Assembly: GCA_001544595.2 (NCBI GenBank)
Contig: FCOH02000010.1
Coordinates: forward strand, 124,001 to 188,000
DNA: 64,000 nt
Origin: Caballeronia peredens
Lineage (GTDB): Bacteria; Pseudomonadota; Gammaproteobacteria; Burkholderiales; Burkholderiaceae
Reading direction: 5' to 3'
In this document: positions 1 through 64,000 of the stretch, in pieces
Layout: every line of letters begins with the position of its first letter
How positions within the stretch are numbered: position 1 is the first letter of the stretch
The notes under the pieces: model-generated
Database searches by the model: none
Told to the model about the DNA's origin: nothing
Seen by the model: the letters and a program-made list of their open reading frames with translations, nothing else
Made by a program: the position numbers and the translations under genes

Positions 1-411
1 CACCTTGCCGAACATCTCGGAGGTGGACGCCTGGTAATAGCGCATGGTCGGATCGATCACGCGGATCGCTTCGAGCAAATTCAGCGCGCCCAGGCCGGTG
101 ACGCCGGCGGTCGTCGAGGGCTGATCGAAACTTACACCGACGAAGCTTTGCGCCGCGAGGTTATACAGTTCGCCCGCCTCGGCCGTTTCGAGCAGACGAA
201 GATTGGAGCCGAGATCGGTCAGGTCGTGCTCGACGAGCTTGAGCTTCGGATGACGGTCGATGCCGAGCTCCGCGATGCGCCAGAAATTCACCGAACTCGT
301 GCGCCGATACGTGCCGACCACTTCGTACCCTTTATCGAGCAACAGCTTGGCGAGATACGCGCCGTCCTGTCCCGATACGCCTGTGATGATCGCCTTCTGC
401 TGCGTGGCCAT
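1..411 (-). CDS. gmd: GDP-mannose 4,6-dehydratase, N-terminal part (runs off the left edge)
   Basis: This is the first 137 codons of GDP-mannose 4,6-dehydratase, which converts GDP-D-mannose to GDP-4-keto-6-deoxy-D-mannose in the cytoplasm, the first step toward GDP-rhamnose or GDP-fucose for surface polysaccharide. Seen in the sequence: ATG at 411 and an extended-SDR Rossmann motif [13 protein letters not shown] near residues 10-22. Family-typical stretches follow ([40 protein letters not shown]), with the STSEMFGKV segment carrying the catalytic-region Ser/Thr and Glu at the edge. It is divergent from the next gene, with a 229-bp AT-richer gap between them that probably holds both promoters. 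The C-terminus lies outside the window. Assignment is confident. Confidence 0.95.
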
Positions 412-640
412 GGGTTCTACCTCGTCGATGATGTCATGAGCCGATGATAGGGAAAAGAAAACGGAAAAATATCCGCGTTTCTTTAACGGCCGGCTGGCGT
501 ATTTTTTAAGCGACGACGCGCTATTTTCTTTATGCCCGATGGTGTATTCGCAAGATTAATTTCCGTTTTTTTAGCTTTATTTGGCCTCTACCCTCTAAGC
601 GTCAAATCGGGCCGTTGATGCGGCGCTAACGGAGGAACAT

Positions 641-2857
641 TTGCGGTGCACCGTGTCGTTGAAATCGGCTTGCATTTTTCTTTGCGTCGCGTTCGGCGTG
701 GCCGTCACGCAGGCGCAAGCGGCGCCGGTGCGCGTGCTCGATGCGAAGTCGTCGTGGATCGGCAATACATTCGGCTTCGGCAACGGCGCGTGGACGCAGA
801 TCAACATCACGGCCATCGCCGTCGCGCCCGATGGACGCGTGTTCACCAATTCGCCGTGGGACGAGAGCGGCGCTGAAGCAAGCGTGTATCGCGATGGCCA
901 GATGCTCGGCTATGCCGGCGGCACGCACGGCTGGGGCGCGGCAGGCGGCAACGCGGTGGCGGTGAATTCTCGCTACGTGTATGTCGCGGTCGGCGTCGGC
1001 AACGAGAAAGGGCGGCTCGTCAAGGAAGGCATCTGGCCGCGTTCCGGCAGACACTGGACCGGCGTGTCGCGGCGCGACATCGGCGACATGAAACGCCCCG
1101 CGCCTTTCGAGGACGGCGTGGCGCAACGAGCACTGGCGAACGACAAGGATTCACGCGCGATGCTCGCGCGCAGCTTCCTGACGATCAACGATGCGCCCGA
1201 CGATGCGCATCAGGATATCGGCGGTCTGGCGGCAAGCGATGCGCTGCTGTATGTGGCGAACACGTCGCAGGATCGCATCGAGCTTTATGACGCAGCGTCG
1301 ATGCAGAAGAAGTCGCAGTGGAGCGCGCCGCAGCCGGGACGTATCGCGCTTGCATCGGATGGCTCGTTATGGGCGATCGTCGAGAGTCGCGGCGACCATC
1401 CACGCATCGTGCACTACAGCGTTTCCGGACAAACCTTGAGCGATGCGCCGCGACTCGCCGCGGACAGCATTGCGGTCGATATCGCGCTGGACAAGCAAGG
1501 ACGTTTGCTCGTGGCGGATAACGGTCCGCGTCAGCAAGTGCTGTTCGTGACGAAGGAAGGCAGTACTTTCCGCGAGTCGGGCACGCTGGGCGAGCGCGGC
1601 GGAATTTTTTCGGGCGTCGCGGGCAAGCCCGGACCGCGTCGCTTCAGTGGTCTGACGGGCGTGGGCGTGGATGCGGCGGGCAATGTCTATGTATCGACGA
1701 ACGGAATCGGCACGCACGATGGTCCGATCGGCGCGGGACTCGGTGCCACGCTGGAAAGCTATGCGCCCGATGGCACGTTGCGCTGGCAGATGCAGGGCCT
1801 GCTTTTCGTCGATGGTGCGTGGATCGATCCCGGCAGACCGGATAGCGTCTACACGGGCAACAAGCGCTTCGAGCTGGATTTGTCGAAGCCCGCCGGACAG
1901 GAATGGAAATATGCAGGCTTTCTGTCGGGGCGCTTCAGGTATCCGGATGACCCTGTATTTCACGTCGATCAATGGCCGGGCTTGCCGATCGCCCGCAGGC
2001 TCGACGGCCGGACGTTCTTGTATCTGACCGACATGTATGCGGATCATTTGAAGATTTATCGCTTCGATGCGAAACGCGACGGCGAACTTGCGATTCCATC
2101 CGGCTTTATCGCGGGCAGGCCGCGTCCTGTGCAGAACGTGCCGAATCGACCGGAGGGCGGCGAGTGGATCTGGCGCGATCAGAACGGCGACGGGCGTTTT
2201 GATGCCGCCGAGTTTCAACGCAATCCGGGCGCGGCACGCATCACGGGCGGCTGGGGCTGGTGGGTCGATGTCAAAGGCGATATCTGGCGCACGAGCGATG
2301 TGAAGGGCATCCATCGTCTGCGTTTTGGCGGCATCGACAAGCAAGGCAATCCGGTCTACGACTACGCGAACATGCAGACGTACCCGGTGCCCGCGCCGTT
2401 CAACGAATTGCGGCGCGCTGTGTACGACGCCGCTTCGGACACGATGTACGTCACCGGCTATACCGCGGACGAGCCGTATGACCGGCGTTACTGGAAGGAA
2501 GTCGGGCGGCGTCTCGTGCGCTACGACCACTGGTCGGGCGATGCACGCGCGCGCTATTCGATTCAACTTCCGTGGGACACGCAGGCGAAGCCGCTTGCGA
2601 CGGTGATCGGCGTGACGGTGGAAGGGCAATACGTATTCGCTGTGGAGCCGGTCGGTGACGTGCACGTGTACGACAAGGACTCCGGCAAGGAAGTCGGTGT
2701 CATCAAACCGGGACCGGAAGTCGGCAATGCGTCCGGCTGGGTGGATGTGCCCAACGGCGTGAGCGCGCATCGGCGCGGCAACGGCGAGTATCTCGTGTTC
2801 GTCGAAGAGGATGCGCGCGGCAAGGTGATGATGTACCGCTGGACACCCAAGAGCTGA
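641..2857 (+). CDS. Secreted beta-propeller/NHL-like protein of the exopolysaccharide cluster
   Basis: A 738-residue protein with a Sec signal peptide (hydrophobic core about residues 8-22, AQA-A cleavage near 27). The rest is rich in short beta-strand repeats such as AVAPDGRVFTN, IALASDGSLWAI and GVGVDAAGNVYVS, the pattern of NHL or SMP-30-like propellers. The start is TTG at 641, chosen because GGAGGA lies five bases upstream and the signal peptide begins there; no ATG fits. It is followed 17 bp later by a flippase and glycosyltransferases, so a role in export, modification or binding of the polysaccharide in the periplasm is inferred. I see no catalytic motif. The function is unknown beyond fold and location. 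Confidence 0.75.
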   Translation: MRCTVSLKSACIFLCVAFGVAVTQAQAAPVRVLDAKSSWIGNTFGFGNGAWTQINITAIAVAPDGRVFTNSPWDESGAEASVYRDGQMLGYAGGTHGWGAAGGNAVAVNSRYVYVAVGVGNEKGRLVKEGIWPRSGRHWTGVSRRDIGDMKRPAPFEDGVAQRALANDKDSRAMLARSFLTINDAPDDAHQDIGGLAASDALLYVANTSQDRIELYDAASMQKKSQWSAPQPGRIALASDGSLWAIVESRGDHPRIVHYSVSGQTLSDAPRLAADSIAVDIALDKQGRLLVADNGPRQQVLFVTKEGSTFRESGTLGERGGIFSGVAGKPGPRRFSGLTGVGVDAAGNVYVSTNGIGTHDGPIGAGLGATLESYAPDGTLRWQMQGLLFVDGAWIDPGRPDSVYTGNKRFELDLSKPAGQEWKYAGFLSGRFRYPDDPVFHVDQWPGLPIARRLDGRTFLYLTDMYADHLKIYRFDAKRDGELAIPSGFIAGRPRPVQNVPNRPEGGEWIWRDQNGDGRFDAAEFQRNPGAARITGGWGWWVDVKGDIWRTSDVKGIHRLRFGGIDKQGNPVYDYANMQTYPVPAPFNELRRAVYDAASDTMYVTGYTADEPYDRRYWKEVGRRLVRYDHWSGDARARYSIQLPWDTQAKPLATVIGVTVEGQYVFAVEPVGDVHVYDKDSGKEVGVIKPGPEVGNASGWVDVPNGVSAHRRGNGEYLVFVEEDARGKVMMYRWTPKS

Positions 2858-2874
2858 ACGCACGAGGAAAGTCG

Positions 2875-4374
2875 ATGGAAAAGAGCATGGTCAGAAACGT
2901 CGGGATCAACTTCATCGGATTGATTCTGCCGACGTTCGTTTCGCTCGCAACGGTGCCCGCTTATATCCGGCTCGTGGGCGTCGAACGCTATGGCGTGATC
3001 AGTCTGGTGTGGACGCTCATCGGCTACTTCAGCATTCTCGATCTGGGCATGAGCATGGCCGCGCAGCATCAGATCGCCCGCGCGCAGGCCTCGGGCGATG
3101 TCGAACAACGCACGCGCGTGTTCTGGAGCGCGGTGTGGCTCAACTTCGCGACGGGCGTGATCGGCGGCCTGGCGATCTATTTCGGCGCGTTCATCTACAC
3201 GGCATATGTCGCGCATTCCGCGCCCGCCTTGCAGCAGGAGGTCTATCGCGCGTTGCCGTGGCTTGCGATCGCGATTCCGGTTGCGAATGTCTCGTGGGTC
3301 TTCGCGGGCGCGATCAACGCGATGGAGCGCTTCGGCATCTATAACGCGAACCAGACCTTCGGCACGTTCCTCTTCCAGTTATTGCCGCTGGGCGCGGCGT
3401 GGCTCATCGCACCGAATCTGCAGACGGTCATCGCCGCTGCCGTGCTCGCGCGCGTGCTCGCCGCGCTGTTGCTTGCGCGTGCCAGCTTCAGGCTGCTGGA
3501 GATTCGCCGGATCGACTGGCCCAGGCGCAACGTGGCGGGCGGCCTGTTTCGTTTCGGCGGCTGGATGCTGGTCTCGTCCATCACGACGATGCTCACCGAT
3601 TCACTCGACCGTGTTCTGCTCGGCGCGCATCTCGGCGCGCGCTTCGTCACCTATTACACGGTGCCGCAGAATCTCGTCACGCGTCTGAACATGCTGCCCA
3701 ACGCGATGGTGCGCACGCTCTTTCCACGTCTCTCCGCGATCGATCGCAGCGATGCGAACGGCATGGCGTCGACATCGCTCGTATTTCTCAACGGTGTGTT
3801 CACGCCGTTCGCGCTCTTCGCGATGCTCGTGCTCGAACCGTTTCTGCATGTATGGATCGGGTCGGATCTCGCGATCGCGAGCGCGCCGGTGGGCCGGATT
3901 CTGGTGCTCGCCGTGTGGCTCGTCGGGCAGGCGAGCGTCACGCGCATCCTGATTCAATCGCAGATCAATCCCGCTACCGCCGCGCGCGCCGGGCTCTTTC
4001 AGTTGCCGTTCTTCGTCGCCTTGCTCTGGTTCGGCATCGAGCGATTCGGCGCGGTGGGCGCGGCGAGCGTGGTCGCGTTGCGCTCGCTTGTCGACTATGC
4101 CGTGCTGTTGTGGATGTCGCGGGTGCGCGCAAAGCCGATTGCCCTCGACATGCTTGCGCATCTCGTCTTCCTGGTCGCCGGTCTTGTACTCGGCGACGTC
4201 ATCGATGCGATGGCTCATCCGCTGTACGCAATCGCAACGGCGCTGCTGCTTGCGATCGTCAATGCCGGATGGTCCGCGCTGACGCATCCCGCGCTGCGCG
4301 CTTTGGTCCTGGCGTTCGCGCACAGAATGATCGGACGCACCCCTTCACCACTGAAAGCGAGGAGTGACGCATGA
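2875..4374 (+). CDS. Polysaccharide flippase, Wzx/MATE-like (MOP superfamily)
   Basis: A 499-residue integral membrane protein with about 12 to 14 hydrophobic segments, beginning NVGINFIGLILPTFVSLATV, typical of O-antigen and exopolysaccharide repeat-unit flippases. The family moves undecaprenyl-diphosphate-linked sugar units from the cytoplasmic to the periplasmic face of the inner membrane. Further support is the MAAQHQIARA stretch near the second helix and the FRFGGWMLVSSI segment in the middle. The start ATG is preceded by GAGGAAAG. It overlaps the next gene by ATGA, so the two are translationally coupled. Length matches the family. No polymerase gene is visible nearby. Confidence 0.88.
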   Translation: MEKSMVRNVGINFIGLILPTFVSLATVPAYIRLVGVERYGVISLVWTLIGYFSILDLGMSMAAQHQIARAQASGDVEQRTRVFWSAVWLNFATGVIGGLAIYFGAFIYTAYVAHSAPALQQEVYRALPWLAIAIPVANVSWVFAGAINAMERFGIYNANQTFGTFLFQLLPLGAAWLIAPNLQTVIAAAVLARVLAALLLARASFRLLEIRRIDWPRRNVAGGLFRFGGWMLVSSITTMLTDSLDRVLLGAHLGARFVTYYTVPQNLVTRLNMLPNAMVRTLFPRLSAIDRSDANGMASTSLVFLNGVFTPFALFAMLVLEPFLHVWIGSDLAIASAPVGRILVLAVWLVGQASVTRILIQSQINPATAARAGLFQLPFFVALLWFGIERFGAVGAASVVALRSLVDYAVLLWMSRVRAKPIALDMLAHLVFLVAGLVLGDVIDAMAHPLYAIATALLLAIVNAGWSALTHPALRALVLAFAHRMIGRTPSPLKARSDA

Positions 4375-6842
4375 AAATGGATTTCGAGGACGCGTTCATC
4401 GGACGCGCAAAGACCCGTCACTTCCTGCATGACAGTGGGCCGGCGATGGCGCCGACGCCGCAACGCGAGCGCCATGTCACCCGCGAAAACGGCGTGCCGC
4501 GCGTCGCGATCGTACACGACTGGCTCGTCACTTACGCGGGCGCCGAGCGCGTGCTGGAGCAGATCATCGCGTGCTTTCCGGATGCGGATATCTTCAGTGT
4601 TGTCGACTTCCTGGAAGACCGTTCGTTTCTGCGCGGCAAGCGTGCGACGACATCGTTCATTCAGAAGCTGCCGTTCGCGAAGAAGCGTTATCGCGCGTAC
4701 TTGCCGCTCATGCCGCTCGCCATCGAACAGCTCGATCTTTCGGGCTATGACCTGATCATATCGAGCAGTCATGCGGTGGCCAAGGGCGTGCTGACCGGAC
4801 CGGATCAGGTGCACGTGAGCTATGTGCATTCGCCGATCCGCTACGCATGGGACTTGCAGCATCAATATCTTCAGCAATCGAATCTGACGGCGGGCATGAA
4901 GTCGCTGTTCGCGCGGCTGATTCTGCACTACATGCGCAACTGGGATATCCGCACGTCGAACTCGGTGAATCATTTCATCGCCAACTCGGACTTCATTGCG
5001 CGGCGCATTCACAAGGTCTACCGGCGCACGTCGAAAGTGATTTTTCCACCGGTCGATGTAGCGTCGTTCGTGCTGCGCGAGCAGAAGGAAGATTTCTATC
5101 TGACTGCGTCGCGCATGGTGCCGTACAAGAAAATCGATCTGATCGTCGAGGCTTTCGCGCGCATGCCCGAACGCAAGCTCGTCGTGATCGGCGACGGTCC
5201 CGACATGGCGAAGATCCGCGCCAAGGCGACGCCCAACGTCGAGATCATGGGTTATCAGCCATTCGACGTGCTGCACGAGAAGATGCAGCGTGCCAAGGCA
5301 TTCGTGTTCGCGGCGGAAGAGGACTTCGGGATATCGGTCGTGGAGGCGCAGGCGTGCGGCACGCCGGTCATCGCATATGGCAAGGGCGGTGCGCTCGAAA
5401 CGGTGCTCGACGCGTCGTATGACGAACCCACCGGCATGTTCTTTCCGACGCAATCGACTGAGGCGATCATCGATGCGGTCGATGCATTCGAAAGCGGCGC
5501 GATGACATTCCGTCCCGCCGATTGCCGCAAGAATGCTGAGCGATTCTCGAATGCGCACTTCCGGGCGGCGCTGCATGCGCATGTGGCGCGGATTGCGCCG
5601 CAATTCACGCTGCCGCCGTTGCCTGTCGAAGAGAAGAAAGCGACGCTGCTCAAGGCCGAACCGTCGAGCGATTTGCGCGTGCTGGCCGTCGATCAGAGCG
5701 GGGCGCTGGGCGGCGCGGAACTGTCGATGCTCGAGGTCGTGAAGAACATGCGCGGCAATGTGGAGACCGTGCTGTTCGATGATGGCCCGTTCCGCATCGC
5801 GCTGGAAGCGGTTGGCGTGAAGGTGGATGTGCTCGACGGAAAGTCGCTCGGCGACGTGCGCAAGGACGGCAAGACACGCCCGGGCATGGGCATGGTGAGC
5901 GGTGTGCTCAGGCTCTTGCGCGGCACGCTCGAAAAATCGCGCAATGCGGATGTGATCTATGTGAACACGCAGCGCGCGATGGTCATCGGCGCAATTGCCG
6001 GGCTCATATCGCGCAGACCGGTGGTGTGGCATCTGCGCGATATCGTCAGCGAAGAGCATTTCGGCCGCACTCAGCTTGCGGTCATCAAATGGTGCACGAA
6101 GCTGATGCTCGAGCATGTGATTGCAAACTCGACGGCCTCCGCAGCCGCGGTGACGGCACTCACGCGGCTGCGCGAAGAACGGCTCGACGTCGTGTTCAAC
6201 GGAATTTCCGCCGATCCTTTCACGGATATCGAAGCCGTCGCGCAACACGAGTTGCGCGCGCGTTTCGGCTTGCCGCGCGATGCGTTTCTGGTCGGTTGCT
6301 TCAGCCGTCTCGCGCGCTGGAAGGGACAGCATGTGTTGCTCGAAGCGCTGCTGGAATGCCCTGAGATGCACGCGGTGTTCGTCGGCGCGGCGCTGTTCGG
6401 CGAGGACGATTACGAGGCCGAGTTGCGTGCGTTCGTGAGCGAACATGCGCTCGGCGAGCGCGTGCACTTTCTCGGTTTCCAGGACGACATTGCCGCATGC
6501 ATGAAGGCCGTCGATGTGGTCACGCATACGTCGATCATGGCGGAGCCGTTCGGGCGCGTGATCATCGAAGGGATGCTGTCCAGGCGTCCGGTCGTGGCGT
6601 CGCGCGCGGGTGGCGTGATGGATATCGTCGAGGATGGAGAGAACGGCTTGCTCTGTTCTCCGGGCGACGCCGCCGAACTGGCGCGGATTCTGGAACGGCT
6701 GAAGAGCAATGCGCCGTTGCGCGATCGGCTCGTCGAACAAGGCTATGTCAATGCGACGAGCCGGTTCGGCACGCAGCGATATGTCGAGAGCGTGGAGAAG
6801 ATCCTGGAGGATGTGGCGGGACGTGCGCGCAAGCGCGGATAA
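4371..6842 (+). CDS. Fused double GT4 glycosyltransferase
   Basis: An 823-residue protein holding two complete GT-B, family-4-like glycosyltransferase units. The first, about residues 45-405, has VAIVHDWLVTYAGAERVLEQ at its start and the nucleotide-sugar motif EEDFGISVVEAQACGTP; it resembles mannosyltransferases of the WbaZ type. The second, about residues 425-815, starts at RVLAVDQSGALGGAELSM and carries EPFGRVIIEGMLSRRP followed by a GGVMDIVEDGENG loop. Both EX7E-like pairs are present, so both halves look active. The enzyme would add two successive sugars to the lipid-linked repeat unit at the cytoplasmic membrane face. Coupled to the flippase by a 4-bp overlap. Donor sugars cannot be read from sequence; GDP-mannose for the first half is a guess from gmd nearby. 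Confidence 0.88.
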   Translation: MKMDFEDAFIGRAKTRHFLHDSGPAMAPTPQRERHVTRENGVPRVAIVHDWLVTYAGAERVLEQIIACFPDADIFSVVDFLEDRSFLRGKRATTSFIQKLPFAKKRYRAYLPLMPLAIEQLDLSGYDLIISSSHAVAKGVLTGPDQVHVSYVHSPIRYAWDLQHQYLQQSNLTAGMKSLFARLILHYMRNWDIRTSNSVNHFIANSDFIARRIHKVYRRTSKVIFPPVDVASFVLREQKEDFYLTASRMVPYKKIDLIVEAFARMPERKLVVIGDGPDMAKIRAKATPNVEIMGYQPFDVLHEKMQRAKAFVFAAEEDFGISVVEAQACGTPVIAYGKGGALETVLDASYDEPTGMFFPTQSTEAIIDAVDAFESGAMTFRPADCRKNAERFSNAHFRAALHAHVARIAPQFTLPPLPVEEKKATLLKAEPSSDLRVLAVDQSGALGGAELSMLEVVKNMRGNVETVLFDDGPFRIALEAVGVKVDVLDGKSLGDVRKDGKTRPGMGMVSGVLRLLRGTLEKSRNADVIYVNTQRAMVIGAIAGLISRRPVVWHLRDIVSEEHFGRTQLAVIKWCTKLMLEHVIANSTASAAAVTALTRLREERLDVVFNGISADPFTDIEAVAQHELRARFGLPRDAFLVGCFSRLARWKGQHVLLEALLECPEMHAVFVGAALFGEDDYEAELRAFVSEHALGERVHFLGFQDDIAACMKAVDVVTHTSIMAEPFGRVIIEGMLSRRPVVASRAGGVMDIVEDGENGLLCSPGDAAELARILERLKSNAPLRDRLVEQGYVNATSRFGTQRYVESVEKILEDVAGRARKRG

Positions 6843-6848
6843 GGCAGA

Positions 6849-6883
6849 GGCCTGCCCGAACGGATGAGACGTTCAGGCAGGCC
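6849..6883. terminator. Hairpin between converging glycosyltransferase and acyltransferase genes
   Basis: A 14-bp stem with one mismatch (6849-6862 pairing with 6870-6883, arms GGCCTGCCCGAACG and CGTTCAGGCAGGCC) and a 7-base loop. It sits between two genes that end facing each other, the usual place for a bidirectional terminator. There is no clear T-run, so intrinsic termination is not certain. Confidence 0.5.
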
Positions 6884-6893
6884 GAAGGGAGGC

Positions 6894-8033
6894 TCAAGCA
6901 GTGCGCCGTGACTTCTTAAGCGCCGCAGACCACATCATCGCGGGCCGCTCGACGGCAAAATAGAACGCATAAGCGGCCCCGACGGCAACGGCGGTAAAAG
7001 CAATCGAAGCCCAGATATCCGTCTGCAGCGCCGACCTGAAAAATACCGATCCAAGCAGCACGAAAATAGGCAGATGCACGACATAGAGCGAGAAGCTGAA
7101 CTCGCCGAGCCATGACAAGCCGCGAACCAGAAACGTCTCACGCATGGGTTTGTCGAGCGCGGCAACGAGATAGATCGCGAATGCAAAGGCCCAAAGCTGA
7201 AACGCTACATATTGCGCGAAGCTGAACGCGCCGCAACCGGCAAGCGCGATCAAAGCCGCGATCAGACCCATGTGAGAGCGAGCCTCTACGCCCTTCGCCT
7301 TCGCTTCCGCAATCCACGCGCCCAACGTCCACGCGAACCAGTAAGACGTGAAGACGATCACCTGATGCCGCTCGAACACCAGCGCCGACACGATATTCAC
7401 GAGGCCGACGAACATCAGCACGCCTCGCATCCCGATGCGCCGCCGCAAGGCAAGCAACAGCGGATACACGAGATAAAACTGCACTTCGATGGAGAGCGTC
7501 CACAGCGCGCCGTTCGATCCGAACGTCTTCCCGGCAATGCCTTGCAGCGAGAACAGATTGACGAGAAATGCGTGCAGATCGAACGGATTGATCTTGTGGC
7601 TGACGGGCAGAAACGTCGTGCTCAAGGAGTCGAGCGCGAACGTCAACAGCAAGGCGGCGATCAACACCGGATAAATCCGTGCAAGCCTTCGCATCATGAA
7701 ATTGCGGCCATCGAGCGCCGCATGCGGGTCCGCGATCAGCTTGCGAGCCATCGCGCGATGAATGCAATACCCGCTGATCACGAAGAAAATCGGCACACCC
7801 GCCGATCCCCACGCAATAGGGAATGTCAGATAGCTGATGACGGCGTTCGCATCCCATCCATGCGACGTGCGATGAAACTGCTGCATGCCGATCCACGTCA
7901 CCTGACGGCAATGAAAATAGGCGACGAGCAACGCGGCGATACCGCGCCATGCGTTGATCGCCACATCTTTGTCTTCGACGATTGCGCTCGTTTGATGCGC
8001 GGCAGATGGCGCGAATACGGAAGAATCGCTCAT
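6894..8033 (-). CDS. Membrane acyltransferase, OafA/acyltransferase-3 family
   Basis: A 379-residue protein with about ten membrane segments. The N-terminal INAWRGIAALLVAYFHCRQV matches the family signature in which the histidine of the first helix is part of the active site, and HRAMARKLIADP lies in the next cytoplasmic loop. Family members transfer acetyl or other acyl groups to sugars of exported polysaccharide. The location beside flippase and glycosyltransferase genes suggests O-acetylation of the exopolysaccharide. The start is taken at ATG 8033 (MSDSSVF); an in-frame TTG at 8054 is possible but has no better ribosome binding site. It faces the cluster from the opposite strand and probably has its own promoter. 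Confidence 0.85.
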   Translation of the reverse strand: MSDSSVFAPSAAHQTSAIVEDKDVAINAWRGIAALLVAYFHCRQVTWIGMQQFHRTSHGWDANAVISYLTFPIAWGSAGVPIFFVISGYCIHRAMARKLIADPHAALDGRNFMMRRLARIYPVLIAALLLTFALDSLSTTFLPVSHKINPFDLHAFLVNLFSLQGIAGKTFGSNGALWTLSIEVQFYLVYPLLLALRRRIGMRGVLMFVGLVNIVSALVFERHQVIVFTSYWFAWTLGAWIAEAKAKGVEARSHMGLIAALIALAGCGAFSFAQYVAFQLWAFAFAIYLVAALDKPMRETFLVRGLSWLGEFSFSLYVVHLPIFVLLGSVFFRSALQTDIWASIAFTAVAVGAAYAFYFAVERPAMMWSAALKKSRRTA

Positions 8034-8188
8034 AAAAATGGCTGAGGCCCGCAAAGGAGATCTGAGTCGATCTTAGTGCAGTCGCAATTGCACGCCTAAC
8101 TAAAAAAACCAGCCGAAGCGCCACGCATTATTTATCGATTTTTTTCTGATACGTTTGATTCTCATCTAACGCCGAATGGATGTCGATC

Positions 8189-8341
8189 ATGGATATGCAT
8201 GCAATAGCCGGCGTGGCCGTTCTGCTCGTTCTCGCGGCCGCCTCGGCTTATCGCGACGCACTTCGCAACGACCCGCTGAGTCCGCTGCGCAAGCGCGGCA
8301 ATACTCGCGCCGCGACGCCTCAAGTGGAAGAAGCGGACTAA
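8189..8341 (+). CDS. Small single-span membrane protein (50 aa)
   Basis: A short ORF starting ATG at 8189 and ending TAA at 8341. The first 20 residues (MDMHAIAGVAVLLVLAAASA) form one hydrophobic helix, and the remainder is charged and basic, then acidic at the end. Codon usage is typical of the host (GC-rich third positions), which argues that it is real. No strong Shine-Dalgarno is visible. It lies 90 bp before galU and could be an envelope micropeptide. Function unknown. Confidence 0.5.
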   Translation: MDMHAIAGVAVLLVLAAASAYRDALRNDPLSPLRKRGNTRAATPQVEEAD

Positions 8342-8430
8342 GCGACGCGTGAAATCAATCCGGCCGCGAGAGCCGGTGTCAAAGAATCGGGGACATTTCT
8401 ATTACCGGTTTCGATCTGGAGGGAGGAGTC

Positions 8431-9363
8431 ATGCTCAAGGTGACCAAGGCGGTGTTTCCAGTCGCGGGTCTCGGTACACGCTTTTTACCGGCGACCAAGG
8501 CGAGCCCTAAGGAAATGCTGCCAGTGGTCGACAAGCCGCTCATTCAATACGCGGTGGAAGAGGCCATTGCAGCGGGCATCACGGAGATGATCTTCGTGAC
8601 CGGCCGCGGCAAGCGCGCGATCGAGGATCACTTCGACAAGTCTTACGAGCTCGAAGCGGAACTCGAAGCCCGCAACAAGGCCGCATTGCTCGACGCAGTG
8701 CGCAGCATCAAGCCCGCGAATGTCGATTGTTTTTACGTGCGGCAGGCGTCGGCGCTCGGTCTCGGTCACGCGGTGTTGTGTGCGGAACGTCTCGTCGGCG
8801 AGCAGCCGTTTGCGGTCATTCTTGCCGACGATCTGTTGCACGGCGCGCAACCCGTCATGAAGCAACTCGTCGAAGTCTTCGATCACTATCACAGCTCGGT
8901 GATCGGCGTTGAGCGCATCGCACGCGAAGACAGCGCATCCTATGGCGTGATCGAAGGCCGTGAATGGGAAGAGGACATCATCAAGATGTCGGGCATCGTC
9001 GAGAAGCCACAGCCCGCGCTCGCGCCGTCGAACCTCGGCGTAGTCGGGCGATATGTGCTGATGCCGAGCATCTTCGAACACTTGCGTAATACGCGCCCGA
9101 ATGTCGGCGGAGAGATTCAGCTAACCGATGCGATCGGCTCACTTCTGGCCGAAGAACAAGTGCTCGCGTATCGCTATTACGGCACGCGTTTCGACTGCGG
9201 CAGCAAGCTCGGCTATCTGAAGGCAACGATCCAGTTCGCCTTGCAGCATCCAGAAGTGCGCGAGGAGTTCGAACGATACTTGCGCGCGGAAGTGTGGGCA
9301 CTCATGCCTGAGTTGATCGGCGCTGAAAAAACGCAATCGGAATCGCTGTCGAATGCGATTTGA
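8431..9363 (+). CDS. galU: UTP--glucose-1-phosphate uridylyltransferase
   Basis: A 310-residue enzyme that makes UDP-glucose from UTP and glucose-1-phosphate in the cytoplasm, supplying polysaccharide synthesis. It shows the GalU signature [20 protein letters not shown] at residues 7-26, the [19 protein letters not shown] stretch just after it, the LADDLL metal/nucleotide site near 130, the EKPQP motif and [10 protein letters not shown] near 225. Length is normal. A very strong ribosome binding site (GGAGGGAGGAG) precedes ATG 8431. It sits beside the exopolysaccharide genes, consistent with precursor supply, but has its own leader. Confidence 0.96.
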
Positions 9364-9457
9364 TCATACGAATCAGGCAACGTAAGCTTCGCCCTCGTGT
9401 GTAACGTTGAGTCATATCTGCGTCGCTTTCGTCAACCCCGAAGCGATGCAGACGTTT

Positions 9458-9506
9458 TGAGCGAGCCGATTGAAATGCATCGGCATTTCATGGAGAGGCT
9501 CGCTCA
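9458..9506 (+). promoter_or_regulatory. Long hairpin enclosing the start region of the RlpA-like gene
   Basis: A two-part stem-loop. The outer arms TGAGCGAGCC (9458-9467) and GGCTCGCTCA (9497-9506) are perfectly complementary, and the last base is the A of the ATG. The inner arms TGAAATGC (9471-9478) and GCATTTCA (9483-9490) close an ATCG tetraloop. The Shine-Dalgarno GGAGAGG (9492-9498) falls in the interior loop and the start of the right arm. Folding would restrict ribosome access, so translational control (temperature or another melting signal) is inferred. There is no T-run, so it is unlikely to be a galU terminator. Confidence 0.5.
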
Positions 9507-10156
9507 TGCAGGACAAAGGATTCATCGCACCGTGGCAGGTGGCCGGACTGGCCGTCGTTGCTGCTTCGGGCGCGATTACGGCGGATGCGCACGCGCAGAC
9601 AGCGGACGATGCGCAATTCGCGCCGGAACCGGCGATGACACCATCGTCCGGTGCTCACGATAAGAATGCGCTGAACGCCGAGCCGTTCGATTATCACAGC
9701 CCGCGGACGAGCGAAGTAGCGGAAATCGGGCGCGCGTCTTACTACAGCGCGAAATTTCAGGGACATCGCACGGCCAGCGGCGAACCTTACGACATGCACG
9801 CGCTTACGGCGGCGCATCGGACATTTCCGTTCGGATCGTTCGTGCGCGTCAGCAATCTGACGAGGACGAAGTCGGTCGTCGTGCGCATCAACGATCGCGG
9901 TCCCTACGCGAAGGGCCGCGCGATCGATCTGTCGTACGCGGCGGCGAGCCAGCTGGGTCTGCTCAGCGCGGGCAGTGCGGACGTCATTCTCGAGCCTGTG
10001 GGCCATGCCGACGAAGCGGCGAGCGTCGAGCATCCGAAGCGCATCATGCTGCATATCTCGCATCATCCGCGGCGCCACGTCAAACACGCGCACGGCAAAG
10101 CGGGTCATCCACGCGGACGGATACAATGCGGCGGCGCGCGATCATCGCGCGCCTAG
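9506..10156 (+). CDS. RlpA-like septal/peptidoglycan protein with double-psi beta-barrel
   Basis: A 216-residue exported protein: hydrophobic segment about residues 10-30 ending in DAHAQ, a linker, then a double-psi beta-barrel from about residue 70 (IGRASYYSAKFQGHRTASGE, then LTAAHRTFPFGSFVRV, then VVRINDRGPYAKGRAIDLS). The conserved ASYYS, ASGE, AAHRTFPFG and NDRGPY blocks and the Asp in AIDLS are the RlpA signature; some members are lytic transglycosylases on naked glycan. No SPOR domain is present, and the C-terminus is His/Arg-rich. The start at 9506 is chosen over the upstream ATG 9470 because GGAGAGG and the signal peptide fit it. Confidence 0.85.
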   Translation: MQDKGFIAPWQVAGLAVVAASGAITADAHAQTADDAQFAPEPAMTPSSGAHDKNALNAEPFDYHSPRTSEVAEIGRASYYSAKFQGHRTASGEPYDMHALTAAHRTFPFGSFVRVSNLTRTKSVVVRINDRGPYAKGRAIDLSYAAASQLGLLSAGSADVILEPVGHADEAASVEHPKRIMLHISHHPRRHVKHAHGKAGHPRGRIQCGGARSSRA

Positions 10157-10178
10157 CCCAGACTTTCCGATCCACGTC

Positions 10179-11252
10179 ATGAACAATTCGCCCCGGGCCG
10201 TTCTTCTGGGCCCGCTTCTCAAGAGCGTGTCGCGGTCGTTTTATCTCACGCTGCGCATCTTGCCGCGCGGCATGCGCGATCCCATCGGGCTCGCGTATCT
10301 GCTCGCGCGCGCGGCCGATACGATCGCGGATACATCGCTGATCTCGCCGCAACGTCGCCTCGATTTACTGCTTTCGCTGCGCGCGCAAGTGAACGGCGTG
10401 CCCGACGACGGCGCGCTCGCGCGCATCGCGGGCGAGGTCGCGGGCCAGCAGGCGCAGCCCGATGAACGCGCGTTGCTCGAATCGCTCGGCGCCGCGCTCG
10501 CGATTCTCCCGCAACTGAGCGAGTCCGATCAGGCCGCGGTGCGCGATATCGTCACGACGCTCACGACCGGCATGGAGTTCGATCTGCGCACGTTCCCCGA
10601 CGAAACATCGGGCCAGATCGCCGCGCTCGAAGCATTCGGCGAACTGGATCGCTACACGTATCTGGTCGCGGGCTGCGTCGGCGAATTCTGGACGAAGATG
10701 ACCTACGCGCACATGCCGGGCACGCTGAAGGCCGCGCCCGACACGATGCTCGCGCGCGGCGTGCGCTTCGGCAAGGCGCTGCAGATGACGAACGTGCTGC
10801 GCGATTGCGCGCGCGACTTGCGTATCGGCCGCTGCTATCTGCCTGAAGCGATGCTCGCGAAACATGGTCTGACGCCGCACGATCTGTTGCAGCCGCAGGC
10901 TTCTGCACGCGCGCGCCCTGTGCTCTTCGAATTGCTGCGCGTGTCGCTCGCGCTGTATCAGGACGCGATCGACTACACGCTCGCGATTCCGAAGAGCGCG
11001 GTTCGCCTGCGTCTCGCCTGCCTCTGGCCGATCATGATCGGCCTCGACACGCTCGCGCTGCTCGCGCAGAACGACGCGTGGCTGGACCCGCACAAGATTT
11101 CGAAAATCCGACGCAACGACGTGTACCGCATCATGCGGGCTTCGTTGCCGATGGTCGCATCGAACGGCATGCTGCGTGCATGGACCTCGCGCCGCGTGCG
11201 TGCAATAGACGCGGCGATCAGCGCCCCGATCAGCGCCGCAACTCGGCCATGA
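10179..11252 (+). CDS. Squalene/phytoene synthase family prenyltransferase (probable squalene synthase)
   Basis: A 357-residue trans-isoprenyl diphosphate synthase of the squalene/phytoene type, which condenses two prenyl diphosphates head to head. Both aspartate-rich motifs are present: DTIAD within RAADTIADTS near residue 50, and NVLRDCARDLRIGRCYLP near 210, the latter typical of squalene synthases. Family knowledge suggests farnesyl diphosphate as substrate and hopanoid precursor synthesis as the role, but no hopanoid genes adjoin it. The start ATG 10179 gives the family N-terminus (SRSFYLTLRILP). Its end overlaps the convergent LysR gene by 23 bp. Confidence 0.85.
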   Translation: MNNSPRAVLLGPLLKSVSRSFYLTLRILPRGMRDPIGLAYLLARAADTIADTSLISPQRRLDLLLSLRAQVNGVPDDGALARIAGEVAGQQAQPDERALLESLGAALAILPQLSESDQAAVRDIVTTLTTGMEFDLRTFPDETSGQIAALEAFGELDRYTYLVAGCVGEFWTKMTYAHMPGTLKAAPDTMLARGVRFGKALQMTNVLRDCARDLRIGRCYLPEAMLAKHGLTPHDLLQPQASARARPVLFELLRVSLALYQDAIDYTLAIPKSAVRLRLACLWPIMIGLDTLALLAQNDAWLDPHKISKIRRNDVYRIMRASLPMVASNGMLRAWTSRRVRAIDAAISAPISAATRP

Positions 11253-12081
11253 TGCGTTCGGCGAGAAAGTCGCAAGGCGGCCGTTTCGACGCCGCGCTGC
11301 GCGCGAGCACCACTTCGAGCGAGCCGATATCAGGCAGGCCCTGCGCCGCGCCGAGCAGTGTGAAATGCGAGGGCACCGCGCACCTGGCGAGCGGCGTGAC
11401 GGCCAGACCGGCTTCGGCCATCGTCAGAAGACCGAGCAGACTCGGGCTTTCGTAGGAAGTGCGATAGCCGATGCGCGCGCGCTCGAGGCTGCGAATAGCG
11501 TTCTCGCGCGCGACGCTTCCCGGCAGGAATACCGCAATCGGCAACGGCCGCTCCTTCCAGATTTCCGTGGCGCCCGGCGCGGCGGCCCACACCATCGGTT
11601 CGTGCCGCAGGAATTCGCCGGAAAGCCCCTTCACGCGCGTCGCGCAGACGAGATCGACCGTGCCGTCCTTCACCATCGGCGCGAGCGCGAGGCTCGGCAA
11701 GCCGACCACCTGAATCTCCACCTTCGGATACGTCGCCGAAAATTTCTTGAGGATTGGCGGAAAGAGCGACGACGCGTAATCGTCCGGCACGCCGATCACC
11801 ACGCGCCCGGTCACGTCCGGCCGCACGACCGCCGCCCACGCTTCGTCGCGCAGCGCGATCATCCGGCGCGCGTACGTGAGCAGCACTTCGCCGTCCTGCG
11901 TCGGCACCACGCTGCGCGGCTTGCGCACGAAAAGCGCCTTGCCGAGCGCGGTTTCCAGCGTCTTGATCTGCATGCTCACAGCCGATTGCGAGCGATGCAC
12001 GAGTTCCGCCGCGCGGCTGATATTGCCGGTATCGGCCACCGCGACGATCATCGAGAGAACATCCAGGTCGAGCGCTTTCAT
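11230..12081 (-). CDS. LysR-family transcriptional regulator
   Basis: A 283-residue LysR-type regulator. The winged helix-turn-helix occupies residues 1-60 (SMIVAVADTGNISRAAELVH, then QSAVSMQIKTLE), followed by the periplasmic-binding-like effector domain (RVVIGVPDDYAS onward). It is divergent from an alpha/beta hydrolase gene with a 105-bp gap containing AT-rich sequence, so it likely controls that gene and itself. The effector is unknown. Length is slightly short for the family but both domains are complete. Confidence 0.9.
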   Translation of the reverse strand: MKALDLDVLSMIVAVADTGNISRAAELVHRSQSAVSMQIKTLETALGKALFVRKPRSVVPTQDGEVLLTYARRMIALRDEAWAAVVRPDVTGRVVIGVPDDYASSLFPPILKKFSATYPKVEIQVVGLPSLALAPMVKDGTVDLVCATRVKGLSGEFLRHEPMVWAAAPGATEIWKERPLPIAVFLPGSVARENAIRSLERARIGYRTSYESPSLLGLLTMAEAGLAVTPLARCAVPSHFTLLGAAQGLPDIGSLEVVLARSAASKRPPCDFLAERIMAELRR

Positions 12082-12186
12082 GATTCGAACGGGCGTTTGC
12101 CATCAGAAAATCTGAAGGATTCTATCAAGATTATGCGATTTTCTTTTAAATCGGCTCGGCGCATAGTGCGGGAAAGGAGCCAACCG

Positions 12187-13056
12187 ATGAACGCGCGAAC
12201 CGATCTTTCCGTGCTGACTGCCGTGCAGGGCCTGCCCGAACCGTCGTTCGCCACGACGTCCGCGGGCATTTCCGTGCCGTATATCGAGTGCGGCGAGGGT
12301 GAGCCGCTCGTGTTCGTGCACGGGTCGCTGTGCGATTACCGCTACTGGAGCGCGCAAATCCTGCCGCTCGCGAAGCAGTTCCGCTGCATCGCGCCGAGCC
12401 TGTCGCACTACTGGCCGGCCGTCGATGCCTTCGTGCAGGGCGAATTCAGCGTGGAGACGCATGTCGCGGAAATGGCCGCCTTCATCGAATCGCTCGATCT
12501 CGCGCCGGTGCATCTCGTCGGGCATTCGCGCGGCGGCTGCATCGCGTTTCATCTGGCGCGCGAGTATCCGCGGCTCGTGAAGACGCTCACGCTCGCCGAT
12601 CCGGGCGGCCCGCTGCAAGTCACGCCGCAGGCCGTGCCCGCGACGCTGCCGCCCGCGACCAACGCGCTGCGCGCGCGCGTCGCCGAGTTGATCGAACAAG
12701 GCGAGTTCGATCGCGGCCTGGAAATGTTCGTCGATTCGGTGAGCATGCCCGGCTTCTGGAAGAAGAGCACCGAAGGCTTTCGGCGCATGGCGCTCGACAA
12801 CGTGCTCACGCTGCCGAAGCAGTTTCGCGATCCGCTGCCCGCCTACACACGCGAGGCCGCGCGCGACATCAAGTGCCGCACGCTGTTGATCGACGGGCAG
12901 AAGAGCCCGCGCATGTTCCGCAACAACGTCGACAAGCTGGAAGAGTGGATCGAGTTTGCGGAGCGGCAGACGATTGCCGGCGCATCGCACGGGATGAACG
13001 TCGCCAGCCCCGGCGCGTTCAATCGTGCGGTGCTGGCGTTCGCCGCCGCGTGGTAA
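12187..13056 (+). CDS. Alpha/beta-fold hydrolase
   Basis: A 289-residue cytoplasmic hydrolase. Seen: the oxyanion-hole HGSLCDYRYW near residue 40, the nucleophile elbow GHSRGG (Ser in G-H-S-R-G) near 114, a cap region, an acid in the TLLIDGQ strand, and the catalytic His in GASHGMN near 270. This is the complete Ser-Asp-His set. The start ATG 12187 follows AAAGGAG. It is likely controlled by the divergent LysR gene. The substrate (ester, lactone or C-C bond) cannot be told. Confidence 0.87.
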   Translation: MNARTDLSVLTAVQGLPEPSFATTSAGISVPYIECGEGEPLVFVHGSLCDYRYWSAQILPLAKQFRCIAPSLSHYWPAVDAFVQGEFSVETHVAEMAAFIESLDLAPVHLVGHSRGGCIAFHLAREYPRLVKTLTLADPGGPLQVTPQAVPATLPPATNALRARVAELIEQGEFDRGLEMFVDSVSMPGFWKKSTEGFRRMALDNVLTLPKQFRDPLPAYTREAARDIKCRTLLIDGQKSPRMFRNNVDKLEEWIEFAERQTIAGASHGMNVASPGAFNRAVLAFAAAW

Positions 13057-13080
13057 GCGCGCGGCTCGTTGCAGCTTCCT

Positions 13081-14739
13081 TCATTGCAGCTTCCAGATGA
13101 TCGCCGAAATCGTGCCTTCATCCTGGAACACGTTGAGGATCTGGGGCACATCGGTGAGCGGCACGTTGTTGACGATCAGCGCGTACGCGAGCCTGCGGCC
13201 GCTCTTCGCGTCGATATAGCCCGCGAACGCCTGTCCCTTGAGCAGCAGTTGCGGGCCGTTCGGGCCGTCCGTGCCCGCGCCGTACGTACCTGTTTTCGCG
13301 TACACCTTGCCCTTCGCGCCCGCGAGCGTCGGATCGCTTTCGAAGTCGGTCGTGCTCGCGAGCGAGCCGTCGACGCCCAGGAACGGCATCGCGGCCAGAT
13401 AGGCCGGGAAGGCCGCGCGGCCGTTCATCGCGCGCAACATCGCAATGATCGCGATCGGCGTCGCCGTGGTCTCGCCGCCGCCGCTGCCGTCGATGAAATG
13501 CGTCTGATCCATCGGCACGTTGAACGATGCGCCCGACAGCGTTGCGCGTTCGGCGGCCAGCGCCGCGTCGAGCGTCGTCGAGCCGTTGTTCGCGACGCCG
13601 AACAGCATCAGGCTCGTGTCCGCGCCGATGTTATAGCTGACCTTCAAGATCCATTTTGCATATTGGTCGAGCGTCTGCGACGTGAGTTGCGCCACGCGCG
13701 TCGCGGCGGAATACGAGTTTTTCACGGGCAGCAACTGCACCGGATTGTTCGCGACCGCCGCCGCGCTCACGGTGACGCCCGCGCGCGCGAGCGCCTCGAT
13801 GAGCACCGTGCGCGCATAGTTCGCCGGCTGCGTGATGCGGAACGTGCGGATCACCGGAAAGCTCGGAACGATCGGCGGCACATAGTCCGCCGGAATCGTG
13901 CCGCTCAGCACGCCGGTGCAATTCAGCGCGCCGAAGCACGTCGGCCGCTCGGGCGTGACTTCGATGTCGGCGTTCGTGCCCGCCGCGGCCGTCATCAGCG
14001 TGGACTGAACGGTGAACGCCGTCGACTTCGGCCGGTAATCGACCGGCGACGCCGAGCCCGCGCTGCCCTGGCCGATGATCGTGTCCACCACGTCGTCGTT
14101 GACGAAGATCGGCCGCACGAAGAATTCGTCGCGGAAATCGAACGGCTCGAAAAGTCTGTCGTCGATCACGACGTCGCCGTTGATCGCCTTGATGCCCGCC
14201 GCCGCCACTTGCGCGGCGAGCAGGTTATAGCCCGCGAGCGGATCGGGCGCGGTGAGTTGCGCATTGCCGAGGCTGTTCGCCTCGTTATGGTCGAAGTTCG
14301 AAATCGCGAGCGTGCCGTCCGGGTTCGTGCGGCCGCCCATCGCGAGATCGCCGCTCGCGACGAGCACGAGATTGCCGTTGAGCGTGCCGGTCGCATCGAC
14401 GGTGCCGAGCCGGTAGACCGGCGTCTGAAACTGATGCTGCGAGCCGTACTGATCGAGCGTCGCGCCCAGCGAGAAAACCTTGCGCACCGACGCCACATAG
14501 AGCTGCGCGTTCGAATTAATGTCGTAGATCACGTCGCCTGAATTCAGGTCGACGACGCGCAACGCCCACGTCGAGCCCTGATACAAGGGCTTTTTCATGA
14601 CCTGCGTGATGGCATCCGGCACGGAGGTGTCCGGTGAATCCGAACCGCCGCATCCGGCGATGGACGCGACGAGCGCGGCGAGCGCGCACGGAAGGACGAG
14701 AGCGGCAGCGCGTGCCGGACTTCCTGAAAGCGGGAACAT
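13081..14739 (-). CDS. D-alanyl-D-alanine carboxypeptidase/endopeptidase, peptidase S13 (PBP4-like) lipoprotein
   Basis: A 552-residue penicillin-binding protein of the PBP4/DacB type. All three catalytic motifs are visible: SVRK (SxxK) at residues 84-87, SYN (SxN) in the middle, and KTG near the end (AKTGTYG). It would trim or cut peptidoglycan peptide cross-links in the periplasm. The N-terminus carries a lipobox, ASIAGC with Cys about residue 30, so it is probably membrane-anchored, which is less usual for PBP4. The start is taken at ATG 14739 with GGAG upstream; an in-frame start at 14790 would only lengthen the leader. It is convergent with the hydrolase gene. Confidence 0.9.
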   Translation of the reverse strand: MFPLSGSPARAAALVLPCALAALVASIAGCGGSDSPDTSVPDAITQVMKKPLYQGSTWALRVVDLNSGDVIYDINSNAQLYVASVRKVFSLGATLDQYGSQHQFQTPVYRLGTVDATGTLNGNLVLVASGDLAMGGRTNPDGTLAISNFDHNEANSLGNAQLTAPDPLAGYNLLAAQVAAAGIKAINGDVVIDDRLFEPFDFRDEFFVRPIFVNDDVVDTIIGQGSAGSASPVDYRPKSTAFTVQSTLMTAAAGTNADIEVTPERPTCFGALNCTGVLSGTIPADYVPPIVPSFPVIRTFRITQPANYARTVLIEALARAGVTVSAAAVANNPVQLLPVKNSYSAATRVAQLTSQTLDQYAKWILKVSYNIGADTSLMLFGVANNGSTTLDAALAAERATLSGASFNVPMDQTHFIDGSGGGETTATPIAIIAMLRAMNGRAAFPAYLAAMPFLGVDGSLASTTDFESDPTLAGAKGKVYAKTGTYGAGTDGPNGPQLLLKGQAFAGYIDAKSGRRLAYALIVNNVPLTDVPQILNVFQDEGTISAIIWKLQ

Positions 14740-15045
14740 GACGCGGCTCCGATAAAGGCACATCGCGCTCCGCAAGGAGCGAACATCCAATACGTCGGGA
14801 CTGCTTCACAGCGCAGACGGGAAATGTCGGCGGCCGCACGCGATTTTTCAAGGCGACGGGTGAATGAATTAAATACCTTAGACGAGCCTTGTCAAGCGAG
14901 GACTATCGCGAATTCAAGGCTTTAGGCAAGCCCTTTTTGTATGATTTCTTAAGCGACTTTCCTCTGCTTGTTGTGGCCGGACAACGGTAATTCGCACGCC
15001 GCGGGCTAACATCTTTGCACCTCATTCGCGAGGAAGAGGACATCT
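14740..15045. other. Intergenic region with divergent promoters
   Basis: A 306-bp gap between divergent genes. Its right part (14860-14960) is clearly AT-richer than the neighbourhood and is the probable promoter zone for the gene at 15046. A purine-rich GAGGAAGAGGA precedes that start. No RNA gene or repeat is visible. Confidence 0.4.
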
Positions 15046-15495
15046 GTGAGCACAGCCCACGACGATCTCGATGCATGGAAGCGCCGGCGCACTGTCGAAC
15101 TGGCGTTCGAGCTGGCCGATAGCGGCCGCTACGAAAATTTCAGCGACATCGCCTATGCATTGCAGTTCGAGCGCGGCATGGCGACCGCCCAAGCCCTGAT
15201 CGACGACCCCGACATGCGCCGCCAGCTCAACGAGCGCTGCGGCGATGCACGCGACAAGCTCCAGCCTCCGGAATCTGAAGCCGCCGAAGCGGCGCCTTTG
15301 CCGCTTGTCGAAGTGATCGCGGTGTCATCGAACGATCATGCGAAACCGCCTCTTGTGGAGTCGGCGCAAGCAGATTTATCGCAGACGGAATTGCCGCAAG
15401 CCGCCGCTTTCGAAAGCGCTCCTTCTCTTCTGCGCCGTGCCATGCGTATCGTGTGGCGATCCGGCGCGGGCAGCCTGAATTCCGCTGCTTCCTGA
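15046..15495 (+). CDS. Hypothetical protein, 149 aa
   Basis: Starts at GTG 15046 behind GAGGAAGAGGAC. Residues 1-65 look like a compact helical domain (WKRRRTVELAFELADSGRYE, then IAYALQFERG and a DDPDMRRQLNERC stretch). The remaining half is Pro/Ala/Glu-rich and probably disordered. Codon bias is host-like, supporting a real gene. I do not recognise the family; the helical part resembles small Burkholderia regulatory proteins, but no helix-turn-helix can be claimed. Confidence 0.65.
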   Translation: MSTAHDDLDAWKRRRTVELAFELADSGRYENFSDIAYALQFERGMATAQALIDDPDMRRQLNERCGDARDKLQPPESEAAEAAPLPLVEVIAVSSNDHAKPPLVESAQADLSQTELPQAAAFESAPSLLRRAMRIVWRSGAGSLNSAAS

Positions 15496-15688
15496 GCCTT
15501 CGTCGACCCGTTATCGGCCGTCGCGGCGTGCGCCGACGCACGCTCGCGCTTTCATTCGCGCCCCATTTGCGCGCGAATGTCGGATTTGCACGAGAAGGGC
15601 GCACGCCAAAACCATTACACTTGAGGAGGCTGAACCATAAGCCCGGATGGCGTTCGCGCATGTCCGGTGTTTGAACTTCGAGGAGGAA

Positions 15689-16591
15689 ATGTTCGTGGCT
15701 AACGAAAAGATGCTCGCGCAAATGGCTGAGAAGAATGGCTTTATCGCCGCACTGGATCAGAGCGGCGGTTCGACGCCCGGCGCGCTGCGGCAATACGGAA
15801 TTCCGGACGACGCCTACAACGGCGACGCCGAAATGTTCAAGCTGATGCACGAGATGCGCGTGCGCATCATGACCGCGCCTTCGTTCACGGGCGAGAAGGT
15901 GATCGGCGCGATTCTGTTCGAGCGCACGATGGACGGCGAAGCCGAAGGCAAGCCGGTCCCGACCTTTCTGTGGGAAGAGCGCGGCATCGTGCCGTTCCTC
16001 AAGGTCGACAAGGGCCTTGAAGCCGAAGCGGACGGCGTGCAGGTGATGAAGCCGATCCCCGGTCTCGACGATCTGCTCGCACGCGCCGTGAAGCTCGGCG
16101 TGTTCGGCACGAAGATGCGCTCGGTGATCCACCAGGCATCCGAGAAAGGCATCGCCGCCGTGGCGAAGCAGCAGTTCGAAGTGGGCGCGCAGATCATCAA
16201 GCACGGTCTCGTGCCGATTCTCGAACCCGAAGTGTCGATCAAGAGCCCGGACAAGAAAGGCGCGGAAAAAATTCTGCGCGACGAGTTGCTGAAGGGCCTC
16301 GACGCGCTGCCGGAATCGAGCAAGGTGATGATCAAGCTGACCATCCCCGACGAGGCGGATCTTTATCGCCCGCTGATCGAGCATCCGCGTGTCGTGCGTG
16401 TCGTCGCGCTGTCGGGCGGCTATACGCGCAGCGACGCTTGCAAGAAGCTCGCGCAGAACCACGGCATGATCGCGAGCTTCTCGCGCGCGCTCATCAACGA
16501 GCTGAAGAAGTCGATGAGCGACAGCGAGTTCGACAAGACGCTCGAAGCGTCGATCGACGAAATCTACGGCGCGTCCGTCAACAAGGCCTGA
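15689..16591 (+). CDS. Fructose-bisphosphate aldolase, class I
   Basis: A 300-residue class I (Schiff-base) aldolase of the bacterial type, which splits fructose-1,6-bisphosphate in glycolysis. Seen: the N-terminal block GFIAALDQSGGSTPGALRQY, the FERTMDGE stretch, LWEERGIVPFLKVDKG with a conserved lysine, LVPILEPEVSI, and VMIKLTIPDE where the Schiff-base lysine is expected. GGYTRSDACKKL follows. The start ATG 15689 has AGGAGGAA just upstream. It sits alone, convergent by one base pair with the flavoprotein gene. Confident. Confidence 0.93.
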   Translation: MFVANEKMLAQMAEKNGFIAALDQSGGSTPGALRQYGIPDDAYNGDAEMFKLMHEMRVRIMTAPSFTGEKVIGAILFERTMDGEAEGKPVPTFLWEERGIVPFLKVDKGLEAEADGVQVMKPIPGLDDLLARAVKLGVFGTKMRSVIHQASEKGIAAVAKQQFEVGAQIIKHGLVPILEPEVSIKSPDKKGAEKILRDELLKGLDALPESSKVMIKLTIPDEADLYRPLIEHPRVVRVVALSGGYTRSDACKKLAQNHGMIASFSRALINELKKSMSDSEFDKTLEASIDEIYGASVNKA

Positions 16592-16592
16592 T

Positions 16593-17849
16593 TCAGCGCT
16601 TGTCGACGCGTTGTTCGTCCTCGCGTTGAGTCGGCGGCGGCGTCTGCACGACGGGCGCCGCCGCGCGAAAGATGTCCTCGCGCATGCCGGTCTTCGGCGG
16701 ATAGATGCGCTCGCCGTTGATCGTCCGCTTCGTCGCTTTTGCCGTTTCGCCTTCCGAGACGAGCTTTCTGTCCCATCCTTCCGTATAGACCGCGCCCCAC
16801 GGCCCGAGATCGCAGATGGTCGTGTACCAGTCGATCGAAAGAGGCAGCATCTCGATGCCGTACAGATCGCAGACCGCGTTGTTGCCCGCGTAGCGTCCCA
16901 TCGGCCGGCCATGCTGGCATGACATCACCGATGGCCGCGTGCCGTCGATCAATATGCGCGCGCAATCGCCGGCTGCGAACACGCCCGGCACGCCTTCCGC
17001 GCGCAGAAACGCATCCACCGGCACGCGCCCGAGCGGATCGAGCGTGACGGGAAGCTGCCCCGCGAGCGCGTTCGCATGCATGCCGCCGCACCACACGACC
17101 GTTGCTGCCTCGATGCGTTCGCTCGTCGCGCCGTTGGTGAGCGTCACGCCTTGTGCATCGAGCGATTCGAGCGACACGCCCGCCCGCGTTTCGACGTCGA
17201 GCGTCTTCAGCGCGCCTTCGATGACGGGCTGCGCGCCGCCCATCGCCTGCGCAATGTGAGGCGAGCGGTCCGCGAGCACGACGCGCACCTTGTCGCGTTC
17301 ATATTCCGCGACGATCTCGCGCAGCCGTGACGGCAACTCCGCCGCGAGCTCGATGCCCGTCAAGCCCGCGCCGACGACGACCGCGGTATAGCGTCCCGGC
17401 GAATCGGGCAAGGCGGGAAGCGTCAGCAGATGCGCCTGCAGCTTGCATGCGCCGGCGTAGGTGTCGACGTCGAAGGAAAAGCAATCGAGTCCCGGAATGG
17501 GCGGGCGCACCAGCACGCTGCCGGCGGCGAGAATCAGGCGATCGTAGTCGATGCGCTCGGATGCGCCATCGTGCTCGATGCTCACGCGGCGATTCGCGCT
17601 GTCGATGTCGGTTGCCTTCGCCTGGATCAGCCGCACGCCCGCCGGGCCGAGCACGGTGTCGAGCTGCACGAGCGTCGGGTCGAGCGGCTGCTCGTAATTG
17701 CGGACCCGCACGCTGTGAAAAGGCGCCGGATTGACGATAGCGACTTCGGCTTCATCCGCGCCGTGATGAAGTTCATCGAGCTTGCGCGCCGCGGAGAGTG
17801 CGCTCCAGAGTCCCGCGAAACCCGCGCCGATCACCAGGATGCGCTTCAA
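16593..17849 (-). CDS. NAD(P)/FAD-dependent oxidoreductase, NDH-2-like
   Basis: A 418-residue two-dinucleotide-binding flavoprotein. The FAD site is at the start (RILVIGAGFAGLWSALSA), the NAD site near residue 158 (AVVVGAGLTGIELAAEL), and the second FAD motif near 290 (GVFAAGDCARIL). This order fits type II NADH:quinone oxidoreductases. The C-terminal membrane-anchoring region is less clear than in classic Ndh, so another acceptor is possible. It has its own upstream promoter region of about 250 bp shared with the DUF4148 gene. Confidence 0.85.
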   Translation of the reverse strand: MKRILVIGAGFAGLWSALSAARKLDELHHGADEAEVAIVNPAPFHSVRVRNYEQPLDPTLVQLDTVLGPAGVRLIQAKATDIDSANRRVSIEHDGASERIDYDRLILAAGSVLVRPPIPGLDCFSFDVDTYAGACKLQAHLLTLPALPDSPGRYTAVVVGAGLTGIELAAELPSRLREIVAEYERDKVRVVLADRSPHIAQAMGGAQPVIEGALKTLDVETRAGVSLESLDAQGVTLTNGATSERIEAATVVWCGGMHANALAGQLPVTLDPLGRVPVDAFLRAEGVPGVFAAGDCARILIDGTRPSVMSCQHGRPMGRYAGNNAVCDLYGIEMLPLSIDWYTTICDLGPWGAVYTEGWDRKLVSEGETAKATKRTINGERIYPPKTGMREDIFRAAAPVVQTPPPTQREDEQRVDKR

Positions 17850-18107
17850 GTCGATTCTCCTTAGAAAACGATCGTTCGTGCCATAGACCGTCCGTAGCGG
17901 TCTTCCGTTTCTGGTTATAGGCGATTCGCGCGCGATCGGTTCGATTCCTTTCGTGCCTCGATTAGTCGATGTTTCGCCAAAAGTGATTTCGTGGATTAGG
18001 TATTTACCCTGAAACGCCCGATGCCTAAACTCTGTTCAACGGTCGCAAACGAGCAAACACATCAACGTAAGCGACAACTCGAAAAACTTTGTACGGAGGA
18101 AAGAATC

Positions 18108-18428
18108 ATGAACAAGTTCATCGGTATTGCAGCGGTTGCCCTCGCTTTGTCCGCTCCGGTTGCATCGTTCGCACAATCGAATCAACCCTTGACGCGTGCA
18201 GAAGTCCGCGCCCAGATCGTTCAACTGGAAAAGGCGGGTTATAACCCCGGCGTGATCAGCGACTCGAAGTATCCGGCTGACATCCAGGCCGCAGAAGCGC
18301 GCGTCGCCGCGCAAAACGGCACGGCGCAAAGCGCCTTCGGCGGTGCGGTGGATGGCGCTGCGCAATCGGGTGCGCGTGCATACAGCCCGATTCAAGGCGA
18401 CGTGTTCCCGACGTTCGCGCATCACTAA
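18108..18428 (+). CDS. DUF4148 secreted small protein
   Basis: A 106-residue exported protein with a signal peptide (MNKFIGIAAVALALSAPVAS, cleavage after FAQ) and the DUF4148 core LTRAEVRAQIVQLEKAGYNP followed by YPADIQAAEARVAAQ. This family is abundant in Burkholderiaceae and of unknown role. GGAGGAAAG precedes the ATG. It is followed directly by a strong hairpin terminator, so it is a single-gene unit. Confidence 0.92.
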   Translation: MNKFIGIAAVALALSAPVASFAQSNQPLTRAEVRAQIVQLEKAGYNPGVISDSKYPADIQAAEARVAAQNGTAQSAFGGAVDGAAQSGARAYSPIQGDVFPTFAHH

Positions 18429-18448
18429 GCAGCAAGGGGTTCAGGCGA

Positions 18449-18483
18449 CGCGCCCGCTAGTTCAAGCTAGCGGGCGCGTTTGC
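18449..18483 (+). terminator. Intrinsic terminator after the DUF4148 gene
   Basis: A perfect 12-bp stem, CGCGCCCGCTAG (18449-18460) with CTAGCGGGCGCG (18467-18478), a TTCAAG loop, then TTTGCATTT. It lies 20 bp past the stop codon and before the end of the convergent LysR gene. Confidence 0.8.
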
Positions 18484-18499
18484 ATTTGAGGCCTGCAAA

Positions 18500-19441
18500 T
18501 CAGAGCGGAAAGCCGCCCGCAAACGCCTCGCGCAAATAGCCGATGAATAGCGCAACTGCGCGCGGCACATGCGGCGCGTGAGGCCGCACCACGAAAAGCT
18601 GATCCGCGAATGCGCCGACCGGACGCCAGTCCGGCAAGAGCACGACGAGTTTCTCCGCCTGCACGGCGGCCTGCGCGGTGAAATCCGGCAAGAGCGCGAT
18701 GCCGAGGTCGTCGAGTGCGGCATCGCGCAGGACCTCGCTATTGTTCGCCGCGAAAGGACCGCTTACCGCCAGCGTGTGCGGACCCGTCGAACTCTTGCGG
18801 CCGCTTTTGCGTTGAAATGACCAGATGCTCGACGCCTGCGCACGCGGATACACCAGACAATCGTGCGTGGCGAGATCGTTCGGCGTGAGCGGCGTGCCGC
18901 GCCGCTTGAGATAGGCGCGCGTGGCGACGATCACCGAATGCGTATCGCACAGCTTCCACGCGACGTGCGTCTCGGGCACTTGCGCGCTGTGCCGCACCGC
19001 GAGATCGAAGCCTTCGGTCGCGATCGAACTCAGTTTGTCCGACGCCTCCAGTTGCACCCGCACTTGCGGATGCGCGTGCAGAAACCCCGACATCCTCGGC
19101 ACGAGCTGTTGCCGCGAGAAGGCCATCGGCGCCGTCACGCGAATCAGGCCGCGCGCCACGCCCGCCATTTCCCTGACGCTCAGAAAGCTCGACGCGATGC
19201 GTTCGTATTGTTCGCGCGTGTCGTCGACGAGGCGCCGTCCGGCTTCGGTGAAGCGCACGCTGCGCGTCGTGCGCGTGACGAGCGGCACGCCCGCCGCGCG
19301 CTCCAGTTCCGCGATGCGCTGACTCATCGCCGCCTTCGACACGTTCAGACGCGCCGCCGCCGCCGTGTAGCTGCCTTGTTCCGCAAGCACCGTCAGCCAG
19401 TGCAAATGGGTCCAGAGCGCTTCGATCTTTTGCTCGTCCAT
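18500..19441 (-). CDS. LysR-family transcriptional regulator
   Basis: A 313-residue LysR regulator: N-terminal winged HTH (TVLAEQGSYTAAAARLNVSK, then AAMSQRIAELERAAGVPL) and effector domain from about residue 90. The start is set at ATG 19441 (MDEQKIEA), since the upstream in-frame extension to 19477 lacks family similarity. It is divergent from mmsA with about 115 bp between, so regulation of the semialdehyde dehydrogenase gene is likely. The effector is unknown. Confidence 0.9.
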   Translation of the reverse strand: MDEQKIEALWTHLHWLTVLAEQGSYTAAAARLNVSKAAMSQRIAELERAAGVPLVTRTTRSVRFTEAGRRLVDDTREQYERIASSFLSVREMAGVARGLIRVTAPMAFSRQQLVPRMSGFLHAHPQVRVQLEASDKLSSIATEGFDLAVRHSAQVPETHVAWKLCDTHSVIVATRAYLKRRGTPLTPNDLATHDCLVYPRAQASSIWSFQRKSGRKSSTGPHTLAVSGPFAANNSEVLRDAALDDLGIALLPDFTAQAAVQAEKLVVLLPDWRPVGAFADQLFVVRPHAPHVPRAVALFIGYLREAFAGGFPL

Positions 19442-19555
19442 CGGTGGATTGTTTGCGGATATGAACAATGAGTTCAATCATAGCCTCTTTGCACGGCGCG
19501 CGACGCTTCCTACACTGTATGCATTGCGAACCCGTTTTCAGCCAGAGGAGTCGAG

Positions 19556-21067
19556 ATGCAAGCGTTCAACGATACCGCCGACGTCGTCCATTACATTCAT
19601 GGCGAGCGTACGAGTGGCTCGGCCACCCGCACGCAGCCCGTGTTCAATCCCGCAACGGGCGAGCGTCCGCGCAAGCTCGTGCTGGGCGAAGCCGCCGATG
19701 TCGATGCCGCCGTGGCGAGCGCGAAAGCCGCGTTCCCGGCGTGGCGCGACATGCCGCCGATCCGCCGCGCGCGCGTCATGCTGAAGTTCCTCGAACTGAT
19801 GAACAAGCATCGCGACGAACTCGCCGCGATCATCACCGCCGAGCACGGCAAGGTGTTTTCGGACGCGCAGGGCGAAGTGTCGCGCGGCATCGACGTGATC
19901 GAATTCGCGTGCGGCATTCCGCAACTGCTGAAGGGCGATTACACCGAACAGGTCTCGACCGGCATCGACAACTGGACGACGCGCCAGCCGCTCGGCGTCG
20001 TCGCGGGCATCACGCCGTTCAACTTTCCCTGCATGGTGCCGTGCTGGATGTTCCCGGTCGCGATCGCGGCGGGCAACGCGTTCATCCTGAAGCCGAGCGA
20101 GCGCGATCCGTCGGCGTCGTTGTTCATGGCGGATCTGCTGAAGCAGGCTGGCCTGCCTGACGGCATCTTCAACGTCGTGCAGGGCGACAAGGTCGTCGTC
20201 GATGCATTGCTCACGCATCCGCAAGTCAAGGCGATCAGCTTCGTCGGCTCCACGCCGATCGCGAACTACATCTATGAAACCGGCGCGAAGCACGGCAAGC
20301 GCGTGCAGGCGCTCGGCGGCGCGAAGAATCACATGGTCGTGATGCCCGATGCCGATCTCGATCAGGCGGTCGATGCGCTGATCGGCGCGGGCTACGGTTC
20401 GGCGGGCGAGCGCTGCATGGCGATCTCGGTGGCGGTCCTCGTGGGCGATGTCGCCGACAAGATCGTGCCGCGTCTCGCCGAGCGCGCGAAGCAACTCAAG
20501 ATCAGCAACGGCATGGAAGCCGACGCGGAAATGGGCCCGATCGTCACGCGTGCGGCGCTCGAGCGCATCGAAGGCTATATCGCGATGGGCGTCGATGAAG
20601 GCGCGAAGCTCGTCGTCGATGGCCGCGGCTACAAGGTGCCGGGCCACGAAGACGGTTTCTTCACGGGCGGCACGCTGTTCGATCATGTGACGCCGGAGAT
20701 GCGCATCTACAAGGAAGAGATCTTCGGGCCGGTGCTCGCGTGCGTGCGCGTGAAGGACTTCAGCGAAGCCGTGGAACTCGTCAACGAGCATGAATTCGGC
20801 AACGGCGTCGCGTGTTATACGCGCGACGGCCACATCGCGCGCGAATTCGGCCGACGCATCGAAGTGGGCATGGTCGGCATCAACGTGCCGATTCCGGTGC
20901 CGATGGCATGGCATGGCTTCGGCGGCTGGAAGCGCAGCCTCTTCGGCGATATGCACGCGTACGGCGAGGAAGGCGTGCGCTTCTATACGAAGCAGAAGTC
21001 GATCATGCAACGCTGGCCCGAGAGCACCGAGAAGGGCGCCGAGTTCGCGATGCCGACCGCGAAGTAA
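19556..21067 (+). CDS. mmsA: Methylmalonate-semialdehyde dehydrogenase (CoA-acylating)
   Basis: A 503-residue aldehyde dehydrogenase of the MmsA type, which converts (methyl)malonate semialdehyde plus CoA to propionyl- or acetyl-CoA in valine and inositol breakdown. Seen: [20 protein letters not shown] with the family-specific Cys-Met, the NAD-site Lys in [30 protein letters not shown], and the catalytic Cys in [11 protein letters not shown] near residue 285, all diagnostic of MmsA over other ALDHs. Start ATG 19556 has AGAGGAG. A terminator follows. Probably controlled by the divergent LysR gene. Confidence 0.93.
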
Positions 21068-21104
21068 GCATTGCGCGCCGCTTGTGCGCGACGCGTGTGA
21101 ATAT

Positions 21105-21142
21105 CGCCCGCTTTTTCCTGATCGGAAGAAGCGGGCGTTTGT
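21105..21142 (+). terminator. Intrinsic terminator after mmsA
   Basis: CGCCCGCTT (21105-21113) pairs with AAGCGGGCG (21129-21137); inner TTCC/GGAA pairs extend it, and TTTGTTTTT follows. A classic strong terminator 38 bp after the stop codon. Confidence 0.85.
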
Positions 21143-21276
21143 TTTTCAGGGCTGTGCCGGCCACTTGTTCCTGCGCGTCACAACTCATTTGAAAGCACGT
21201 CGGTTGACCGGCCGCCCGCAAGCGGCGAATATGCGACGCAAGGCGCATTGACGAACCACGACGCGAAGCCCACCAC

Positions 21277-22191
21277 ATGCAGCGGCAATTCGACGACCTT
21301 CTCCTCGGCAGCATCGAACTCTTCTGCCTCGCGGCGGAACTGGGCAGCTTCACGCTCGCGGCCACCGCGGCGAGCGTCACGCCCGCTGCCGTGAGCCGCT
21401 CCGTCGCGCGCCTGGAAAAACGGCTCGACGTGCGGCTGTTCGTGCGCACGACACGCCAGATTCGCCTGACGGATGCAGGCCGCCGCTATTTCGAGCAATG
21501 CCGCGACGCGCTCAACCGTCTCGCGGAAGCGGAACGCGAAGCCACCGGCCAGCAGACGACGCCCAAGGGCGTGTTGCGCATCAGCATGCCGACGCCCTAC
21601 GGCCACTATCGCGTGCTGCCGCTGCTCGCGGAGTTTCGCAAGCGCTATCCCGACGTGACGGTCGAAGCGCATCTGAGCAACCGCAACATCGATTTCGCCG
21701 ACGAAGGCTTCGATCTCGCGATACGCGGGCGCGCGCCGCGCGATTCCGGCCTGATCGCGCGCAAGCTCGAAGATGCGGAACTCGTCGTGGTGGCATCGCC
21801 CGGTTATCTGAAGCGCGCGGGCACGCCGAAGAGCATCGAAGACATGCTCGAACACGAGTGCATACTGTTCGAGATGCCGAGCACCGGGCGCAACGTGCCG
21901 TGGCTCTTCATGCAGAACGGCGAGCCGGCCGAAATGACGATGCGCAGCAGCTTCGGCACGTCCGGCGACGCGCTCGCCGGCATTCCGCTCGCTCGCGCCG
22001 GCGCGGGCCTTTTCCAGACCTATCGCTTCACCGTCGAAGACGATCTGCGCGCGGGCACACTCACCGAAGTGCTGCGCGATTTCGGCGGCTGCAGCAGGCC
22101 GTTCATCCTGCTTTATCCGCATGGCAGGCATCTGTCGTCGCGCGTGCGGGCTTTCGTCGATTTCATCGTCGAGAAGCTCGGTACGCGTTGA
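21277..22191 (+). CDS. LysR-family transcriptional regulator
   Basis: A 304-residue LysR regulator with a clear HTH (LFCLAAELGSFTLAATAASV, then PAAVSRSVARLEKRLDVRLF) and the full effector-binding domain. Subfamily features (AGRRYFEQCRDALNRLAEAE, then a DLAIRGRAP segment) resemble CrgA/AaeR-type regulators. It is transcribed in the same direction as the nitronate monooxygenase gene 29 bp downstream, so the two may form one unit. The effector is unknown. Confidence 0.9.
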   Translation: MQRQFDDLLLGSIELFCLAAELGSFTLAATAASVTPAAVSRSVARLEKRLDVRLFVRTTRQIRLTDAGRRYFEQCRDALNRLAEAEREATGQQTTPKGVLRISMPTPYGHYRVLPLLAEFRKRYPDVTVEAHLSNRNIDFADEGFDLAIRGRAPRDSGLIARKLEDAELVVVASPGYLKRAGTPKSIEDMLEHECILFEMPSTGRNVPWLFMQNGEPAEMTMRSSFGTSGDALAGIPLARAGAGLFQTYRFTVEDDLRAGTLTEVLRDFGGCSRPFILLYPHGRHLSSRVRAFVDFIVEKLGTR

Positions 22192-22220
22192 AACAGACAT
22201 CGTTCAAAGGAAGCATATCC

Positions 22221-23312
22221 ATGAGCAAGAACGCATTGACATCGCTGCTTGGCATCGATTCACCCATCATTCAGGCGCCGATGGCCGGCGTCAGCACGCC
22301 CGCGCTCGCGGCGGCAGTATCGAACGCGGGCGGGCTCGGCTCGCTGGGCGTCGGCGCGATGAATGCCGAAGGCGCGCGCAAGGTGATCCGCGAGACGCGC
22401 GAACTCACCGGCAAGCCGTTCAACATCAACGTGTTCTGTCATGCGCCGGCGCAGGCGAACGCGGCGGTGGAGAAGGCCTGGACGGACTGGCTCGCGCCGC
22501 TCTTCGCGCAATACGGCGCGACGCCGCCGGCTAAGCTGAGCGAAATCTATACGAGCTTCGTCGTCGACGAGGCGATGCTGAAGGTGTTCGTCGAAGAGAA
22601 GCCGGCCGTCGTGAGCTTTCATTTCGGCCTGCCGTCGAAAGCCTATATCGATGCGTTGCGCGCCGCAGGCATCAAACTGATTGCATCTGCAACTAACGTT
22701 CGCGAGGCGGAGCAACTCGTGGCGGCGGGCATGGATGCGATCGTCGCGCAGGGCATCGAGGCGGGCGGGCATCGCGGCGTCTTCGATCCGCAAGCCGACG
22801 ACGACAGCCTCGGCGTCTTCGCGCTCACGCGCCTGCTCGTGCGCAGGTTCGATGTGCCGGTGATCGCGGCGGGCGGCATCATGGACGGCGCAGGCATTGC
22901 AGCGGCGCTCGCGCTCGGCGCGCAGGCGGCGCAGCTCGGCACCGCGTTCGTGCCGTGCACGGAAACGTCGATCGATGCCGGATACCGCCGCGCCATTCTC
23001 GGCGACGCCGCGCAGCACACGACTTTCACTGCCGCGATCTCGGGTCGCACGGCGCGCGGCCTCGTCAACAAATTCACCGAACTGGGACGCAGCGCTCAAG
23101 CGCCCGCGATCCCCGCGTACCCCGTGACCTACGACGCGGGCAAAGCGCTGCACGCGGCCGCGAAGGCGCAGGGCGAGTTCGGCTATGGCGCGCAATGGGG
23201 CGGCCAGGCGGCAGCACTCGCGCGCGAATTGCCCGCGGCGGAACTGATGGCGCGTCTGGAGGCGGAACTGCAGGACAGCATTGCGGACCTGCGGAAATAT
23301 GAATCTCGCTGA
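22221..23312 (+). CDS. Nitronate monooxygenase / 2-nitropropane dioxygenase family
   Basis: A 363-residue FMN-dependent TIM-barrel enzyme that oxidises alkyl nitronates. Seen: the N-terminal substrate/FMN block PIIQAPMAGVSTPALAAAVS, GGLGSLGVGAM, the IVAQGIEAGGHRG motif with the catalytic His near residue 185, IAAGGIMDG and LGTAFVPC (phosphate-binding loops). Length is normal. Start ATG 22221 has AAAGGAAG. It probably protects against nitronates such as propionate-3-nitronate or acts on a related substrate. Confidence 0.88.
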   Translation: MSKNALTSLLGIDSPIIQAPMAGVSTPALAAAVSNAGGLGSLGVGAMNAEGARKVIRETRELTGKPFNINVFCHAPAQANAAVEKAWTDWLAPLFAQYGATPPAKLSEIYTSFVVDEAMLKVFVEEKPAVVSFHFGLPSKAYIDALRAAGIKLIASATNVREAEQLVAAGMDAIVAQGIEAGGHRGVFDPQADDDSLGVFALTRLLVRRFDVPVIAAGGIMDGAGIAAALALGAQAAQLGTAFVPCTETSIDAGYRRAILGDAAQHTTFTAAISGRTARGLVNKFTELGRSAQAPAIPAYPVTYDAGKALHAAAKAQGEFGYGAQWGGQAAALARELPAAELMARLEAELQDSIADLRKYESR

Positions 23313-23429
23313 TCGATGTAAAGCTTAGTCGAAACGCTTCGTTGGTCGGGCGTCCTGTCGATGCTTCAATGTTCTGGCCGCATTCGCTGCGGGCCGCATC
23401 CGACAAACGCATACCAACGGAGATTTTCG

Positions 23430-24368
23430 ATGTCCGATACCCCCACGCTCGCCGCCGACTCCGCGCGTCAACCTGCCGCTTCACAAGAACCGTTCCAGGT
23501 GCGTCCGATCGGCGGACGCATCGGCGCGGAAGTGCGCGGCGTGGCGCTTTCCGCCGATCTCGACGATGCCGCCATCGGCGCGATCAATCAGGCGCTGCTC
23601 GAACACAAGGTGCTGTTCTTTCGCGGCCAGTCGCATCTCGACGACGCCGCGCAGGAAGCCTTCGCGGCGCGCTTCGGCGAGACCGTCGCGCACCCGACAG
23701 TGCCGTCGCTCGCAAGCGGCAGCCGCCTGCTCGAACTCGATTCGAAGCACGGCACGCGCGCAAACTCCTGGCATACCGACGTCACGTTCGTCGATGCTTA
23801 CCCGAAGATTTCGATCCTGCGCGGCGTGGTGATTCCGCCCGCCGGCGGCGACACCGTATGGGCCAACACGGCCGCTGCGTATGCGAACCTGCCGCGACCG
23901 CTGCGCGAACTCGCCGACACGCTGTGGGCTCTGCACTCGAACGCTTACGACTATGCGGCGACGCGGCACGTCGCCGACACGGAATCCGAGCGCGAATATC
24001 GCAAGCAGTTCACCTCGACGCTCTATGAAACCGAGCATCCGGTCGTGCGCGTGCACCCGGAAACTGGCGAACGCACGCTGGTGCTGGGCCACTTCGTGCA
24101 GCGTTTCATCGGCCTGTCGCAGCGCGATTCAGATCGCCTCGTCGAACTCTTCCACGATCACGTCACGCGCCTCGAAAACACGGTGCGCTGGCGCTGGACG
24201 CAAGGCGACGTCGCCATCTGGGACAACCGCGCGACGCAGCACTACGCGGTAGCCGATTACGGCGATGCGCATCGCGTCGTGCGCCGTGCGACGGTTCACG
24301 GCGATGTGCCCGTGGGCATCGACGGGCGCACGAGCCGCATCGTCAGGCAGGAAACGCGCGCCGCCTGA
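23430..24368 (+). CDS. TauD-family Fe(II)/2-oxoglutarate-dependent dioxygenase
   Basis: A 312-residue TauD/AtsK-type dioxygenase, releasing sulfite or sulfate from sulfonates or alkyl sulfates using 2-oxoglutarate and O2. The metal triad is visible: HTD in NSWHTDVTFVDAYP near residue 112, and the distal His in RATQHYAVADY near 270, with the 2-oxoglutarate-binding Arg in HRVVRRATV. Upstream of an ABC uptake operon of the sulfonate type, it likely handles the imported substrate. Start ATG 23430 follows CGGAGA. Taurine, alkyl sulfate and other sulfonates cannot be distinguished. Confidence 0.88.
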   Translation: MSDTPTLAADSARQPAASQEPFQVRPIGGRIGAEVRGVALSADLDDAAIGAINQALLEHKVLFFRGQSHLDDAAQEAFAARFGETVAHPTVPSLASGSRLLELDSKHGTRANSWHTDVTFVDAYPKISILRGVVIPPAGGDTVWANTAAAYANLPRPLRELADTLWALHSNAYDYAATRHVADTESEREYRKQFTSTLYETEHPVVRVHPETGERTLVLGHFVQRFIGLSQRDSDRLVELFHDHVTRLENTVRWRWTQGDVAIWDNRATQHYAVADYGDAHRVVRRATVHGDVPVGIDGRTSRIVRQETRAA

Positions 24369-24434
24369 TGCGCTCGTTTCAGCATCACTGGCGATGACGC
24401 TCATCGCCAGCCATCCATTCTTCTTCATTGCACG

Positions 24435-25499
24435 ATGACACTACGATTCAAGCTCCTCGTCGGCGCGGCGACGCTGTTCGCCGCGCTCATCGGTCCCGCG
24501 CATGCCGCCGATCCCGCGCTGGTGCGCATCGGCGTCGCACAGCAGGGTTCGGGCGATCCGCCCACCTTCGGCGGCTCGCCCGCCGCGACCGCGCAGTTGC
24601 AGCATCGTGTCGAGGATGCATTGCAGCCCGAGCACGTCAAGGTCGAATGGATCTTCTTCAAGGGCGCGGGGCCGGCGGTGAACGAGGCGCTCGCGAACAA
24701 GCAGATCGACTTTGCGTATCAGGGCGATCTGCCTTCGGTGCTCGGCCGCGCCAACGGTCTGAAGACGCATCTGCTGCTGGCGTCGAACGTGCGCGCGGGG
24801 GTCTATCTCGCGGTGCCCCCCGACTCGGACATCAAGGGCGTGAAGGACCTGAAGGGCAAGCGCGTCGGCATCTTTCGCGGCACGAATCTGCAACTCGTCG
24901 CGGATAACGTGCTGAAAGAGAACGGACTGACCGAGCGCGATCTGCGCGTCATTAATCTCGATACCGCCGCCGCGCAAGCCGCGCTCGCTTCGAAGGGCGT
25001 CGATGCCGTGTTCCTCGACTACTCGCTCTTCAAGCTGCAACGGCAGGGTCTCGCGAAGATCGTCTATGCGTCGCGAGACGGCGGTTTGCAACTCACGCGT
25101 CAGGCGCATTTGCTTGTGCTCGAAGACTACGAGCGCGACCACGCCGAGACAGTGCAGAAGGTCGTGACCGCGGTCGTTCAGGCGGCCCAATGGTCTTCCG
25201 ACGAAGGCAATCGCGACGCGCTTTTCGCATTGTGGGCGAAGAGTGGCGTGCCGCCCGAGTCGTGGCAGTCGGAGTACGCGAAGCAGCCGTTGAAGGATCG
25301 CAATTCGCCGCTCATCGATCCGTTTCTGGTCGCGCGTTATCAGTCCGTCGCCGATGACGCATTGCGACTGAACCTGATCCGTCAGCCCGTCAGCGTGAAC
25401 GGATGGTTCGAGCCGAAGTATCTCGATCAGGCGTTGAAGTCGCTGAAGCTCGAAGCGTACTGGCCGCGCTTCGATGCGGCGGGCAAGCCGATCGCCTGA
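24435..25499 (+). CDS. ABC transporter substrate-binding protein, SsuA/AtsR-like
   Basis: A 354-residue periplasmic binding protein: signal peptide (LLVGAATLFAALIGPAHA, cleaved before ADPA) and a type II PBP fold with FAYQGDLPSVLGRANG, DLKGKRVGIFRGTNL and VFLDYSLF segments typical of aliphatic sulfonate and sulfate-ester binders. First gene of a four-gene transporter operon, 21 bp before the first permease. The preceding TauD-like gene supports a sulfur-scavenging role, usually repressed by sulfate, though no Cbl/CysB site was identified. Confidence 0.87.
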   Translation: MTLRFKLLVGAATLFAALIGPAHAADPALVRIGVAQQGSGDPPTFGGSPAATAQLQHRVEDALQPEHVKVEWIFFKGAGPAVNEALANKQIDFAYQGDLPSVLGRANGLKTHLLLASNVRAGVYLAVPPDSDIKGVKDLKGKRVGIFRGTNLQLVADNVLKENGLTERDLRVINLDTAAAQAALASKGVDAVFLDYSLFKLQRQGLAKIVYASRDGGLQLTRQAHLLVLEDYERDHAETVQKVVTAVVQAAQWSSDEGNRDALFALWAKSGVPPESWQSEYAKQPLKDRNSPLIDPFLVARYQSVADDALRLNLIRQPVSVNGWFEPKYLDQALKSLKLEAYWPRFDAAGKPIA

Positions 25500-25520
25500 A
25501 GCATTGCGGAGAACCGACAC

Positions 25521-26345
25521 ATGGCCAATGCCCTCGTTCGCGTGTTTCTGCCGGCGCATCGCGCGGGCAGTCCCATTACTCATGATGTGCTTCGCGGCAT
25601 CGGCTGGACTGCGTTGCCGTGGCTCGTGCCCGTCGCCTGTGCAGTGCTGTGGGTGCTCGGTGCGCGCTACGGCTGGATCTCGGCGCAAGTGCTGCCGCCG
25701 CCCGCGCTCGTGTTCGAGACGCTCGGCGCGCTCGTCAGGAACGGCGAGCTATGGATGCATCTGTCGGCGAGCATGACGCGCGCGGCAGTAGGCTTCGGCG
25801 GCGGCGTGGCGCTCGGGGTGCTGCTGGGCGGTTTGCTCGGTCTGTCGCGCACGCTGGAAGCCTATGTGCTGCCGAGCTTCAACGCGATCGTGCAGGTGCC
25901 GGTGCTCGGCTGGCTGCCGTTTCTGATGATCGTCGTCGGTATCGGCGAGCCGCTCAAGTTTCTGCTGATCGGTCATGCCGCGCTCGTGCCCGTCACGCTC
26001 TCGACATTGCAAGGCTTTCGCGGCACGCCGCGCGGATTGCAGGAAGTGGCGTCGGTGTATCGCTATACGCGCTGGCAGGTGATCACGCGCGTGACGCTGC
26101 CCTCCGCGATTCCCGTCATCGGCACGGGCGTGCGGCTCGCGTTCACGAAGGCGTGGCTGACGCTGGTCGTCGTGGAACTGGTCGCGTCGTCGGAAGGACT
26201 CGGATATCTGATCGTGTATGGACGGCAGCTCTTTCAGCTCGATCTCGTATTGGCTGCCGTATTGATCGTCGGTGCGATCGGCTATGCCGCGGATCGGCTG
26301 CTCAACGCGTTCGAGCGCAAGCTGCAACGCGGCCGCGTGAACTGA
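25521..26345 (+). CDS. ABC transporter permease, sulfonate/nitrate type (first of two)
   Basis: A 274-residue inner-membrane permease of the SsuC/TauC type with about six helices. The binding-protein-dependent transport domain contains the EAA-like loop GLQEVASVYRYTRWQVITRV followed by TLPSAIPVIGTGVRLAF, which contacts the ATPase. Start ATG 25521 follows GGAGAA. Ten bases separate it from the second permease gene. Two distinct permeases suggest a heterodimeric channel, as in atsB-like systems, instead of the usual homodimer. Confidence 0.88.
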   Translation: MANALVRVFLPAHRAGSPITHDVLRGIGWTALPWLVPVACAVLWVLGARYGWISAQVLPPPALVFETLGALVRNGELWMHLSASMTRAAVGFGGGVALGVLLGGLLGLSRTLEAYVLPSFNAIVQVPVLGWLPFLMIVVGIGEPLKFLLIGHAALVPVTLSTLQGFRGTPRGLQEVASVYRYTRWQVITRVTLPSAIPVIGTGVRLAFTKAWLTLVVVELVASSEGLGYLIVYGRQLFQLDLVLAAVLIVGAIGYAADRLLNAFERKLQRGRVN

Positions 26346-26355
26346 GGAGAGAAGC

Positions 26356-27138
26356 ATGTCGACGCTCGATCTGGAAGCGGGGAGCGCAAAGGGATCATGG
26401 CGCGGCGTCGTGCTGCCGGTCGTCGCGATTGCGGTGTGGTGGTTCGTCTCGCGTCACGCGCAAGTCGGACACGGCATCATGGTTTCGCCCGCGCAAGTGT
26501 GGGATACCGCTGTGGCGCAGGTAAAAAGCGGGGCGCTTGCACGCGCGTTGTCGGCATCGCTTGCGCGTGAACTGACGGGCTTTGCCATCGGCACGACGCT
26601 CGGTCTCGCGCTCGGCGCATTGCTCGGCATATCGAGGCTCGCCAATCGCGCCATCGCGCCGAGCTTCAATACGTTCAAGCAAGTGTCGCTGTTCGCGTGG
26701 ATTCCGCTGATTTCCGTGTGGTTCGGTCTGGGCGATGTCGCGAAGGTCGTGTTCCTGTCGCTCGCCGCACTCGTGCCGGTCGTGATGCATACGAGCGACG
26801 GCATTCGCGCCGTGCCGCCGCATCTGCTGGACGTGGCGCGCGCGTATCGCTACGGCAGGTTGCAGACGCTCGCCTTCGTGGTGCTGCCTGCCGCGCTGCC
26901 GTCGATCTTCACGGGTGTCTATCTCGCGCTCATCTATTCGTGGCTCGCGACGCTCGGAGCGGAGTATCTGCTCGTCGCGGGCAGCGGCATCGGCAATACG
27001 CTCGTCGATGGCAGCGAGCAATTTCGCATGGATCTCGTCGTGTTCGGCGTGATCGTGGTCGGTATAACGGGGTGGGCGTTGAACGCCTTCGCGCGCGGCG
27101 TGCAGCGACGCTGGTTCGAACCGGCGCGCGCGGCTTGA
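26356..27138 (+). CDS. ABC transporter permease, sulfonate/nitrate type (second)
   Basis: A 260-residue SsuC-type permease with six predicted helices. The EAA-like loop is HLLDVARAYRYGRLQTLAFV, followed by VLPAALPSIFTGVYLALIYS. Strong Shine-Dalgarno GAGGAGAGAAG before ATG 26356. It is a paralogue of the preceding permease but only distantly alike, supporting a heteromeric channel. Fourteen bases before the ATPase gene. Confidence 0.88.
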   Translation: MSTLDLEAGSAKGSWRGVVLPVVAIAVWWFVSRHAQVGHGIMVSPAQVWDTAVAQVKSGALARALSASLARELTGFAIGTTLGLALGALLGISRLANRAIAPSFNTFKQVSLFAWIPLISVWFGLGDVAKVVFLSLAALVPVVMHTSDGIRAVPPHLLDVARAYRYGRLQTLAFVVLPAALPSIFTGVYLALIYSWLATLGAEYLLVAGSGIGNTLVDGSEQFRMDLVVFGVIVVGITGWALNAFARGVQRRWFEPARAA

Positions 27139-27151
27139 GGAGAATCGGAGA

Positions 27152-27922
27152 ATGACAACGGCAATCGAGCAGGACAGCGGCCTCACGCTGCGGCACGTGA
27201 GCAAGCGCTTCAGCGGCGACGACGCGCCGCCGGTACTCGATCGTATCGATCTGTCTATTGCGAGCGGCGAGTTCGTGAGCATCGTCGGGGCGAGCGGTTG
27301 CGGCAAATCGACGTTACTGCGCCTGATCGCCGGGCTCGATGCCGGCTATGACGGCGAGATCGATTTCGGCGGCCAACGCGTCGTTACCACGGACCTGTCG
27401 CGCGGCATCGTGTTTCAGGACCATCGGCTGTTTCCGTGGCTCGATGTCGAGCAGAACGTGGCCGTCGCGCTGCGCAATGCGCCGCTGTCGAAAGCGGAGA
27501 AGGCGCGCGCGGTGCGGGAGCATGTCGCGCTCGTCGGGCTGCAAGGCTATGAACAGCATTATCCGCATCAGTTGTCGGGCGGCATGGCGCAGCGTGTCGC
27601 CATCGCGCGCGGGCTCGTCAACCGGCCGCGTCTGTTGTTGCTCGATGAACCCTTCGGCGCGCTCGATGCGCTCACGCGTGCGCGCCTGCAGCTCGAACTG
27701 CAGCGCATCTGGGAACGCGAGCGCATCACGATGGTGCTCGTCACGCACGACGTCGAGGAAGCGGTGCTGCTGTCGGACCGCATCGTCGTGATGCAGGCGC
27801 GGCCCGGCAGGATCGGCGAAGTGGTCGATGTCACGTTGCCGCGACCGAGAAAGCCGGGCGATCGCGGCGTCGGCAAGTTGCGCGACGACATCGTGGAGAC
27901 GTTCTTCACGGATGCCATCTGA
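27152..27922 (+). CDS. ABC transporter ATP-binding protein, SsuB/TauB-like
   Basis: A 256-residue ATPase: Walker A GASGCGKST at residues 46-54, Q-loop FQDHRLFPWLDV, signature LSGGMAQRVAIARGL near 139, Walker B LLLLDEPFGALD, and H-loop VTHDVEEAV. Energises import through the two upstream permeases. Start ATG 27152 follows AGGAGAA. Last gene of the operon, convergent with a small NTF2-like gene 3 bp away, with no visible terminator. Confidence 0.93.
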   Translation: MTTAIEQDSGLTLRHVSKRFSGDDAPPVLDRIDLSIASGEFVSIVGASGCGKSTLLRLIAGLDAGYDGEIDFGGQRVVTTDLSRGIVFQDHRLFPWLDVEQNVAVALRNAPLSKAEKARAVREHVALVGLQGYEQHYPHQLSGGMAQRVAIARGLVNRPRLLLLDEPFGALDALTRARLQLELQRIWERERITMVLVTHDVEEAVLLSDRIVVMQARPGRIGEVVDVTLPRPRKPGDRGVGKLRDDIVETFFTDAI

Positions 27923-27925
27923 CAT

Positions 27926-28312
27926 CTAAAGCTGCGCTTCGACCGCGGCTTTGTCGATCACCGACCAGACGTTCTCGATCTTCCCCTCGCGAAACGCGTA
28001 GAAGACGTTCTCGCAGAACGCAACGCGCTTCCCATCGACGTGCAAGCCCATGAAAACAGCCTTCGGCGCGCAGTCGAAGCGAAGGCGCGCGGCGATCATC
28101 GGCGGCTCGGCAATCAGCAGTTCGATATCGAAGAAGAGATCCGGGATTTCGCGGAAATCCCGCTCCAGCATCGCGCGATAATCCGCGAGCGTGATCGCGC
28201 GGCCGTTGTAGTGCAGCGCATCACGAACGAACGTGCCGAGATTGCGCCAGTCCTGCGCGTTCAGGCAGGCGATGTAGGCGCGATAGCGTTCCGAAAGCTC
28301 GTCTGCGGTCAT
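27926..28312 (-). CDS. NTF2/SnoaL-like small protein
   Basis: A 128-residue single-domain protein. The helix YRAYIACLNAQDWRNLGTFV followed by a sheet-rich C-half (RLRFDCAPKAVFMGL, then KRVAFCENVFYAFREGKIEN) is the SnoaL/NTF2-like cone fold seen in small hydrolases, cyclases and ligand binders. The start is set at ATG 28312 (MTADELSE) with AGGAG eight bases upstream. It is the last host-like gene before base composition falls, so it marks the left limit of the accessory island. Function unknown. Confidence 0.75.
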   Translation of the reverse strand: MTADELSERYRAYIACLNAQDWRNLGTFVRDALHYNGRAITLADYRAMLERDFREIPDLFFDIELLIAEPPMIAARLRFDCAPKAVFMGLHVDGKRVAFCENVFYAFREGKIENVWSVIDKAAVEAQL

Positions 28313-28365
28313 ATCGGCGGCTCCTGAAAGCCACGATTCTCGCCCGAAATCGCCAGGCCTGGTTC

Positions 28366-28385
28366 TTCGCAAACGAAACCTGTTC
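28366..28385 (+). repeat. Direct repeat copy 1 at island edge
   Basis: TTCGCAAACGAAACCTGTTC here and TTCGCAAATGAAACCTGTTT at 28488-28507 match in 18 of 20 positions, 122 bp apart. This could be a local duplication or the trace of an insertion; function not known. Confidence 0.5.
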
Positions 28386-28487
28386 CGGGACGAAATTTAA
28401 GTAATTGATTTTTAAAGGTAAAAATTTTTCTATTGGACAGGGCAAGGAAATAAATCTGGATTGGTTTGTCACCTGATGTGGGAGAGA

Positions 28488-28507
28488 TTCGCAAATGAAA
28501 CCTGTTT
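28488..28507 (+). repeat. Direct repeat copy 2 at island edge
   Basis: Second copy of the 20-bp repeat found at 28366-28385 (two mismatches). Confidence 0.5.
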
Positions 28508-28830
28508 TGGTTCTCGGCGAAGCCCCTCCAATGTGTTCTCGATTGCTTATGAAGCTCTCCCACTTGCCGATTGGCGATGCCATCTGATGAAGGTTATGGA
28601 GCTCTTGGCTTGGTTGCCGCGCCCAAGGAAGAGTGAACTGATTTCATCCGACAGAACACGAGTCACCATTCGTAATTGGTCGACCCGAAAGGGGAAAGAG
28701 GTGAAAAACTTCGGTGGTCTCTTTTATCTTGGAAGCTGAGAACCCGTGGGTCGTCCCCGAGGTCGCCTAGTCATCTATGGTTGCAGCGCTTTCAGTGGCG
28801 CGTTGACAGACAGGCGGTCGGACGAACGGG

Positions 28831-29217
28831 TTAGCTATGATTCTTGCAGACCGGGCAGTACCATTGTCCGAAGTGAGCGTGAATGCCCGAGGCAGGTGGT
28901 AGGAGTACTTTCTTGCCTTGCGTCTCGAAGCACGCCACGCAAAAGGGACCTTTGTCGCCAAGTCTGTAGCCGCCCGTCATCGGTTCGGGTTGCTCAGAAG
29001 AGCGCGCTTCGACAATCGCTGACAGTTCGACGTTCTTCCGCGACAGGTCCGCGAGCTGCTCCTTCAGGGCCACGACCTCGAGCTTGGAGTCGGCCAGTTT
29101 CTCCTGCAAGTCCGCAAGCAGGCTTTTGAAATCAACGTTCTTGACCTGTTCGTTGACGTCACGCAGTTTTTTTGCAATGTCAATCGAAAGCTGAATCGAC
29201 GAAATGAGATCTGGCAT
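28831..29217 (-). CDS. Coiled-coil protein with C-terminal zinc ribbon
   Basis: A 128-residue protein. Residues about 5-65 form amphipathic heptads (SLLADLQEKLADSKLEVVAL, then KEQLADLSRKNVEL). The C-terminal half has two CxxC pairs, CVAC near 84 and CPVC near 122, spaced like a small zinc ribbon. The start is set at ATG 29217 (MPDLISSIQ). This architecture recurs in phage and island genes, often as an adaptor or regulator. No function assigned. Confidence 0.7.
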   Translation of the reverse strand: MPDLISSIQLSIDIAKKLRDVNEQVKNVDFKSLLADLQEKLADSKLEVVALKEQLADLSRKNVELSAIVEARSSEQPEPMTGGYRLGDKGPFCVACFETQGKKVLLPPASGIHAHFGQWYCPVCKNHS

Positions 29218-29334
29218 CAAGATGCTCCTACTTCGAATTGGAAGGGCTGTCCGTCGCGGCGGTTTTGGTGCTGCAAACACTTAGTTGATGCGATGCGGTG
29301 ACTGAACCGAGGTGAGCCACCGCACCATCTAACG

Positions 29335-29538
29335 TTATGGCTTGCGCCACTTATCGGGCTTGCCGCCCGAGGTGTAACGGACGCGTTCCACGAGCACCGG
29401 CCCATCTGGATTTAGCTTGCGAGCCAAGTCAATCGCTTCCGCTTGCGTTTGCGCAACGCCGCTCGCGCGGCCGGCAGTGGGGCGACGAACGGCGTAGTCG
29501 CCTTTCGGGCGACGTTCGACGAAGATTTTCTCAGTCAT
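29335..29538 (-). CDS. DUF2188-like small protein
   Basis: A 67-residue basic protein matching the DUF2188 pattern: IFVERRPKGDYAVRRPTAGR, then AQTQAEAIDLARKL and a C-terminal basic tail. The family is common on mobile DNA and of unknown role. Lies 9 bp downstream of the DUF3892 gene on the same strand, so the two are probably cotranscribed. Confidence 0.8.
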   Translation of the reverse strand: MTEKIFVERRPKGDYAVRRPTAGRASGVAQTQAEAIDLARKLNPDGPVLVERVRYTSGGKPDKWRKP

Positions 29539-29547
29539 TTCCAGTCC

Positions 29548-29850
29548 TTAGCGATTGGGAAGGGCAAGAAGATTGTCCGTCTTGCGGCTATCAGCGACGG
29601 TTTGCACGTATTTGACCCGGCCGTTGGTGTGCACGTGCACCCACGCTCCTTTGAGCTGCGGATTCCGGTCGGGGCACCAGACCGAGGTGTTTCCATTCTT
29701 CTCAATGAAGGCAACCATCTGCTCCCTCGAACTGGAGCCGCTTTCGCCGTCTTTGCCATCAGTTACTTGAACCCACCACAAATGCGTGATGTGCTCATGC
29801 CCTTGGCCACCGCCCATGCGTTTGGCCACACATCTGATCGTTGTCGTCAT
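29548..29850 (-). CDS. DUF3892-like small protein
   Basis: A 100-residue protein beginning TTTIRCVAKRMGGGQGHEHI, with an HTHLWWVQV strand, a SSREQMVAFIEKNG helix and a KYVQTVADSRKTDNLLALP end, which fits DUF3892. The start is set at ATG 29850 since the upstream 11 residues lack similarity. Adjacent to DUF2188; both are frequently found together in accessory DNA. Function unknown. Confidence 0.75.
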   Translation of the reverse strand: MTTTIRCVAKRMGGGQGHEHITHLWWVQVTDGKDGESGSSSREQMVAFIEKNGNTSVWCPDRNPQLKGAWVHVHTNGRVKYVQTVADSRKTDNLLALPNR

Positions 29851-30096
29851 TGTTGAACCCAAAAAATGAAGGTTAGCGCCCACAATTTGTTCGGTGTAGG
29901 CATATTTTCAGTATCGGTTTCAAGAACCCTCTTGTCAAGTATGAAAAATGCGTCTACTCTGAACTTTTGAGATGTTAATCTCGGGTACCTTTCGTCCGTC
30001 GTTTGCCGCGGTTCATAACATGACGACGGAAGTCCTGAAGCCCCGATGCGGGATTGTTTGTGTGCGGCGCCCTCATTACTCTCTTGGAGAAGCCTG

Positions 30097-30417
30097 TTGT
30101 CTACCCCCCTCGGCGACAAGATTCGCGCTGAAAGGAAACGTTTGAAATTGACTTTAGATGACTTGGCTCAAAGGACGGAGTCAAGCAAGAGCTACATCTG
30201 GGAATTGGAAAATCGTCCAGTGGTGAGGCCTTCTGCGGACAAGATTAGAAAAATCGCTGACGTATTTGGTGTCACCGTAGAGTTCTTGCTTGACGACGAA
30301 AAGCAGGACCCATCCAAGTCAGATGCCGATCAAGCGTTCTTTCGAAGGATTGGTCGTCTTGACGCGACCAAGCGAGCTCAGCTTGAGAAATTCCTCAAAG
30401 CGATCGACGATGACTGA
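30097..30417 (+). CDS. XRE-family regulator partnered with an ImmA/IrrE peptidase
   Basis: A 106-residue protein with a Cro/CI helix-turn-helix at residues 5-62 (LGDKIRAERKRLKLTLDDLA, then SSKSYIWELENRPVVRPSA). The start is TTG at 30097 with GGAGA six bases upstream; the in-frame ATG 30046 has no ribosome site. It overlaps the next gene by 8 bp. In such pairs (as in ICEBs1 ImmR/ImmA) the repressor is cut by the peptidase in response to damage or phage signals; that role is inferred here. Confidence 0.88.
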   Translation: MSTPLGDKIRAERKRLKLTLDDLAQRTESSKSYIWELENRPVVRPSADKIRKIADVFGVTVEFLLDDEKQDPSKSDADQAFFRRIGRLDATKRAQLEKFLKAIDDD

Positions 30418-31291
30418 GCCTACGACCCCCGCCGCTTGGGGCATTCAACTGTCCAAACTGTGGTTAGCATCAGGACAGACATTTCCCGTAGACGTCAAAG
30501 TTTTGGCACTTGAAGTGACAAAGCAGCGATTTGAGGACCCGATTGGCTCCGTTGTGCCGCATGGTGTGCCAGGAATTGATGGGATGTTGTCGTTGAGAGC
30601 AAAGAAGGACTACTGGGTGATTTCCTACGATGAGACGGTCTCGATTCCCGGTCGAGTCAACTTCACTTTGGCTCACGAACTCGGACACTATCTGTGTCAT
30701 CGAACGGAGCAGAAGCGTTTTCGTTGCGGACAGTCCGACATTCTTGACTACAGCAGCGGCTCGTCGCGCAAGATGGAGCGCGAGGCGAATGTTTTTGCGT
30801 CGTACTTGCTGATGCCTGCTACAGACTTTCGCCAACAAATTGCCGGAGCAACGGTGTCGCTATCTCATCTCGGCATGATTGCGGCTCGATATGAGACTTC
30901 ATTTACGGCGACTGCATTGAAGTGGCTTGAGCTTACTGATGAAGCTGCCATGCTGGTGGTTGCGCGAGACGAATTTGTTTGTTGGTCTTATCCAAGTAAG
31001 TCAGTCTCAAGCGCATACCTAGCTCCGGGAACGCCGGTTCCCGAGTCGGCTGTAGCGAGAGCTCAGGGAGCTGCGAATCATTCGGGCGATATCGTTCTCC
31101 GTGTTGCCCCGGGTGTATGGCATCCCTCTTTGGAGGCGGAAGAATCGCTTATCGTCTCTGATCAGTTCGACCTGACGATTTTCCTGATTCGCTACCCGGG
31201 TGCGCGCTCAGTCGAGCACGTCGAAGAGGAAGTGGGAGACGCGGTTGACGGTATGAGCAAGCTAGGCGCGGGGCTTGGATGGATGCGGTAG
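30410..31291 (+). CDS. ImmA/IrrE-family metallopeptidase
   Basis: A 293-residue zinc peptidase. HELGH at residues 89-93 inside VNFTLAHELGHYLCHRTEQK gives two His ligands and the catalytic Glu, and MEREANVFASYLLMP about 40 residues later supplies the third ligand Glu. The domain is complete. The C-terminal 120 residues may be a sensor. Overlaps the XRE gene by 8 bp, so translation is coupled and the XRE protein is its likely substrate. A degraded family-C gene follows. Confidence 0.9.
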   Translation: MTEPTTPAAWGIQLSKLWLASGQTFPVDVKVLALEVTKQRFEDPIGSVVPHGVPGIDGMLSLRAKKDYWVISYDETVSIPGRVNFTLAHELGHYLCHRTEQKRFRCGQSDILDYSSGSSRKMEREANVFASYLLMPATDFRQQIAGATVSLSHLGMIAARYETSFTATALKWLELTDEAAMLVVARDEFVCWSYPSKSVSSAYLAPGTPVPESAVARAQGAANHSGDIVLRVAPGVWHPSLEAEESLIVSDQFDLTIFLIRYPGARSVEHVEEEVGDAVDGMSKLGAGLGWMR

Positions 31292-31368
31292 GGAGGATGT
31301 GCCAGTTATTGCAGCCATCCGATCGTCTTTTAAGCCGATATATGTACGATAAAGTTACACATGGCAAT

Positions 31369-31760
31369 ATGAGCAAACACATAAACTGACGGACCTGCTA
31401 ACTCCACTGCATTGAGGGGCGAGATGATTGCGAAAAAGCACTATTCCTTAACACCGCTTGCGCGGATTGATGTGCTTGTGTGTGATAGTCGCGTGGTGTT
31501 AAGGCCAGCATCGACGCGAGTAGTGGCTGCTTTCGATGCAATTTACTTGTGCACTCCACTGCGAAGCAATGAGTTGCCATCCGGAGAATAGCGAGGTAGC
31601 TTCGAATTCCGACGTTGTCTTGGCCGTGGCTGACTTAATCGCGGCACCTACGGCAAAACTTGGCATGTCGGAGGAAAATACCGACCTAGCCCTTCGGCTT
31701 ATGCAATGGAGCTTCTTCGGGTTTGAGAAAGACATGCCGTGCACGCCTATCAAAGCATAG
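31369..31760 (+). pseudogene. Broken copy of family C (relic of the gene at 41884)
   Basis: Starts ATGAGCAAACACATA, like the intact copy, but meets TGA after six codons. A second open stretch (31424-31591) encodes RVVAAFDAIYLCTPLRS, which aligns with RIVAAFDAIYLCCLRFK of the intact protein, then stops at TAG. After a frame change the third stretch encodes SNSDVVLAVADLIAAPT and SFFGFEKDMPCTP, against SDVVLAVADLIAATT and SFFGLEKDMPCTP in the intact copy. So this gene is broken by at least one stop and one frameshift. The C-terminal end is also lost. Similarity to the paralogue is plain even at DNA level. Confidence 0.8.
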
Positions 31761-32022
31761 TATGCTCCGCTGAGATCGCATCGGTGAGTCCTCGCTTTAC
31801 GAAGCTGTGAGAAGTGCTCCCCGTCGTCGTTGCCGCGCTCTTGTAGTTTGTCATAGCTTGACCGAGACGTCGTTTGCATGTGGCTCATGGAGGCGAAATT
31901 CGTTACACTCCGTGCAGGCGGTAAAGCTGTTGAGGTGCAAGCAGCTGAGACGCAGTAACGCTCGCGCAATACAAGATCCGGTTTGCCTATCTATGAACCC
32001 TTTGGCGACAGGGGGAGATGTC

Positions 32023-32235
32023 ATGCTGATCAAGGAATTGTCCGCAAAGGCCGTCGCAATCGGCGTAGTCCTGAGCGTTTGCGCCTTGGTGTTTCTCTGG
32101 CCACTCAATGGCTTTGGCGCTTCGGTCGCCCTCATCGCTTTCGTAATCGGTGCTGGCGGGTCAGAGTTGATCTTCAGACTTTCAAAGCCTCGCACGCCTC
32201 CAGGGAGCGAGAAACCGGCGGCGGGCGAAAAATGA
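32023..32235 (+). CDS. Small membrane protein, two spans (70 aa)
   Basis: MLIKELSAKAVAIGVVLSVC begins the first helix, and GFGASVALIAFVIGAGGSEL forms a second; the C-terminus is Pro/Glu-rich and cytoplasmic. GGGGGAGATG precedes ATG 32023. It overlaps the following lipoprotein gene by ATGA, so the two are coupled. No family recognised. Confidence 0.65.
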   Translation: MLIKELSAKAVAIGVVLSVCALVFLWPLNGFGASVALIAFVIGAGGSELIFRLSKPRTPPGSEKPAAGEK

Positions 32236-33026
32236 CTCATATAAAAGCTCTGCGGCTACGATGCTGGATTGTAAGCATTGCTTTGGCTTTGACCGCGGCT
32301 TGCGGAGCCCTCCCGGACAAGAACCCGGCGTCGGGCGGCGGCCTGCTCGGAGCCCCTCCGCCCATAGGGTGGAATAATTCGCCGGTCCCCGCTGGCCAAG
32401 AGTTGATCGAAGTTCGCGGCTATGTTTTGGCGCGTAACGATCAGGTACCAGACGGCGCAATCGGATACGCCGTTCCAATATTCACAAGTCGCCAAGAGAT
32501 CGATCGTTTCTGCCCCTTGTTCCTTGATCGAATGAGTATCAGTGGTGCCCTAAACAAGGGCGCGCCGATGCGAATTAATTCCTACGGGCAGGAAAAGCAG
32601 ATTGTCCCATTTGTCTGGCCAGTGACTAGCTGGTCTGCGAATGACACGGCCGACTGCAAGACACTTGGCGACCGCTACGACATCTCAGGAGCCCGGACGT
32701 TTTTTAAACAAGCACAACAGACGATCGGAGCCCATGGTGGCCGAGATATTGATGCCCTGCGTAACGGCCCCTTCATTTTGACAGCAAAAAGGGTTAGCGG
32801 GTCAATGGTGCTGTACGACTTGTCGCAAGCTCCTGACGACGATTATCCGACTTGGCTGACCCGGGCGATCGAGCAGATGAGCAATCCGCTCGCCACGCAG
32901 ACCGTCTACGTAACGCCCAACTGGCACGACAAAGCACGCTACTATGTATTTGGAACCATCCCGGCCTTCAACGGTATTCTCGACGTGCTAATGCCGGGAT
33001 TCAAGGGCGCGCATGCCAAGAGTTAA
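32232..33026 (+). CDS. Predicted lipoprotein, 264 aa
   Basis: An N-terminal hydrophobic segment ending in a lipobox LTAAC (Cys near residue 24) marks a lipoprotein. The mature part starts with a Gly/Pro linker and holds repeated aromatic-rich strands (YAVPIFTSRQEIDRF, IVPFVWPVTSW, TVYVTPNWHDKARYYV). No catalytic motif is recognised. Coupled to the small membrane protein upstream; both likely sit in the inner or outer envelope. Function unknown. Confidence 0.7.
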   Translation: MTHIKALRLRCWIVSIALALTAACGALPDKNPASGGGLLGAPPPIGWNNSPVPAGQELIEVRGYVLARNDQVPDGAIGYAVPIFTSRQEIDRFCPLFLDRMSISGALNKGAPMRINSYGQEKQIVPFVWPVTSWSANDTADCKTLGDRYDISGARTFFKQAQQTIGAHGGRDIDALRNGPFILTAKRVSGSMVLYDLSQAPDDDYPTWLTRAIEQMSNPLATQTVYVTPNWHDKARYYVFGTIPAFNGILDVLMPGFKGAHAKS

Positions 33027-33038
33027 TGCTCTTAAAAC

Positions 33039-33584
33039 TCAGCGTCTGTCCTGGTTTAGCTCCGGTCGCGCGAGATAACTATTGACCTGGACAGACTTCG
33101 CAATGCCGTCAGAGATAGATTGGGCTTGATCGACCACACTCCGATGAGCGGAGAAAGTCACGAGGACGCCAAGATTGCCTTCGGTACGAGCCAGATAGCG
33201 GGTTTGATAATTTTTGACTTCTGAGTTCAAGTAAGTCGCGTCAAGCCAGATGGCTTGGCCTAAGAGTGTGCTTGTTGGAGCTCGGACGGTTTCGACACCA
33301 GCCGTCGAGCCGACGTCATCCTGAAGATGTTGAATATAGAGTTGCGGGCTATCCGTCTCGCCAACTTCCTTGGCGGTAAGAATCGCGATCATGCTGTACT
33401 TGCCATTAGAGTCGGCAGGTGGTCTGCAGACAAACTCCGTCACTTCGAGATTACATTGCCAATCGTCTGGGATGTCGAAACTGATGTAAGTGTTTGCAAA
33501 AGGTTTCGCCTCTGTAAGATTGACGAGGAGGGCAAACAACATAAAACCGAAACTTAATTGTGAGAGGTATCGCATTTTCCGCAC
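33039..33584 (-). CDS. Secreted protein, 181 aa, unknown
   Basis: A signal peptide (LSFGFMLFALLVNLTEAKP) is followed by a compact domain with two Cys (WQCNLEVTEFVCRPP) and a beta-rich core (KYSMIAILTAKEVGE, then QTRYLARTEGNLGVLVTFSA). The pattern resembles periplasmic stress or assembly accessory proteins, but no family is claimed. Divergent from the DUF922 gene. Confidence 0.6.
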   Translation of the reverse strand: MRKMRYLSQLSFGFMLFALLVNLTEAKPFANTYISFDIPDDWQCNLEVTEFVCRPPADSNGKYSMIAILTAKEVGETDSPQLYIQHLQDDVGSTAGVETVRAPTSTLLGQAIWLDATYLNSEVKNYQTRYLARTEGNLGVLVTFSAHRSVVDQAQSISDGIAKSVQVNSYLARPELNQDRR

Positions 33585-33664
33585 AGTCTCCTCGTCGACG
33601 CTTTCTATTTATCGTGCGGGGCGTCGAAAGAATCAAGTTAACCTTGCATTCTCCGGAGAATTTT

Positions 33665-34303
33665 GTGAACTCCGTCCTGCGAAAAGTGACCAGCTTAGGC
33701 GCGGCGGCCATTGCCTTGTCGGCCGTGCTTGGTTTTGCTTCACCTCACGACGAGCAAGTCCAGGTTGCTTTCAAAATGGACTACTACGATGTGGCCGGTG
33801 AAACTTGGCCTGAGGTGTGGAGTTCAATTCAGGCGGGTCTTAAACGAGAGAAGGACCTTCAGGGAAGATATGAGGGACTCACATCGTATTCCATCAAACT
33901 GGAGCCTGAAGCTCTCGTCGCGAACAATACGTGTTCCTCAAAAACGGCTGCCATCGCCGTCAACCTGGTGGTCAAGGTGCCAAGATTGACGACCCGAAAT
34001 TTAAAGCAAGGCCAGGAATGTTGGGCGTTCTATGATCGATCTCTCTCCGACCATGAGGAATGGCACGTTCAAATCGCCATACACGATATGCAGGCGCTGC
34101 AAGCCAAGATCAGATCCTCGCCAAACATTAGCTGTGAGGAAATCGTGGGGATGGTGAAACAAGACTTCCAGAAAATGGTTGATGAGCAAAATGACTACGA
34201 TGCCATCACAAATCACGGGCTGCAGCAGTGGAGAGCCTACGGGCTCGATAAGCCGAAGGAATCCGACTATGACGCCGAGGTTCGAAACCGTTGTTTTGGC
34301 TGA
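33665..34303 (+). CDS. DUF922-type secreted putative zinc protease
   Basis: A 212-residue exported protein starting at GTG 33665 (CGGAGA eight bases upstream) with a signal peptide SLGAAAIALSAVLGFAS. The core fits DUF922: YYDVAGETWPEVWSSIQ near 40, AAIAVNLVVKVPRLTT near 95, and HEEWH at residues 130-134 followed by a third His at 140, the expected zinc site. It probably acts in the periplasm; protease activity is inferred from the motif and has not been shown for this gene. It is the fourth envelope-directed gene in a row in this stretch. Confidence 0.8.
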   Translation: MNSVLRKVTSLGAAAIALSAVLGFASPHDEQVQVAFKMDYYDVAGETWPEVWSSIQAGLKREKDLQGRYEGLTSYSIKLEPEALVANNTCSSKTAAIAVNLVVKVPRLTTRNLKQGQECWAFYDRSLSDHEEWHVQIAIHDMQALQAKIRSSPNISCEEIVGMVKQDFQKMVDEQNDYDAITNHGLQQWRAYGLDKPKESDYDAEVRNRCFG

Positions 34304-34465
34304 TGCGTTGGCTTGATGCCTCTCGGGACGCACGATGTGCGTTCAGCATCGCGCGACCGGGGCGGCATGGCTGGCTGACGGCACTAACCTGATGCAATGT
34401 CGGTAGTAAGCGCCGTCAGCCGCCGGCTGCCGCACAATGAATGTCCCGTTAATGGACGTCGAGCT

Positions 34466-35872
34466 TCAAAGAGGCTTGAAGATGGACATGCCTTTGCCAA
34501 ACAGGCGATCATGCATCTCAGCGGCATAACGGTCAGTCATGCCAGCGACGAAGTCGCACACGACGCGCGCCTTGCCGGCCGCAGTATCAGCGTCGCGGTA
34601 TTCCTGTTGCCAGTCATCAGGCAGCAAGCGACCTTCGGTATCACTGAAGGCCACGAACAGGTCACGCACAACGTCTTTGCCTCGATGCTCGACAACCGCA
34701 AGCCGGGATGAGCGAATCACAAGTTCGAAATTCAGATGCTTCAGAACTTCAATCCGGAGGAGGGCCTCGCGACTCAAGATGACCTTCGATAGTTGCGGAT
34801 ACGCGTCGTTGATCTTTACCTCGACGGAATCGATAAGAGAACCGACACGCTCGGCAGTGAACTGATTGCGTGCAAGAGAGTTGCTTGCCAGTTGCCTGTC
34901 GCGCAACCAAGCGTTGGCACCAGCGCGGAACTTGTTGGCCACACCTGTGTTGGTGGAGACGCCATTCTGCGGTTGTAGACCCTTGAACACATCTTCAATA
35001 CAGTCAGTAAGCTGCCCCGAGTTGTCGAGCGGCTCGTAACCCGAGTCAGCCAACGCCTTGTTCGTCTTTTCCAAGACGGCGTCCGCGATCGGACTTTGGT
35101 TCGCAAGTGCGTCGAACAACGAGTACGGCGTTACAAAGCCGGCGTGCAAGGAGTCCTCGAGGTCGTAGGTCGAGTAGGCGATGTCGTCAGCGAGGTCCAT
35201 GATAGAGCACTCGATCGTCTTGAACTCACCTACATGGCCTGGAGCGATCGCGTCTTTGATATTCGAAACGAGTTCCTTCTCGCTGTCGTAGTATCCCTTG
35301 ACCAGAGCGGAGCCATCCCGCCGTTCGAGCGGGATGAGCCGGTCGTATTTGAGAACCGACGCGAGCGCTCGCATGGTCAAATTGAGTCCGAAGGCGTTTG
35401 ACGGAGCGCCTGTCGAATCGCTAACCAGCTTTTGCTCGGTCGCTGAAACGATCCGCAGCGTCTGCGCGTTACCTTCGAAGCCACCGTGCGCGACCATCAA
35501 TTCGTCCAGCGCAGCCTCGCCGTTATGGCCAAAGGGCGGATGTCCCAGATCGTGGGCGAGCGAAGCAAACTCTACAAGATCGAGGTCGATGCCGTCGCCA
35601 AAATTGCGCGCATCCGGCAAATGGTTCAACCGGGCTGCGATGCCGCTGGCGATCTGGGCGACCTCGAGGGAGTGCGTCAGACGGTTTCTGAAGAAGTCGG
35701 ACTCAGCGCCGGGAAACAGTTGGGTTTTGCCTTGAAGGCGGCGAAATGACGGCGCATGAAGCAAACGCGCGTAGTCTTTGCGAAAAGCCGTGCGGCCGAT
35801 TTCGCGCGTAGGGTCTACGCCTTGGTCACCGTTTTGGCGCCTAATATCGTCAGATGTATAGAAATCGGGCAT
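34466..35872 (-). CDS. dgt: dGTP triphosphohydrolase (dGTPase), Dgt-like
   Basis: A 468-residue HD-domain enzyme that cuts dGTP to deoxyguanosine and triphosphate. Seen: KDYARLLHAPSFRRLQGKTQ followed by the nucleotide-binding region, HD ligands H67 in NRLTHSLEVAQIA, H107-D108 in SLAHDLGHPPFGHNGE, and the later Asp in IMDLADDIAYSTYDLED. Length fits the longer Dgt group. Start ATG 35872 gives the usual YTSDDIRR N-terminus. Island-borne dGTPases have been shown elsewhere to block phage by draining dNTPs; that role is inferred here from the location. Oddly, a terminator ends right at its start codon. Confidence 0.92.
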   Translation of the reverse strand: MPDFYTSDDIRRQNGDQGVDPTREIGRTAFRKDYARLLHAPSFRRLQGKTQLFPGAESDFFRNRLTHSLEVAQIASGIAARLNHLPDARNFGDGIDLDLVEFASLAHDLGHPPFGHNGEAALDELMVAHGGFEGNAQTLRIVSATEQKLVSDSTGAPSNAFGLNLTMRALASVLKYDRLIPLERRDGSALVKGYYDSEKELVSNIKDAIAPGHVGEFKTIECSIMDLADDIAYSTYDLEDSLHAGFVTPYSLFDALANQSPIADAVLEKTNKALADSGYEPLDNSGQLTDCIEDVFKGLQPQNGVSTNTGVANKFRAGANAWLRDRQLASNSLARNQFTAERVGSLIDSVEVKINDAYPQLSKVILSREALLRIEVLKHLNFELVIRSSRLAVVEHRGKDVVRDLFVAFSDTEGRLLPDDWQQEYRDADTAAGKARVVCDFVAGMTDRYAAEMHDRLFGKGMSIFKPL

Positions 35873-35873
35873 A

Positions 35874-35903
35874 AAAAAACCGGGCAAAGAGCCCGGTTCC
35901 TCG
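35874..35903 (-). terminator. Intrinsic terminator abutting the dgt start codon
   Basis: Read on the minus strand: AACCGGGC, loop TCTTT, GCCCGGTT, then a run of T residues ending one base before the ATG of dgt. It closes the small gene upstream (35917-36105). It also means dgt either needs read-through (an attenuator arrangement) or is transcribed from a start inside this hairpin. Confidence 0.8.
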
Positions 35904-35916
35904 AAATCGGTAAAAA

Positions 35917-36105
35917 TTACCTGCGTTTCGCAAGAGTGAAATCAATGGCCGTAAAGGTTGCGTCCTGTTTCAGGCGCAACTCAAGACGACGATTTCCTGT
36001 GGCGTTCGAGCCCTGTTTTTCAACCAGTGAATCAATGTACTTGAAGGCGAGTGTGTCCTGTGCGGTCGGCTTGGCCGGTGTATTTCTGCGGTCAGATTGG
36101 CTCAT
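35917..36105 (-). CDS. Small hypothetical protein, 62 aa
   Basis: MSQSDRRNTPAKPTAQDTLA then a helix FKYIDSLVEKQGSNATGNRR and a strand-like LELRLKQDATFTAIDFTLAK. GGAG lies nine bases before ATG 36105; an adjacent ATG at 36108 is also possible. A terminator follows 14 bp after the stop. Family not recognised. Confidence 0.55.
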   Translation of the reverse strand: MSQSDRRNTPAKPTAQDTLAFKYIDSLVEKQGSNATGNRRLELRLKQDATFTAIDFTLAKRR

Positions 36106-36650
36106 CATGCGCTCCATTTCATGTACGAACACATTATATAGCGACCGCAATCCGGAAGGTGCTGCTCTACGCTAGCGGGATCGCGCCTGTAGTCGTAAAC
36201 ACACAGTAACGAGCAGTTTACACGCCCCGATCGCGGTCACGACGCCAACTAAGGCAGACCGCCATCGGCGCAGAGTAGTCGGGTGTCGGACTGCAAAATC
36301 GAGATGATGCAAAAAACCGAGTGTGCATGGCGGTGCTCGCCCGTCGCATTGTGGTATCGACCCAGAACTTCTCCATCGTCCTGACACTATCTTTGGAGTC
36401 AAGAGAACTGCCTGCGAATTTGTATTGTTGCATGCTAAGACGTCGCTAGGGCCTATCCTGTGGTCAGTTTCGCGTGACATGAAGTCAAATATTTGCAGCG
36501 CCATGCGAGTAAGATTTTTCATTGAAGATGAAAAGTTACGCTCGGTTTCCGAGTGTCGGCGTTGTGCTATAAATCCTTGTCCGCGACAGCCCCGGCAGGT
36601 GCCGTCCACAGAAACCTGCGGTTGTACCGTGCCCTGAGAGTAGAGCAGTG
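36106..36650. other. Gene-poor stretch with a short repeat
   Basis: No convincing gene. A segment at about 36522-36541 (ATTGAAGATGAAAAGTTACG) is nearly the same as one inside the next gene (ATTGAAGATGAAAGGCAACG, about 36687-36706), suggesting a duplicated and decayed piece of the TIR-like gene. Several ORFs on both strands are short and biased, and I do not support them. Confidence 0.4.
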
Positions 36651-36911
36651 ATGGCAGATAAGAAGACAATTTTTGTGGGGTTTGCTATTGAAGATGAAAG
36701 GCAACGAGACTTTCTTAAAGGGCAGTCACTGCTGACTGCCTCGCTCTTCGAATACATTTACATGTCTGTTAAAGACGCTTATGTAACCGGCTGAAATGAA
36801 AAAGTGCGTACGCGAATGAAGCGGTCGGATGGCGTGATCGTTTTGGTGAGCAAGAATTCTGCGGCCTCGACGAGGAAGAAATGGGAAATCCAACATGGCT
36901 TGCTTTCCTGA
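36651..36911 (+). pseudogene. Broken MTH538/TIR-like (ThsB-type) gene
   Basis: ATG 36651 opens MADKKTIFVGFAIEDERQRD, the start typical of MTH538 TIR-like domains, followed by FEYIYMSVKDAYVTG. Then a TGA at 36792-36794 falls where the family has Trp (VTG-W-NEKVR). The same frame continues with MKRSDGVIVLVSKNSAAST and KKWEIQHGL, the conserved D-x-V-I-V-L and W-E-I segments, and stops again at 36909. Such proteins are the signal-making TIR subunit of Thoeris defence. Here the gene is cut by the internal TGA and lacks its C-terminal part, and no ThsA partner is seen. A sequencing error at 36794 (TGA for TGG) remains possible. Confidence 0.65.
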
Positions 36912-37113
36912 AGTTTTACCATTGATGGGCACTGAGCTGCCATCCATGGGCATGCCGTTCACGTACAGCGCGGTCCTTCACCATAAAAGATTCGACATTG
37001 GGCAGCCTTTTTCTCGTGAAACTACCGTTTCGCTACCGTGTTCACTGATAGGGAAATGAGTTGCCGCGTCATCGATGATGATCCGAGAGGAACTGTTGAT
37101 TCAATGACGAAGG

Positions 37114-37734
37114 TCAAATCAGTTTGTCGGCGAGCGTGCTGTGGTGTTGAAACAATGCACCGGGCTGCACAAATTTAGATGATGTCTTGGTCAACAGGGC
37201 GTTGACAGACACGTATTGCAACGATTCAGGACTAGGGGTCCAAGGAAAGTTTTGAAGCAACTGAGCATCTACTAACTCAGTAGCGACTTCGACAAATTGC
37301 TGAGCCTCAGCCCTTGCTTGCTCTGGACTTTCAGCAACCTGCGGCCAAGGGATGTCTGCTACGTTCGCGAACGGAAGCTGAAAACAACGCGACACTTCTT
37401 TGCTGGCGAGAACGAGAGGAACACTTCCAAGTCGTTTCCATGTCGCGAAGTTTTCGCGGATAGCGACGTCACGCGCGTCTGCCAGCCAATCGACCTTGAA
37501 ATTGCAGAGTTCGACACACACGTCGACAAAAAGGAGGTCCTCTTCTTGAAAAGCGCTTGCGCTGAAGAGGCCTTTTTGATGAGCGCGTGTTACTTCACGA
37601 GAATCGATAAATGCAACCAACGCGTTTGCATCTTGGGGAAGCTCGCTGAAGAAAACTTGCGCAGGAACCAGCATGCCAAAAGACTGAGAGGTTCGAAGAG
37701 TGCGGGTATCGTCTGCAAAGATGGACGTGTTCAT
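37114..37734 (-). CDS. Family A protein, copy A1 (206 aa, unknown)
   Basis: One of three paralogues in this island (with 40059 and 43650). Shared features: an N-terminal strand region with ALVAFIDSREV, the central motif FKVDWLADARD (W-L-A/S-D in all copies), a following amphipathic helix ATWKRLGSVPLVLAS, and a C-terminal VSVNALL segment. No catalytic residues or known fold are recognised. The start is set at ATG 37734; CTTTTAGA lies just upstream on the minus strand. It lies directly downstream of the DNA methyltransferase gene (135 bp, same strand), so the two may be cotranscribed. Confidence 0.7.
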   Translation of the reverse strand: MNTSIFADDTRTLRTSQSFGMLVPAQVFFSELPQDANALVAFIDSREVTRAHQKGLFSASAFQEEDLLFVDVCVELCNFKVDWLADARDVAIRENFATWKRLGSVPLVLASKEVSRCFQLPFANVADIPWPQVAESPEQARAEAQQFVEVATELVDAQLLQNFPWTPSPESLQYVSVNALLTKTSSKFVQPGALFQHHSTLADKLI

Positions 37735-37868
37735 AGTAATGGTTCTAAAAGTGTAGGCAGATGGAGTCAACGCCTAGCCCTACTGGCAAACCTCCAGACT
37801 TCGATCTGAAGTCTGGATAAGAGTTTTCTCGGACGTTTACTCAATCAATCGGGCGAAATTGCGAGAAA

Positions 37869-39230
37869 TCAGCGGGTAGGGCACGGACTTGTAGTTTTGG
37901 CAGCGCTGACGTGCGCGTTAAAAAGAGCTTCTCCAATCCGTGTAACAAGCCCCACTACCAGGGCGTTGCCCATTAACATCGCACGAGCGACGTCGCTAAC
38001 ACCGGAGACGTCCGTAAACCCACGCGGGAAACCGTTGAGTTCTTCTAGCTCTTCCGGAGTTAGCCGCCGGAGTCTCCCTGAATGGCTGGCCACAACATGC
38101 TTGGTCCGCGTCGCGCTGGTCCCCCCTTCGGAAGTAATAATGGTTCTGGAAGGTCGGTCGAGTGGGTCTGGGAACGCCATTGCCCCTTCCGAGTATTCAT
38201 ACTCGAACCCATCCTTGAATCGGAGAGCTTTCTTCGCCGCTTTTGCTGCCGCCCACTTTGGCTTGTCAGCGTCCGATACGTAGAAATTTGTCGGGACCGG
38301 GCCGGTCTTACGAACGACGTCTCCTAACGTCAACGCGCCTACACTACCGGTAAAGTCCGAGAAATCACTTAGCGCGGCAGGTGTAACCTGCGAAGTCCAT
38401 ACGTAACCGTCGAGCATCAATCCGGCGTTTTCGAAACGGGTTTTGCCATTTGAAAGTGCGCGATAGGACATTTGTTCCTGAAACGGGTCGTTCCGTACGC
38501 GGAAAGCTGGGGCCCCACCATCGTATTGATTTGCAGGCTTGGCCGGCAGGGCGCGAGTTAGGGTAGACCGCATAAACCAGTCAGCCGAGTTCGTAGCCAT
38601 ATCTCGCTTCGCTTTTTGAAAGACGTCGGTATTCTCGTGATACGCAACGATGAAGGTACGGCGTCGGCGTTGCGAGAACCCGTAGTCTGCGGCGTTAACT
38701 ACGCGCCATTCGGCCGCGTACCCAAGCTGGAACAGCGTGGACAAGACCATGGAGAAGTCTCGGCCCCGGCACAGAGCGGGCGACGAAATCAACCGGTCCA
38801 CGTTTTCAAGAATAAGATATTTGACGGGCTTTCCGTCGGCAAGTCGCTGCTTGAGCAACTCTGCAATCGACCACCAGAGAACGCCCTTCTTACCCGCGAT
38901 GCCTGCCGATTTCGACAGCGGTTTGGCAACAGAATAGTCTTGGCAGGGGAAGCCGCCGACCACGACATCCGGGTCGGCAGCGCGGATAGCATCGCGTCCT
39001 GCATCTGAATTCAAGACGGCCGCAATGTCCTCGTTCAGGTGAATATCACCCGACCACCGGGCTTTGTACACGTTGCTTGCGTGCTGTACCTTGCGGCTCG
39101 GTTCAAACTGATTGCTGAGATTGACGTGAAATGGGCTTCCGTGGACCCGTTCGAGACCAAGTCTAAAGCCGCCGACACCGGCAAAGAGTTCCATCGTATT
39201 GAGATGAATCGAAGTATTAACTGAAGACAC
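37869..39230 (-). CDS. DNA (cytosine-5-)-methyltransferase
   Basis: A 453-residue C5 methyltransferase of the Dcm/M.HhaI class. Motif I ELFAGVGGFRLGLE is at residues 14-27, motif IV GGFPCQDYSVA with the catalytic Cys96, motif VI LILENVDRL at 140-148, motif VIII QRRRRTFIVAY, and motifs IX-X RRLTPEELEELNGFPRGFT with GNALVVGLV. A long insert (about 200-350) is the target-recognition region. It methylates cytosine in a DNA sequence that cannot be predicted here. No restriction endonuclease is recognised next to it; the neighbour is family A1. Start is GTG 39230 (ATG 39194 possible). Confidence 0.93.
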   Translation of the reverse strand: MSSVNTSIHLNTMELFAGVGGFRLGLERVHGSPFHVNLSNQFEPSRKVQHASNVYKARWSGDIHLNEDIAAVLNSDAGRDAIRAADPDVVVGGFPCQDYSVAKPLSKSAGIAGKKGVLWWSIAELLKQRLADGKPVKYLILENVDRLISSPALCRGRDFSMVLSTLFQLGYAAEWRVVNAADYGFSQRRRRTFIVAYHENTDVFQKAKRDMATNSADWFMRSTLTRALPAKPANQYDGGAPAFRVRNDPFQEQMSYRALSNGKTRFENAGLMLDGYVWTSQVTPAALSDFSDFTGSVGALTLGDVVRKTGPVPTNFYVSDADKPKWAAAKAAKKALRFKDGFEYEYSEGAMAFPDPLDRPSRTIITSEGGTSATRTKHVVASHSGRLRRLTPEELEELNGFPRGFTDVSGVSDVARAMLMGNALVVGLVTRIGEALFNAHVSAAKTTSPCPTR

Positions 39231-39378
39231 CGTATTTCCAAGTTGGGGAGGTGTCCAGTTAAGGGAGCGGTGTTTAAACGCTCCAAGTCGTCGGCGTGCT
39301 GCTGGTTTTAGGTTTTCACTGTGAGAATTAGAGAAACGCGGGCCGCGCAGCAGTGTTAGGCACTGCGCTTACGGCTTC

Positions 39379-39703
39379 GACGTCGAGTGGCGATGTGAGC
39401 CGGCTCAATCGCGCTCGACTACGTCGAGGCGGCACTGGTCCTTGAGCAGGTGGACGGCGCTCTAGTCGTTGTTTATGCGCTTCAGATAGCATTGCGTCGG
39501 TACTGCACCGGTCGAGTCCCTTGCTGGACTCCCTCGAAGGACTGTTCGAGGCGACGAAGTTTTACGCGTCTATCGTTGCGGAGAGCATGACGGATCGAGC
39601 GCGCACAAAGCTATCGCCGGACCGCGGCCACGAGCGCCTGGTCTACGGCCTCATCAGCGCTGCCGGTGCTGTGACGTTCAATCTAGGCAAGTTGCGCGGT
39701 TAG
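39379..39703 (+). pseudogene. Decayed copy of family B
   Basis: DNA-level relic of the gene at 42981. One frame encodes SIALDYVEAALVLEQVDGAL, against SIVLDYGDAASVLERVDGAL in B1. After a frame change the next gives LEGLFEATKFYASIVAES and LISAAGAVTFNL, against LDGLLQSTRLYASIVAEN and SISAAGAVTLHA. The N-terminal region between the VEW motif and SIxLDY has been deleted. It precedes A2 as intact B1 precedes A3. Confidence 0.8.
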
Positions 39704-39720
39704 GGGCGGCTTCGCCTCCA

Positions 39721-39971
39721 CCTAAAACGTGTTGCAAAGGCATGAATCGCGCGTGGCGCTGATTCGCGGCACCCCATCCATTTTGGATGACCATTGTTTT
39801 TCGCTTTAGAACTGCGATTGCGACGTAGCCCAAGGGTGTGGCGACCGCTTCGCGCCGGAACAAGATTGCCGTACCGGCGCGTGGCAAACGCTCATTCAAT
39901 CTCTGCCCACGGAGGGCGACACCACCTAAAACCGCTTTTGTCGCCTTCAGTCAACGCGACACCGTTTTAGA
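39721..39971. promoter_or_regulatory. Cluster of four TTTTAG-type motifs upstream of A2
   Basis: Copies at 39721-39728 (CCTAAAAC, minus), 39803-39810 (GCTTTAGA), 39925-39932 (CCTAAAAC, minus) and 39964-39971 (GTTTTAGA). The last is 88 bp before the A2 start. The role, promoter element or protein-binding site, is inferred only from recurrence. Confidence 0.35.
39838..39915 (+). repeat. Diverged repeat shared with 44609-44690
   Basis: The two stretches align as GTGGCGACCGCTTCGCGCCG and GTGCCGACCGCTTCCACGCG, then both carry GGCGCGTGGCAAACG. Both encode, in one frame, ARGKR followed by N-x-C-x-R. It may be a short conserved peptide gene or just non-coding module sequence. It lies between the decayed B copy and A2. 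Confidence 0.45.
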
Positions 39972-40058
39972 TTTCTGCAGTTTTCCATGCGTTCGCTATA
40001 TGTCACAGCAGCACTTCGATAGCTGCTTCACCTGACAGGACACACGGGAAATCCAACC

Positions 40059-40724
40059 ATGCCTAAAAATACGCTTTTCGATACCACGTTCTCTATGCTG
40101 GCTATTGGCGGCCTTAGTCGGAACGCCGAGTTCAAGTCTTCGTGCCAAATGGCGAAGCAGTTTCCGGGAAACTTGCCTGTCTTGAATGCAACGGTGGACC
40201 CTTCAGAGTTCAATACCTTTATGCAGGCACATCAGAACGGAAATGCCCCCAGTTGCTTCGGATTCGGAAATATAGCGAGCCTTTCGCGAGCAGGTGACAA
40301 GATGCAGATTATGACCATTCGCTTTCAGGTCGGTGGCGTGCAGTTCTATTGGCTCGCAGATATGTCTGACGGTGATGTTTGGCGCGCAGTTGATGCGTGG
40401 AGAAAGCGCGGGCAGGTCCCCATCGCAATTGGCCATTCAGACCAAATGGCCTATGTAGTCATAGACTATGCTGCAGGCAGCATGACGCTCGACCGCTTCA
40501 GGGACCAAATTCGTTCGGAGCCTTCGCAAGAATTCTTTGACATGGTCAGCGATGTTGCGAGCAGTGGATTTGTCGAGGCCCAGGCTACTACCGACATTCC
40601 GGATACCCCTCTGGACCGGGTCATTGTCAACCTGCTTGTGAGTCCCCGCCAGCAGCAATATGTACACGGCAATGTGATGCGCGACAAGCCTGTGATGGCA
40701 GACGGGGGAATGTCGGTGCACTGA
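40059..40724 (+). CDS. Family A protein, copy A2 (221 aa, unknown)
   Basis: Paralogue of A1 and A3. It has an N-terminal LPVLNATVDPSEFNTFM block (compare FPVLTASLDHHDYEAL in A3), the central VQFYWLADMSD motif, the helix AWRKRGQVPIAIGH, and a C-terminal RVIVNLLVSPRQ. Start ATG 40059 follows a GGGAAA-type purine run. Ends at a strong terminator. Preceded by the decayed family-B copy and the motif cluster. Neither membrane segment nor known enzyme motif is visible. Confidence 0.75.
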   Translation: MPKNTLFDTTFSMLAIGGLSRNAEFKSSCQMAKQFPGNLPVLNATVDPSEFNTFMQAHQNGNAPSCFGFGNIASLSRAGDKMQIMTIRFQVGGVQFYWLADMSDGDVWRAVDAWRKRGQVPIAIGHSDQMAYVVIDYAAGSMTLDRFRDQIRSEPSQEFFDMVSDVASSGFVEAQATTDIPDTPLDRVIVNLLVSPRQQQYVHGNVMRDKPVMADGGMSVH

Positions 40725-40739
40725 GGCTGGAATGATTAG

Positions 40740-40770
40740 AAATCGCGGCTTTGATAAGCCGCGATTTTTT
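40740..40770 (+). terminator. Intrinsic terminator after A2
   Basis: A perfect 12-bp stem, AAATCGCGGCTT (40740-40751) with AAGCCGCGATTT (40756-40767), a TGAT loop and trailing T residues, 16 bp after the stop codon. Confidence 0.88.
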
Positions 40771-41883
40771 AATACTTGTTCTGATTTTTCCAAACAAGCG
40801 CTATGCCGGCCCTTTTGTGATGGAACACGCCGCCAACATTGGCTTGACGTTCGTCGCGTTTGTCTGCCCGTTGACGTCAAAGTCGTTCAATCGCAGTAAG
40901 AAAATCGAACAAGGCTTGGCGGTGCTGAAAGGATCGATGCCACAGCCTGCTCGTGCGATGGCTTCTCAAAACCGACTCTGTCTAGGCTTCTTTGGCCAAC
41001 TTCGCAGTCACAAGCAGCGTCCTGAAACGTAAAGTCGGTCAGCATTGCGATGTGGTACAGGATAGAGTCGGCTCAGCCACGCGTGCCGACCCCGCTCTCG
41101 GCTAGCCGAGAGCCCTCTGGCATCTCAATGGCGCACTTGTGGTTCGGATAGACGTTCAATTTGCGTGCCGAGTCGTTTATGAACGACCGATGGAGATAGA
41201 GAAGTGCTGCCGGTGGCTCGACGGGACGATCGGCGATTTGGTGTAAGGCCGGATCCTGCCGGCAGGCTCGGTTCTACCAACGTCGGAACCGTAGCGGTTT
41301 ACCCTGCCTGAGACAGGATGGCATAAGAGGCTTAGCGTCGTAGGGTAAGGTGGCTATCGAACTCTTGGTAGCCAAACTTTCGAAATGACTCGGCTCACAG
41401 GCCAGACCTCGCTGCACGGCTGCGGCCGAAGCCGAGAGGACCGCGTTGGACAGTCAAGAGCAATTTGCCAGACTCGACCGGGACGGCGACACCAACGCGC
41501 AATGTCTTGGGGTGGGTTATCCACGTCAAGATAATCGTGTGATTGCGCTAGTTTGATCTATACTCAAGTCGCGCGGTGAGTCACGCGCGCCTATTCGCGG
41601 GTTAGAAGTAAAATTATATTGATACCTGCCGTCTTCCTCGCTTCGTCTGCAGCTTCGCGTGTATTTGAAAGAGAGCGTATTGGCTTGTCTCTGTGGGGCT
41701 GCGATCCCGACAGGATGCCACGATTTTACTTGCACATGCCGTCGCCAAGCTTAACGATGATCGGCATGTGGCGGAACCGGAGCGTTTGCGAGCAGTCCTT
41801 TTCGCTGAAGTTATTGCGCTCGCGCATTGATGCCGCCCCACGTCAAAAGCTCCTAGGCGTATGACAAACTGGTAGACAGCCAG
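40771..41883. other. 1.1-kb stretch without a supported gene
   Basis: Short ORFs occur on both strands but none has a ribosome site, family similarity or consistent codon bias. The region contains a perfect 20-bp palindrome GCTCTCGGCTAGCCGAGAGC (41094-41113). An AT-rich segment at 41530-41630 could hold the promoter of the family-C gene. It may be decayed module sequence. Confidence 0.4.
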
Positions 41884-42351
41884 ATGAGCAAGCACATCGA
41901 TAATCCGTGTAGTCGGTCAACTCAGTTGGTCTCAGTAGATGAAGTTACAGCAAATGAGCAACTGTCTTCTGCACGGCTCTCCCGGGCAGGCGTGCTCCTG
42001 CGGGACAGCCGCTCGACAGTAACTCCGCCATCCGCACGGATAGTGGCCGCCTTTGATGCCATTTACCTGTGCTGCCTGCGCTTCAAAGATTTGAGTTCGC
42101 AAGGGGAAAATGATGTCAAAAATGCGAACTCCGATGTTGTCTTGGCCGTAGCAGACTTGATTGCGGCAACGACAGAAAAGCTTGGCATACCTCCGGACGG
42201 TGTTGACCTTGCCCTCCGACTTATGAAATGGAGCTTTTTCGGGCTCGAGAAGGACATGCCGTGCACGCCTGCGCGTGCATCGGATCTCGCAGAAGCGGTA
42301 TTACGCGAAACAAAGCGTTTGCATTTGAATAGCGGCGACAGCCGGTTTTAG
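41884..42351 (+). CDS. Family C protein, intact copy (155 aa, unknown)
   Basis: The intact paralogue of the broken gene at 31369. Helical character: RIVAAFDAIYLCCLRFKDL, SDVVLAVADLIAATTEKLGI, then VDLALRLMKWSFFGLEKDMP and LAEAVLRETKRLHL. The arrangement of two long helices around a short polar loop recalls HEPN-like bundles, but the R-x4-6-H signature is not seen, so this is only a suggestion. The start ATGAGCAAGCAC is shared with the relic. It opens the order C, B1, A3 on this strand. A GGTTTTAGG motif overlaps its stop codon. Confidence 0.65.
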   Translation: MSKHIDNPCSRSTQLVSVDEVTANEQLSSARLSRAGVLLRDSRSTVTPPSARIVAAFDAIYLCCLRFKDLSSQGENDVKNANSDVVLAVADLIAATTEKLGIPPDGVDLALRLMKWSFFGLEKDMPCTPARASDLAEAVLRETKRLHLNSGDSRF

Positions 42352-42433
42352 GTCGCGAGCTCAAGCCAATTGGTGTGCAGGCTTTTGTAAGATGAGATGC
42401 AGCCCGGATACACACTGACGTTGCGGTGTATCT

Positions 42434-42930
42434 AGGAGACGGTCGCTGTCCGAGCGTCGAGCCTGTCTGCGACGGATTGCGTATCAATTGAGAAGATTCG
42501 AAGTCGCAGCGCGCTTTGGTCGCACAGGCCTTTCCGTCACCCCCCAGGGCCGTATCGCGTGGCAAATTGCTGTGTACTTTTCACCCACGAGACGCTTCCG
42601 CATCTGAACGCGGATATACGCCTGTTTGCGGCATATCGGATTGACGCTAAGTGCAAGCAAAGAGTGGCGAACGCATCAAGCGAAGTTGAGCGGCGGTGAT
42701 ATGACCTGCACTGGTTGGAAGACAGCGATGCGCCGCATCGACTCGGAGTTCGACATACCACAGTTCGTCGCGTCAGCACTTGTGCGCACCCTCGCATCGC
42801 ACAACTTTCGGCTACCCAACTCGGCACGCGAAAGGTTCGCAAAGCTGCCGACAGCGTCGTTCTCCGCATCGAACAAATTGTTCGAGAGGCTTTTAGCGAA
42901 GATGTGCATCGGAGCGACGCCGATGACTGA
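42434..42930 (+). pseudogene. Coding-like remnant with an internal stop
   Basis: One frame stays open from 42436 to 42696, meets TGA at 42697-42699, then stays open to 42930 with YDLHWLEDSDAPHRL right after the stop. The LHWLEDSD piece resembles the W-L-A/S-D motif of family A (VHWLSDAN, FYWLADMSD), hinting at a very decayed A-like gene; the rest does not align by eye. No start codon or ribosome site is evident. Low support. Confidence 0.25.
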
Positions 42931-42980
42931 CTTTACCGAAGCGGAGACCGCATCCGTGTCTGGCGGTAGATGGTGACGCC

Positions 42981-43400
42981 ATGATGGTTGTAACCGTTCC
43001 ACCCTACATGGAAGTCGAATGGGCCTCCCGAACTGCAGATTGGCTCATTCCCTACAACACGACCGATTGGGGCAGTGGGCCAGTGCAGACGATGCTTCGG
43101 CTTGGTACCGGGTCAATCGTGCTCGACTACGGTGATGCTGCATCGGTCCTTGAACGGGTGGACGGCGCTCTAACCGTTGTTTACGTGCTTTCAGATTGCG
43201 TCGCATCGGTTCGCTACAAGTGGAATTCCATGCTTCTCCAGTCTCTTGACGGGCTGCTTCAATCCACGAGGCTCTACGCGTCTATCGTCGCCGAGAACAC
43301 GGCCTACCGAGAGCGCGCAAACGTCTTGACGGACCGGGCTCAGCTACATCAAGTCTATGGGTCGATTAGCGCCGCTGGCGCGGTCACCCTCCACGCGTAA
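42981..43400 (+). CDS. Family B protein, copy B1 (139 aa, unknown)
   Basis: A 139-residue protein sharing two blocks with the genes at 47897 and 47144 and with the relic at 39379. Block 1: EVEWASRTADWLIPYN (B3: EIDWNAQAANILVPHN). Block 2: GTGSIVLDY, then DGALTVVYVL and VRYKW (B3: GNGPIAFEP, DGSLFVFFL, VRYSW). The pattern suggests a small alpha/beta domain. No catalytic residues are evident. It precedes A3 by 250 bp on the same strand, as the relic precedes A2, so B and A look like partners. Confidence 0.7.
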   Translation: MMVVTVPPYMEVEWASRTADWLIPYNTTDWGSGPVQTMLRLGTGSIVLDYGDAASVLERVDGALTVVYVLSDCVASVRYKWNSMLLQSLDGLLQSTRLYASIVAENTAYRERANVLTDRAQLHQVYGSISAAGAVTLHA

Positions 43401-43490
43401 ATAAGTTGCGTTTCTCCGACGGGTTCGTCGGTCGACAAACGTCATCGGATAGATGAGGGCTACGAGCGGTTGCTTCGCAGTACGGCATCC

Positions 43491-43521
43491 GTTTTAGATG
43501 TTCACCGTGTTTCATTTTAGA
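43491..43521 (+). promoter_or_regulatory. Two TTTTAGA motifs upstream of A3
   Basis: GTTTTAGA at 43491-43498 and ATTTTAGA at 43514-43521, 23 bp apart, followed by CGCTATATGTCTCAGGCAGC. The same CGCTATATGTC block occurs before A2 (near 39990), so the leader sequences of A2 and A3 are related. Confidence 0.4.
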
Positions 43522-43649
43522 AAACGCGATCCCGACAGTACATCGCTATATGTCTCAGGCAGCAACGTCGCTTTCACGACAGCGATAGCTGCCCAGACAA
43601 ACCCAGAGCCGGCGGATAGCCGGAAGTCCAGAAAAACCCAAGGTAGAAT

Positions 43650-44303
43650 ATGAACTACGAAATCGAAGACAGCAGTGGATTGTTTGCATTAGGGGGAATC
43701 GCCGCAGCCTGGCAATTCAGAGACGGATTCCCTCTGGCTCGAGCTGTACTTGCTGACTTCCCTGTTTTGACTGCGTCCCTTGACCATCACGATTACGAGG
43801 CTTTAGACGTAGCGTTGAAGGCAGACGCCCCCGTGTCGCTCACGTCCCAGACGGTGCAACACGCTTCAGCTCAACTGCATCAGTTCACGCTTACGACCTG
43901 GGGCCTCCATGTCCACTGGTTATCCGATGCAAACGCCTCAGAAATCAGGGCCGCAATGAGGACTTGGAAGAGCGCTGGCGAGAGTGCCTTCGCACTGTTG
44001 CTACCCGACACTGCCCCGTACAACTGTCTTTTCGGCAAGGTGGGCTTTGCCCTCCCGTCCAGTTCCGCAGCGCTCAAGCCTCACAAAGCGCAGGCCGCAA
44101 CATCGTTCTCGCCCGAGCTGATTACAGCGATGGTTGCGGTTGGAAACCGCCTCAAACGCGCGAGCGTCTTAGGCGATGGCGCATCGATTCAGCGTCATGC
44201 AGTCAACCTGCTGTTGGCGGGGAGCATGGAAGACCAGTTGAGTCATCCCGGCTCGATTGCAAGCGTATTGCACGCGAGCCAAGCACCGTACACCCGGCAT
44301 TGA
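43650..44303 (+). CDS. Family A protein, copy A3 (217 aa, unknown)
   Basis: Paralogue of A1 and A2: FPVLTASLDHHDYEALDVAL near residue 35, the central GLHVHWLSDANASEIRA, the helix RTWKSAGESAFALLLPD, and a C-terminal QRHAVNLLLAGSMEDQL. Length agrees with the other copies within a few residues. AAGGTAGA precedes ATG 43650. A terminator follows. The family seems to keep fold-defining hydrophobics but no obvious active site, which suits a binding or immunity role; that is only a guess. Confidence 0.75.
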   Translation: MNYEIEDSSGLFALGGIAAAWQFRDGFPLARAVLADFPVLTASLDHHDYEALDVALKADAPVSLTSQTVQHASAQLHQFTLTTWGLHVHWLSDANASEIRAAMRTWKSAGESAFALLLPDTAPYNCLFGKVGFALPSSSAALKPHKAQAATSFSPELITAMVAVGNRLKRASVLGDGASIQRHAVNLLLAGSMEDQLSHPGSIASVLHASQAPYTRH

Positions 44304-44316
44304 ATCGACCCGATAT

Positions 44317-44344
44317 GCCGCAGAGATCGTTCGCTGCGGCTTTT
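44317..44344 (+). terminator. Intrinsic terminator after A3
   Basis: GCCGCAG (44317-44323) pairs with CTGCGGC (44334-44340) and TTTT follows, 14 bp past the stop codon. Confidence 0.75.
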
Positions 44345-45033
44345 ATCCAGGCGAAATCGGGTGCTTGGTGATTGCACAACGTCGTTAATTTGAGGGTGCT
44401 AAGTCGGCTGTGTTCTGTTTTCGCGGGCCAGCAGACCACCCCTTTTTTTGGGGGCGACGAGCACCGCTATGGGTGCCTTTCACACTCCGTCGCAGCGAGC
44501 CTCATCGCGTGGCGAGGAGGCGCCTGCGCGCTCCATTTCTTCTTGCGGAATCAAGGCTGCCCGTTCACAGCTTAATCTCCGCTGCTCGGCGCAGGCGTGC
44601 TTGAGGACGTGCCGACCGCTTCCACGCGAACCCGACCGACCGTGCAGGCGCGTGGCAAACGTCCGATCAACTTCTGCGCACGACTACCGATTCGCCTCTG
44701 CGACATCATTCGCACGCCAGCCGACCGCAGTCATGCATGCCCGGATTTGCCGCACAGGGCAACGGCAAGTTGCCGTCCATCCTCTGCTTGTCAGGGAGCA
44801 GCGAAATAACACCCAATGTTCTCGAAACGCGTCTTTTTTCGCGTGGCGCCACAAAAATCCACTTTCTGCTCATGCGTTTGCCGTGATGCGCTTCGCGGCA
44901 TGCTGAAGGAGACTTTCTGTGGGAGATCGCGTCGATGGTGATCTGGTAGCCTCCTCTGTCTGCCGAGCGTGCTTGCGCGCGCCGACCATGAAGGGCGCTT
45001 CAGTCCCGAAGTCGACAAGCATTCGCAGTCAAA
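44345..45033. other. Gene-poor stretch with a module repeat
   Basis: No supported gene. It includes the diverged repeat of 39838-39915 at 44609-44690 (frame encoding PTVQARGKRPINFCAR), so this looks like leftover module DNA. Local codon bias does not favour any frame. Confidence 0.4.
44609..44690 (+). repeat. Diverged repeat shared with 39838-39915
   Basis: Second copy of the ARGKR-encoding segment; see the copy at 39838 for the alignment. Here it lies downstream of A3, there upstream of A2. Confidence 0.45.
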
Positions 45034-46131
45034 CTAAGTGCGCTTGCGTGGACGCAGCCTTATTCTCGGGTTGTGCGCAAATAGAACGGCGCCCTGGCGC
45101 GGCACCAAGGAAGCTTGCTCTTCTCCTTGCCGAAGCCGGAGTAGCGATGCCTCGAATTCTTCCCATCGACCGGATTGTCGAAGACGTTGGTAAAAGGAAC
45201 TCACTTTCGTTGCGTTTCCCAACATTCCGTTCACACTGCGCCACCCCATCCCGGTCGCGAGTTTGATAAGAATTGCATCTATTAGCGTTCGGTCATCGTT
45301 CGAGGCTTCTAAATGATAGGGTCGGACGATATGTTTCAGTTGTGACCATTCGGTGTCGGCGAGACCCCATCCATTCGGTCCTTCAATGAGGTTCGTGTTC
45401 TTCAGTATGGGATTCAGATTTTCCAGAGCACCTTGACTCGACTGAAGTGTGAACTCGACTGGTTGTTCTCCACCCCAGGAGAAAGCCTGCTCTTGTGGTT
45501 TCAAGCGATGCAAAGACATCGAAGACGCGACAAAAACTCGCCCGTGAAGCGAACCTGTGAGCACGCCATCAGCCAGCAGCTTCGGCAATTCAAGGCCAAT
45601 AGCTCTACGCAAAGCGTTCGCGCGGATGGAAGCAAACGCTTCGCGTGCCGACGGAAAGAAATACATCCACTGGAGAAGCGCTGGTTTAGGCGGTGTTGCC
45701 CATATGCGGCGGGACAATCCGCGATGTATCAGTACACAGCCAAGGCCTTTTGCCTGCATTACCGGCGCAACAATTTGGTCGAGGCTTGTCGGGCGATAAA
45801 GATGATTGAAGAAGATAGAGTTTGGCGTGAAAAGTGCCTTAACTACAACCAGGGCAGGAATCAGCACGCGCAAGCCTAGATAGTGCGCGACGTAGATTTT
45901 GTGAGAGTCACCCGGGCCGCAGTAATGCATGCCTGACAAGGCTAGATATTCCGCCGAGTCCGAGACTTCCCAATCGTCGAAATTTGTCGTAAATCTGAGC
46001 TTGGTTTTACCAGACTCTCGCATTTTGACCCGCCATAACGAAGATGCCTCTATCCAATCTACGCTACCGTCGTTGTCAATTACTTTCCCTTCTAATCGCC
46101 CGTTCTTGCGTTCAATCGAATGCAGCCACAT
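45034..46131 (-). CDS. Unknown protein with a C-terminal IS4/IS5-type transposase N-domain
   Basis: A 365-residue protein. Residues 1-240 are unrecognised: a WIEASSLWRVKMRESG start, LRVLIPALVVVKALFTPNSI near 90-110, and YRPTSLDQI. Residues about 255-335 (GWGLADTEWSQLKHIVRPYH, then DRTLIDAILIKLATGMGWRS and FYQRLRQSGRWEEFE) match the N-terminal DNA-binding domain of IS5/IS4-family transposases (DUF4096-like). The DDE catalytic domain is absent, so this is a domestication or fusion, not a truncated IS. It lies downstream of tnsABC on the same strand, so a role in target binding is conceivable. The first part faintly recalls TnsE; weak. Confidence 0.65.
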   Translation of the reverse strand: MWLHSIERKNGRLEGKVIDNDGSVDWIEASSLWRVKMRESGKTKLRFTTNFDDWEVSDSAEYLALSGMHYCGPGDSHKIYVAHYLGLRVLIPALVVVKALFTPNSIFFNHLYRPTSLDQIVAPVMQAKGLGCVLIHRGLSRRIWATPPKPALLQWMYFFPSAREAFASIRANALRRAIGLELPKLLADGVLTGSLHGRVFVASSMSLHRLKPQEQAFSWGGEQPVEFTLQSSQGALENLNPILKNTNLIEGPNGWGLADTEWSQLKHIVRPYHLEASNDDRTLIDAILIKLATGMGWRSVNGMLGNATKVSSFYQRLRQSGRWEEFEASLLRLRQGEEQASLVPRQGAVLFAHNPRIRLRPRKRT

Positions 46132-46468
46132 GCTGTCGCTCCTCAGTTCAAGGAACGTATAGCGACCGCCTTACCTAAAATGATTGCATCCACATGGCCA
46201 TATGATTTATCAAAAATGAGGCGGATGACGGCGTATTCGAGCGATCGAACGACTCCGCTAATGTCCACGCAACCGGAAGCTATAAAGGCAAGCGAATCTA
46301 TTGCGGGGAGGCCCGTCGCAGCCAAACACCTACCGAACCGACGTAGCCTCGGTTTGAACGTTTGGCCCCCCGCGAACGGACGGGCCGACGTTTGTGCTAA
46401 TTTGGGAGCACGTTGTATCAAGAACGCGCGGAAGTCAGACTGCCTTTGTCGACGGGCAAGGAGGAGAG
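46132..46468. other. Divergent promoter region
   Basis: A 337-bp gap between the transposase-domain gene (minus) and the antitoxin-like gene (plus). An AT-rich segment at 46180-46235 is the likely promoter area. A strong AAGGAGGAGAG at 46458-46468 serves the gene at 46469. No other gene is seen. Confidence 0.4.
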
Positions 46469-46717
46469 ATGACGTCAAATTTGGACGAGGCAGGGGACGG
46501 TACAATCTCCGTCGCACAAGTCGCAGGCCTGCTTTTCGTGTCGCGGCCTCATGTGATAAAGCTGATTCAGCAGGGATTACTTCCGCTGCATCACCGCGAC
46601 GGGGTTGAGATGTTTGTGCGAACCGAAGATGTCCTAGCCTACCGAAAGCAGCAGCTCACCAAAGCGAAGGAGTGGCTTGGTTCTCAGAAAGAGGAGAACG
46701 AGCCGCCCGGTCTTTGA
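46469..46717 (+). CDS. Excisionase-type HTH antitoxin, partner missing
   Basis: An 82-residue protein. The core ISVAQVAGLLFVSRPHVIKL followed by IQQGLLPLHHRDGVEMFVRT and EDVLAYRKQQ is the HTH_17/excisionase-like antitoxin that normally precedes a PIN-domain toxin, and it ends with the typical short acidic Pro/Leu tail. AAGGAGGAGAG precedes ATG 46469. The expected PIN toxin gene is not found downstream; that DNA has no open frame with a PIN start. So the antitoxin looks orphaned. Confidence 0.8.
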   Translation: MTSNLDEAGDGTISVAQVAGLLFVSRPHVIKLIQQGLLPLHHRDGVEMFVRTEDVLAYRKQQLTKAKEWLGSQKEENEPPGL

Positions 46718-47143
46718 TGCGCGACGGGGCCTTCGCAACGTTTACCAGCGCAAGACCGGAATGAGCTTCGCCTCGATCGCGCTGCGTCCTAGGTTCGGGA
46801 TTAGCCTATCCGCGCCCCCTCAGATATGGGTGCAAAAATCTAGCCGTTCAACGAGAGTCCCGCAGGGCGCGTGCGACGACCAGCCGCTTCAGGCATCGCT
46901 TTCCAGCCGGCGCGCGCCACGCTCCCGCGCTCGCGGTACCGCTCAGACTGGTTTGGCCAGATGCCGCGCTTCAGAAGCTAGCGGTGAGACGGACGGCGCG
47001 ACCGTTTAGTTTTCCAGCCTTAAGTCTCACTGCTGGCCGATCCGGTTGGTCCGGTCCGTTGTAAAGAGGGTGTTCAGGCCCAGATCGATCGGTATTGCCT
47101 CGGGTCGCAGCCGGCAAGCGCCTCGGGACGCACAAGGGAGGAA
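46718..47143. other. Gene-free stretch after the orphan antitoxin
   Basis: All frames are short or lack a start with a ribosome site. The place where a PIN toxin gene is expected shows no PIN-like motif (no hydrophobic-Asp-x-Asn start). Sequence is GC-rich with some short inverted segments; nothing further is supported. Confidence 0.4.
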
Positions 47144-47686
47144 TCAATCAACGTCGAGCGAGCCAAACCGGACATTGTCCGGGAGCATCAACTCCGACTG
47201 GCTGAACGATTTGCAGTCGATATCTCCAAATGCCCCGAACAGGGCTGCGAGCAGTCGTTGCCGGTCACCGTCCGCGACATTGAACCGCGCGATCGTCCAT
47301 CCGACTGCATGCACGAAGAGGACCGAAAAGCATTGCCGAGAGAGCAGATTGACTGCGAGCGAGTCAAAATCCATCGCGATTGACGAGTTTCCCAACAAAA
47401 TTAGGACATTACGGTTCGGCTCCTCCGGCGGGCCAAAGCACTTTATTGCAAAATAACTCGCGATATTGGCGATGTCTGATGACTCCGCGAGAACGGCGAC
47501 ACAGGGCGAACTGTCGTCCTGCCGACCCACGCCAACCGGAAGGTCCCGGGCCGCAAGTGGGAAAGTTCGATGTATTCCTGACTCGCCGGTCGCTCGAATG
47601 AGCTCAATGGCATTGGTCGTTGTAATGCCGCTTACCAAGTCGGCCGAATTAACGGCTTTATTGCTGGTTCGCTGATGTGATTGCAT
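47144..47686 (-). CDS. Family B-like protein, copy B2 (180 aa, diverged)
   Basis: Start ATG 47686 with AAAGGA upstream. The central part SDIANIASYFAIKCFGP then LILLGNSSIAMDF and FSVLFVHAVGWTIARFNV follows the order of hydrophobic blocks in B1 and B3 (I-x-W-A-x..., G-x-x-x-I-x-x-D-Y/F, then a V-x-V/L-F strand), so I place it in family B with moderate confidence. No known motif. Same strand as B3 and tnsABC, 210 bp downstream of B3. Confidence 0.55.
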   Translation of the reverse strand: MQSHQRTSNKAVNSADLVSGITTTNAIELIRATGESGIHRTFPLAARDLPVGVGRQDDSSPCVAVLAESSDIANIASYFAIKCFGPPEEPNRNVLILLGNSSIAMDFDSLAVNLLSRQCFSVLFVHAVGWTIARFNVADGDRQRLLAALFGAFGDIDCKSFSQSELMLPDNVRFGSLDVD

Positions 47687-47896
47687 TGCTGCCGTCCTTT
47701 CTTCGAAACGTACTCGCGTGCAGTGAGCGGCGAATGCTGTCGCTAACGTAACAACCTATGGCGGGGGGCGTAGGCGATCCGTCGGCGGTGTGCCGCTAGA
47801 AACGACCGCCGAGCTCGAGGCGCGACGGTCGTGAAAATGGATGTGATAGTTCAGCGGGGGCCTTCGTGCCGACCGAGCGTCGTATACCGGCGACGC

Positions 47897-48586
47897 TTAA
47901 TCGTTCCACGAACAGGCGTCCGGACACCGCTGGACGAAAAGGTCCGGTCTCGACCGAACGCGCGCCGACGCGAAGTACTGAGACAGCCGTCCATCGTTTC
48001 CAATTTCAAAATATGCAGCCGGTACGATAGCTATATCATCGGCCGCCCCGCTGACGGACGACCCAAAGACTATGATGCTTCGGGCCGCTCTTTCGTCGTC
48101 GTGTTGATAGTTCTCTCCGGCCGACGCATCCAAGGCTTCCCACGTATTGAGGAAACGCTCGCTCCAGCTGTAGCGGACTAGATAGGTTATGGCCCGATGC
48201 AAAAAGAAAACGAAGAGCGAGCCATCGGAGCCAAAAAGAGGTTGAAATCCATACTTCGGCTCAAACGCGATGGGGCCGTTCCCGAGAAGAAACAAGGATG
48301 TTGCCTGGCGGTGCTCGAAGTCGATTTCGTTATGCGGGACGAGAATGTTCGCGGCTTGTGCGTTCCAGTCAATCTCTTCATTGGCAGGAATGGCAAAAGA
48401 CAAAACATGCGTCTCGGAAATCGCTTGCTGCAACTCTTTCGGGAGAAACACCTTGGCAACGGCAGCGCACGCGGTCAAACCAGCGTGCTCCGCACAATCT
48501 GCGAGTTCGTCGAACAACGCAACGTTGTCGACGATAACGATGCCGTCGTTCTGACGAACCGCATTTCGGTTGATGGCTTGGTTCAC
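47897..48586 (-). CDS. Family B protein, copy B3 (229 aa)
   Basis: Carries an extra N-terminal region of about 70 residues (NDGIVIVDNVALFDELADCA) and then the family-B blocks EIDWNAQAANILVPHN, LLGNGPIAFEPKYG, DGSLFVFFLHRAITY and VRYSWSERFLNTWEAL. The start is GTG 48586, chosen since AAGGA lies ten bases upstream; the open frame runs on to 48715 but that extension is unsupported. Lies 161 bp downstream of tnsC on the same strand. CTAAAAC-type motif about 50 bp upstream. Unknown function. Confidence 0.65.
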   Translation of the reverse strand: MNQAINRNAVRQNDGIVIVDNVALFDELADCAEHAGLTACAAVAKVFLPKELQQAISETHVLSFAIPANEEIDWNAQAANILVPHNEIDFEHRQATSLFLLGNGPIAFEPKYGFQPLFGSDGSLFVFFLHRAITYLVRYSWSERFLNTWEALDASAGENYQHDDERAARSIIVFGSSVSGAADDIAIVPAAYFEIGNDGRLSQYFASARVRSRPDLFVQRCPDACSWND

Positions 48587-48747
48587 TTTCTGAGTCCTTG
48601 CAGTGTGGTTTGGCCCGGCGTGTAAGGGATCCGTTTTAGCCTTTTTCCACTCATTCTTGATACCGAAGCCAAACCCGTCCGCGTGGGCGCCAGCGCGCCT
48701 CGCCTGGTGCCGCAAAGATGTTCAACCGGGACAGGTGATATGCAGCC

Positions 48748-50379
48748 TCAGAGGCCCAAAACTTCGTCTAGCTGGCACGCTGCCCCCATTGTTATTAGAT
48801 GACTGAAAGCAGTCGTACCATCCGCCTTGGCTCGTGAAATCGCGTGACGGTAGTCGTCGGGGGCGAGTGTTACGACAGACTCGGCCGGTTTCTTCTTGCT
48901 GCTCTTAGCGGGGGAGCGCGGCTTCGTCAACGCTAACGCCGCTTCTGCTCCGGCCGCGACCCCTGTGACCTTTCCGGCTGTATCGACCTTCTTCGCGGCC
49001 CACGCCGCTCGCTCGTCGTCGATGCCTGCTTGCTGAAGCACCTTTGCAACGGCCGGAATGAATTCCTCATCTCCAGGTCGAACGCTCGCGCCACGTTGGC
49101 GAGAACCCTCGAAGCTGGCGAGGCTGTCTTCGAGGAGTGAGCTCAAATAAAGCGGTGGTATGTCTTCATATGCGCGCAACGCTTGCGTGTCGCCCGTACG
49201 CATCGCATCCAGCATGCGCTTGACCGGCTCGAGTTCGGCGCCGAAGACCGATGTAATCGTCGCGGCCGAGAACGTCTCGCTTCGATCAAGCATGGCGCGC
49301 CACTGCGCACACGCAAAAAGCTTGATAGCAATGTCAGGCACTGCCTGCGAGCACGCCAGCATTGTGTTCGACATGCCTTGAGTTAGTATCACAGGCGTCT
49401 TAATCCACTGGTACTCGAACAACTCGAGTAGGAAGTCCTCCCATTCGCCAGGGTTCGTCAGGTCGCCGCTCGACTGAAATGTTGACCACGTCGGGAAGCC
49501 GTGCCCCGCGCTACGCCGGCCTTGTCTGAAGTCAAGCCCGAGCAACTCGGACGCTTTGTGCGTGCCGACAAAAACAATCGGGACGCCGAGTTCATTGGAA
49601 GCGGTGACCAGGGCAGACATGAGCGTCTGCTTCGATGTGCCCGCGTTGCGCAAATTTTGAATCTCGTCGACAACGAGCACCCCGACGAAATGGTCATGCA
49701 TGGCGCGAGCGGCGTGATTCAGCAGCAATTCGCCGCTATTGCGATTGTTGTTGACGTGCATCCCAAAATAGTCTGCGTCCGGAACCAGCTGGTCAATTTT
49801 CCGGAGGATGGAGGCGGCGAGTCCCTTCGTCGACAGTCCGTCATGGGGCGCCTCAATATGTAAGTACGGTATCTGATAACAGTGCCACTCGCGGTGATAA
49901 ATGACAGGTGGATACCACGAGAAAATTCGGCGGATTGTCGTGGTCTTTCCTGTACCCGACATCCCGATAACTCTTGACGACAACTGCTCTTCGGTAGGAG
50001 GAAGGTACGGGGCGGTGAAGGCTCGGCCGGCTTGCATCGCCTCGTACAAGTTTTGAAACACGCGGACATGCTCCACAGATGACGGACGCCTTCCCACGTA
50101 TCCTGACCGAATGAGTGTGTCAAAGGCACGTGCCAGCTGAACATGTCGCTCCATTGGCCGCAGGAACGACGAAAGTCCGGCGACCATTTGTAGTCTCTCG
50201 TGCGTCTCCCAATCCCGCTGCTCCGCGTCGAAGTCCGGGGCGACCATGATTCTGTCAATAAGGGTGTCATCATCGACCGAGGGAGGCAGTGCCTCTATGA
50301 GAGGGTTTCCACTGTAACGCGGAATACGTTGCGGCGTGTACTGTGCCTCCACAACGACCTTACTCTGAGCCGCGTGCAT
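48748..50379 (-). CDS. tnsC: Tn7-like transposition ATPase TnsC
   Basis: A 543-residue AAA+ regulator that links target selection to the TnsAB transposase. Walker A GMSGTGKTT at residues 139-147 and Walker B VLVVDEIQNL at 234-243 are intact, as is a sensor-like VPIVFVGTHKASELLG near 285. Length is close to Tn7 TnsC (about 555). The Lys/Pro/Ala-rich tail resembles the TnsA/B-contacting end. The reading frame overlaps the tnsB stop by 20 bp, so the genes are translated as an operon tnsA-tnsB-tnsC. It would form filaments on target DNA and recruit the integrase. No ATPase residue is missing. Confidence 0.92.
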   Translation of the reverse strand: MHAAQSKVVVEAQYTPQRIPRYSGNPLIEALPPSVDDDTLIDRIMVAPDFDAEQRDWETHERLQMVAGLSSFLRPMERHVQLARAFDTLIRSGYVGRRPSSVEHVRVFQNLYEAMQAGRAFTAPYLPPTEEQLSSRVIGMSGTGKTTTIRRIFSWYPPVIYHREWHCYQIPYLHIEAPHDGLSTKGLAASILRKIDQLVPDADYFGMHVNNNRNSGELLLNHAARAMHDHFVGVLVVDEIQNLRNAGTSKQTLMSALVTASNELGVPIVFVGTHKASELLGLDFRQGRRSAGHGFPTWSTFQSSGDLTNPGEWEDFLLELFEYQWIKTPVILTQGMSNTMLACSQAVPDIAIKLFACAQWRAMLDRSETFSAATITSVFGAELEPVKRMLDAMRTGDTQALRAYEDIPPLYLSSLLEDSLASFEGSRQRGASVRPGDEEFIPAVAKVLQQAGIDDERAAWAAKKVDTAGKVTGVAAGAEAALALTKPRSPAKSSKKKPAESVVTLAPDDYRHAISRAKADGTTAFSHLITMGAACQLDEVLGL

Positions 50380-52555
50380 TCAGTTTCTCCTGTGCCTTTC
50401 GGCGTAACATGTCTCGCAGGGGCGATGAGGTCACTTTCGCGGGAACGCCCGCAGCGCTGGACTCAAGGCGTGGTGATGGCTCGCTCTTACTACCGTCATC
50501 AGACGCTGGGCGAGCAGATGGCGCCGTTTGCATTGGAATAACGTTTGTGGGAAGGGGTTCAGTAATCGTTGGCATGGCCGCATCTTCGCGTCGGCGAGAC
50601 GCGAGCTCTGATGCACGAGCGAATGCGGTATCCGCTCGTCTTCCTGAGCGCGACTTACCCTTGCTTGCAATCTTTCGCTCTGCCACCGCAGCCTCGCTCA
50701 ACCCTCGAATGTGCTGCCGCAGCTCGGCCTTCGCCTGATCGGCACTAGCCTTATTCTCAAAATTGTTCAGTTCGGCTCGACGGAAAATGTATTCCACTTC
50801 GGCGAATGAATAGCCAGCGAAGTCCTTGCTCGCAGGCGCGAGCCTGCACTCAAACGTCTGGCGACGGTCCGCAGGGTTATAAACGATGATGGAGGAAGCT
50901 GAGCGAGGGTCATACGACATTTCGACAACAAAGTTGCCCCGTCTTCCCGCTTGTACGTACCATCCAAGCTCGTTTGCTGACGGGCAATCAAATACAAGCC
51001 GCTTGAATTTAATTCCGTCTTGCGTAACTGTCGCCTTATCTTTCGGCAGCAGTTGTAAGCGGAGAAAATCATAGTCATACCTGGCAAGCGCGCCGCTGCG
51101 ACGTGCGACGTCGTCGTTCCACAAATCAAGGGGCACCGCCGGCGTGCCAGACAGCACATGTCGCGGCTCCAATCGATAGCCTTTCATAACTTTTCGATTG
51201 TGCGCAATGACGTGCTTGATAACGATCGACGTGAATTCGTCCAAAGTCAGGGATGCGTCTTGATAGTAACGCTTCTGTCGGCGCTTGATGGCGTTTATAG
51301 GCGGCTCGTATCCGGGCGTCACATCTGCAATCGACGCGTGAAGCAGCCTAAACCCGCATTCGACAGTGCCTTTTCGATGCGGCAAAAGGGACTGGGTGTT
51401 GACAACAATCGACTGCATTCCGTCGCAAATCCGATAACTATTGTTGCTGTTCATCTCGCCACGGTCGCCGACCCATTTTTCTGGGAAGGTAGCGTCGGCG
51501 GGCCAATCCTCTGGGTCGTACGGGATGCCGTACTTAGCACACAACGCTTGCTTGTCCGCTGCGACGCTCAGGATCGCGAGCATCGCGCCTGTCCACGAGG
51601 CGTTTTCCAGGCCGACATAGAAACCAACTACGAGTCGGCTCCAGCGGTCGTAGATGAGATAAAGCGTAGGCTTTCCGATAATTGTCGAGCGGTCTTCCAG
51701 CGCAACAAGGAAGACGTCTCCGATCGTTGCATCGATTTCGTAGATGTGGCCAACGCCTACAGCTTCTTCGAGCGCGCTTCCGAGATGAGCGCCATGCTCG
51801 CGGTCGAATTCTTTCGACCCACGCTTTTTCCGGAGGATTTCCGTGAGCGTGAACTTCGTTCGGGCAATGTGTCGGAACTGAAAAATTGACGGGCATTCTC
51901 CGTCCGGATGCAGATATCTCGTGCCGTTACCGTCGAGGTAAGAGTAGAACTCTTCTCGCATGCGAAAGTGCGCGCCGGCGAGGGTCGAAATTTCGCCGTC
52001 GAGATAGTATTTACGGATTGCTGTCCCAACGTTCTTGGCGTCTTCGGGCGTCATCTGAAAGGTGCGATACTTTCCATCCTTGGGCCGACGACCGCGGCCT
52101 GCGGTCAATTTCTCGTTCGAGCGCCCGATCTTGTCGAAGTCAGGAATGAGCGCAAGCCGCGTTTGCCCATTACGCCAATACAGGCGCAGGTATCGATAGA
52201 GCGTCGTTTCGGATATGCGCAGCTCTCTCGCGCGCGCCTCGACCAACGGTCCTCGAGCGGACGCTACGAAAATCTGAGGATGGTTGATGAGCGGTTCGAT
52301 AGCGTCATAGGCTTTGTATGCACGCCGCCTCGCCGTCTCTGAATAAAACGCGAGGTCAGGTTGGTGACCGGCCTCCGACCCGCGAAGCGCCTTGACCGAT
52401 ACGTGACCCGTCAAGACGCCAAAGTCTCGATATTCAGGCCAGCGACCGGGACCCCTCACGGGCATGACCCAGCCGCGGTGCCCCTCAAGGTCAATGGAGA
52501 GAACGCGGTACCGAGTCTGGTCGGCAGCATCGAAGAGGTCGTTCTTGAGCAGCAT
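50360..52555 (-). CDS. tnsB: Tn7-like transposase TnsB (DDE)
   Basis: A 731-residue DDE transposase that binds the element ends and joins 3' ends to target. Catalytic residues by the chosen start: D275 (YEIDATIGDV), D364 (VGDRGEMN), E399 (GTVECGFRL), within three residues of Tn7 TnsB (273, 361, 396), which supports start ATG 52555 over the longer open frame. N-terminal helix-turn-helix domains (YKAYDAIEPLINHP, ETTLYRYLRLYWRNGQTRLA) and a Glu/Ser/Arg C-tail for TnsC contact are present. The gap to tnsA is 34 bp. Intact and probably functional. Confidence 0.95.
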   Translation of the reverse strand: MLLKNDLFDAADQTRYRVLSIDLEGHRGWVMPVRGPGRWPEYRDFGVLTGHVSVKALRGSEAGHQPDLAFYSETARRRAYKAYDAIEPLINHPQIFVASARGPLVEARARELRISETTLYRYLRLYWRNGQTRLALIPDFDKIGRSNEKLTAGRGRRPKDGKYRTFQMTPEDAKNVGTAIRKYYLDGEISTLAGAHFRMREEFYSYLDGNGTRYLHPDGECPSIFQFRHIARTKFTLTEILRKKRGSKEFDREHGAHLGSALEEAVGVGHIYEIDATIGDVFLVALEDRSTIIGKPTLYLIYDRWSRLVVGFYVGLENASWTGAMLAILSVAADKQALCAKYGIPYDPEDWPADATFPEKWVGDRGEMNSNNSYRICDGMQSIVVNTQSLLPHRKGTVECGFRLLHASIADVTPGYEPPINAIKRRQKRYYQDASLTLDEFTSIVIKHVIAHNRKVMKGYRLEPRHVLSGTPAVPLDLWNDDVARRSGALARYDYDFLRLQLLPKDKATVTQDGIKFKRLVFDCPSANELGWYVQAGRRGNFVVEMSYDPRSASSIIVYNPADRRQTFECRLAPASKDFAGYSFAEVEYIFRRAELNNFENKASADQAKAELRQHIRGLSEAAVAERKIASKGKSRSGRRADTAFARASELASRRREDAAMPTITEPLPTNVIPMQTAPSARPASDDGSKSEPSPRLESSAAGVPAKVTSSPLRDMLRRKAQEKLNARGSE

Positions 52556-52589
52556 GGCTTGATTTCGAGTCGTTAAAGAAAAACGGTGT

Positions 52590-53441
52590 TCAGGCGATTG
52601 AGACTCTGCGTGGAGGCTGCTCGTCATCAGCGCACAGCGTAAAGCTGCTAACTGGCGCCTGTTCCAGGTGCGGGACATTCAAATCACAGCGCAGCGTTTG
52701 CTCCCAGAGGAGCACGCGTGCGACGCGCAGACCTAGGCCGGGCGCGACGCCGTGACGACGGTCAAAACCATTGCAGTATTCGGCTAGTGAGTCGAGCCGC
52801 GTCGAACGAGAGAATTCGTTTTTCATCTGCCCGCACAGCTCGTGCAGTTGCTCAAACGATGGAGAGGTTTGCCCGGGCTTCCATGTCGCTCCGCGAAACC
52901 ACTCGATATTTCGGACCTTTTGCATTGGAAGCGACGAATGAAAGACCAAGTGATGCTTCACGTCGCAGCCAGCAAAATACGCATGCGTTATCTGTAGCTT
53001 TTCGACGGCGCGTTCATTTTCCGCGTCTTCGGAGCGCTTGCAGTCGAACGCTTTCAGGCAGGGCCCGTCCGCTTGGTCAATCGCTACCAGGAAGTCAACT
53101 GTCATCACCGCAGGGACCGATGTGCCTGGGTATGTGGGGTGCTTGACCCCCAAGGCTGCGGCCACCTCCAAGGTAGTCTCCCGAGGCAATGGAAAACCTT
53201 CGTAGACGGCGGTTACGTCCCTGCAAAATTCGAGACAAACGAAGGTGTTCCATTCGACATCGGACACCATCTCGATCGTGCGGCCAAATCGTTGGCTGTA
53301 TGCCCGATGAGTACGTCCGAGAGAGGAGAAATCAGCGGTGCCGACCCACGGCTTGTACTGTGCTCCCTCGCCCTCGCCGTATCCTTCCCGGATCCGTCGT
53401 GCGACTAATTCCTCGGTCCACTTCTTGACACCACGTGGCAT
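52590..53441 (-). CDS. tnsA: Tn7-like endonuclease TnsA
   Basis: A 283-residue restriction-type nuclease that cuts the 5' ends of the transposon so that it moves by cut-and-paste. Catalytic residues: E63 (SDVEWNTF), D116 (MTVDFLVA) and K135 (AFDCKRSE), matching E63, D114, K132 of Tn7 TnsA. The N-terminal ARRIREGYGEGEGAQYKPWV block is also like Tn7. The start is set at ATG 53441 (GGAG eight bases upstream), which gives E63 exactly; GTG 53450 is the alternative. First gene of the operon, with GTTTTAGA motifs just upstream. Confidence 0.93.
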   Translation of the reverse strand: MPRGVKKWTEELVARRIREGYGEGEGAQYKPWVGTADFSSLGRTHRAYSQRFGRTIEMVSDVEWNTFVCLEFCRDVTAVYEGFPLPRETTLEVAAALGVKHPTYPGTSVPAVMTVDFLVAIDQADGPCLKAFDCKRSEDAENERAVEKLQITHAYFAGCDVKHHLVFHSSLPMQKVRNIEWFRGATWKPGQTSPSFEQLHELCGQMKNEFSRSTRLDSLAEYCNGFDRRHGVAPGLGLRVARVLLWEQTLRCDLNVPHLEQAPVSSFTLCADDEQPPRRVSIA

Positions 53442-53526
53442 CGCGCTCACTCCACAAGGACACGCGGCGGCGCCGCGTTATTGGAGCGTATAGCGCTGCC
53501 GGCCGCCGGTCGGCGCAACTCGGGCC

Positions 53527-53752
53527 GTTTTAGACGAGCTGAGACCGAACGATTGGTTTTAGAACAGTGTCTTGTGTCTGCTCGACGCAGCAGCGGATGC
53601 CTATTCCATGACCAAAAATTGAAAGCCGTTTGCGCCGCTTTACGGCTGAGCACCGTCGAATCCGGTGACATCTGTGGAAACCGCAGCCGTAGCCGCGACT
53701 CCGCCGCTCGGATACGACCGTTTTAGGTGGGCGGTTCCGCGAGCGCTTTAGA
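53527..53752. promoter_or_regulatory. Four TTTTAG motifs upstream of tnsA, candidate TnsB sites
   Basis: The 334-bp gap upstream of tnsA (53442-53775) has no gene. It carries GTTTTAGA at 53527-53534 and 53556-53563, GTTTTAGG at 53720-53727 and GCTTTAGA at 53745-53752. Tn7 end sites contain a TCTAAACT core that resembles the reverse complement. The place next to tnsA is where one end of a Tn7-like element usually lies. No terminal TGT/ACA end was found, so end status is inferred only. Confidence 0.4.
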
Positions 53753-53775
53753 TGTGAGAGTATTACCGGGCGCCG

Positions 53776-54279
53776 TCAGGTTTCTGGCGGGAGGTCCGTG
53801 TGATCGGGTAACAGAAGACGTTGAATTTGGTCGAGCGTCTGCCTGAGCGCCGCCGAATTGTTGCAGGCAACAAGCACTGAGCGGCACAGGTATTCGATGG
53901 GTATGGCGCTTCGCGAAGCATCGACGATCGTCAATGTGTGGGGATTTCGACGGCCGACGTCCGCGCGAAGAACATCTGCTCGCTTACGCAGGTCGTTCTT
54001 CCGATGCAGCCGATTTCCCGAAGTCGTCGCACCTACCGTCCGTGAGGCCAGGCCATGGGGTAGCAAGCTCAGAATCCTGCGGTAACCAATGTCGACGACG
54101 TAGGAACCGTTCAAAACCACTTGCAAGTTAGATGCAGCCTCGGCGATGGCTGAAAGTTCGTCTAAGAGTTCGGAATTCGTAGGCGGCCTACGAGACGCTG
54201 ACGAGTCGCGTGCGACCTGAGGGCGGGTCCGTCGTGGGAAGACGACACCCTCGACGCCCAAATATAGGACGGAGCTCAT
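53776..54279 (-). CDS. HAD-like protein lacking catalytic aspartates (copy 1)
   Basis: A 167-residue protein with the HAD-fold start SVLYLGVEGVVFP. Active HADs of this group have an F-L-D-F-D-G-V-L start; here both Asp are replaced (Gly and Glu). LQVVLNGSYVVDIGYRRIL and LLPHGLASRTVG match the second copy at 57812 (VQIVLSCGWIDTLGETL, LLPTDLRKRVVG). The C-terminal acid pair is also lost. So it is probably a non-enzymatic binding protein. Divergent from the first DUF6471 gene with 143 bp between. Confidence 0.7.
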   Translation of the reverse strand: MSSVLYLGVEGVVFPRRTRPQVARDSSASRRPPTNSELLDELSAIAEAASNLQVVLNGSYVVDIGYRRILSLLPHGLASRTVGATTSGNRLHRKNDLRKRADVLRADVGRRNPHTLTIVDASRSAIPIEYLCRSVLVACNNSAALRQTLDQIQRLLLPDHTDLPPET

Positions 54280-54422
54280 GAAAGACTTGGCTCGGTTTTT
54301 GAGAAGCGACGTGCGCTGAGGTTTGTAACGGGTGGGGTGGGTACACCAGCGACGTCGAGGGCTCCCTGAATTGGACTTTGACTTTTAGAGAGCGCGTGCA
54401 GATATACACACCAAGGTAGTAC

Positions 54423-54962
54423 ATGTCGACGCAAATGCAAGCGAAAGACGCTGATGGGCCTGAGACGGCATGGGCGAGGCTGGCGTCTCGCGCAATCCGT
54501 GTCGCCCTCACACGTCAAGATGTGAGCTATGCACAGCTTGCCGCAGAGCTTAATCGGATGGGCGTCACGGAGTCAGCTCGATCGGTTGAGGGAAAAGTAC
54601 AACGAGGCACTTTTCGTTTCACCTTCTTCCTTCAAGCGCTCGTGGCGGCGCGGGTCGATTGCACGGAGGCTTGGTCGCAGAGGCTGGAGGCGGCTGGTAC
54701 ATGGGAGGTCCGCGCTTGTAGCCTACTGAGCTACTTGATGTCGCAACAGCCATGGCTTGATTGGCGGCTCCTTGCGCGGCGACTCTCGGAGATCGGCATC
54801 GAAATTCAGCCTGAGAACCTGCGAATACAAGGTGAGGAAGGGATTTTTTCCGCGGCGTTGTTTTTTCAATGCGCCACTGTTTGCCGGTTCGAGGACGTTC
54901 GATCGTTCCTCGACTTCTCGTCTTTGAACGTCGCTGCCTTAGCGGGCAGGGCGGGCTCCTGA
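54423..54962 (+). CDS. DUF6471 protein with two domains
   Basis: A 179-residue protein. Residues about 14-80 match DUF6471: WARLASRAIRVALTRQDVSY, AQLAAELNRMGV, then VQRGTFRFTFFLQAL, an HTH-like fold. Residues about 93-155 repeat it in degenerate form (CSLLSYLMSQQPWLDWRLLA, then EEGIFSAALFFQCATV). So it is a tandem fusion, one half decayed. Its DNA-binding role is inferred from fold. TTTTAGA lies 35-40 bp before ATG 54423. Pairs with the divergent HAD-like gene. Confidence 0.78.
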   Translation: MSTQMQAKDADGPETAWARLASRAIRVALTRQDVSYAQLAAELNRMGVTESARSVEGKVQRGTFRFTFFLQALVAARVDCTEAWSQRLEAAGTWEVRACSLLSYLMSQQPWLDWRLLARRLSEIGIEIQPENLRIQGEEGIFSAALFFQCATVCRFEDVRSFLDFSSLNVAALAGRAGS

Positions 54963-55118
54963 AGTCCAGTCGACTTCCATTCCTTGCAAGTTTCGCGACG
55001 TTGTATATAATCCGAGAGACGTGTAGAAATACACGCTCCGTCGCAGGCTATAAGTCTAATTACACAAGCTCGCGCGTCTCCTTCAGCAGGTTGCCCACGA
55101 TTCAGCGCAAATTCGCAG

Positions 55119-55697
55119 ATGAAAGGCAAGCCTGCTCCTTCCGGTTTGAGTCTCATGTCAACGTCGGATATTTGCTCGGCTTCAGTCGAGCTGGAAATCG
55201 GACTGGTTGAATGGCGCGTGTTGGCAATCGTGCCAAGCGGCGGTTTCCACTTCGTCGGCTTCAACGAAGTGACGCGCGTTGGTCGAGTAAGTTCGCCAAT
55301 CGTATCGTTTGACTGTAGGGATAGAAGAGGGCTCACCACCTCCGGCCGTTTCTATCGGCTTAATGGCGACAGTGGTTTGCCCAGGCCCGCTGAATCCGTA
55401 TGGTCCATCTACTGTTTTAGAAACCGCATTGGAGATTACTTCGATGCGACGCACCTTTTCGCGCCGGAGGACCGCATGACTTCGCCAAGTGACCGGACTC
55501 GTGCGGTGCTCGACACGCGTTGGTTTCTGCAGACGCTGGCCGAGGGCGAGCAGACATCCATCGCAGGGTTGGTGCGCAGTGTTGCAATCGGCCTCCTTCG
55601 GCATTATCCGACGGACACTGAAATGGCTGTTTCAGCAACCGTCGCTCCGACGATCTGGTCGGCGCCGCGCAAGGACCGCGCCGATGAACGACGGTGA
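55119..55697 (+). CDS. Hypothetical protein, 192 aa
   Basis: VEWRVLAIVPSGGFHFVGFN then RVSSPIVSFDCRDRRGLTTS and GRFYRLNGDSGLPRP make a beta-rich first half; the second half is helical with QTSIAGLVRSVAIGLLRHYP. The start may be 55119 or ATG 55155. A TATAAT box at 55008-55013 (GTATATAATCC) lies about 100 bp upstream. Family not recognised. Same strand as the genes on both sides, so possibly cotranscribed with the next two. Confidence 0.55.
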   Translation: MKGKPAPSGLSLMSTSDICSASVELEIGLVEWRVLAIVPSGGFHFVGFNEVTRVGRVSSPIVSFDCRDRRGLTTSGRFYRLNGDSGLPRPAESVWSIYCFRNRIGDYFDATHLFAPEDRMTSPSDRTRAVLDTRWFLQTLAEGEQTSIAGLVRSVAIGLLRHYPTDTEMAVSATVAPTIWSAPRKDRADERR

Positions 55698-55746
55698 GCA
55701 GGCAACACTGATAGCGTAGCTCGGCGCGCCTGTCTGACCGTACCGA

Positions 55747-56163
55747 ATGCTTATGAGCAGCGCCCGCGAAAGTAACTGTTCTGATCCCAATCGTTTCACC
55801 CACGTTTCGTTATATCTGGGCGACTGCGAAGGTCCGTCGTGCAGCTTGGTATGCGATGGCGTGTCAGATGCTTCGGGAGGCTCGATCTGGGCGCGTGCGC
55901 TCGATGCGCTGGCGAAACCTTCGCCGCCCGGTCCTTATCCGTCAGCAACGCAGACGACGTTGTTTGTCTACGAAAGTGTCGGTGCCACGCTTGTGCGCGA
56001 TGTCAATCCAGCCGTCACTCGCGTTGACGTAAGGTGCGATGCCGACGTGGCGGACGTAACTGTTCGACCGTCTGGCGCTACTGAATTCGATTTTCGCGTT
56101 CGGTACGTGGTTGGCGACGATGCAGTGATTATGGCGCGGCGAGCGCTGCAATTCTTGTTGTGA
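55747..56163 (+). CDS. Hypothetical protein sharing a domain with the next gene (138 aa)
   Basis: THVSLYLGDCEGPSCSLVCD, then PGPYPSATQTTLFVYESVGA and RVDVRCDADVADVTV. These align with the C-terminal part of the protein at 56314 (VTVYLGAHSTAPVQ, APYPYATRTTAFITRKSAG), so the two share a domain of about 110 residues. No known fold is recognised. Start ATG 55747 or 55753. Confidence 0.6.
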   Translation: MLMSSARESNCSDPNRFTHVSLYLGDCEGPSCSLVCDGVSDASGGSIWARALDALAKPSPPGPYPSATQTTLFVYESVGATLVRDVNPAVTRVDVRCDADVADVTVRPSGATEFDFRVRYVVGDDAVIMARRALQFLL

Positions 56164-56313
56164 TTTCGGCCCGGGCACGCTGATCGACATCTCGCAGCTT
56201 GAGGCGGACGGTTGACTGGGCGGCACAAGGTCGACCGAGGCTGGCTTCATCTACACCCTGCGGCTAGGTACGTCGGAGGGGAAGTGTGCGACATCCTCCG
56301 AGGCATATGGCCG

Positions 56314-57105
56314 ATGAACCTCAGCGAAGAAGTCATCACGCGCTTCGAGTTTCGTGCCCGCTTGGGCTTAAGCGAGGAAATGCTCAACTCGCTTCTTTCC
56401 AAGGGCAGCGTCTTTTCCCTTGGATGCGGAAATGAAAAGTCTTTTCCAGTAATCCTGTCGGAACCACAGCTCGACCGACGCCGGCTTTTCTCTCTGTGCA
56501 GGATTATCCGCCCGGCCCCACCCGGTGCGCGGCTTTCGTTTCTAACCTCAGGCCATGAGGCGCTTCGGGGAAAGTCGCCTGTCGAGGCGTTACATAACAA
56601 GACACAATTTCGCTTGGTACGAGAGATTGCCAGCACTTGGGCGTCGGAATGGGTCCGAACGATAGTGACGGTCTACCTCGGTGCCCATTCGACGGCGCCA
56701 GTTCAAGTGCCAGCGTATGTGGCTATTGACGAGGTCGATCCTCGGCGCTGTGTCTGGGTCCGAGCAGCTAACGCTATGGGGTCTGGGGGGTACATCGCAC
56801 CTGAGGCGCCGTATCCGTATGCAACACGAACGACGGCTTTCATCACCCGCAAATCAGCCGGATGCTCGCAGGAACTCGTTGACGCAAGGCTCGACATTGC
56901 GGTTCTCGGTCGGGTCTGCTTCGCAAGCGTCTATCTTCGCGAGCGAACTCTAGGTCGCTATCGGGTGGTGCTGAACGCCGACCGCCTAAATGTCGTTGAG
57001 GTATTGGAGGAGATAGTCGGCGTGATGCAGCGCGAAGACTCGGAGAGACGTCGAAACCACGGATTCGCAACATCGAGCAGAGTCAACGGCGACGCTTCGA
57101 CGTAA
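56314..57105 (+). CDS. Xre/MbcA/ParS-like N-domain plus the shared unknown domain (263 aa)
   Basis: N-terminal EEVITRFEFRARLGLSEEML has helix-turn-helix character. Residues about 75-110 (ARLSFLTSGHEALRGKSPVE, then ALHNKTQFRLVREIA) match the DUF2384/MbcA-ParS-Xre toxin-binding segment. The C-terminal half (CVWVRAANAMGSGGYIAPEA, PYPYATRTTAFITRKSAG) repeats the domain of the preceding gene. So it looks like an antitoxin-type DNA-binding domain fused to a new domain. The start is uncertain: the open frame begins at 56212 but ATG 56314 is more natural. No RES toxin motif is clear. Confidence 0.6.
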   Translation: MNLSEEVITRFEFRARLGLSEEMLNSLLSKGSVFSLGCGNEKSFPVILSEPQLDRRRLFSLCRIIRPAPPGARLSFLTSGHEALRGKSPVEALHNKTQFRLVREIASTWASEWVRTIVTVYLGAHSTAPVQVPAYVAIDEVDPRRCVWVRAANAMGSGGYIAPEAPYPYATRTTAFITRKSAGCSQELVDARLDIAVLGRVCFASVYLRERTLGRYRVVLNADRLNVVEVLEEIVGVMQREDSERRRNHGFATSSRVNGDAST

Positions 57106-57126
57106 AAATCTCGTTTTAGACGTATT

Positions 57127-57144
57127 AATCCCATATATGGGATT
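57127..57144. promoter_or_regulatory. Perfect 18-bp palindrome, candidate operator
   Basis: AATCCCATATATGGGATT lies 54 bp before the second DUF6471 gene and overlaps a TATTAAT-type -10 (57123-57129). A near copy with one mismatch stands before the second HAD-like gene. The position over -10 elements suggests repression, perhaps by the HTH-like DUF6471 protein itself. Confidence 0.65.
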
Positions 57145-57197
57145 TTAGAGGCGACGCAGCATAGGGCGGGGAATAATGAGCGTTTTCCTACGCCCCT

Positions 57198-57443
57198 ATG
57201 CGGATGACCGACTGGTATCAGATGGCTGGCAACGTCCTGCGTGCAGAGCTTGCTCGGCAAGGCGTGAGCTATCGCCAGTTAGCGCGGATGCTTACAGACA
57301 TCGGTGTGGACGAAACAGAGCGCGCCATCGCGAACAAACTGTCTCGCGGAAGCTTTAGCTTCGCGTTCTTCCTTCAATGCATGCGGGCCCTCGGGCGAGT
57401 CGACGTCAAGCTCGATTTGACACACGTTCCCGGGAAAGGGTGA
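57198..57443 (+). CDS. DUF6471 protein, single domain (81 aa)
   Basis: A compact DUF6471 protein: YQMAGNVLRAELARQGVSYR, QLARMLTDIGVDETERAI, then NKLSRGSFSFAFFLQCMRAL. This agrees in order and spacing with the first domain of the gene at 54423. The helical pattern with conserved R-G-S/T-F-x-F resembles a small HTH regulator. Palindromic operator upstream. 260 bp before the second HAD-like gene on the same strand. Confidence 0.85.
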   Translation: MRMTDWYQMAGNVLRAELARQGVSYRQLARMLTDIGVDETERAIANKLSRGSFSFAFFLQCMRALGRVDVKLDLTHVPGKG

Positions 57444-57674
57444 TCAGATTTTCGTGTAGGAGCGATGGCGCTTCATTACCGTTACGAAGACGCTTCTCGC
57501 GAGCCGCCGCACGGGATCCCTGTAAGGTAGAACCATCATCACGCGGGCTAGACGGGGCGCCGTTAGGCCCATCAGGGGCAGCATAAGCACCCTTCGCCCG
57601 TTTCGACTTACCTCTAAGACTTACATTGAACCTGCGCACAACGAACGCCTGCAAAGGCTCACCTTGTTGCGTAT

Positions 57675-57692
57675 AATCTCATATATGGGATT
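57675..57692. promoter_or_regulatory. Second operator copy over a -10 box
   Basis: AATCTCATATATGGGATT, one mismatch from the perfect palindrome at 57127. It starts inside TATAAT (57672-57677), so binding would block the promoter of the HAD-like gene. Confidence 0.6.
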
Positions 57693-57811
57693 AAAATCTC
57701 CTTTATGTGGTGGTAATTGGGTGTATTGGGCGCGAAACCCCGGTGCTTGCCGCCACGGACGGCTTGCCGGCGTTCCGTGCTGACAAGCTGTGGGACTTGG
57801 GAATCGACGAT

Positions 57812-58360
57812 ATGCACGCAACATTGAACCATGTTGACTGGAGCAAGCCGGTTATCTACTTGGGATTCGGCGGCGTTCTCCATGTTGGCGCGGCGACGAT
57901 GGACAGAGAGGGAAACATTCGCCTTCGCGGCGGACAGCAAACCTTCGAGTATGCGAGGTTGCTTGCCGACTTGTTGCGCCCGTATCCGTCCGTGCAGATC
58001 GTTCTAAGTTGCGGCTGGATTGATACCCTCGGCGAAACGCTAACGTCGAACCTTCTCCCAACGGACTTGCGAAAGCGGGTTGTCGGAAGTACCAAGCTAT
58101 TCAGCGAGGGGCTGGACGGCTATGAGGAGGGTCAACGTAGGGTCATGCGCGTTCTTCGCCACGCGCAAACGACCGGCGTTCGTCGCTGGCTTGCGCTTGA
58201 TGTGACAGTGTCGGCGGTCCCAGTTGCCCGCTGGAAAAACTTCCTCGTGACACGCGCCGACGTGGCTTTGGGTTCGATAACCACCCAGCGGCAACTGCAG
58301 TCGTGGCTTCGCGAGAACGCAACAGATACGCCGTGTGACGCGGTCCGTCGCGCGGCGTAA
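57812..58360 (+). CDS. HAD-like protein lacking catalytic aspartates (copy 2)
   Basis: A 182-residue protein from ATG 57812 (GTG 57707 would add 35 residues and is less likely). VIYLGFGGVLHVG replaces the D-x-D-G-V-L-H active site with G-F-G. VQIVLSCGWIDTLGETL and RRWLALDVTVSAVP follow the HAD_SAK layout, but the second acid pair (ALDD) is ALDV. Same replaced position as in copy 1, so loss of catalysis is a conserved trait of the pair. Controlled, by inference, by the operator at 57675. Confidence 0.75.
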   Translation: MHATLNHVDWSKPVIYLGFGGVLHVGAATMDREGNIRLRGGQQTFEYARLLADLLRPYPSVQIVLSCGWIDTLGETLTSNLLPTDLRKRVVGSTKLFSEGLDGYEEGQRRVMRVLRHAQTTGVRRWLALDVTVSAVPVARWKNFLVTRADVALGSITTQRQLQSWLRENATDTPCDAVRRAA

Positions 58361-58953
58361 CCCGCGATTTCCTCGTCGATATAAACCGGCTTCCCTACCT
58401 TCTTTGCTGGAGGAGGGGGCTCAATACGCCGCGGCCAGCGAAGTGCACCAAGCGGACGTTCATGGGTGCGACCCTGGGAGGAACAGTCGGAAGGGGAACA
58501 GCGAGGCGCACATGCCCTCGAATAATTCGATTGAGTCACGGCGATGTACGCCGACCGTGATGCCCGTCAAAGGGCGAAACTCCCCCGGCCCAACCTCATC
58601 ACGGTTGGCTAAGGGGGCGTTTTGCCCAAAATTCAAGACTCTCTTGGTAACCTAGAGAGTCTCTGCCCGCCTGGACGGCATGCACGTTGAACATGCTGCT
58701 TTGGCTTTTTGCTTTCCCCAACCAAGGCACGCTTCGTTGTCGTCGCTTCGCTTTTGCGGAAAAGAAATGTTCTAGCTCGGCTTCAAGCATCGGCGAGAGA
58801 TCCCTTTCACCGACGCAGAGCCTGCATGTCGAGAACCCACTGCTAAGTGTGGAGACGAGCATGAGACCGGCGCAGTGACAACGAGTTATCGGTGACGACG
58901 GTTCGGAACCCTGCATGACATGGGCAATTGAATTCTCGAGCTAGAGTCTGAGG
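58361..58953. other. 593-bp stretch with structured RNA candidate, no supported CDS
   Basis: ORFs here are short and lack ribosome sites. The left half (58530-58665) holds four stem-loops listed as an ncRNA candidate; the right half has nothing clear. Confidence 0.45.
58530..58665 (+). ncRNA. Candidate structured RNA with consecutive hairpins
   Basis: In order: GTCACGG (about 58536) pairing with CCGTGAT (about 58554); GCCC-GTCAAA-GGGC; CCAACC with GGTTGG inside an outer CCCCC/GGGGG pair; GGGCG-TTTT-GCCC; and AGACTCTCT (58636) with AGAGAGTCT (58654). Five pairings in 130 bp in a gene-free gap is unusual. Strand is assumed plus. No known RNA family is recognised. It lies between the HAD-like gene and an XRE gene. 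Confidence 0.4.
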
Positions 58954-59259
58954 TTAAGGATAATGCCTGTCAGAAATCGACCGGAGAAACAGTTCAGCGG
59001 CGCTAAGCGCGGAATAGTCTGGGGCCGTTCCGTCTCTCTCCAGCAATCGCTGTAACTCTCGGACATGTTCTTTCGGAACAAGAATCCACTCGGCCTCCAT
59101 CGCTGCGGCCAGCGCAGACAATGTTGAGTTCGCTTCACTGTCAGTCCCCACTAGGGCGGAACTCAGAGCAGGCATCGACATGCTCATGCGTTCGGCCAAC
59201 GTCTCAAGCGCGACGCCTCGCTGGAGCATCAAAGATTCGAATTGAGTCAGAAAGGACAT
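58954..59259 (-). CDS. XRE/HipB-like regulator (101 aa)
   Basis: FLTQFESLMLQRGVALETLA, ERMSMSMPALSSALVG and LSALAAAMEAEWILVPKEHV give a Cro/CI HTH with the C-terminal pattern seen in HipB-like antitoxins. Start ATG 59259 (MSFLTQFE). No HipA kinase gene adjoins it. It may be an orphan regulator of the surrounding set. Confidence 0.7.
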   Translation of the reverse strand: MSFLTQFESLMLQRGVALETLAERMSMSMPALSSALVGTDSEANSTLSALAAAMEAEWILVPKEHVRELQRLLERDGTAPDYSALSAAELFLRSISDRHYP

Positions 59260-59410
59260 GACAAGTCTCCAGCGCGAGTTGAGCGCGACGATGGCTTGGG
59301 ACCTTCGACATGCCGGCGGCAAGCCAGCCGCGCATGATCGCCTTTCACCTGAATGCTACTGCACAACGGCACCTTGGGCGACGAATTGTGGAAGGGGCGA
59401 GACGAGATGA

Positions 59411-60010
59411 ATGCGCAACGTTGTTTTCTTGGGCTGTTCGGATGATTGTGTGGAACTCTGTAAGGTAGCGCTGTCTAATGAGTACTTTACGCTCTGGGCG
59501 GACTATGTGAAGTTAACCGAACCTTGTGAGTCCGTTTCCACACGAAAATCCGAATACCCTGGTTTGAACGATTTGCCGCAAGGCTCGATCGTCGACGTCC
59601 ACACCCACTCGCTTTACGTCGTGAAGACCATGCGCGGGCAATTCCGGAAGGGGATGAATCTCGAGCACTGGGATTTTCTCTCTGACGCGGTCAACCGTCA
59701 CCGCATCGTCAATTTCCACTACGTTTGTGGCCACGCCGGTCACCGAATGAACGAGTTGGCCGACAGTCTCGCGAAAAAAGGTTCGACGCTTTCTCAGCGC
59801 AATTCGAAGTCTCTCGTGAATCGGTCTGCGTCACGCTCAGTCATTGGCGGAGCCAATCAATTTCGAAGGTTGCGGCTCGAAAGGAGCAGACGTCAAGGAG
59901 GACCTTGGCCGCGATCTGTTAACGGCGGAAAGTTTGTGCCGCCTCGAGGAAGCATCGCAGAAAAACGTGGGATAGAGTCGGCTGTCGGTGCGGGCGTCCA
60001 CCCAATGTGA
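59411..60010 (+). pseudogene. RNase H-like relic with lost active-site Asp
   Basis: Residues about 62-125 follow the C-half of RNase HI: HSLYVVKTMRGQFRKGMNLE, then FHYVCGHAGHRMNELADSLA with the conserved G-H-A-G-H and N-E-L-A-D. The T-D-S-x-Y-V position reads T-H-S, so one catalytic Asp is His. No T-D-G-S N-terminal motif is found. After residue 130 the sequence is low-complexity and overlaps tniQ by 92 bp on the other strand, so it is probably out of frame there. A truncated, inactive gene. Confidence 0.55.
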
Positions 60011-60812
60011 GTCGCATAAGCCAAGTTGTTGTAGCCGGCTGTGCCAGCGATAAACCATACGCATCTAAAAGTTGCTTGCCGAAGAATTGCTCACATTCAG
60101 TTATCAGCCGCCGGCGGGTCTCGCGGTCGCGAAGGTCTTCGTACCCTCGAGCGCGCAGCGCAGCAACGTATCCTTCGGCACAGTCCCGCCAACTTCCCGG
60201 CTCAAGTTGCAGGGCTTCAGAAGCGAGCACGCACAGAAGCCGTAGAACGCTTTTGGATGCGCAAAACCAAGGACGTAACGTATGAGTTTCGCTCGGCAGA
60301 AAAACTGTTTCTTTCCGTAATCCATCAGGAAGATATGCTGAGGTTTCTAGTAGCCGCGAATTATGCTTCGGACATGTCAGCACGCCAGGAACGGCGTGTG
60401 TTCTGTGCCAATAAGCCTCGCCAAACTCGCGCTCATCCTGAGCCGCGCAAGCTGAACAATATCGCCTGAACGATACGCGTCGACTTCGATTTGTGAATTG
60501 CGCCCCGTACGCAGAACGTGACTGAAGTCCATCGCCATGGATTGCTGCCCGTCGTAGAACTGCGATCTCCGACGTATCGTAGGTCAAACATACGAACGCA
60601 AAGAGCGTGTGCTTTTCCAGCAGATCGGCAGCCGATGTAGCCGTGTAGTCCGATAAACGCAACAGGTTGCCTGGCACAATGAAGGACGGGTATCTTGGGG
60701 GCACAAGTCTTGAAATCTGAACCATCGTTTCCACGGAAAGACCGAGACGACGCGAAGACCGAATCAATAGACTTCCCAAAAGCTCGTCGGGATAGGGTCT
60801 CGGAAAAAGCAT
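59919..60812 (-). CDS. tniQ: TniQ/TnsD-like target-selection protein, short form
   Basis: A 297-residue TniQ protein: N-terminal LFPRPYPDELLGSLLIRSSR (the TniQ opening P-x-P-x-P-x-E-x-x-x-S) and a zinc-finger CSAC (119-122) with EAYWHRTHAVPGVLTCPKHN, giving Cys, Cys, Cys, His ligands. TniQ joins TnsC to a chosen target site. Much shorter than Tn7 TnsD (about 508), lacking the large C-terminal DNA-recognition part, so target choice may be different or need a partner. It lies 6.5 kb upstream of tnsA on the same strand. Start ATG 60812; the longer open frame to 60884 is unsupported. Confidence 0.85.
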   Translation of the reverse strand: MLFPRPYPDELLGSLLIRSSRRLGLSVETMVQISRLVPPRYPSFIVPGNLLRLSDYTATSAADLLEKHTLFAFVCLTYDTSEIAVLRRAAIHGDGLQSRSAYGAQFTNRSRRVSFRRYCSACAAQDEREFGEAYWHRTHAVPGVLTCPKHNSRLLETSAYLPDGLRKETVFLPSETHTLRPWFCASKSVLRLLCVLASEALQLEPGSWRDCAEGYVAALRARGYEDLRDRETRRRLITECEQFFGKQLLDAYGLSLAQPATTTWLMRLTLGGRPHRQPTLSHVFLRCFLEAAQTFRR

Positions 60813-60940
60813 TGTGTGCAGACTCCCGGCTGTAGGCGACTGGGTGCTAATGCCAAAACTCGCGCGACCCGGGCTTGCACCCAATCGACCAATTGCTCGT
60901 TTAATCGAGCATATCGGCTTTATTGGCCGATTTGACGAAC

Positions 60941-61282
60941 ATGAAAGTTGACCAGACAGCTAGCCTTCCGCCCTTCTTGCTCAAGCAAAGCCGACAACTC
61001 GGCGAGCTTTTAAGCCGCCTGCGCGTCGCGCGAGGTGTCAAGCAAACTGATGCAGCCGCTCGGGCTGGATTGTCGCGCAACACCGTCTATCGGCTGGAGC
61101 ACGGAGACCCGGGTCTCGCGGTAGGGCAGATTTTCCGCTACCTCGAAGCCATCGCGCCGGGAACCACGCTCGAGAGTCTTTACGAGCAAAAGGACCCTGC
61201 ATTACTTGCGCAAGCTGCTCGTGAACGAAGAACCCGAGTGAGCGGCTTGAGCGCGGCCGAGCTCGACGAGCTGAACTTCTGA
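60941..61282 (+). CDS. XRE-family regulator (113 aa)
   Basis: A Cro/CI HTH: LLKQSRQLGELLSRLRVARG, VKQTDAAARAGLSRNTVYRL, then LAVGQIFRYLEAIAPGTTLE. The C-terminal RTRVSGLSAAELDELNF tail is HipB-like. Divergent from tniQ with about 130 bp between, so it may repress tniQ. Start set at ATG 60941; TTG 60923 is possible. No toxin partner is seen. Confidence 0.75.
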   Translation: MKVDQTASLPPFLLKQSRQLGELLSRLRVARGVKQTDAAARAGLSRNTVYRLEHGDPGLAVGQIFRYLEAIAPGTTLESLYEQKDPALLAQAARERRTRVSGLSAAELDELNF

Positions 61283-61772
61283 GAACAACATGGCCAACTG
61301 AGAAAACAAGTTCACGGTGTTTGCACGGCCAAACCTTCAGGCTGAGCCGATGATGGGCGTGAACGACTAGAACACATACCCTACCTGATGGAGGCCTCGG
61401 AGCGAATTAAGCATAGCCTGCCGGTTCCCGCTGATCTGGAAGCAATTTTCGTTGTTGTTTGCGGAGCCTAAGCAGGATCAATGTCACGCATTTCGTAGCC
61501 CGCATCTGTAGGCCTACTTTGACGCATGCTAACGTAGGGTTTGATGAAGAGCGACAGTACCTTCGATAGCTTGAATTGTAGATGTCAGATGAGCGAAGAC
61601 AAGGCCATCTGAACAGTTGCCGTTGCAAAGTTTCGGGGTACTCGCGCGAGAAGGTAGAAATTAACGGCTATTCGGGTTTCGTGTGGGAGTCTGTGAAGTG
61701 ATGCGATCGACAAATGGGTATAAAAGCGCGCTGCGCGGTTGCGCAGAAGCGGGGCCAACCGATGACGTTTCA
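61283..61772. other. 490-bp stretch without supported gene
   Basis: Short ORFs only. The sequence is mixed in composition with a short GC-rich hairpin GCGCGCTGCGCGGTTGCGC near 61725. Nothing can be assigned. Confidence 0.35.
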
Positions 61773-62207
61773 TCACAGCGGGAGCTTGGCCCGTGAGAAT
61801 TGTTGCACCTGATCGAAAATCACAACGCCGTCACGGATGCTCAACGGCACAGACAGCGTCTGCCATGCGCGCCAGGGACTGATAAAGTGCAACCGGTGCT
61901 TGAGCGAAGGCTCACTGGAGAAACGGTTGACGATGTCGCGAAACTCGTTCTGATCATTGGAGAAAAGCGGACCCAGTACACCCACCGCCTGGTCGCGAAC
62001 TATTTGGCAACGCGCCCCCGACCTGGTCGTAGCAATGTGACTCTTGAGTCTTGAATCTAAGCCACTGTGCTGATAGAACGCTCGCCATTGCTCCCGGCCG
62101 TGCAGGGCCGCGATTCGACGCCATGCGTGCAACAACACGGGTATGCGCGCGTGCTTTCCGCCGTTCATCGGCGAGGACGACACATCAAAAGTCCGCTGTA
62201 GCGCCAT
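61773..62207 (-). CDS. Doubtful ORF, 144 aa
   Basis: MNGGKHARIPVLLHAWRRIA, then GREQWRAFYQHSGLDSRL and FISPWRAWQTLSVPLSIRDG. Some helical pattern but no family. Start may be 62207 or the internal ATG 62168. DnaA-box-like sequences lie just upstream. It may be real, but codon evidence is weak. Confidence 0.3.
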   Translation of the reverse strand: MALQRTFDVSSSPMNGGKHARIPVLLHAWRRIAALHGREQWRAFYQHSGLDSRLKSHIATTRSGARCQIVRDQAVGVLGPLFSNDQNEFRDIVNRFSSEPSLKHRLHFISPWRAWQTLSVPLSIRDGVVIFDQVQQFSRAKLPL

Positions 62208-62227
62208 CCCGCCTTGAGGTTATCCGG

Positions 62228-62262
62228 TTATCCACAGAATTTGTGGGCAAGCCTGTGGAAAA
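62228..62262. other. Two DnaA-box-like sites facing each other
   Basis: TTATCCACA (62228-62236) is the consensus DnaA box, and TGTGGAAAA (62254-62262, reverse TTTTCCACA) is a near match 17 bp away. This could be part of a plasmid-type origin or a DnaA-regulated promoter; with only two boxes and no rep gene identified, it is weak. Confidence 0.3.
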
Positions 62263-62349
62263 CAGAAGCGCCGATCGGCCATTGGTCTGCACTAACCCCC
62301 GTCGGAGAGCCGGTAGACCCACGTGCCGCTTCCGGCATCTCCGTGAGTA

Positions 62350-63234
62350 TCATCGTTCCTGACGCGGCGCACACCGTTTGAGGATTTTTTGCCATCCATT
62401 ACGGGCGCGCACAGCCTCACCGAGAATGTCGAGATACTCGTCGTGATCCACACGATCATCCGCCGGCAACGAGGCTTTGGCGTGAAGCGCGAGCGCCGCT
62501 TGCCGTTGTCGGGTGCCTTCAGCCAGCGAGATGATACGGCTGTACGCCTCGCACGCGTAAGCAAAAGTCTCGCGCTTCGAATAGTCGATGTTCAACAAAA
62601 ATTCCTTGCGACGTTTCTCGTTTAGCCCGACGGTCGCTCGTTTGCAGTTGTGGAAGATGTGCGCCGCCTCGTGGACGACGAAATCCGCAAACGGGTCAGT
62701 TTCCTCAAAGTACATCGTAGAGACAAAACAAGTTGTCTCTTCGCTCAGCCCAACGATGCCGTTCGCCTCTTGCGATAGGCCAGGGGCACCGACACTCGCT
62801 AGATAGATGTTGGCGACGTCCCATGATGTCGACAACCACGTTTGCCGCGCGAGGACTGCGGCGACGTTGTCCGGGGTGAGAAACACGACGCTGCGAGCCA
62901 GTGTGTCCAAGATGATGCAGTGTTCATCGGCGGGAAACAGTCCATTGACCATCGGCGAAAGCTTGTCGCGGGCCCAGGCGTTCAGATTGCCTGGCACGCT
63001 CGCCTGGCTGCCCAAGCCATGCGCTCGCCGAAGCGTCTCTTCCACAAGCGCTGTTCGCAAGCAGTGCGTAGCCCGTTGCGCGACGTCGATAAAATTGTCG
63101 CCCGGCCAGCCCGCGAAGTTGCTGTCGTAGTCGCCACTATCGAGGTAGCGCTTCACTTCGTATCGGAGCCACGCCGGCGTGCCGACTTTCGGGCTCTCAT
63201 GGTCACGGTCTGCGACGCTCGATGACACTTCCAT
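62350..63234 (-). CDS. Putative metallopeptidase with HEAAH motif
   Basis: A 294-residue protein with FADFVVHEAAHIFHNCK; HEAAH is residues 188-192, a HExxH-type zinc site. A Glu at 222 or 229 in RETFAYACEAYSRI is well placed for the third ligand. The spacing (about 30 residues) fits gluzincin-like enzymes. No signal peptide, so cytoplasmic. The start is set at ATG 63234 (MEVSSSV) because the longer frame to 63354 lacks a ribosome site. Family unknown; could be a defence or toxin-type protease. Confidence 0.65.
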   Translation of the reverse strand: MEVSSSVADRDHESPKVGTPAWLRYEVKRYLDSGDYDSNFAGWPGDNFIDVAQRATHCLRTALVEETLRRAHGLGSQASVPGNLNAWARDKLSPMVNGLFPADEHCIILDTLARSVVFLTPDNVAAVLARQTWLSTSWDVANIYLASVGAPGLSQEANGIVGLSEETTCFVSTMYFEETDPFADFVVHEAAHIFHNCKRATVGLNEKRRKEFLLNIDYSKRETFAYACEAYSRIISLAEGTRQRQAALALHAKASLPADDRVDHDEYLDILGEAVRARNGWQKILKRCAPRQER

Positions 63235-63350
63235 ATTGTGAGAGTCGGTTGATGCGGAAGGACAAAGCTCGAAGATACTGCGGAACGCGACACACTTCAA
63301 TGGCTGCGCGATACGACTCCTAAGGCGTCTCAAGGTTTCGCCCCGCGTTG

Positions 63351-63649
63351 CCAAAAAACCTGCCGCGCATGCGCATCGGATATGACCTGAGCGACGAACA
63401 GACGTCCGCGTTCGCGTGCTTGAGCGCGCCGGTGAAAAACGCAGCGAGACGCTACATTACGAGCCGTCAAGACTCACTGTCATCGAACACAACCGCTTCA
63501 AATATGCAGGGAAGAAGGATGGCGAGTCGACCATCGTCACGGCGAGCGCTCAGCCCTCGCCGCTGCCCAAGAGCAATGCGAGCGCGAAGCTGCTCTCAAA
63601 CATCTTCATCAACACCTACCTCGATCATCTGCCCTTGAATCGGCAGTAG
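63351..63649 (+). pseudogene. Fragment of an IS66-family transposase
   Basis: KNLPRMRIGYDLSDEQTSAF in one frame, then after a shift GEKRSETLHYEPSRLTVIEH, STIVTASAQPSPLPKSNASA and IFINTYLDHLPLNRQ. These are middle parts of IS66 TnpC. Both ends are missing and the frame breaks near 63410. A dead IS remnant that marks rearrangement at the island's right edge. Confidence 0.85.
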
Positions 63650-63768
63650 TTGCGCATGCGCGTCGTGGTATTCATTTGCCGCGAGTCACGCCGTGCGACT
63701 GGAAGTTGGCCGCAGCAGAGTTGATTGCTGTGCTTATGCCACCGCTGCACGCGCGCCAATTGCAAGCG

Positions 63769-64000
63769 CCTCGCATGCGTGGCCACCTGGACGTGGAGCG
63801 CGGTGTTCTCGAGTTTTGCATCGCCGAGCAGCACCTGGATCACGTGGATAGCCCCGCGCCGTACGCGACCGACAGTGCGGTCTGGTGCTTCAGGTTGCCG
63901 GCCGCCTCGATGAGTCGCCGCACTTGATCGGGACTGAGCACGACGGGCAATATGCGGGGCACGCGCACCGGTTGCATCCTGACCATCAGCTCGGGGCGGT
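63769..64000 (-). pseudogene. Tyrosine recombinase remnant with the core deleted (runs off the right edge)
   Basis: On the minus strand from the edge: PVRVPRILPVVLSPDQVRRL then HQTALSVAYGAGL, the start of an IS91-associated phage-type integrase, followed by a stop. Another frame then gives IQVLLGDAKLENTALHVQVA, the C-terminal motif containing the usual G-H-x-x-x-x-x-T-x-x-Y region with Tyr replaced by His. The catalytic middle is deleted. Non-functional. Confidence 0.8.

Follow-up and report, generated by a model that had tools for sequence, protein, structure and literature searches.

The window analysed here, a 64,000-nucleotide stretch of DNA from the soil bacterium Caballeronia peredens, contains a Tn7-like mobile island in which three repeated gene families, A, B and C, are cargo between the left end and tnsABC. 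The reading that we favour, with a probability of roughly 45%, is that A is a non-enzymatic conflict binding protein on this mobile island, while C is HEPN-like and B is a passenger. The original prediction had described the three families as unrecognised, and sequence searches indeed gave no clear match for any of them in Pfam, NCBIfam, PHROGs or the PDB. A literature search on islands, Tn7 and the names of neighbouring genes (A itself was not a topic) found nothing on these families.

Families A, B and C are cargo of a Tn7-like island

The island encodes homologues of TnsA, TnsB and TnsC along with a TniQ/TnsD protein, and its left end was placed at the edge of identity with another genome, G215.

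28360..28506, + strand: island left end, terminus TGGTTC..., edge of identity with G215
45034..46131, − strand: ORF with a DUF4096/IS5-transposase-like segment (residues 257-325)
48748..50379, − strand: tnsC (PDB Tn7 TnsC, 7.5e-58; TniB, 1.6e-13)
50360..52678, − strand: tnsB (PDB Tn7 TnsB, 1.1e-72)
52590..53450, − strand: tnsA (PDB Tn7 TnsA, 9.8e-28)
59919..60884, − strand: tniQ/tnsD target selector (PDB Tn7 TnsD, 5e-7)

The left end holds twin 19-bp sites, TTCGCAAAYGAAACCTGTT, at 28366-28384 and 28488-28506 (2 matches compared to 0.01 expected), which are probably TnsB-type sites. Repeated left-end sites were found in two species, that of the window and C. fortuita, where they lie at L054:4397 (4 mismatches) and L054:4522 (1 mismatch). 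Searches for an island right end with TnsB-type sites and for an empty insertion site found neither; the right junction was not located, and flank searches for a 5-bp target-site duplication were empty.

Benler et al. 2021 (PMC8649781) deal with Tn7-like transposons and their cargo. Like these, the window island has Tn7-related tnsA, tnsB, tnsC and tniQ genes and defence-type cargo; it differs in having no located right end or target duplication. The paper also states the expectation that Tn7-like cargo of unknown function includes unknown defence systems. A and B match no PADLOC model used (none at E ≤ 0.1 for A1-A3 and B1-B3), whereas C matches one weakly.

The island moved recently between Caballeronia species. 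It differs from G215 at 3 of 67,399 bases and from G282 at none of 67,212; these are genomes of two other species, such that ~67.4 kb are nearly identical compared to 93% identity for one chromosomal gene. The left flank in G215 differs from that in the window. Because the carrier element crossed species very recently, it provides a live case of defence-type cargo being spread by a Tn7-like transposon.

Sequence, selection and predicted fold of family A

Three intact copies of A had been claimed, and all three are present as open reading frames.

37114..37770, − strand: A1, intact ORF, dN/dS 0.28 against C. fortuita
40059..40724, + strand: A2, intact ORF, dN/dS 0.22 against C. fortuita
43650..44303, + strand: A3, intact ORF, dN/dS 0.18 against C. 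fortuita

Leave-one-out profiles scored A1, A2 and A3 at 26.3, 32.3 and 35.6 bits, compared to shuffle maxima of 6.4, 5.2 and 8.3, respectively, with 0 of 1000 shuffles scoring as high in each case, which indicates that the three form one family. As a single-sequence query, A1 retrieved A3 at E 0.033 and A2 at E 0.035. The motifs said to be shared are present in the alignment, which has a WLxD...W...G centre and a VNxLL end. Family A proteins are roughly 190-275 residues long and occur in 33 of the 398 family genomes, as a set of 58 ORFs in 37 loci; copies frequently stand in tandem, and 12 of these loci hold at least two A ORFs, some of them fragments. No relative was found in Pfam, NCBIfam, PADLOC or the PDB, in viral contigs searched with A or in phage records searched with one A protein, and plasmid records searched with A1, A3, B1 and one other A gave matches only in Burkholderiaceae. 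Judged by these searches, A is a distinct protein family and, among the genomes searched, one of Burkholderiaceae only.

In the tree, each of A1, A2 and A3 sits in a clade of its own with its C. fortuita orthologue. The three are therefore old, separate paralogs rather than recent duplicates of one module, and the dN/dS values point to purifying selection on all of them. Erosion of the old copies, as originally proposed, holds for one B and one C copy but not for A (dN/dS 0.18-0.28), nor for B2 and B3.

Structure prediction had been suggested with the original prediction. A2 was modelled confidently (pLDDT 82, pTM 0.80), with a predicted alpha/beta fold for the family, but fold searches gave no clear match: the top rows were low-TM and chance-like, and one viral row had E 9.7e-4 but a TM of 0.11. 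No named fold is claimed or excluded, and the function of A is not read from the structure since its fold has no clear match. Across 51 A members, no polar residue exceeds 80% identity. An acidic DNA mimic was considered for A and was unsupported, the median pI of 52 A proteins being 6.3.

Genes around family A

The window itself has two recognisable genes near A1.

34466..35887, − strand: dGTPase-like gene (PADLOC dGTPase, 1.5e-124; HD and HD_assoc)
37869..39230, − strand: type II cytosine DNA methyltransferase (PDLC03329, 9.9e-130), 99 bp upstream of A1

PADLOC families matched numbered 38 among 93 A-neighbours and 1 among 92 control proteins, where the control is ordinary chromosome rather than matched accessory islands and the 38 include the window's own dGTPase. 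The idea of a possible defence system is supported by the many defence genes around A elsewhere, but not in the form of a three-part A/B/C module. No partner is constant across the A loci. The commonest neighbour, c4, is present in 13 of the 37, and four c4 members searched at E ≤ 0.1 matched nothing in Pfam or NCBIfam; relatives of c4 are found on plasmids of Acinetobacter and Enterobacter, close to an integrase.

One could suppose that A modulates or pairs with DNA methyltransferases, as 4 of 41 loci (the window, L085, L086 and L090) have an A gene with a cytosine methyltransferase no more than 320 bp away. However, the same search found no such gene in the remaining 33 of the 37 A loci, and the methyltransferase beside A1 is absent at the equivalent C. 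fortuita position, where there is a gap in collinearity, making this pairing quite improbable. We also give little credence to A proteins being immunity proteins against the secreted toxins of competitors, with the arrays as immunity libraries: they are small, tandem, divergent paralogs without a conserved catalytic set, as such proteins might be, but no Rhs, PAAR or VgrG is among the matches listed (25 of 67 Pfam families, 93 A-neighbours).

In the reading that we favour, A would be a binding protein of biological conflict and not an enzyme; the partner of its conserved surface would be a protein or nucleic acid from a phage, a rival element or a toxin, and the array would diversify, tracking changing partners. 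A more doubtful proposal sees in A a Burkholderiaceae family, so far undescribed and with a fold unmatched here, that acts against phages or other elements; its arrays of diversified proteins would serve recognition or neutralisation, and Tn7-like transposons as well as other defence islands would carry them. If this were right, a family absent from the searched libraries and the PDB, with a confidently predicted fold, would be directly testable for defence, and the A profile with its 58 ORFs is a ready starting set.

Family C, a possible distant relative of PDC-M05B

One intact and one broken copy of C had been predicted, and both were recovered, with 79% DNA identity between them over 146 nt.

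31418..31760, + strand: C broken copy, in two pieces (8.5e-23 and 2.1e-7), one with a TAG
41884..42351, + strand: C intact, putative distant PDC-M05B relative without the R-x6-H motif

PDC-M05 is a PADLOC defence candidate that we take to be a pair typed by sequence as wHTH-MNT plus HEPN. C resembles its PDC-M05B component by profile score: against a PDC-M05B-like profile it reaches 13.7 bits (shuffle maximum 11.1) and beats 1000 of 1000 shuffles, and five of seven C relatives score above all shuffles. The PADLOC PDC-M05B model matches C at E=0.0034, whereas a whole-genome search of the same genome gave no match at E ≤ 0.01; the model matches 3 C-like loci. C differs from PDC-M05 in two respects. 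The R-x4-6-H motif of HEPN RNases is present in the PDC-M05B-like proteins inspected and absent from the C sequence, and there is no adjacent MNT-type partner, the MNT motif pattern being absent from window ORFs that start at 29-62 kb. C may thus be a distant HEPN-like relative of PDC-M05B that lacks both the catalytic motif and the MNT partner.

Family B and the association of the three families

Family B was proposed with four members, of which B1, B3 and the relic are related by their pairwise matches, whereas B2 is marginal.

39390..39679, + strand: B relic, in two pieces against B1 (4.5e-12; 2.5e-5 with a TGA)
42981..43400, + strand: B1
47144..47686, − strand: B2, doubtful member, dN/dS 0.21 against C. 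fortuita
47897..48715, − strand: B3, directly after tnsC (4.3e-6 with B1 as query), dN/dS 0.23 against C. fortuita

B2 scores 7.0 bits against a profile of B1 and B3 (shuffle maximum 6.5); 42 of 1000 shuffles score as high against B1 alone and 27 of 1000 against B3 alone, and the hhalign probability is 3.8%. A structure prediction from four B sequences reached a pLDDT of 38, too low to be of use. The family occurs in 5 of 398 genomes, compared to 33 for A, and B would be a small, lineage-specific passenger whose link with A arose in this single element.

The gene orders C-B-A and relic-B-A are as described in the original prediction, which took them for one reduplicated module. A related view, in which A and B, perhaps together with C, make up a single multi-gene defence module duplicated within the transposon, draws on several observations. 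B precedes A twice in the window and again in C. fortuita (B relic before an A, and B1 before A3); B copies share DNA (83% identity over 83 nt), and the regions upstream of A2 and A3 do so weakly, at 74% over 27 nt, short enough for chance. In a survey of co-occurrence, 4 of the 5 B genomes also had A (p=1.9e-4; 0.017 with the identical island collapsed) and 4 of the 5 had C (p=7.8e-4; 0.028 collapsed), and in G292 a C-like gene adjoins B. By contrast, the A-C association was not significant, with 4 genomes in common (p=0.07, or 0.34 collapsed), 29 of the 33 A genomes have no B, B occurs in G292 in the absence of A, C. fortuita lacks C, A and B have no PADLOC match, and the A copies belong to separate clades. 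The recurring B-then-A order and the overlaps of B stand, but a single module appears unlikely.

B3, and perhaps A, might instead be transposition accessory factors, with B3 replacing a target selector after tnsC. B3 lies directly after tnsC, where G292 has tniQ pieces, and 9 of the 37 A loci have at least one Tn7-like gene; yet the element carries its own tniQ, and the other 28 loci have no Tn7-like gene of the counted clusters in the stretch fetched. We regard such a role as very unlikely.

The ORF at 45034..46131 gave no match in a PDB search. A shorter relative of it sits downstream of the tniQ pieces in G292.

Family A and its relatives

The members of the three families in the window, which spans G000:C47:124001-188000, are:

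37114-37770 (-), 40059-40724 (+), 43650-44303 (+): A1, A2, and A3
42981-43400 (+), 47144-47686 (-), 47897-48715 (-), 39390-39679 (+): B1, B2 (a doubtful member), B3, and relic B
41884-42351 (+), 31418-31760 (+): intact C and a broken copy

The original prediction that these are real, unrecognized families in a conflict-rich setting was borne out. The homology among A1-A3 exceeds chance. Of 398 genomes in the bacterial family, 33 (4 of 25 genera) have relatives that a profile of the three copies picked up; this count may miss members because the tool scores just its first-look candidates. The 15 named loci are from Caballeronia, Cupriavidus, Paraburkholderia, and Burkholderia. Matches to a 31-member profile in the order (3/349 genomes) and phylum (2/299) all fell within the same bacterial family, the window's own genome among them. 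Searching 41 loci (the window and 40 others) iteratively yielded 58 family A ORFs in 37 loci, 12 of which hold at least two, fragments included. A fourth copy in the same 67 kb island (L154:7249-7977; G000:C47:215249-215977) adjoins two long ORFs and a helicase that we take, from reading the sequence, to be CHAT-like and UvrD-like, respectively.

None of the 31 members matched NCBIfam at E ≤ 0.01, and PDB sequences gave no family A match at E ≤ 1. A single Pfam match (1/31; ABM, 0.076) was set aside as chance. The A2 model is confident (pLDDT 82, pTM 0.80), and fold searches with it gave no clear structural neighbor. Across 51 members, conservation is highest at W114, L42, W98, A100, and G17; D104, the best conserved polar position, reaches 80%, a pattern that argues against A being an enzyme. 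We infer that A is most likely a binding protein, which would act in conflict among the cell, phage, and mobile elements.

Against Caballeronia fortuita LMG 29320, dN/dS is 0.28, 0.22, and 0.18 for A1, A2, and A3, and 0.65 (54 codons) and 0.82 (109 codons) for two doubtful ORFs nearby. The three copies occupy separate clades, each paired with its own C. fortuita orthologue (support 1.0, 0.78, and 0.87, respectively), which indicates that the tandem copies are old.

Association of A, B, and C

The proposed three-part A/B/C module was not upheld. Family B occurs in 5/398 genomes, all of the window's genus, three of which have an identical island in common; family C occurs in 8 of 58 genomes of the genus. 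Four of the five B genomes also carry A (p = 1.9e-4; 0.017 counting the identical-island genomes once) and four carry C (p = 7.8e-4; 0.028 so counted), and A and C have four genomes in common (p = 0.07; 0.34 so counted).

Collinearity between the window and C. fortuita spans 37.0-61.6 kb. C. fortuita is without the methyltransferase (37773-39248) and C (40993-42976), which shows that both come and go. It has additional A and B pieces, and B precedes A there again, which supports local duplication of a B-A stretch. Its B1 holds an internal TAG. In the window, relic B and B1 share 83% DNA identity over 83 nt, far closer than A2 and A3.

Family C and PDC-M05

C weakly matched (0.0034) PDC-M05B, a protein of the PADLOC defense candidate PDC-M05. 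A wider search with the PDC-M05B model matched 55/368 genomes, including C-like loci in G292 (3.4e-4), G160 (0.005), and G272 (0.005), and did not match C of the window's own genome. Against a profile of eleven PDC-M05B-like ORFs, window C and five of seven other distinct C-like ORFs scored above all 1000 shuffles (L083 and L127, the same gene, counted once); those of L124 and L125 did not. At the four PDC-M05B loci inspected, the adjoining gene bears a GSVARGEE...SD[LV]DV motif, which we take to be typical of MNT antitoxins, whereas C is without a partner bearing this motif among window ORFs starting at 29-62 kb. R-x6-H, presumably typical of HEPN RNases, is present in the PDC-M05B-like proteins listed but absent from C. 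In G292, a single ORF (L083:10553-11236) fuses an N-terminus that we read from sequence as BPSL0761-like to a C-like C-terminus; it adjoins a B gene and Tn7-like genes, with no A in the stretch.

Genes around family A

The commonest A neighbor, the unnamed family c4, is found in 13 of the 37 A loci; an HAD-like gene is found in 12 and an H-NS-like gene, named by reading its sequence, in 10. Five Tn7-like clusters, two of which were named by reading, contribute one or more genes to 9 loci, and the cluster of the window tnsB is present in 8. In its 13 loci c4 (L056:12324-12851, L065:10616-11113, and relatives) lies on the same strand as the adjoining A, and relatives on Acinetobacter and Enterobacter plasmids lie near an integrase. 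A cytosine methyltransferase lies ≤320 bp from an A gene in four loci.

Among 93 A neighbors, 38 PADLOC families matched at 1e-20, although several models can match one protein; among the 25 families listed are Wadjet, Thoeris, capP, and methyltransferase models, together with dGTPase, which is the window's own. The control, which matched one family, consisted of 92 proteins of ordinary chromosome, so the contrast is partly one of accessory versus core DNA.

Window genes of two types also recur around A in other genomes:

53776-54279, 54423-54962, 57707-58360: HAD_SAK_2 / DUF6471-type genes (HAD_SAK_2 matched for 57707-58360; DUF6471 by clustering with locus L060)

Consecutive VWA-like, PP2C-like, and kinase-like ORFs at G000:C47:198835-202298 (L092:10835-14298) presumably resemble a TerY-P triad. 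Near the left end, 30046-31291 reads as an XRE-like regulator paired with an ImmA-like peptidase (HExxH).

A Tn7-like element on a mobile island

Matches to Tn7 proteins among solved structures identify four homologues:

52590-53450: TnsA (9.8e-28)
50360-52678: TnsB (1.1e-72)
48748-50379: TnsC (7.5e-58)
59919-60884: TnsD (5e-7)

The right end of the element was sought and not found. The island's left end starts with TGGTTC and carries two 19-bp sites at 122 bp spacing (2 matches versus 0.01 expected). C. fortuita has a comparable pair at 125 bp spacing (4 and 1 mismatches) just inside a TGGT sequence. On the analogy of Tn7, we take these pairs to be putative TnsB sites.

Near 28 kb of the window, G+C of about 64% gives way to 54%. 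Between window base 28360 and contig base 219758, the island differs from that of another species (G215) by 3 bases across 67,399, and the entire contig of a third (G282) is 100% identical to it from 28547 on (67,212 bases). Left of 28360 the G215 flank is unlike the window's, a comparison resting on G215, as the G282 contig begins within the island. A window chromosomal gene (19556-21064) shows 93% identity in each of G215, G282, and C. fortuita. The genomes compared are one per species and the island is near-identical, which indicates that it recently moved between species. Its right limit was set where the G215 and G282 contigs both stop and thus may not be the true end. Just beyond this point lies what we take to be an IS3-like transposase (L154:11824-12654).
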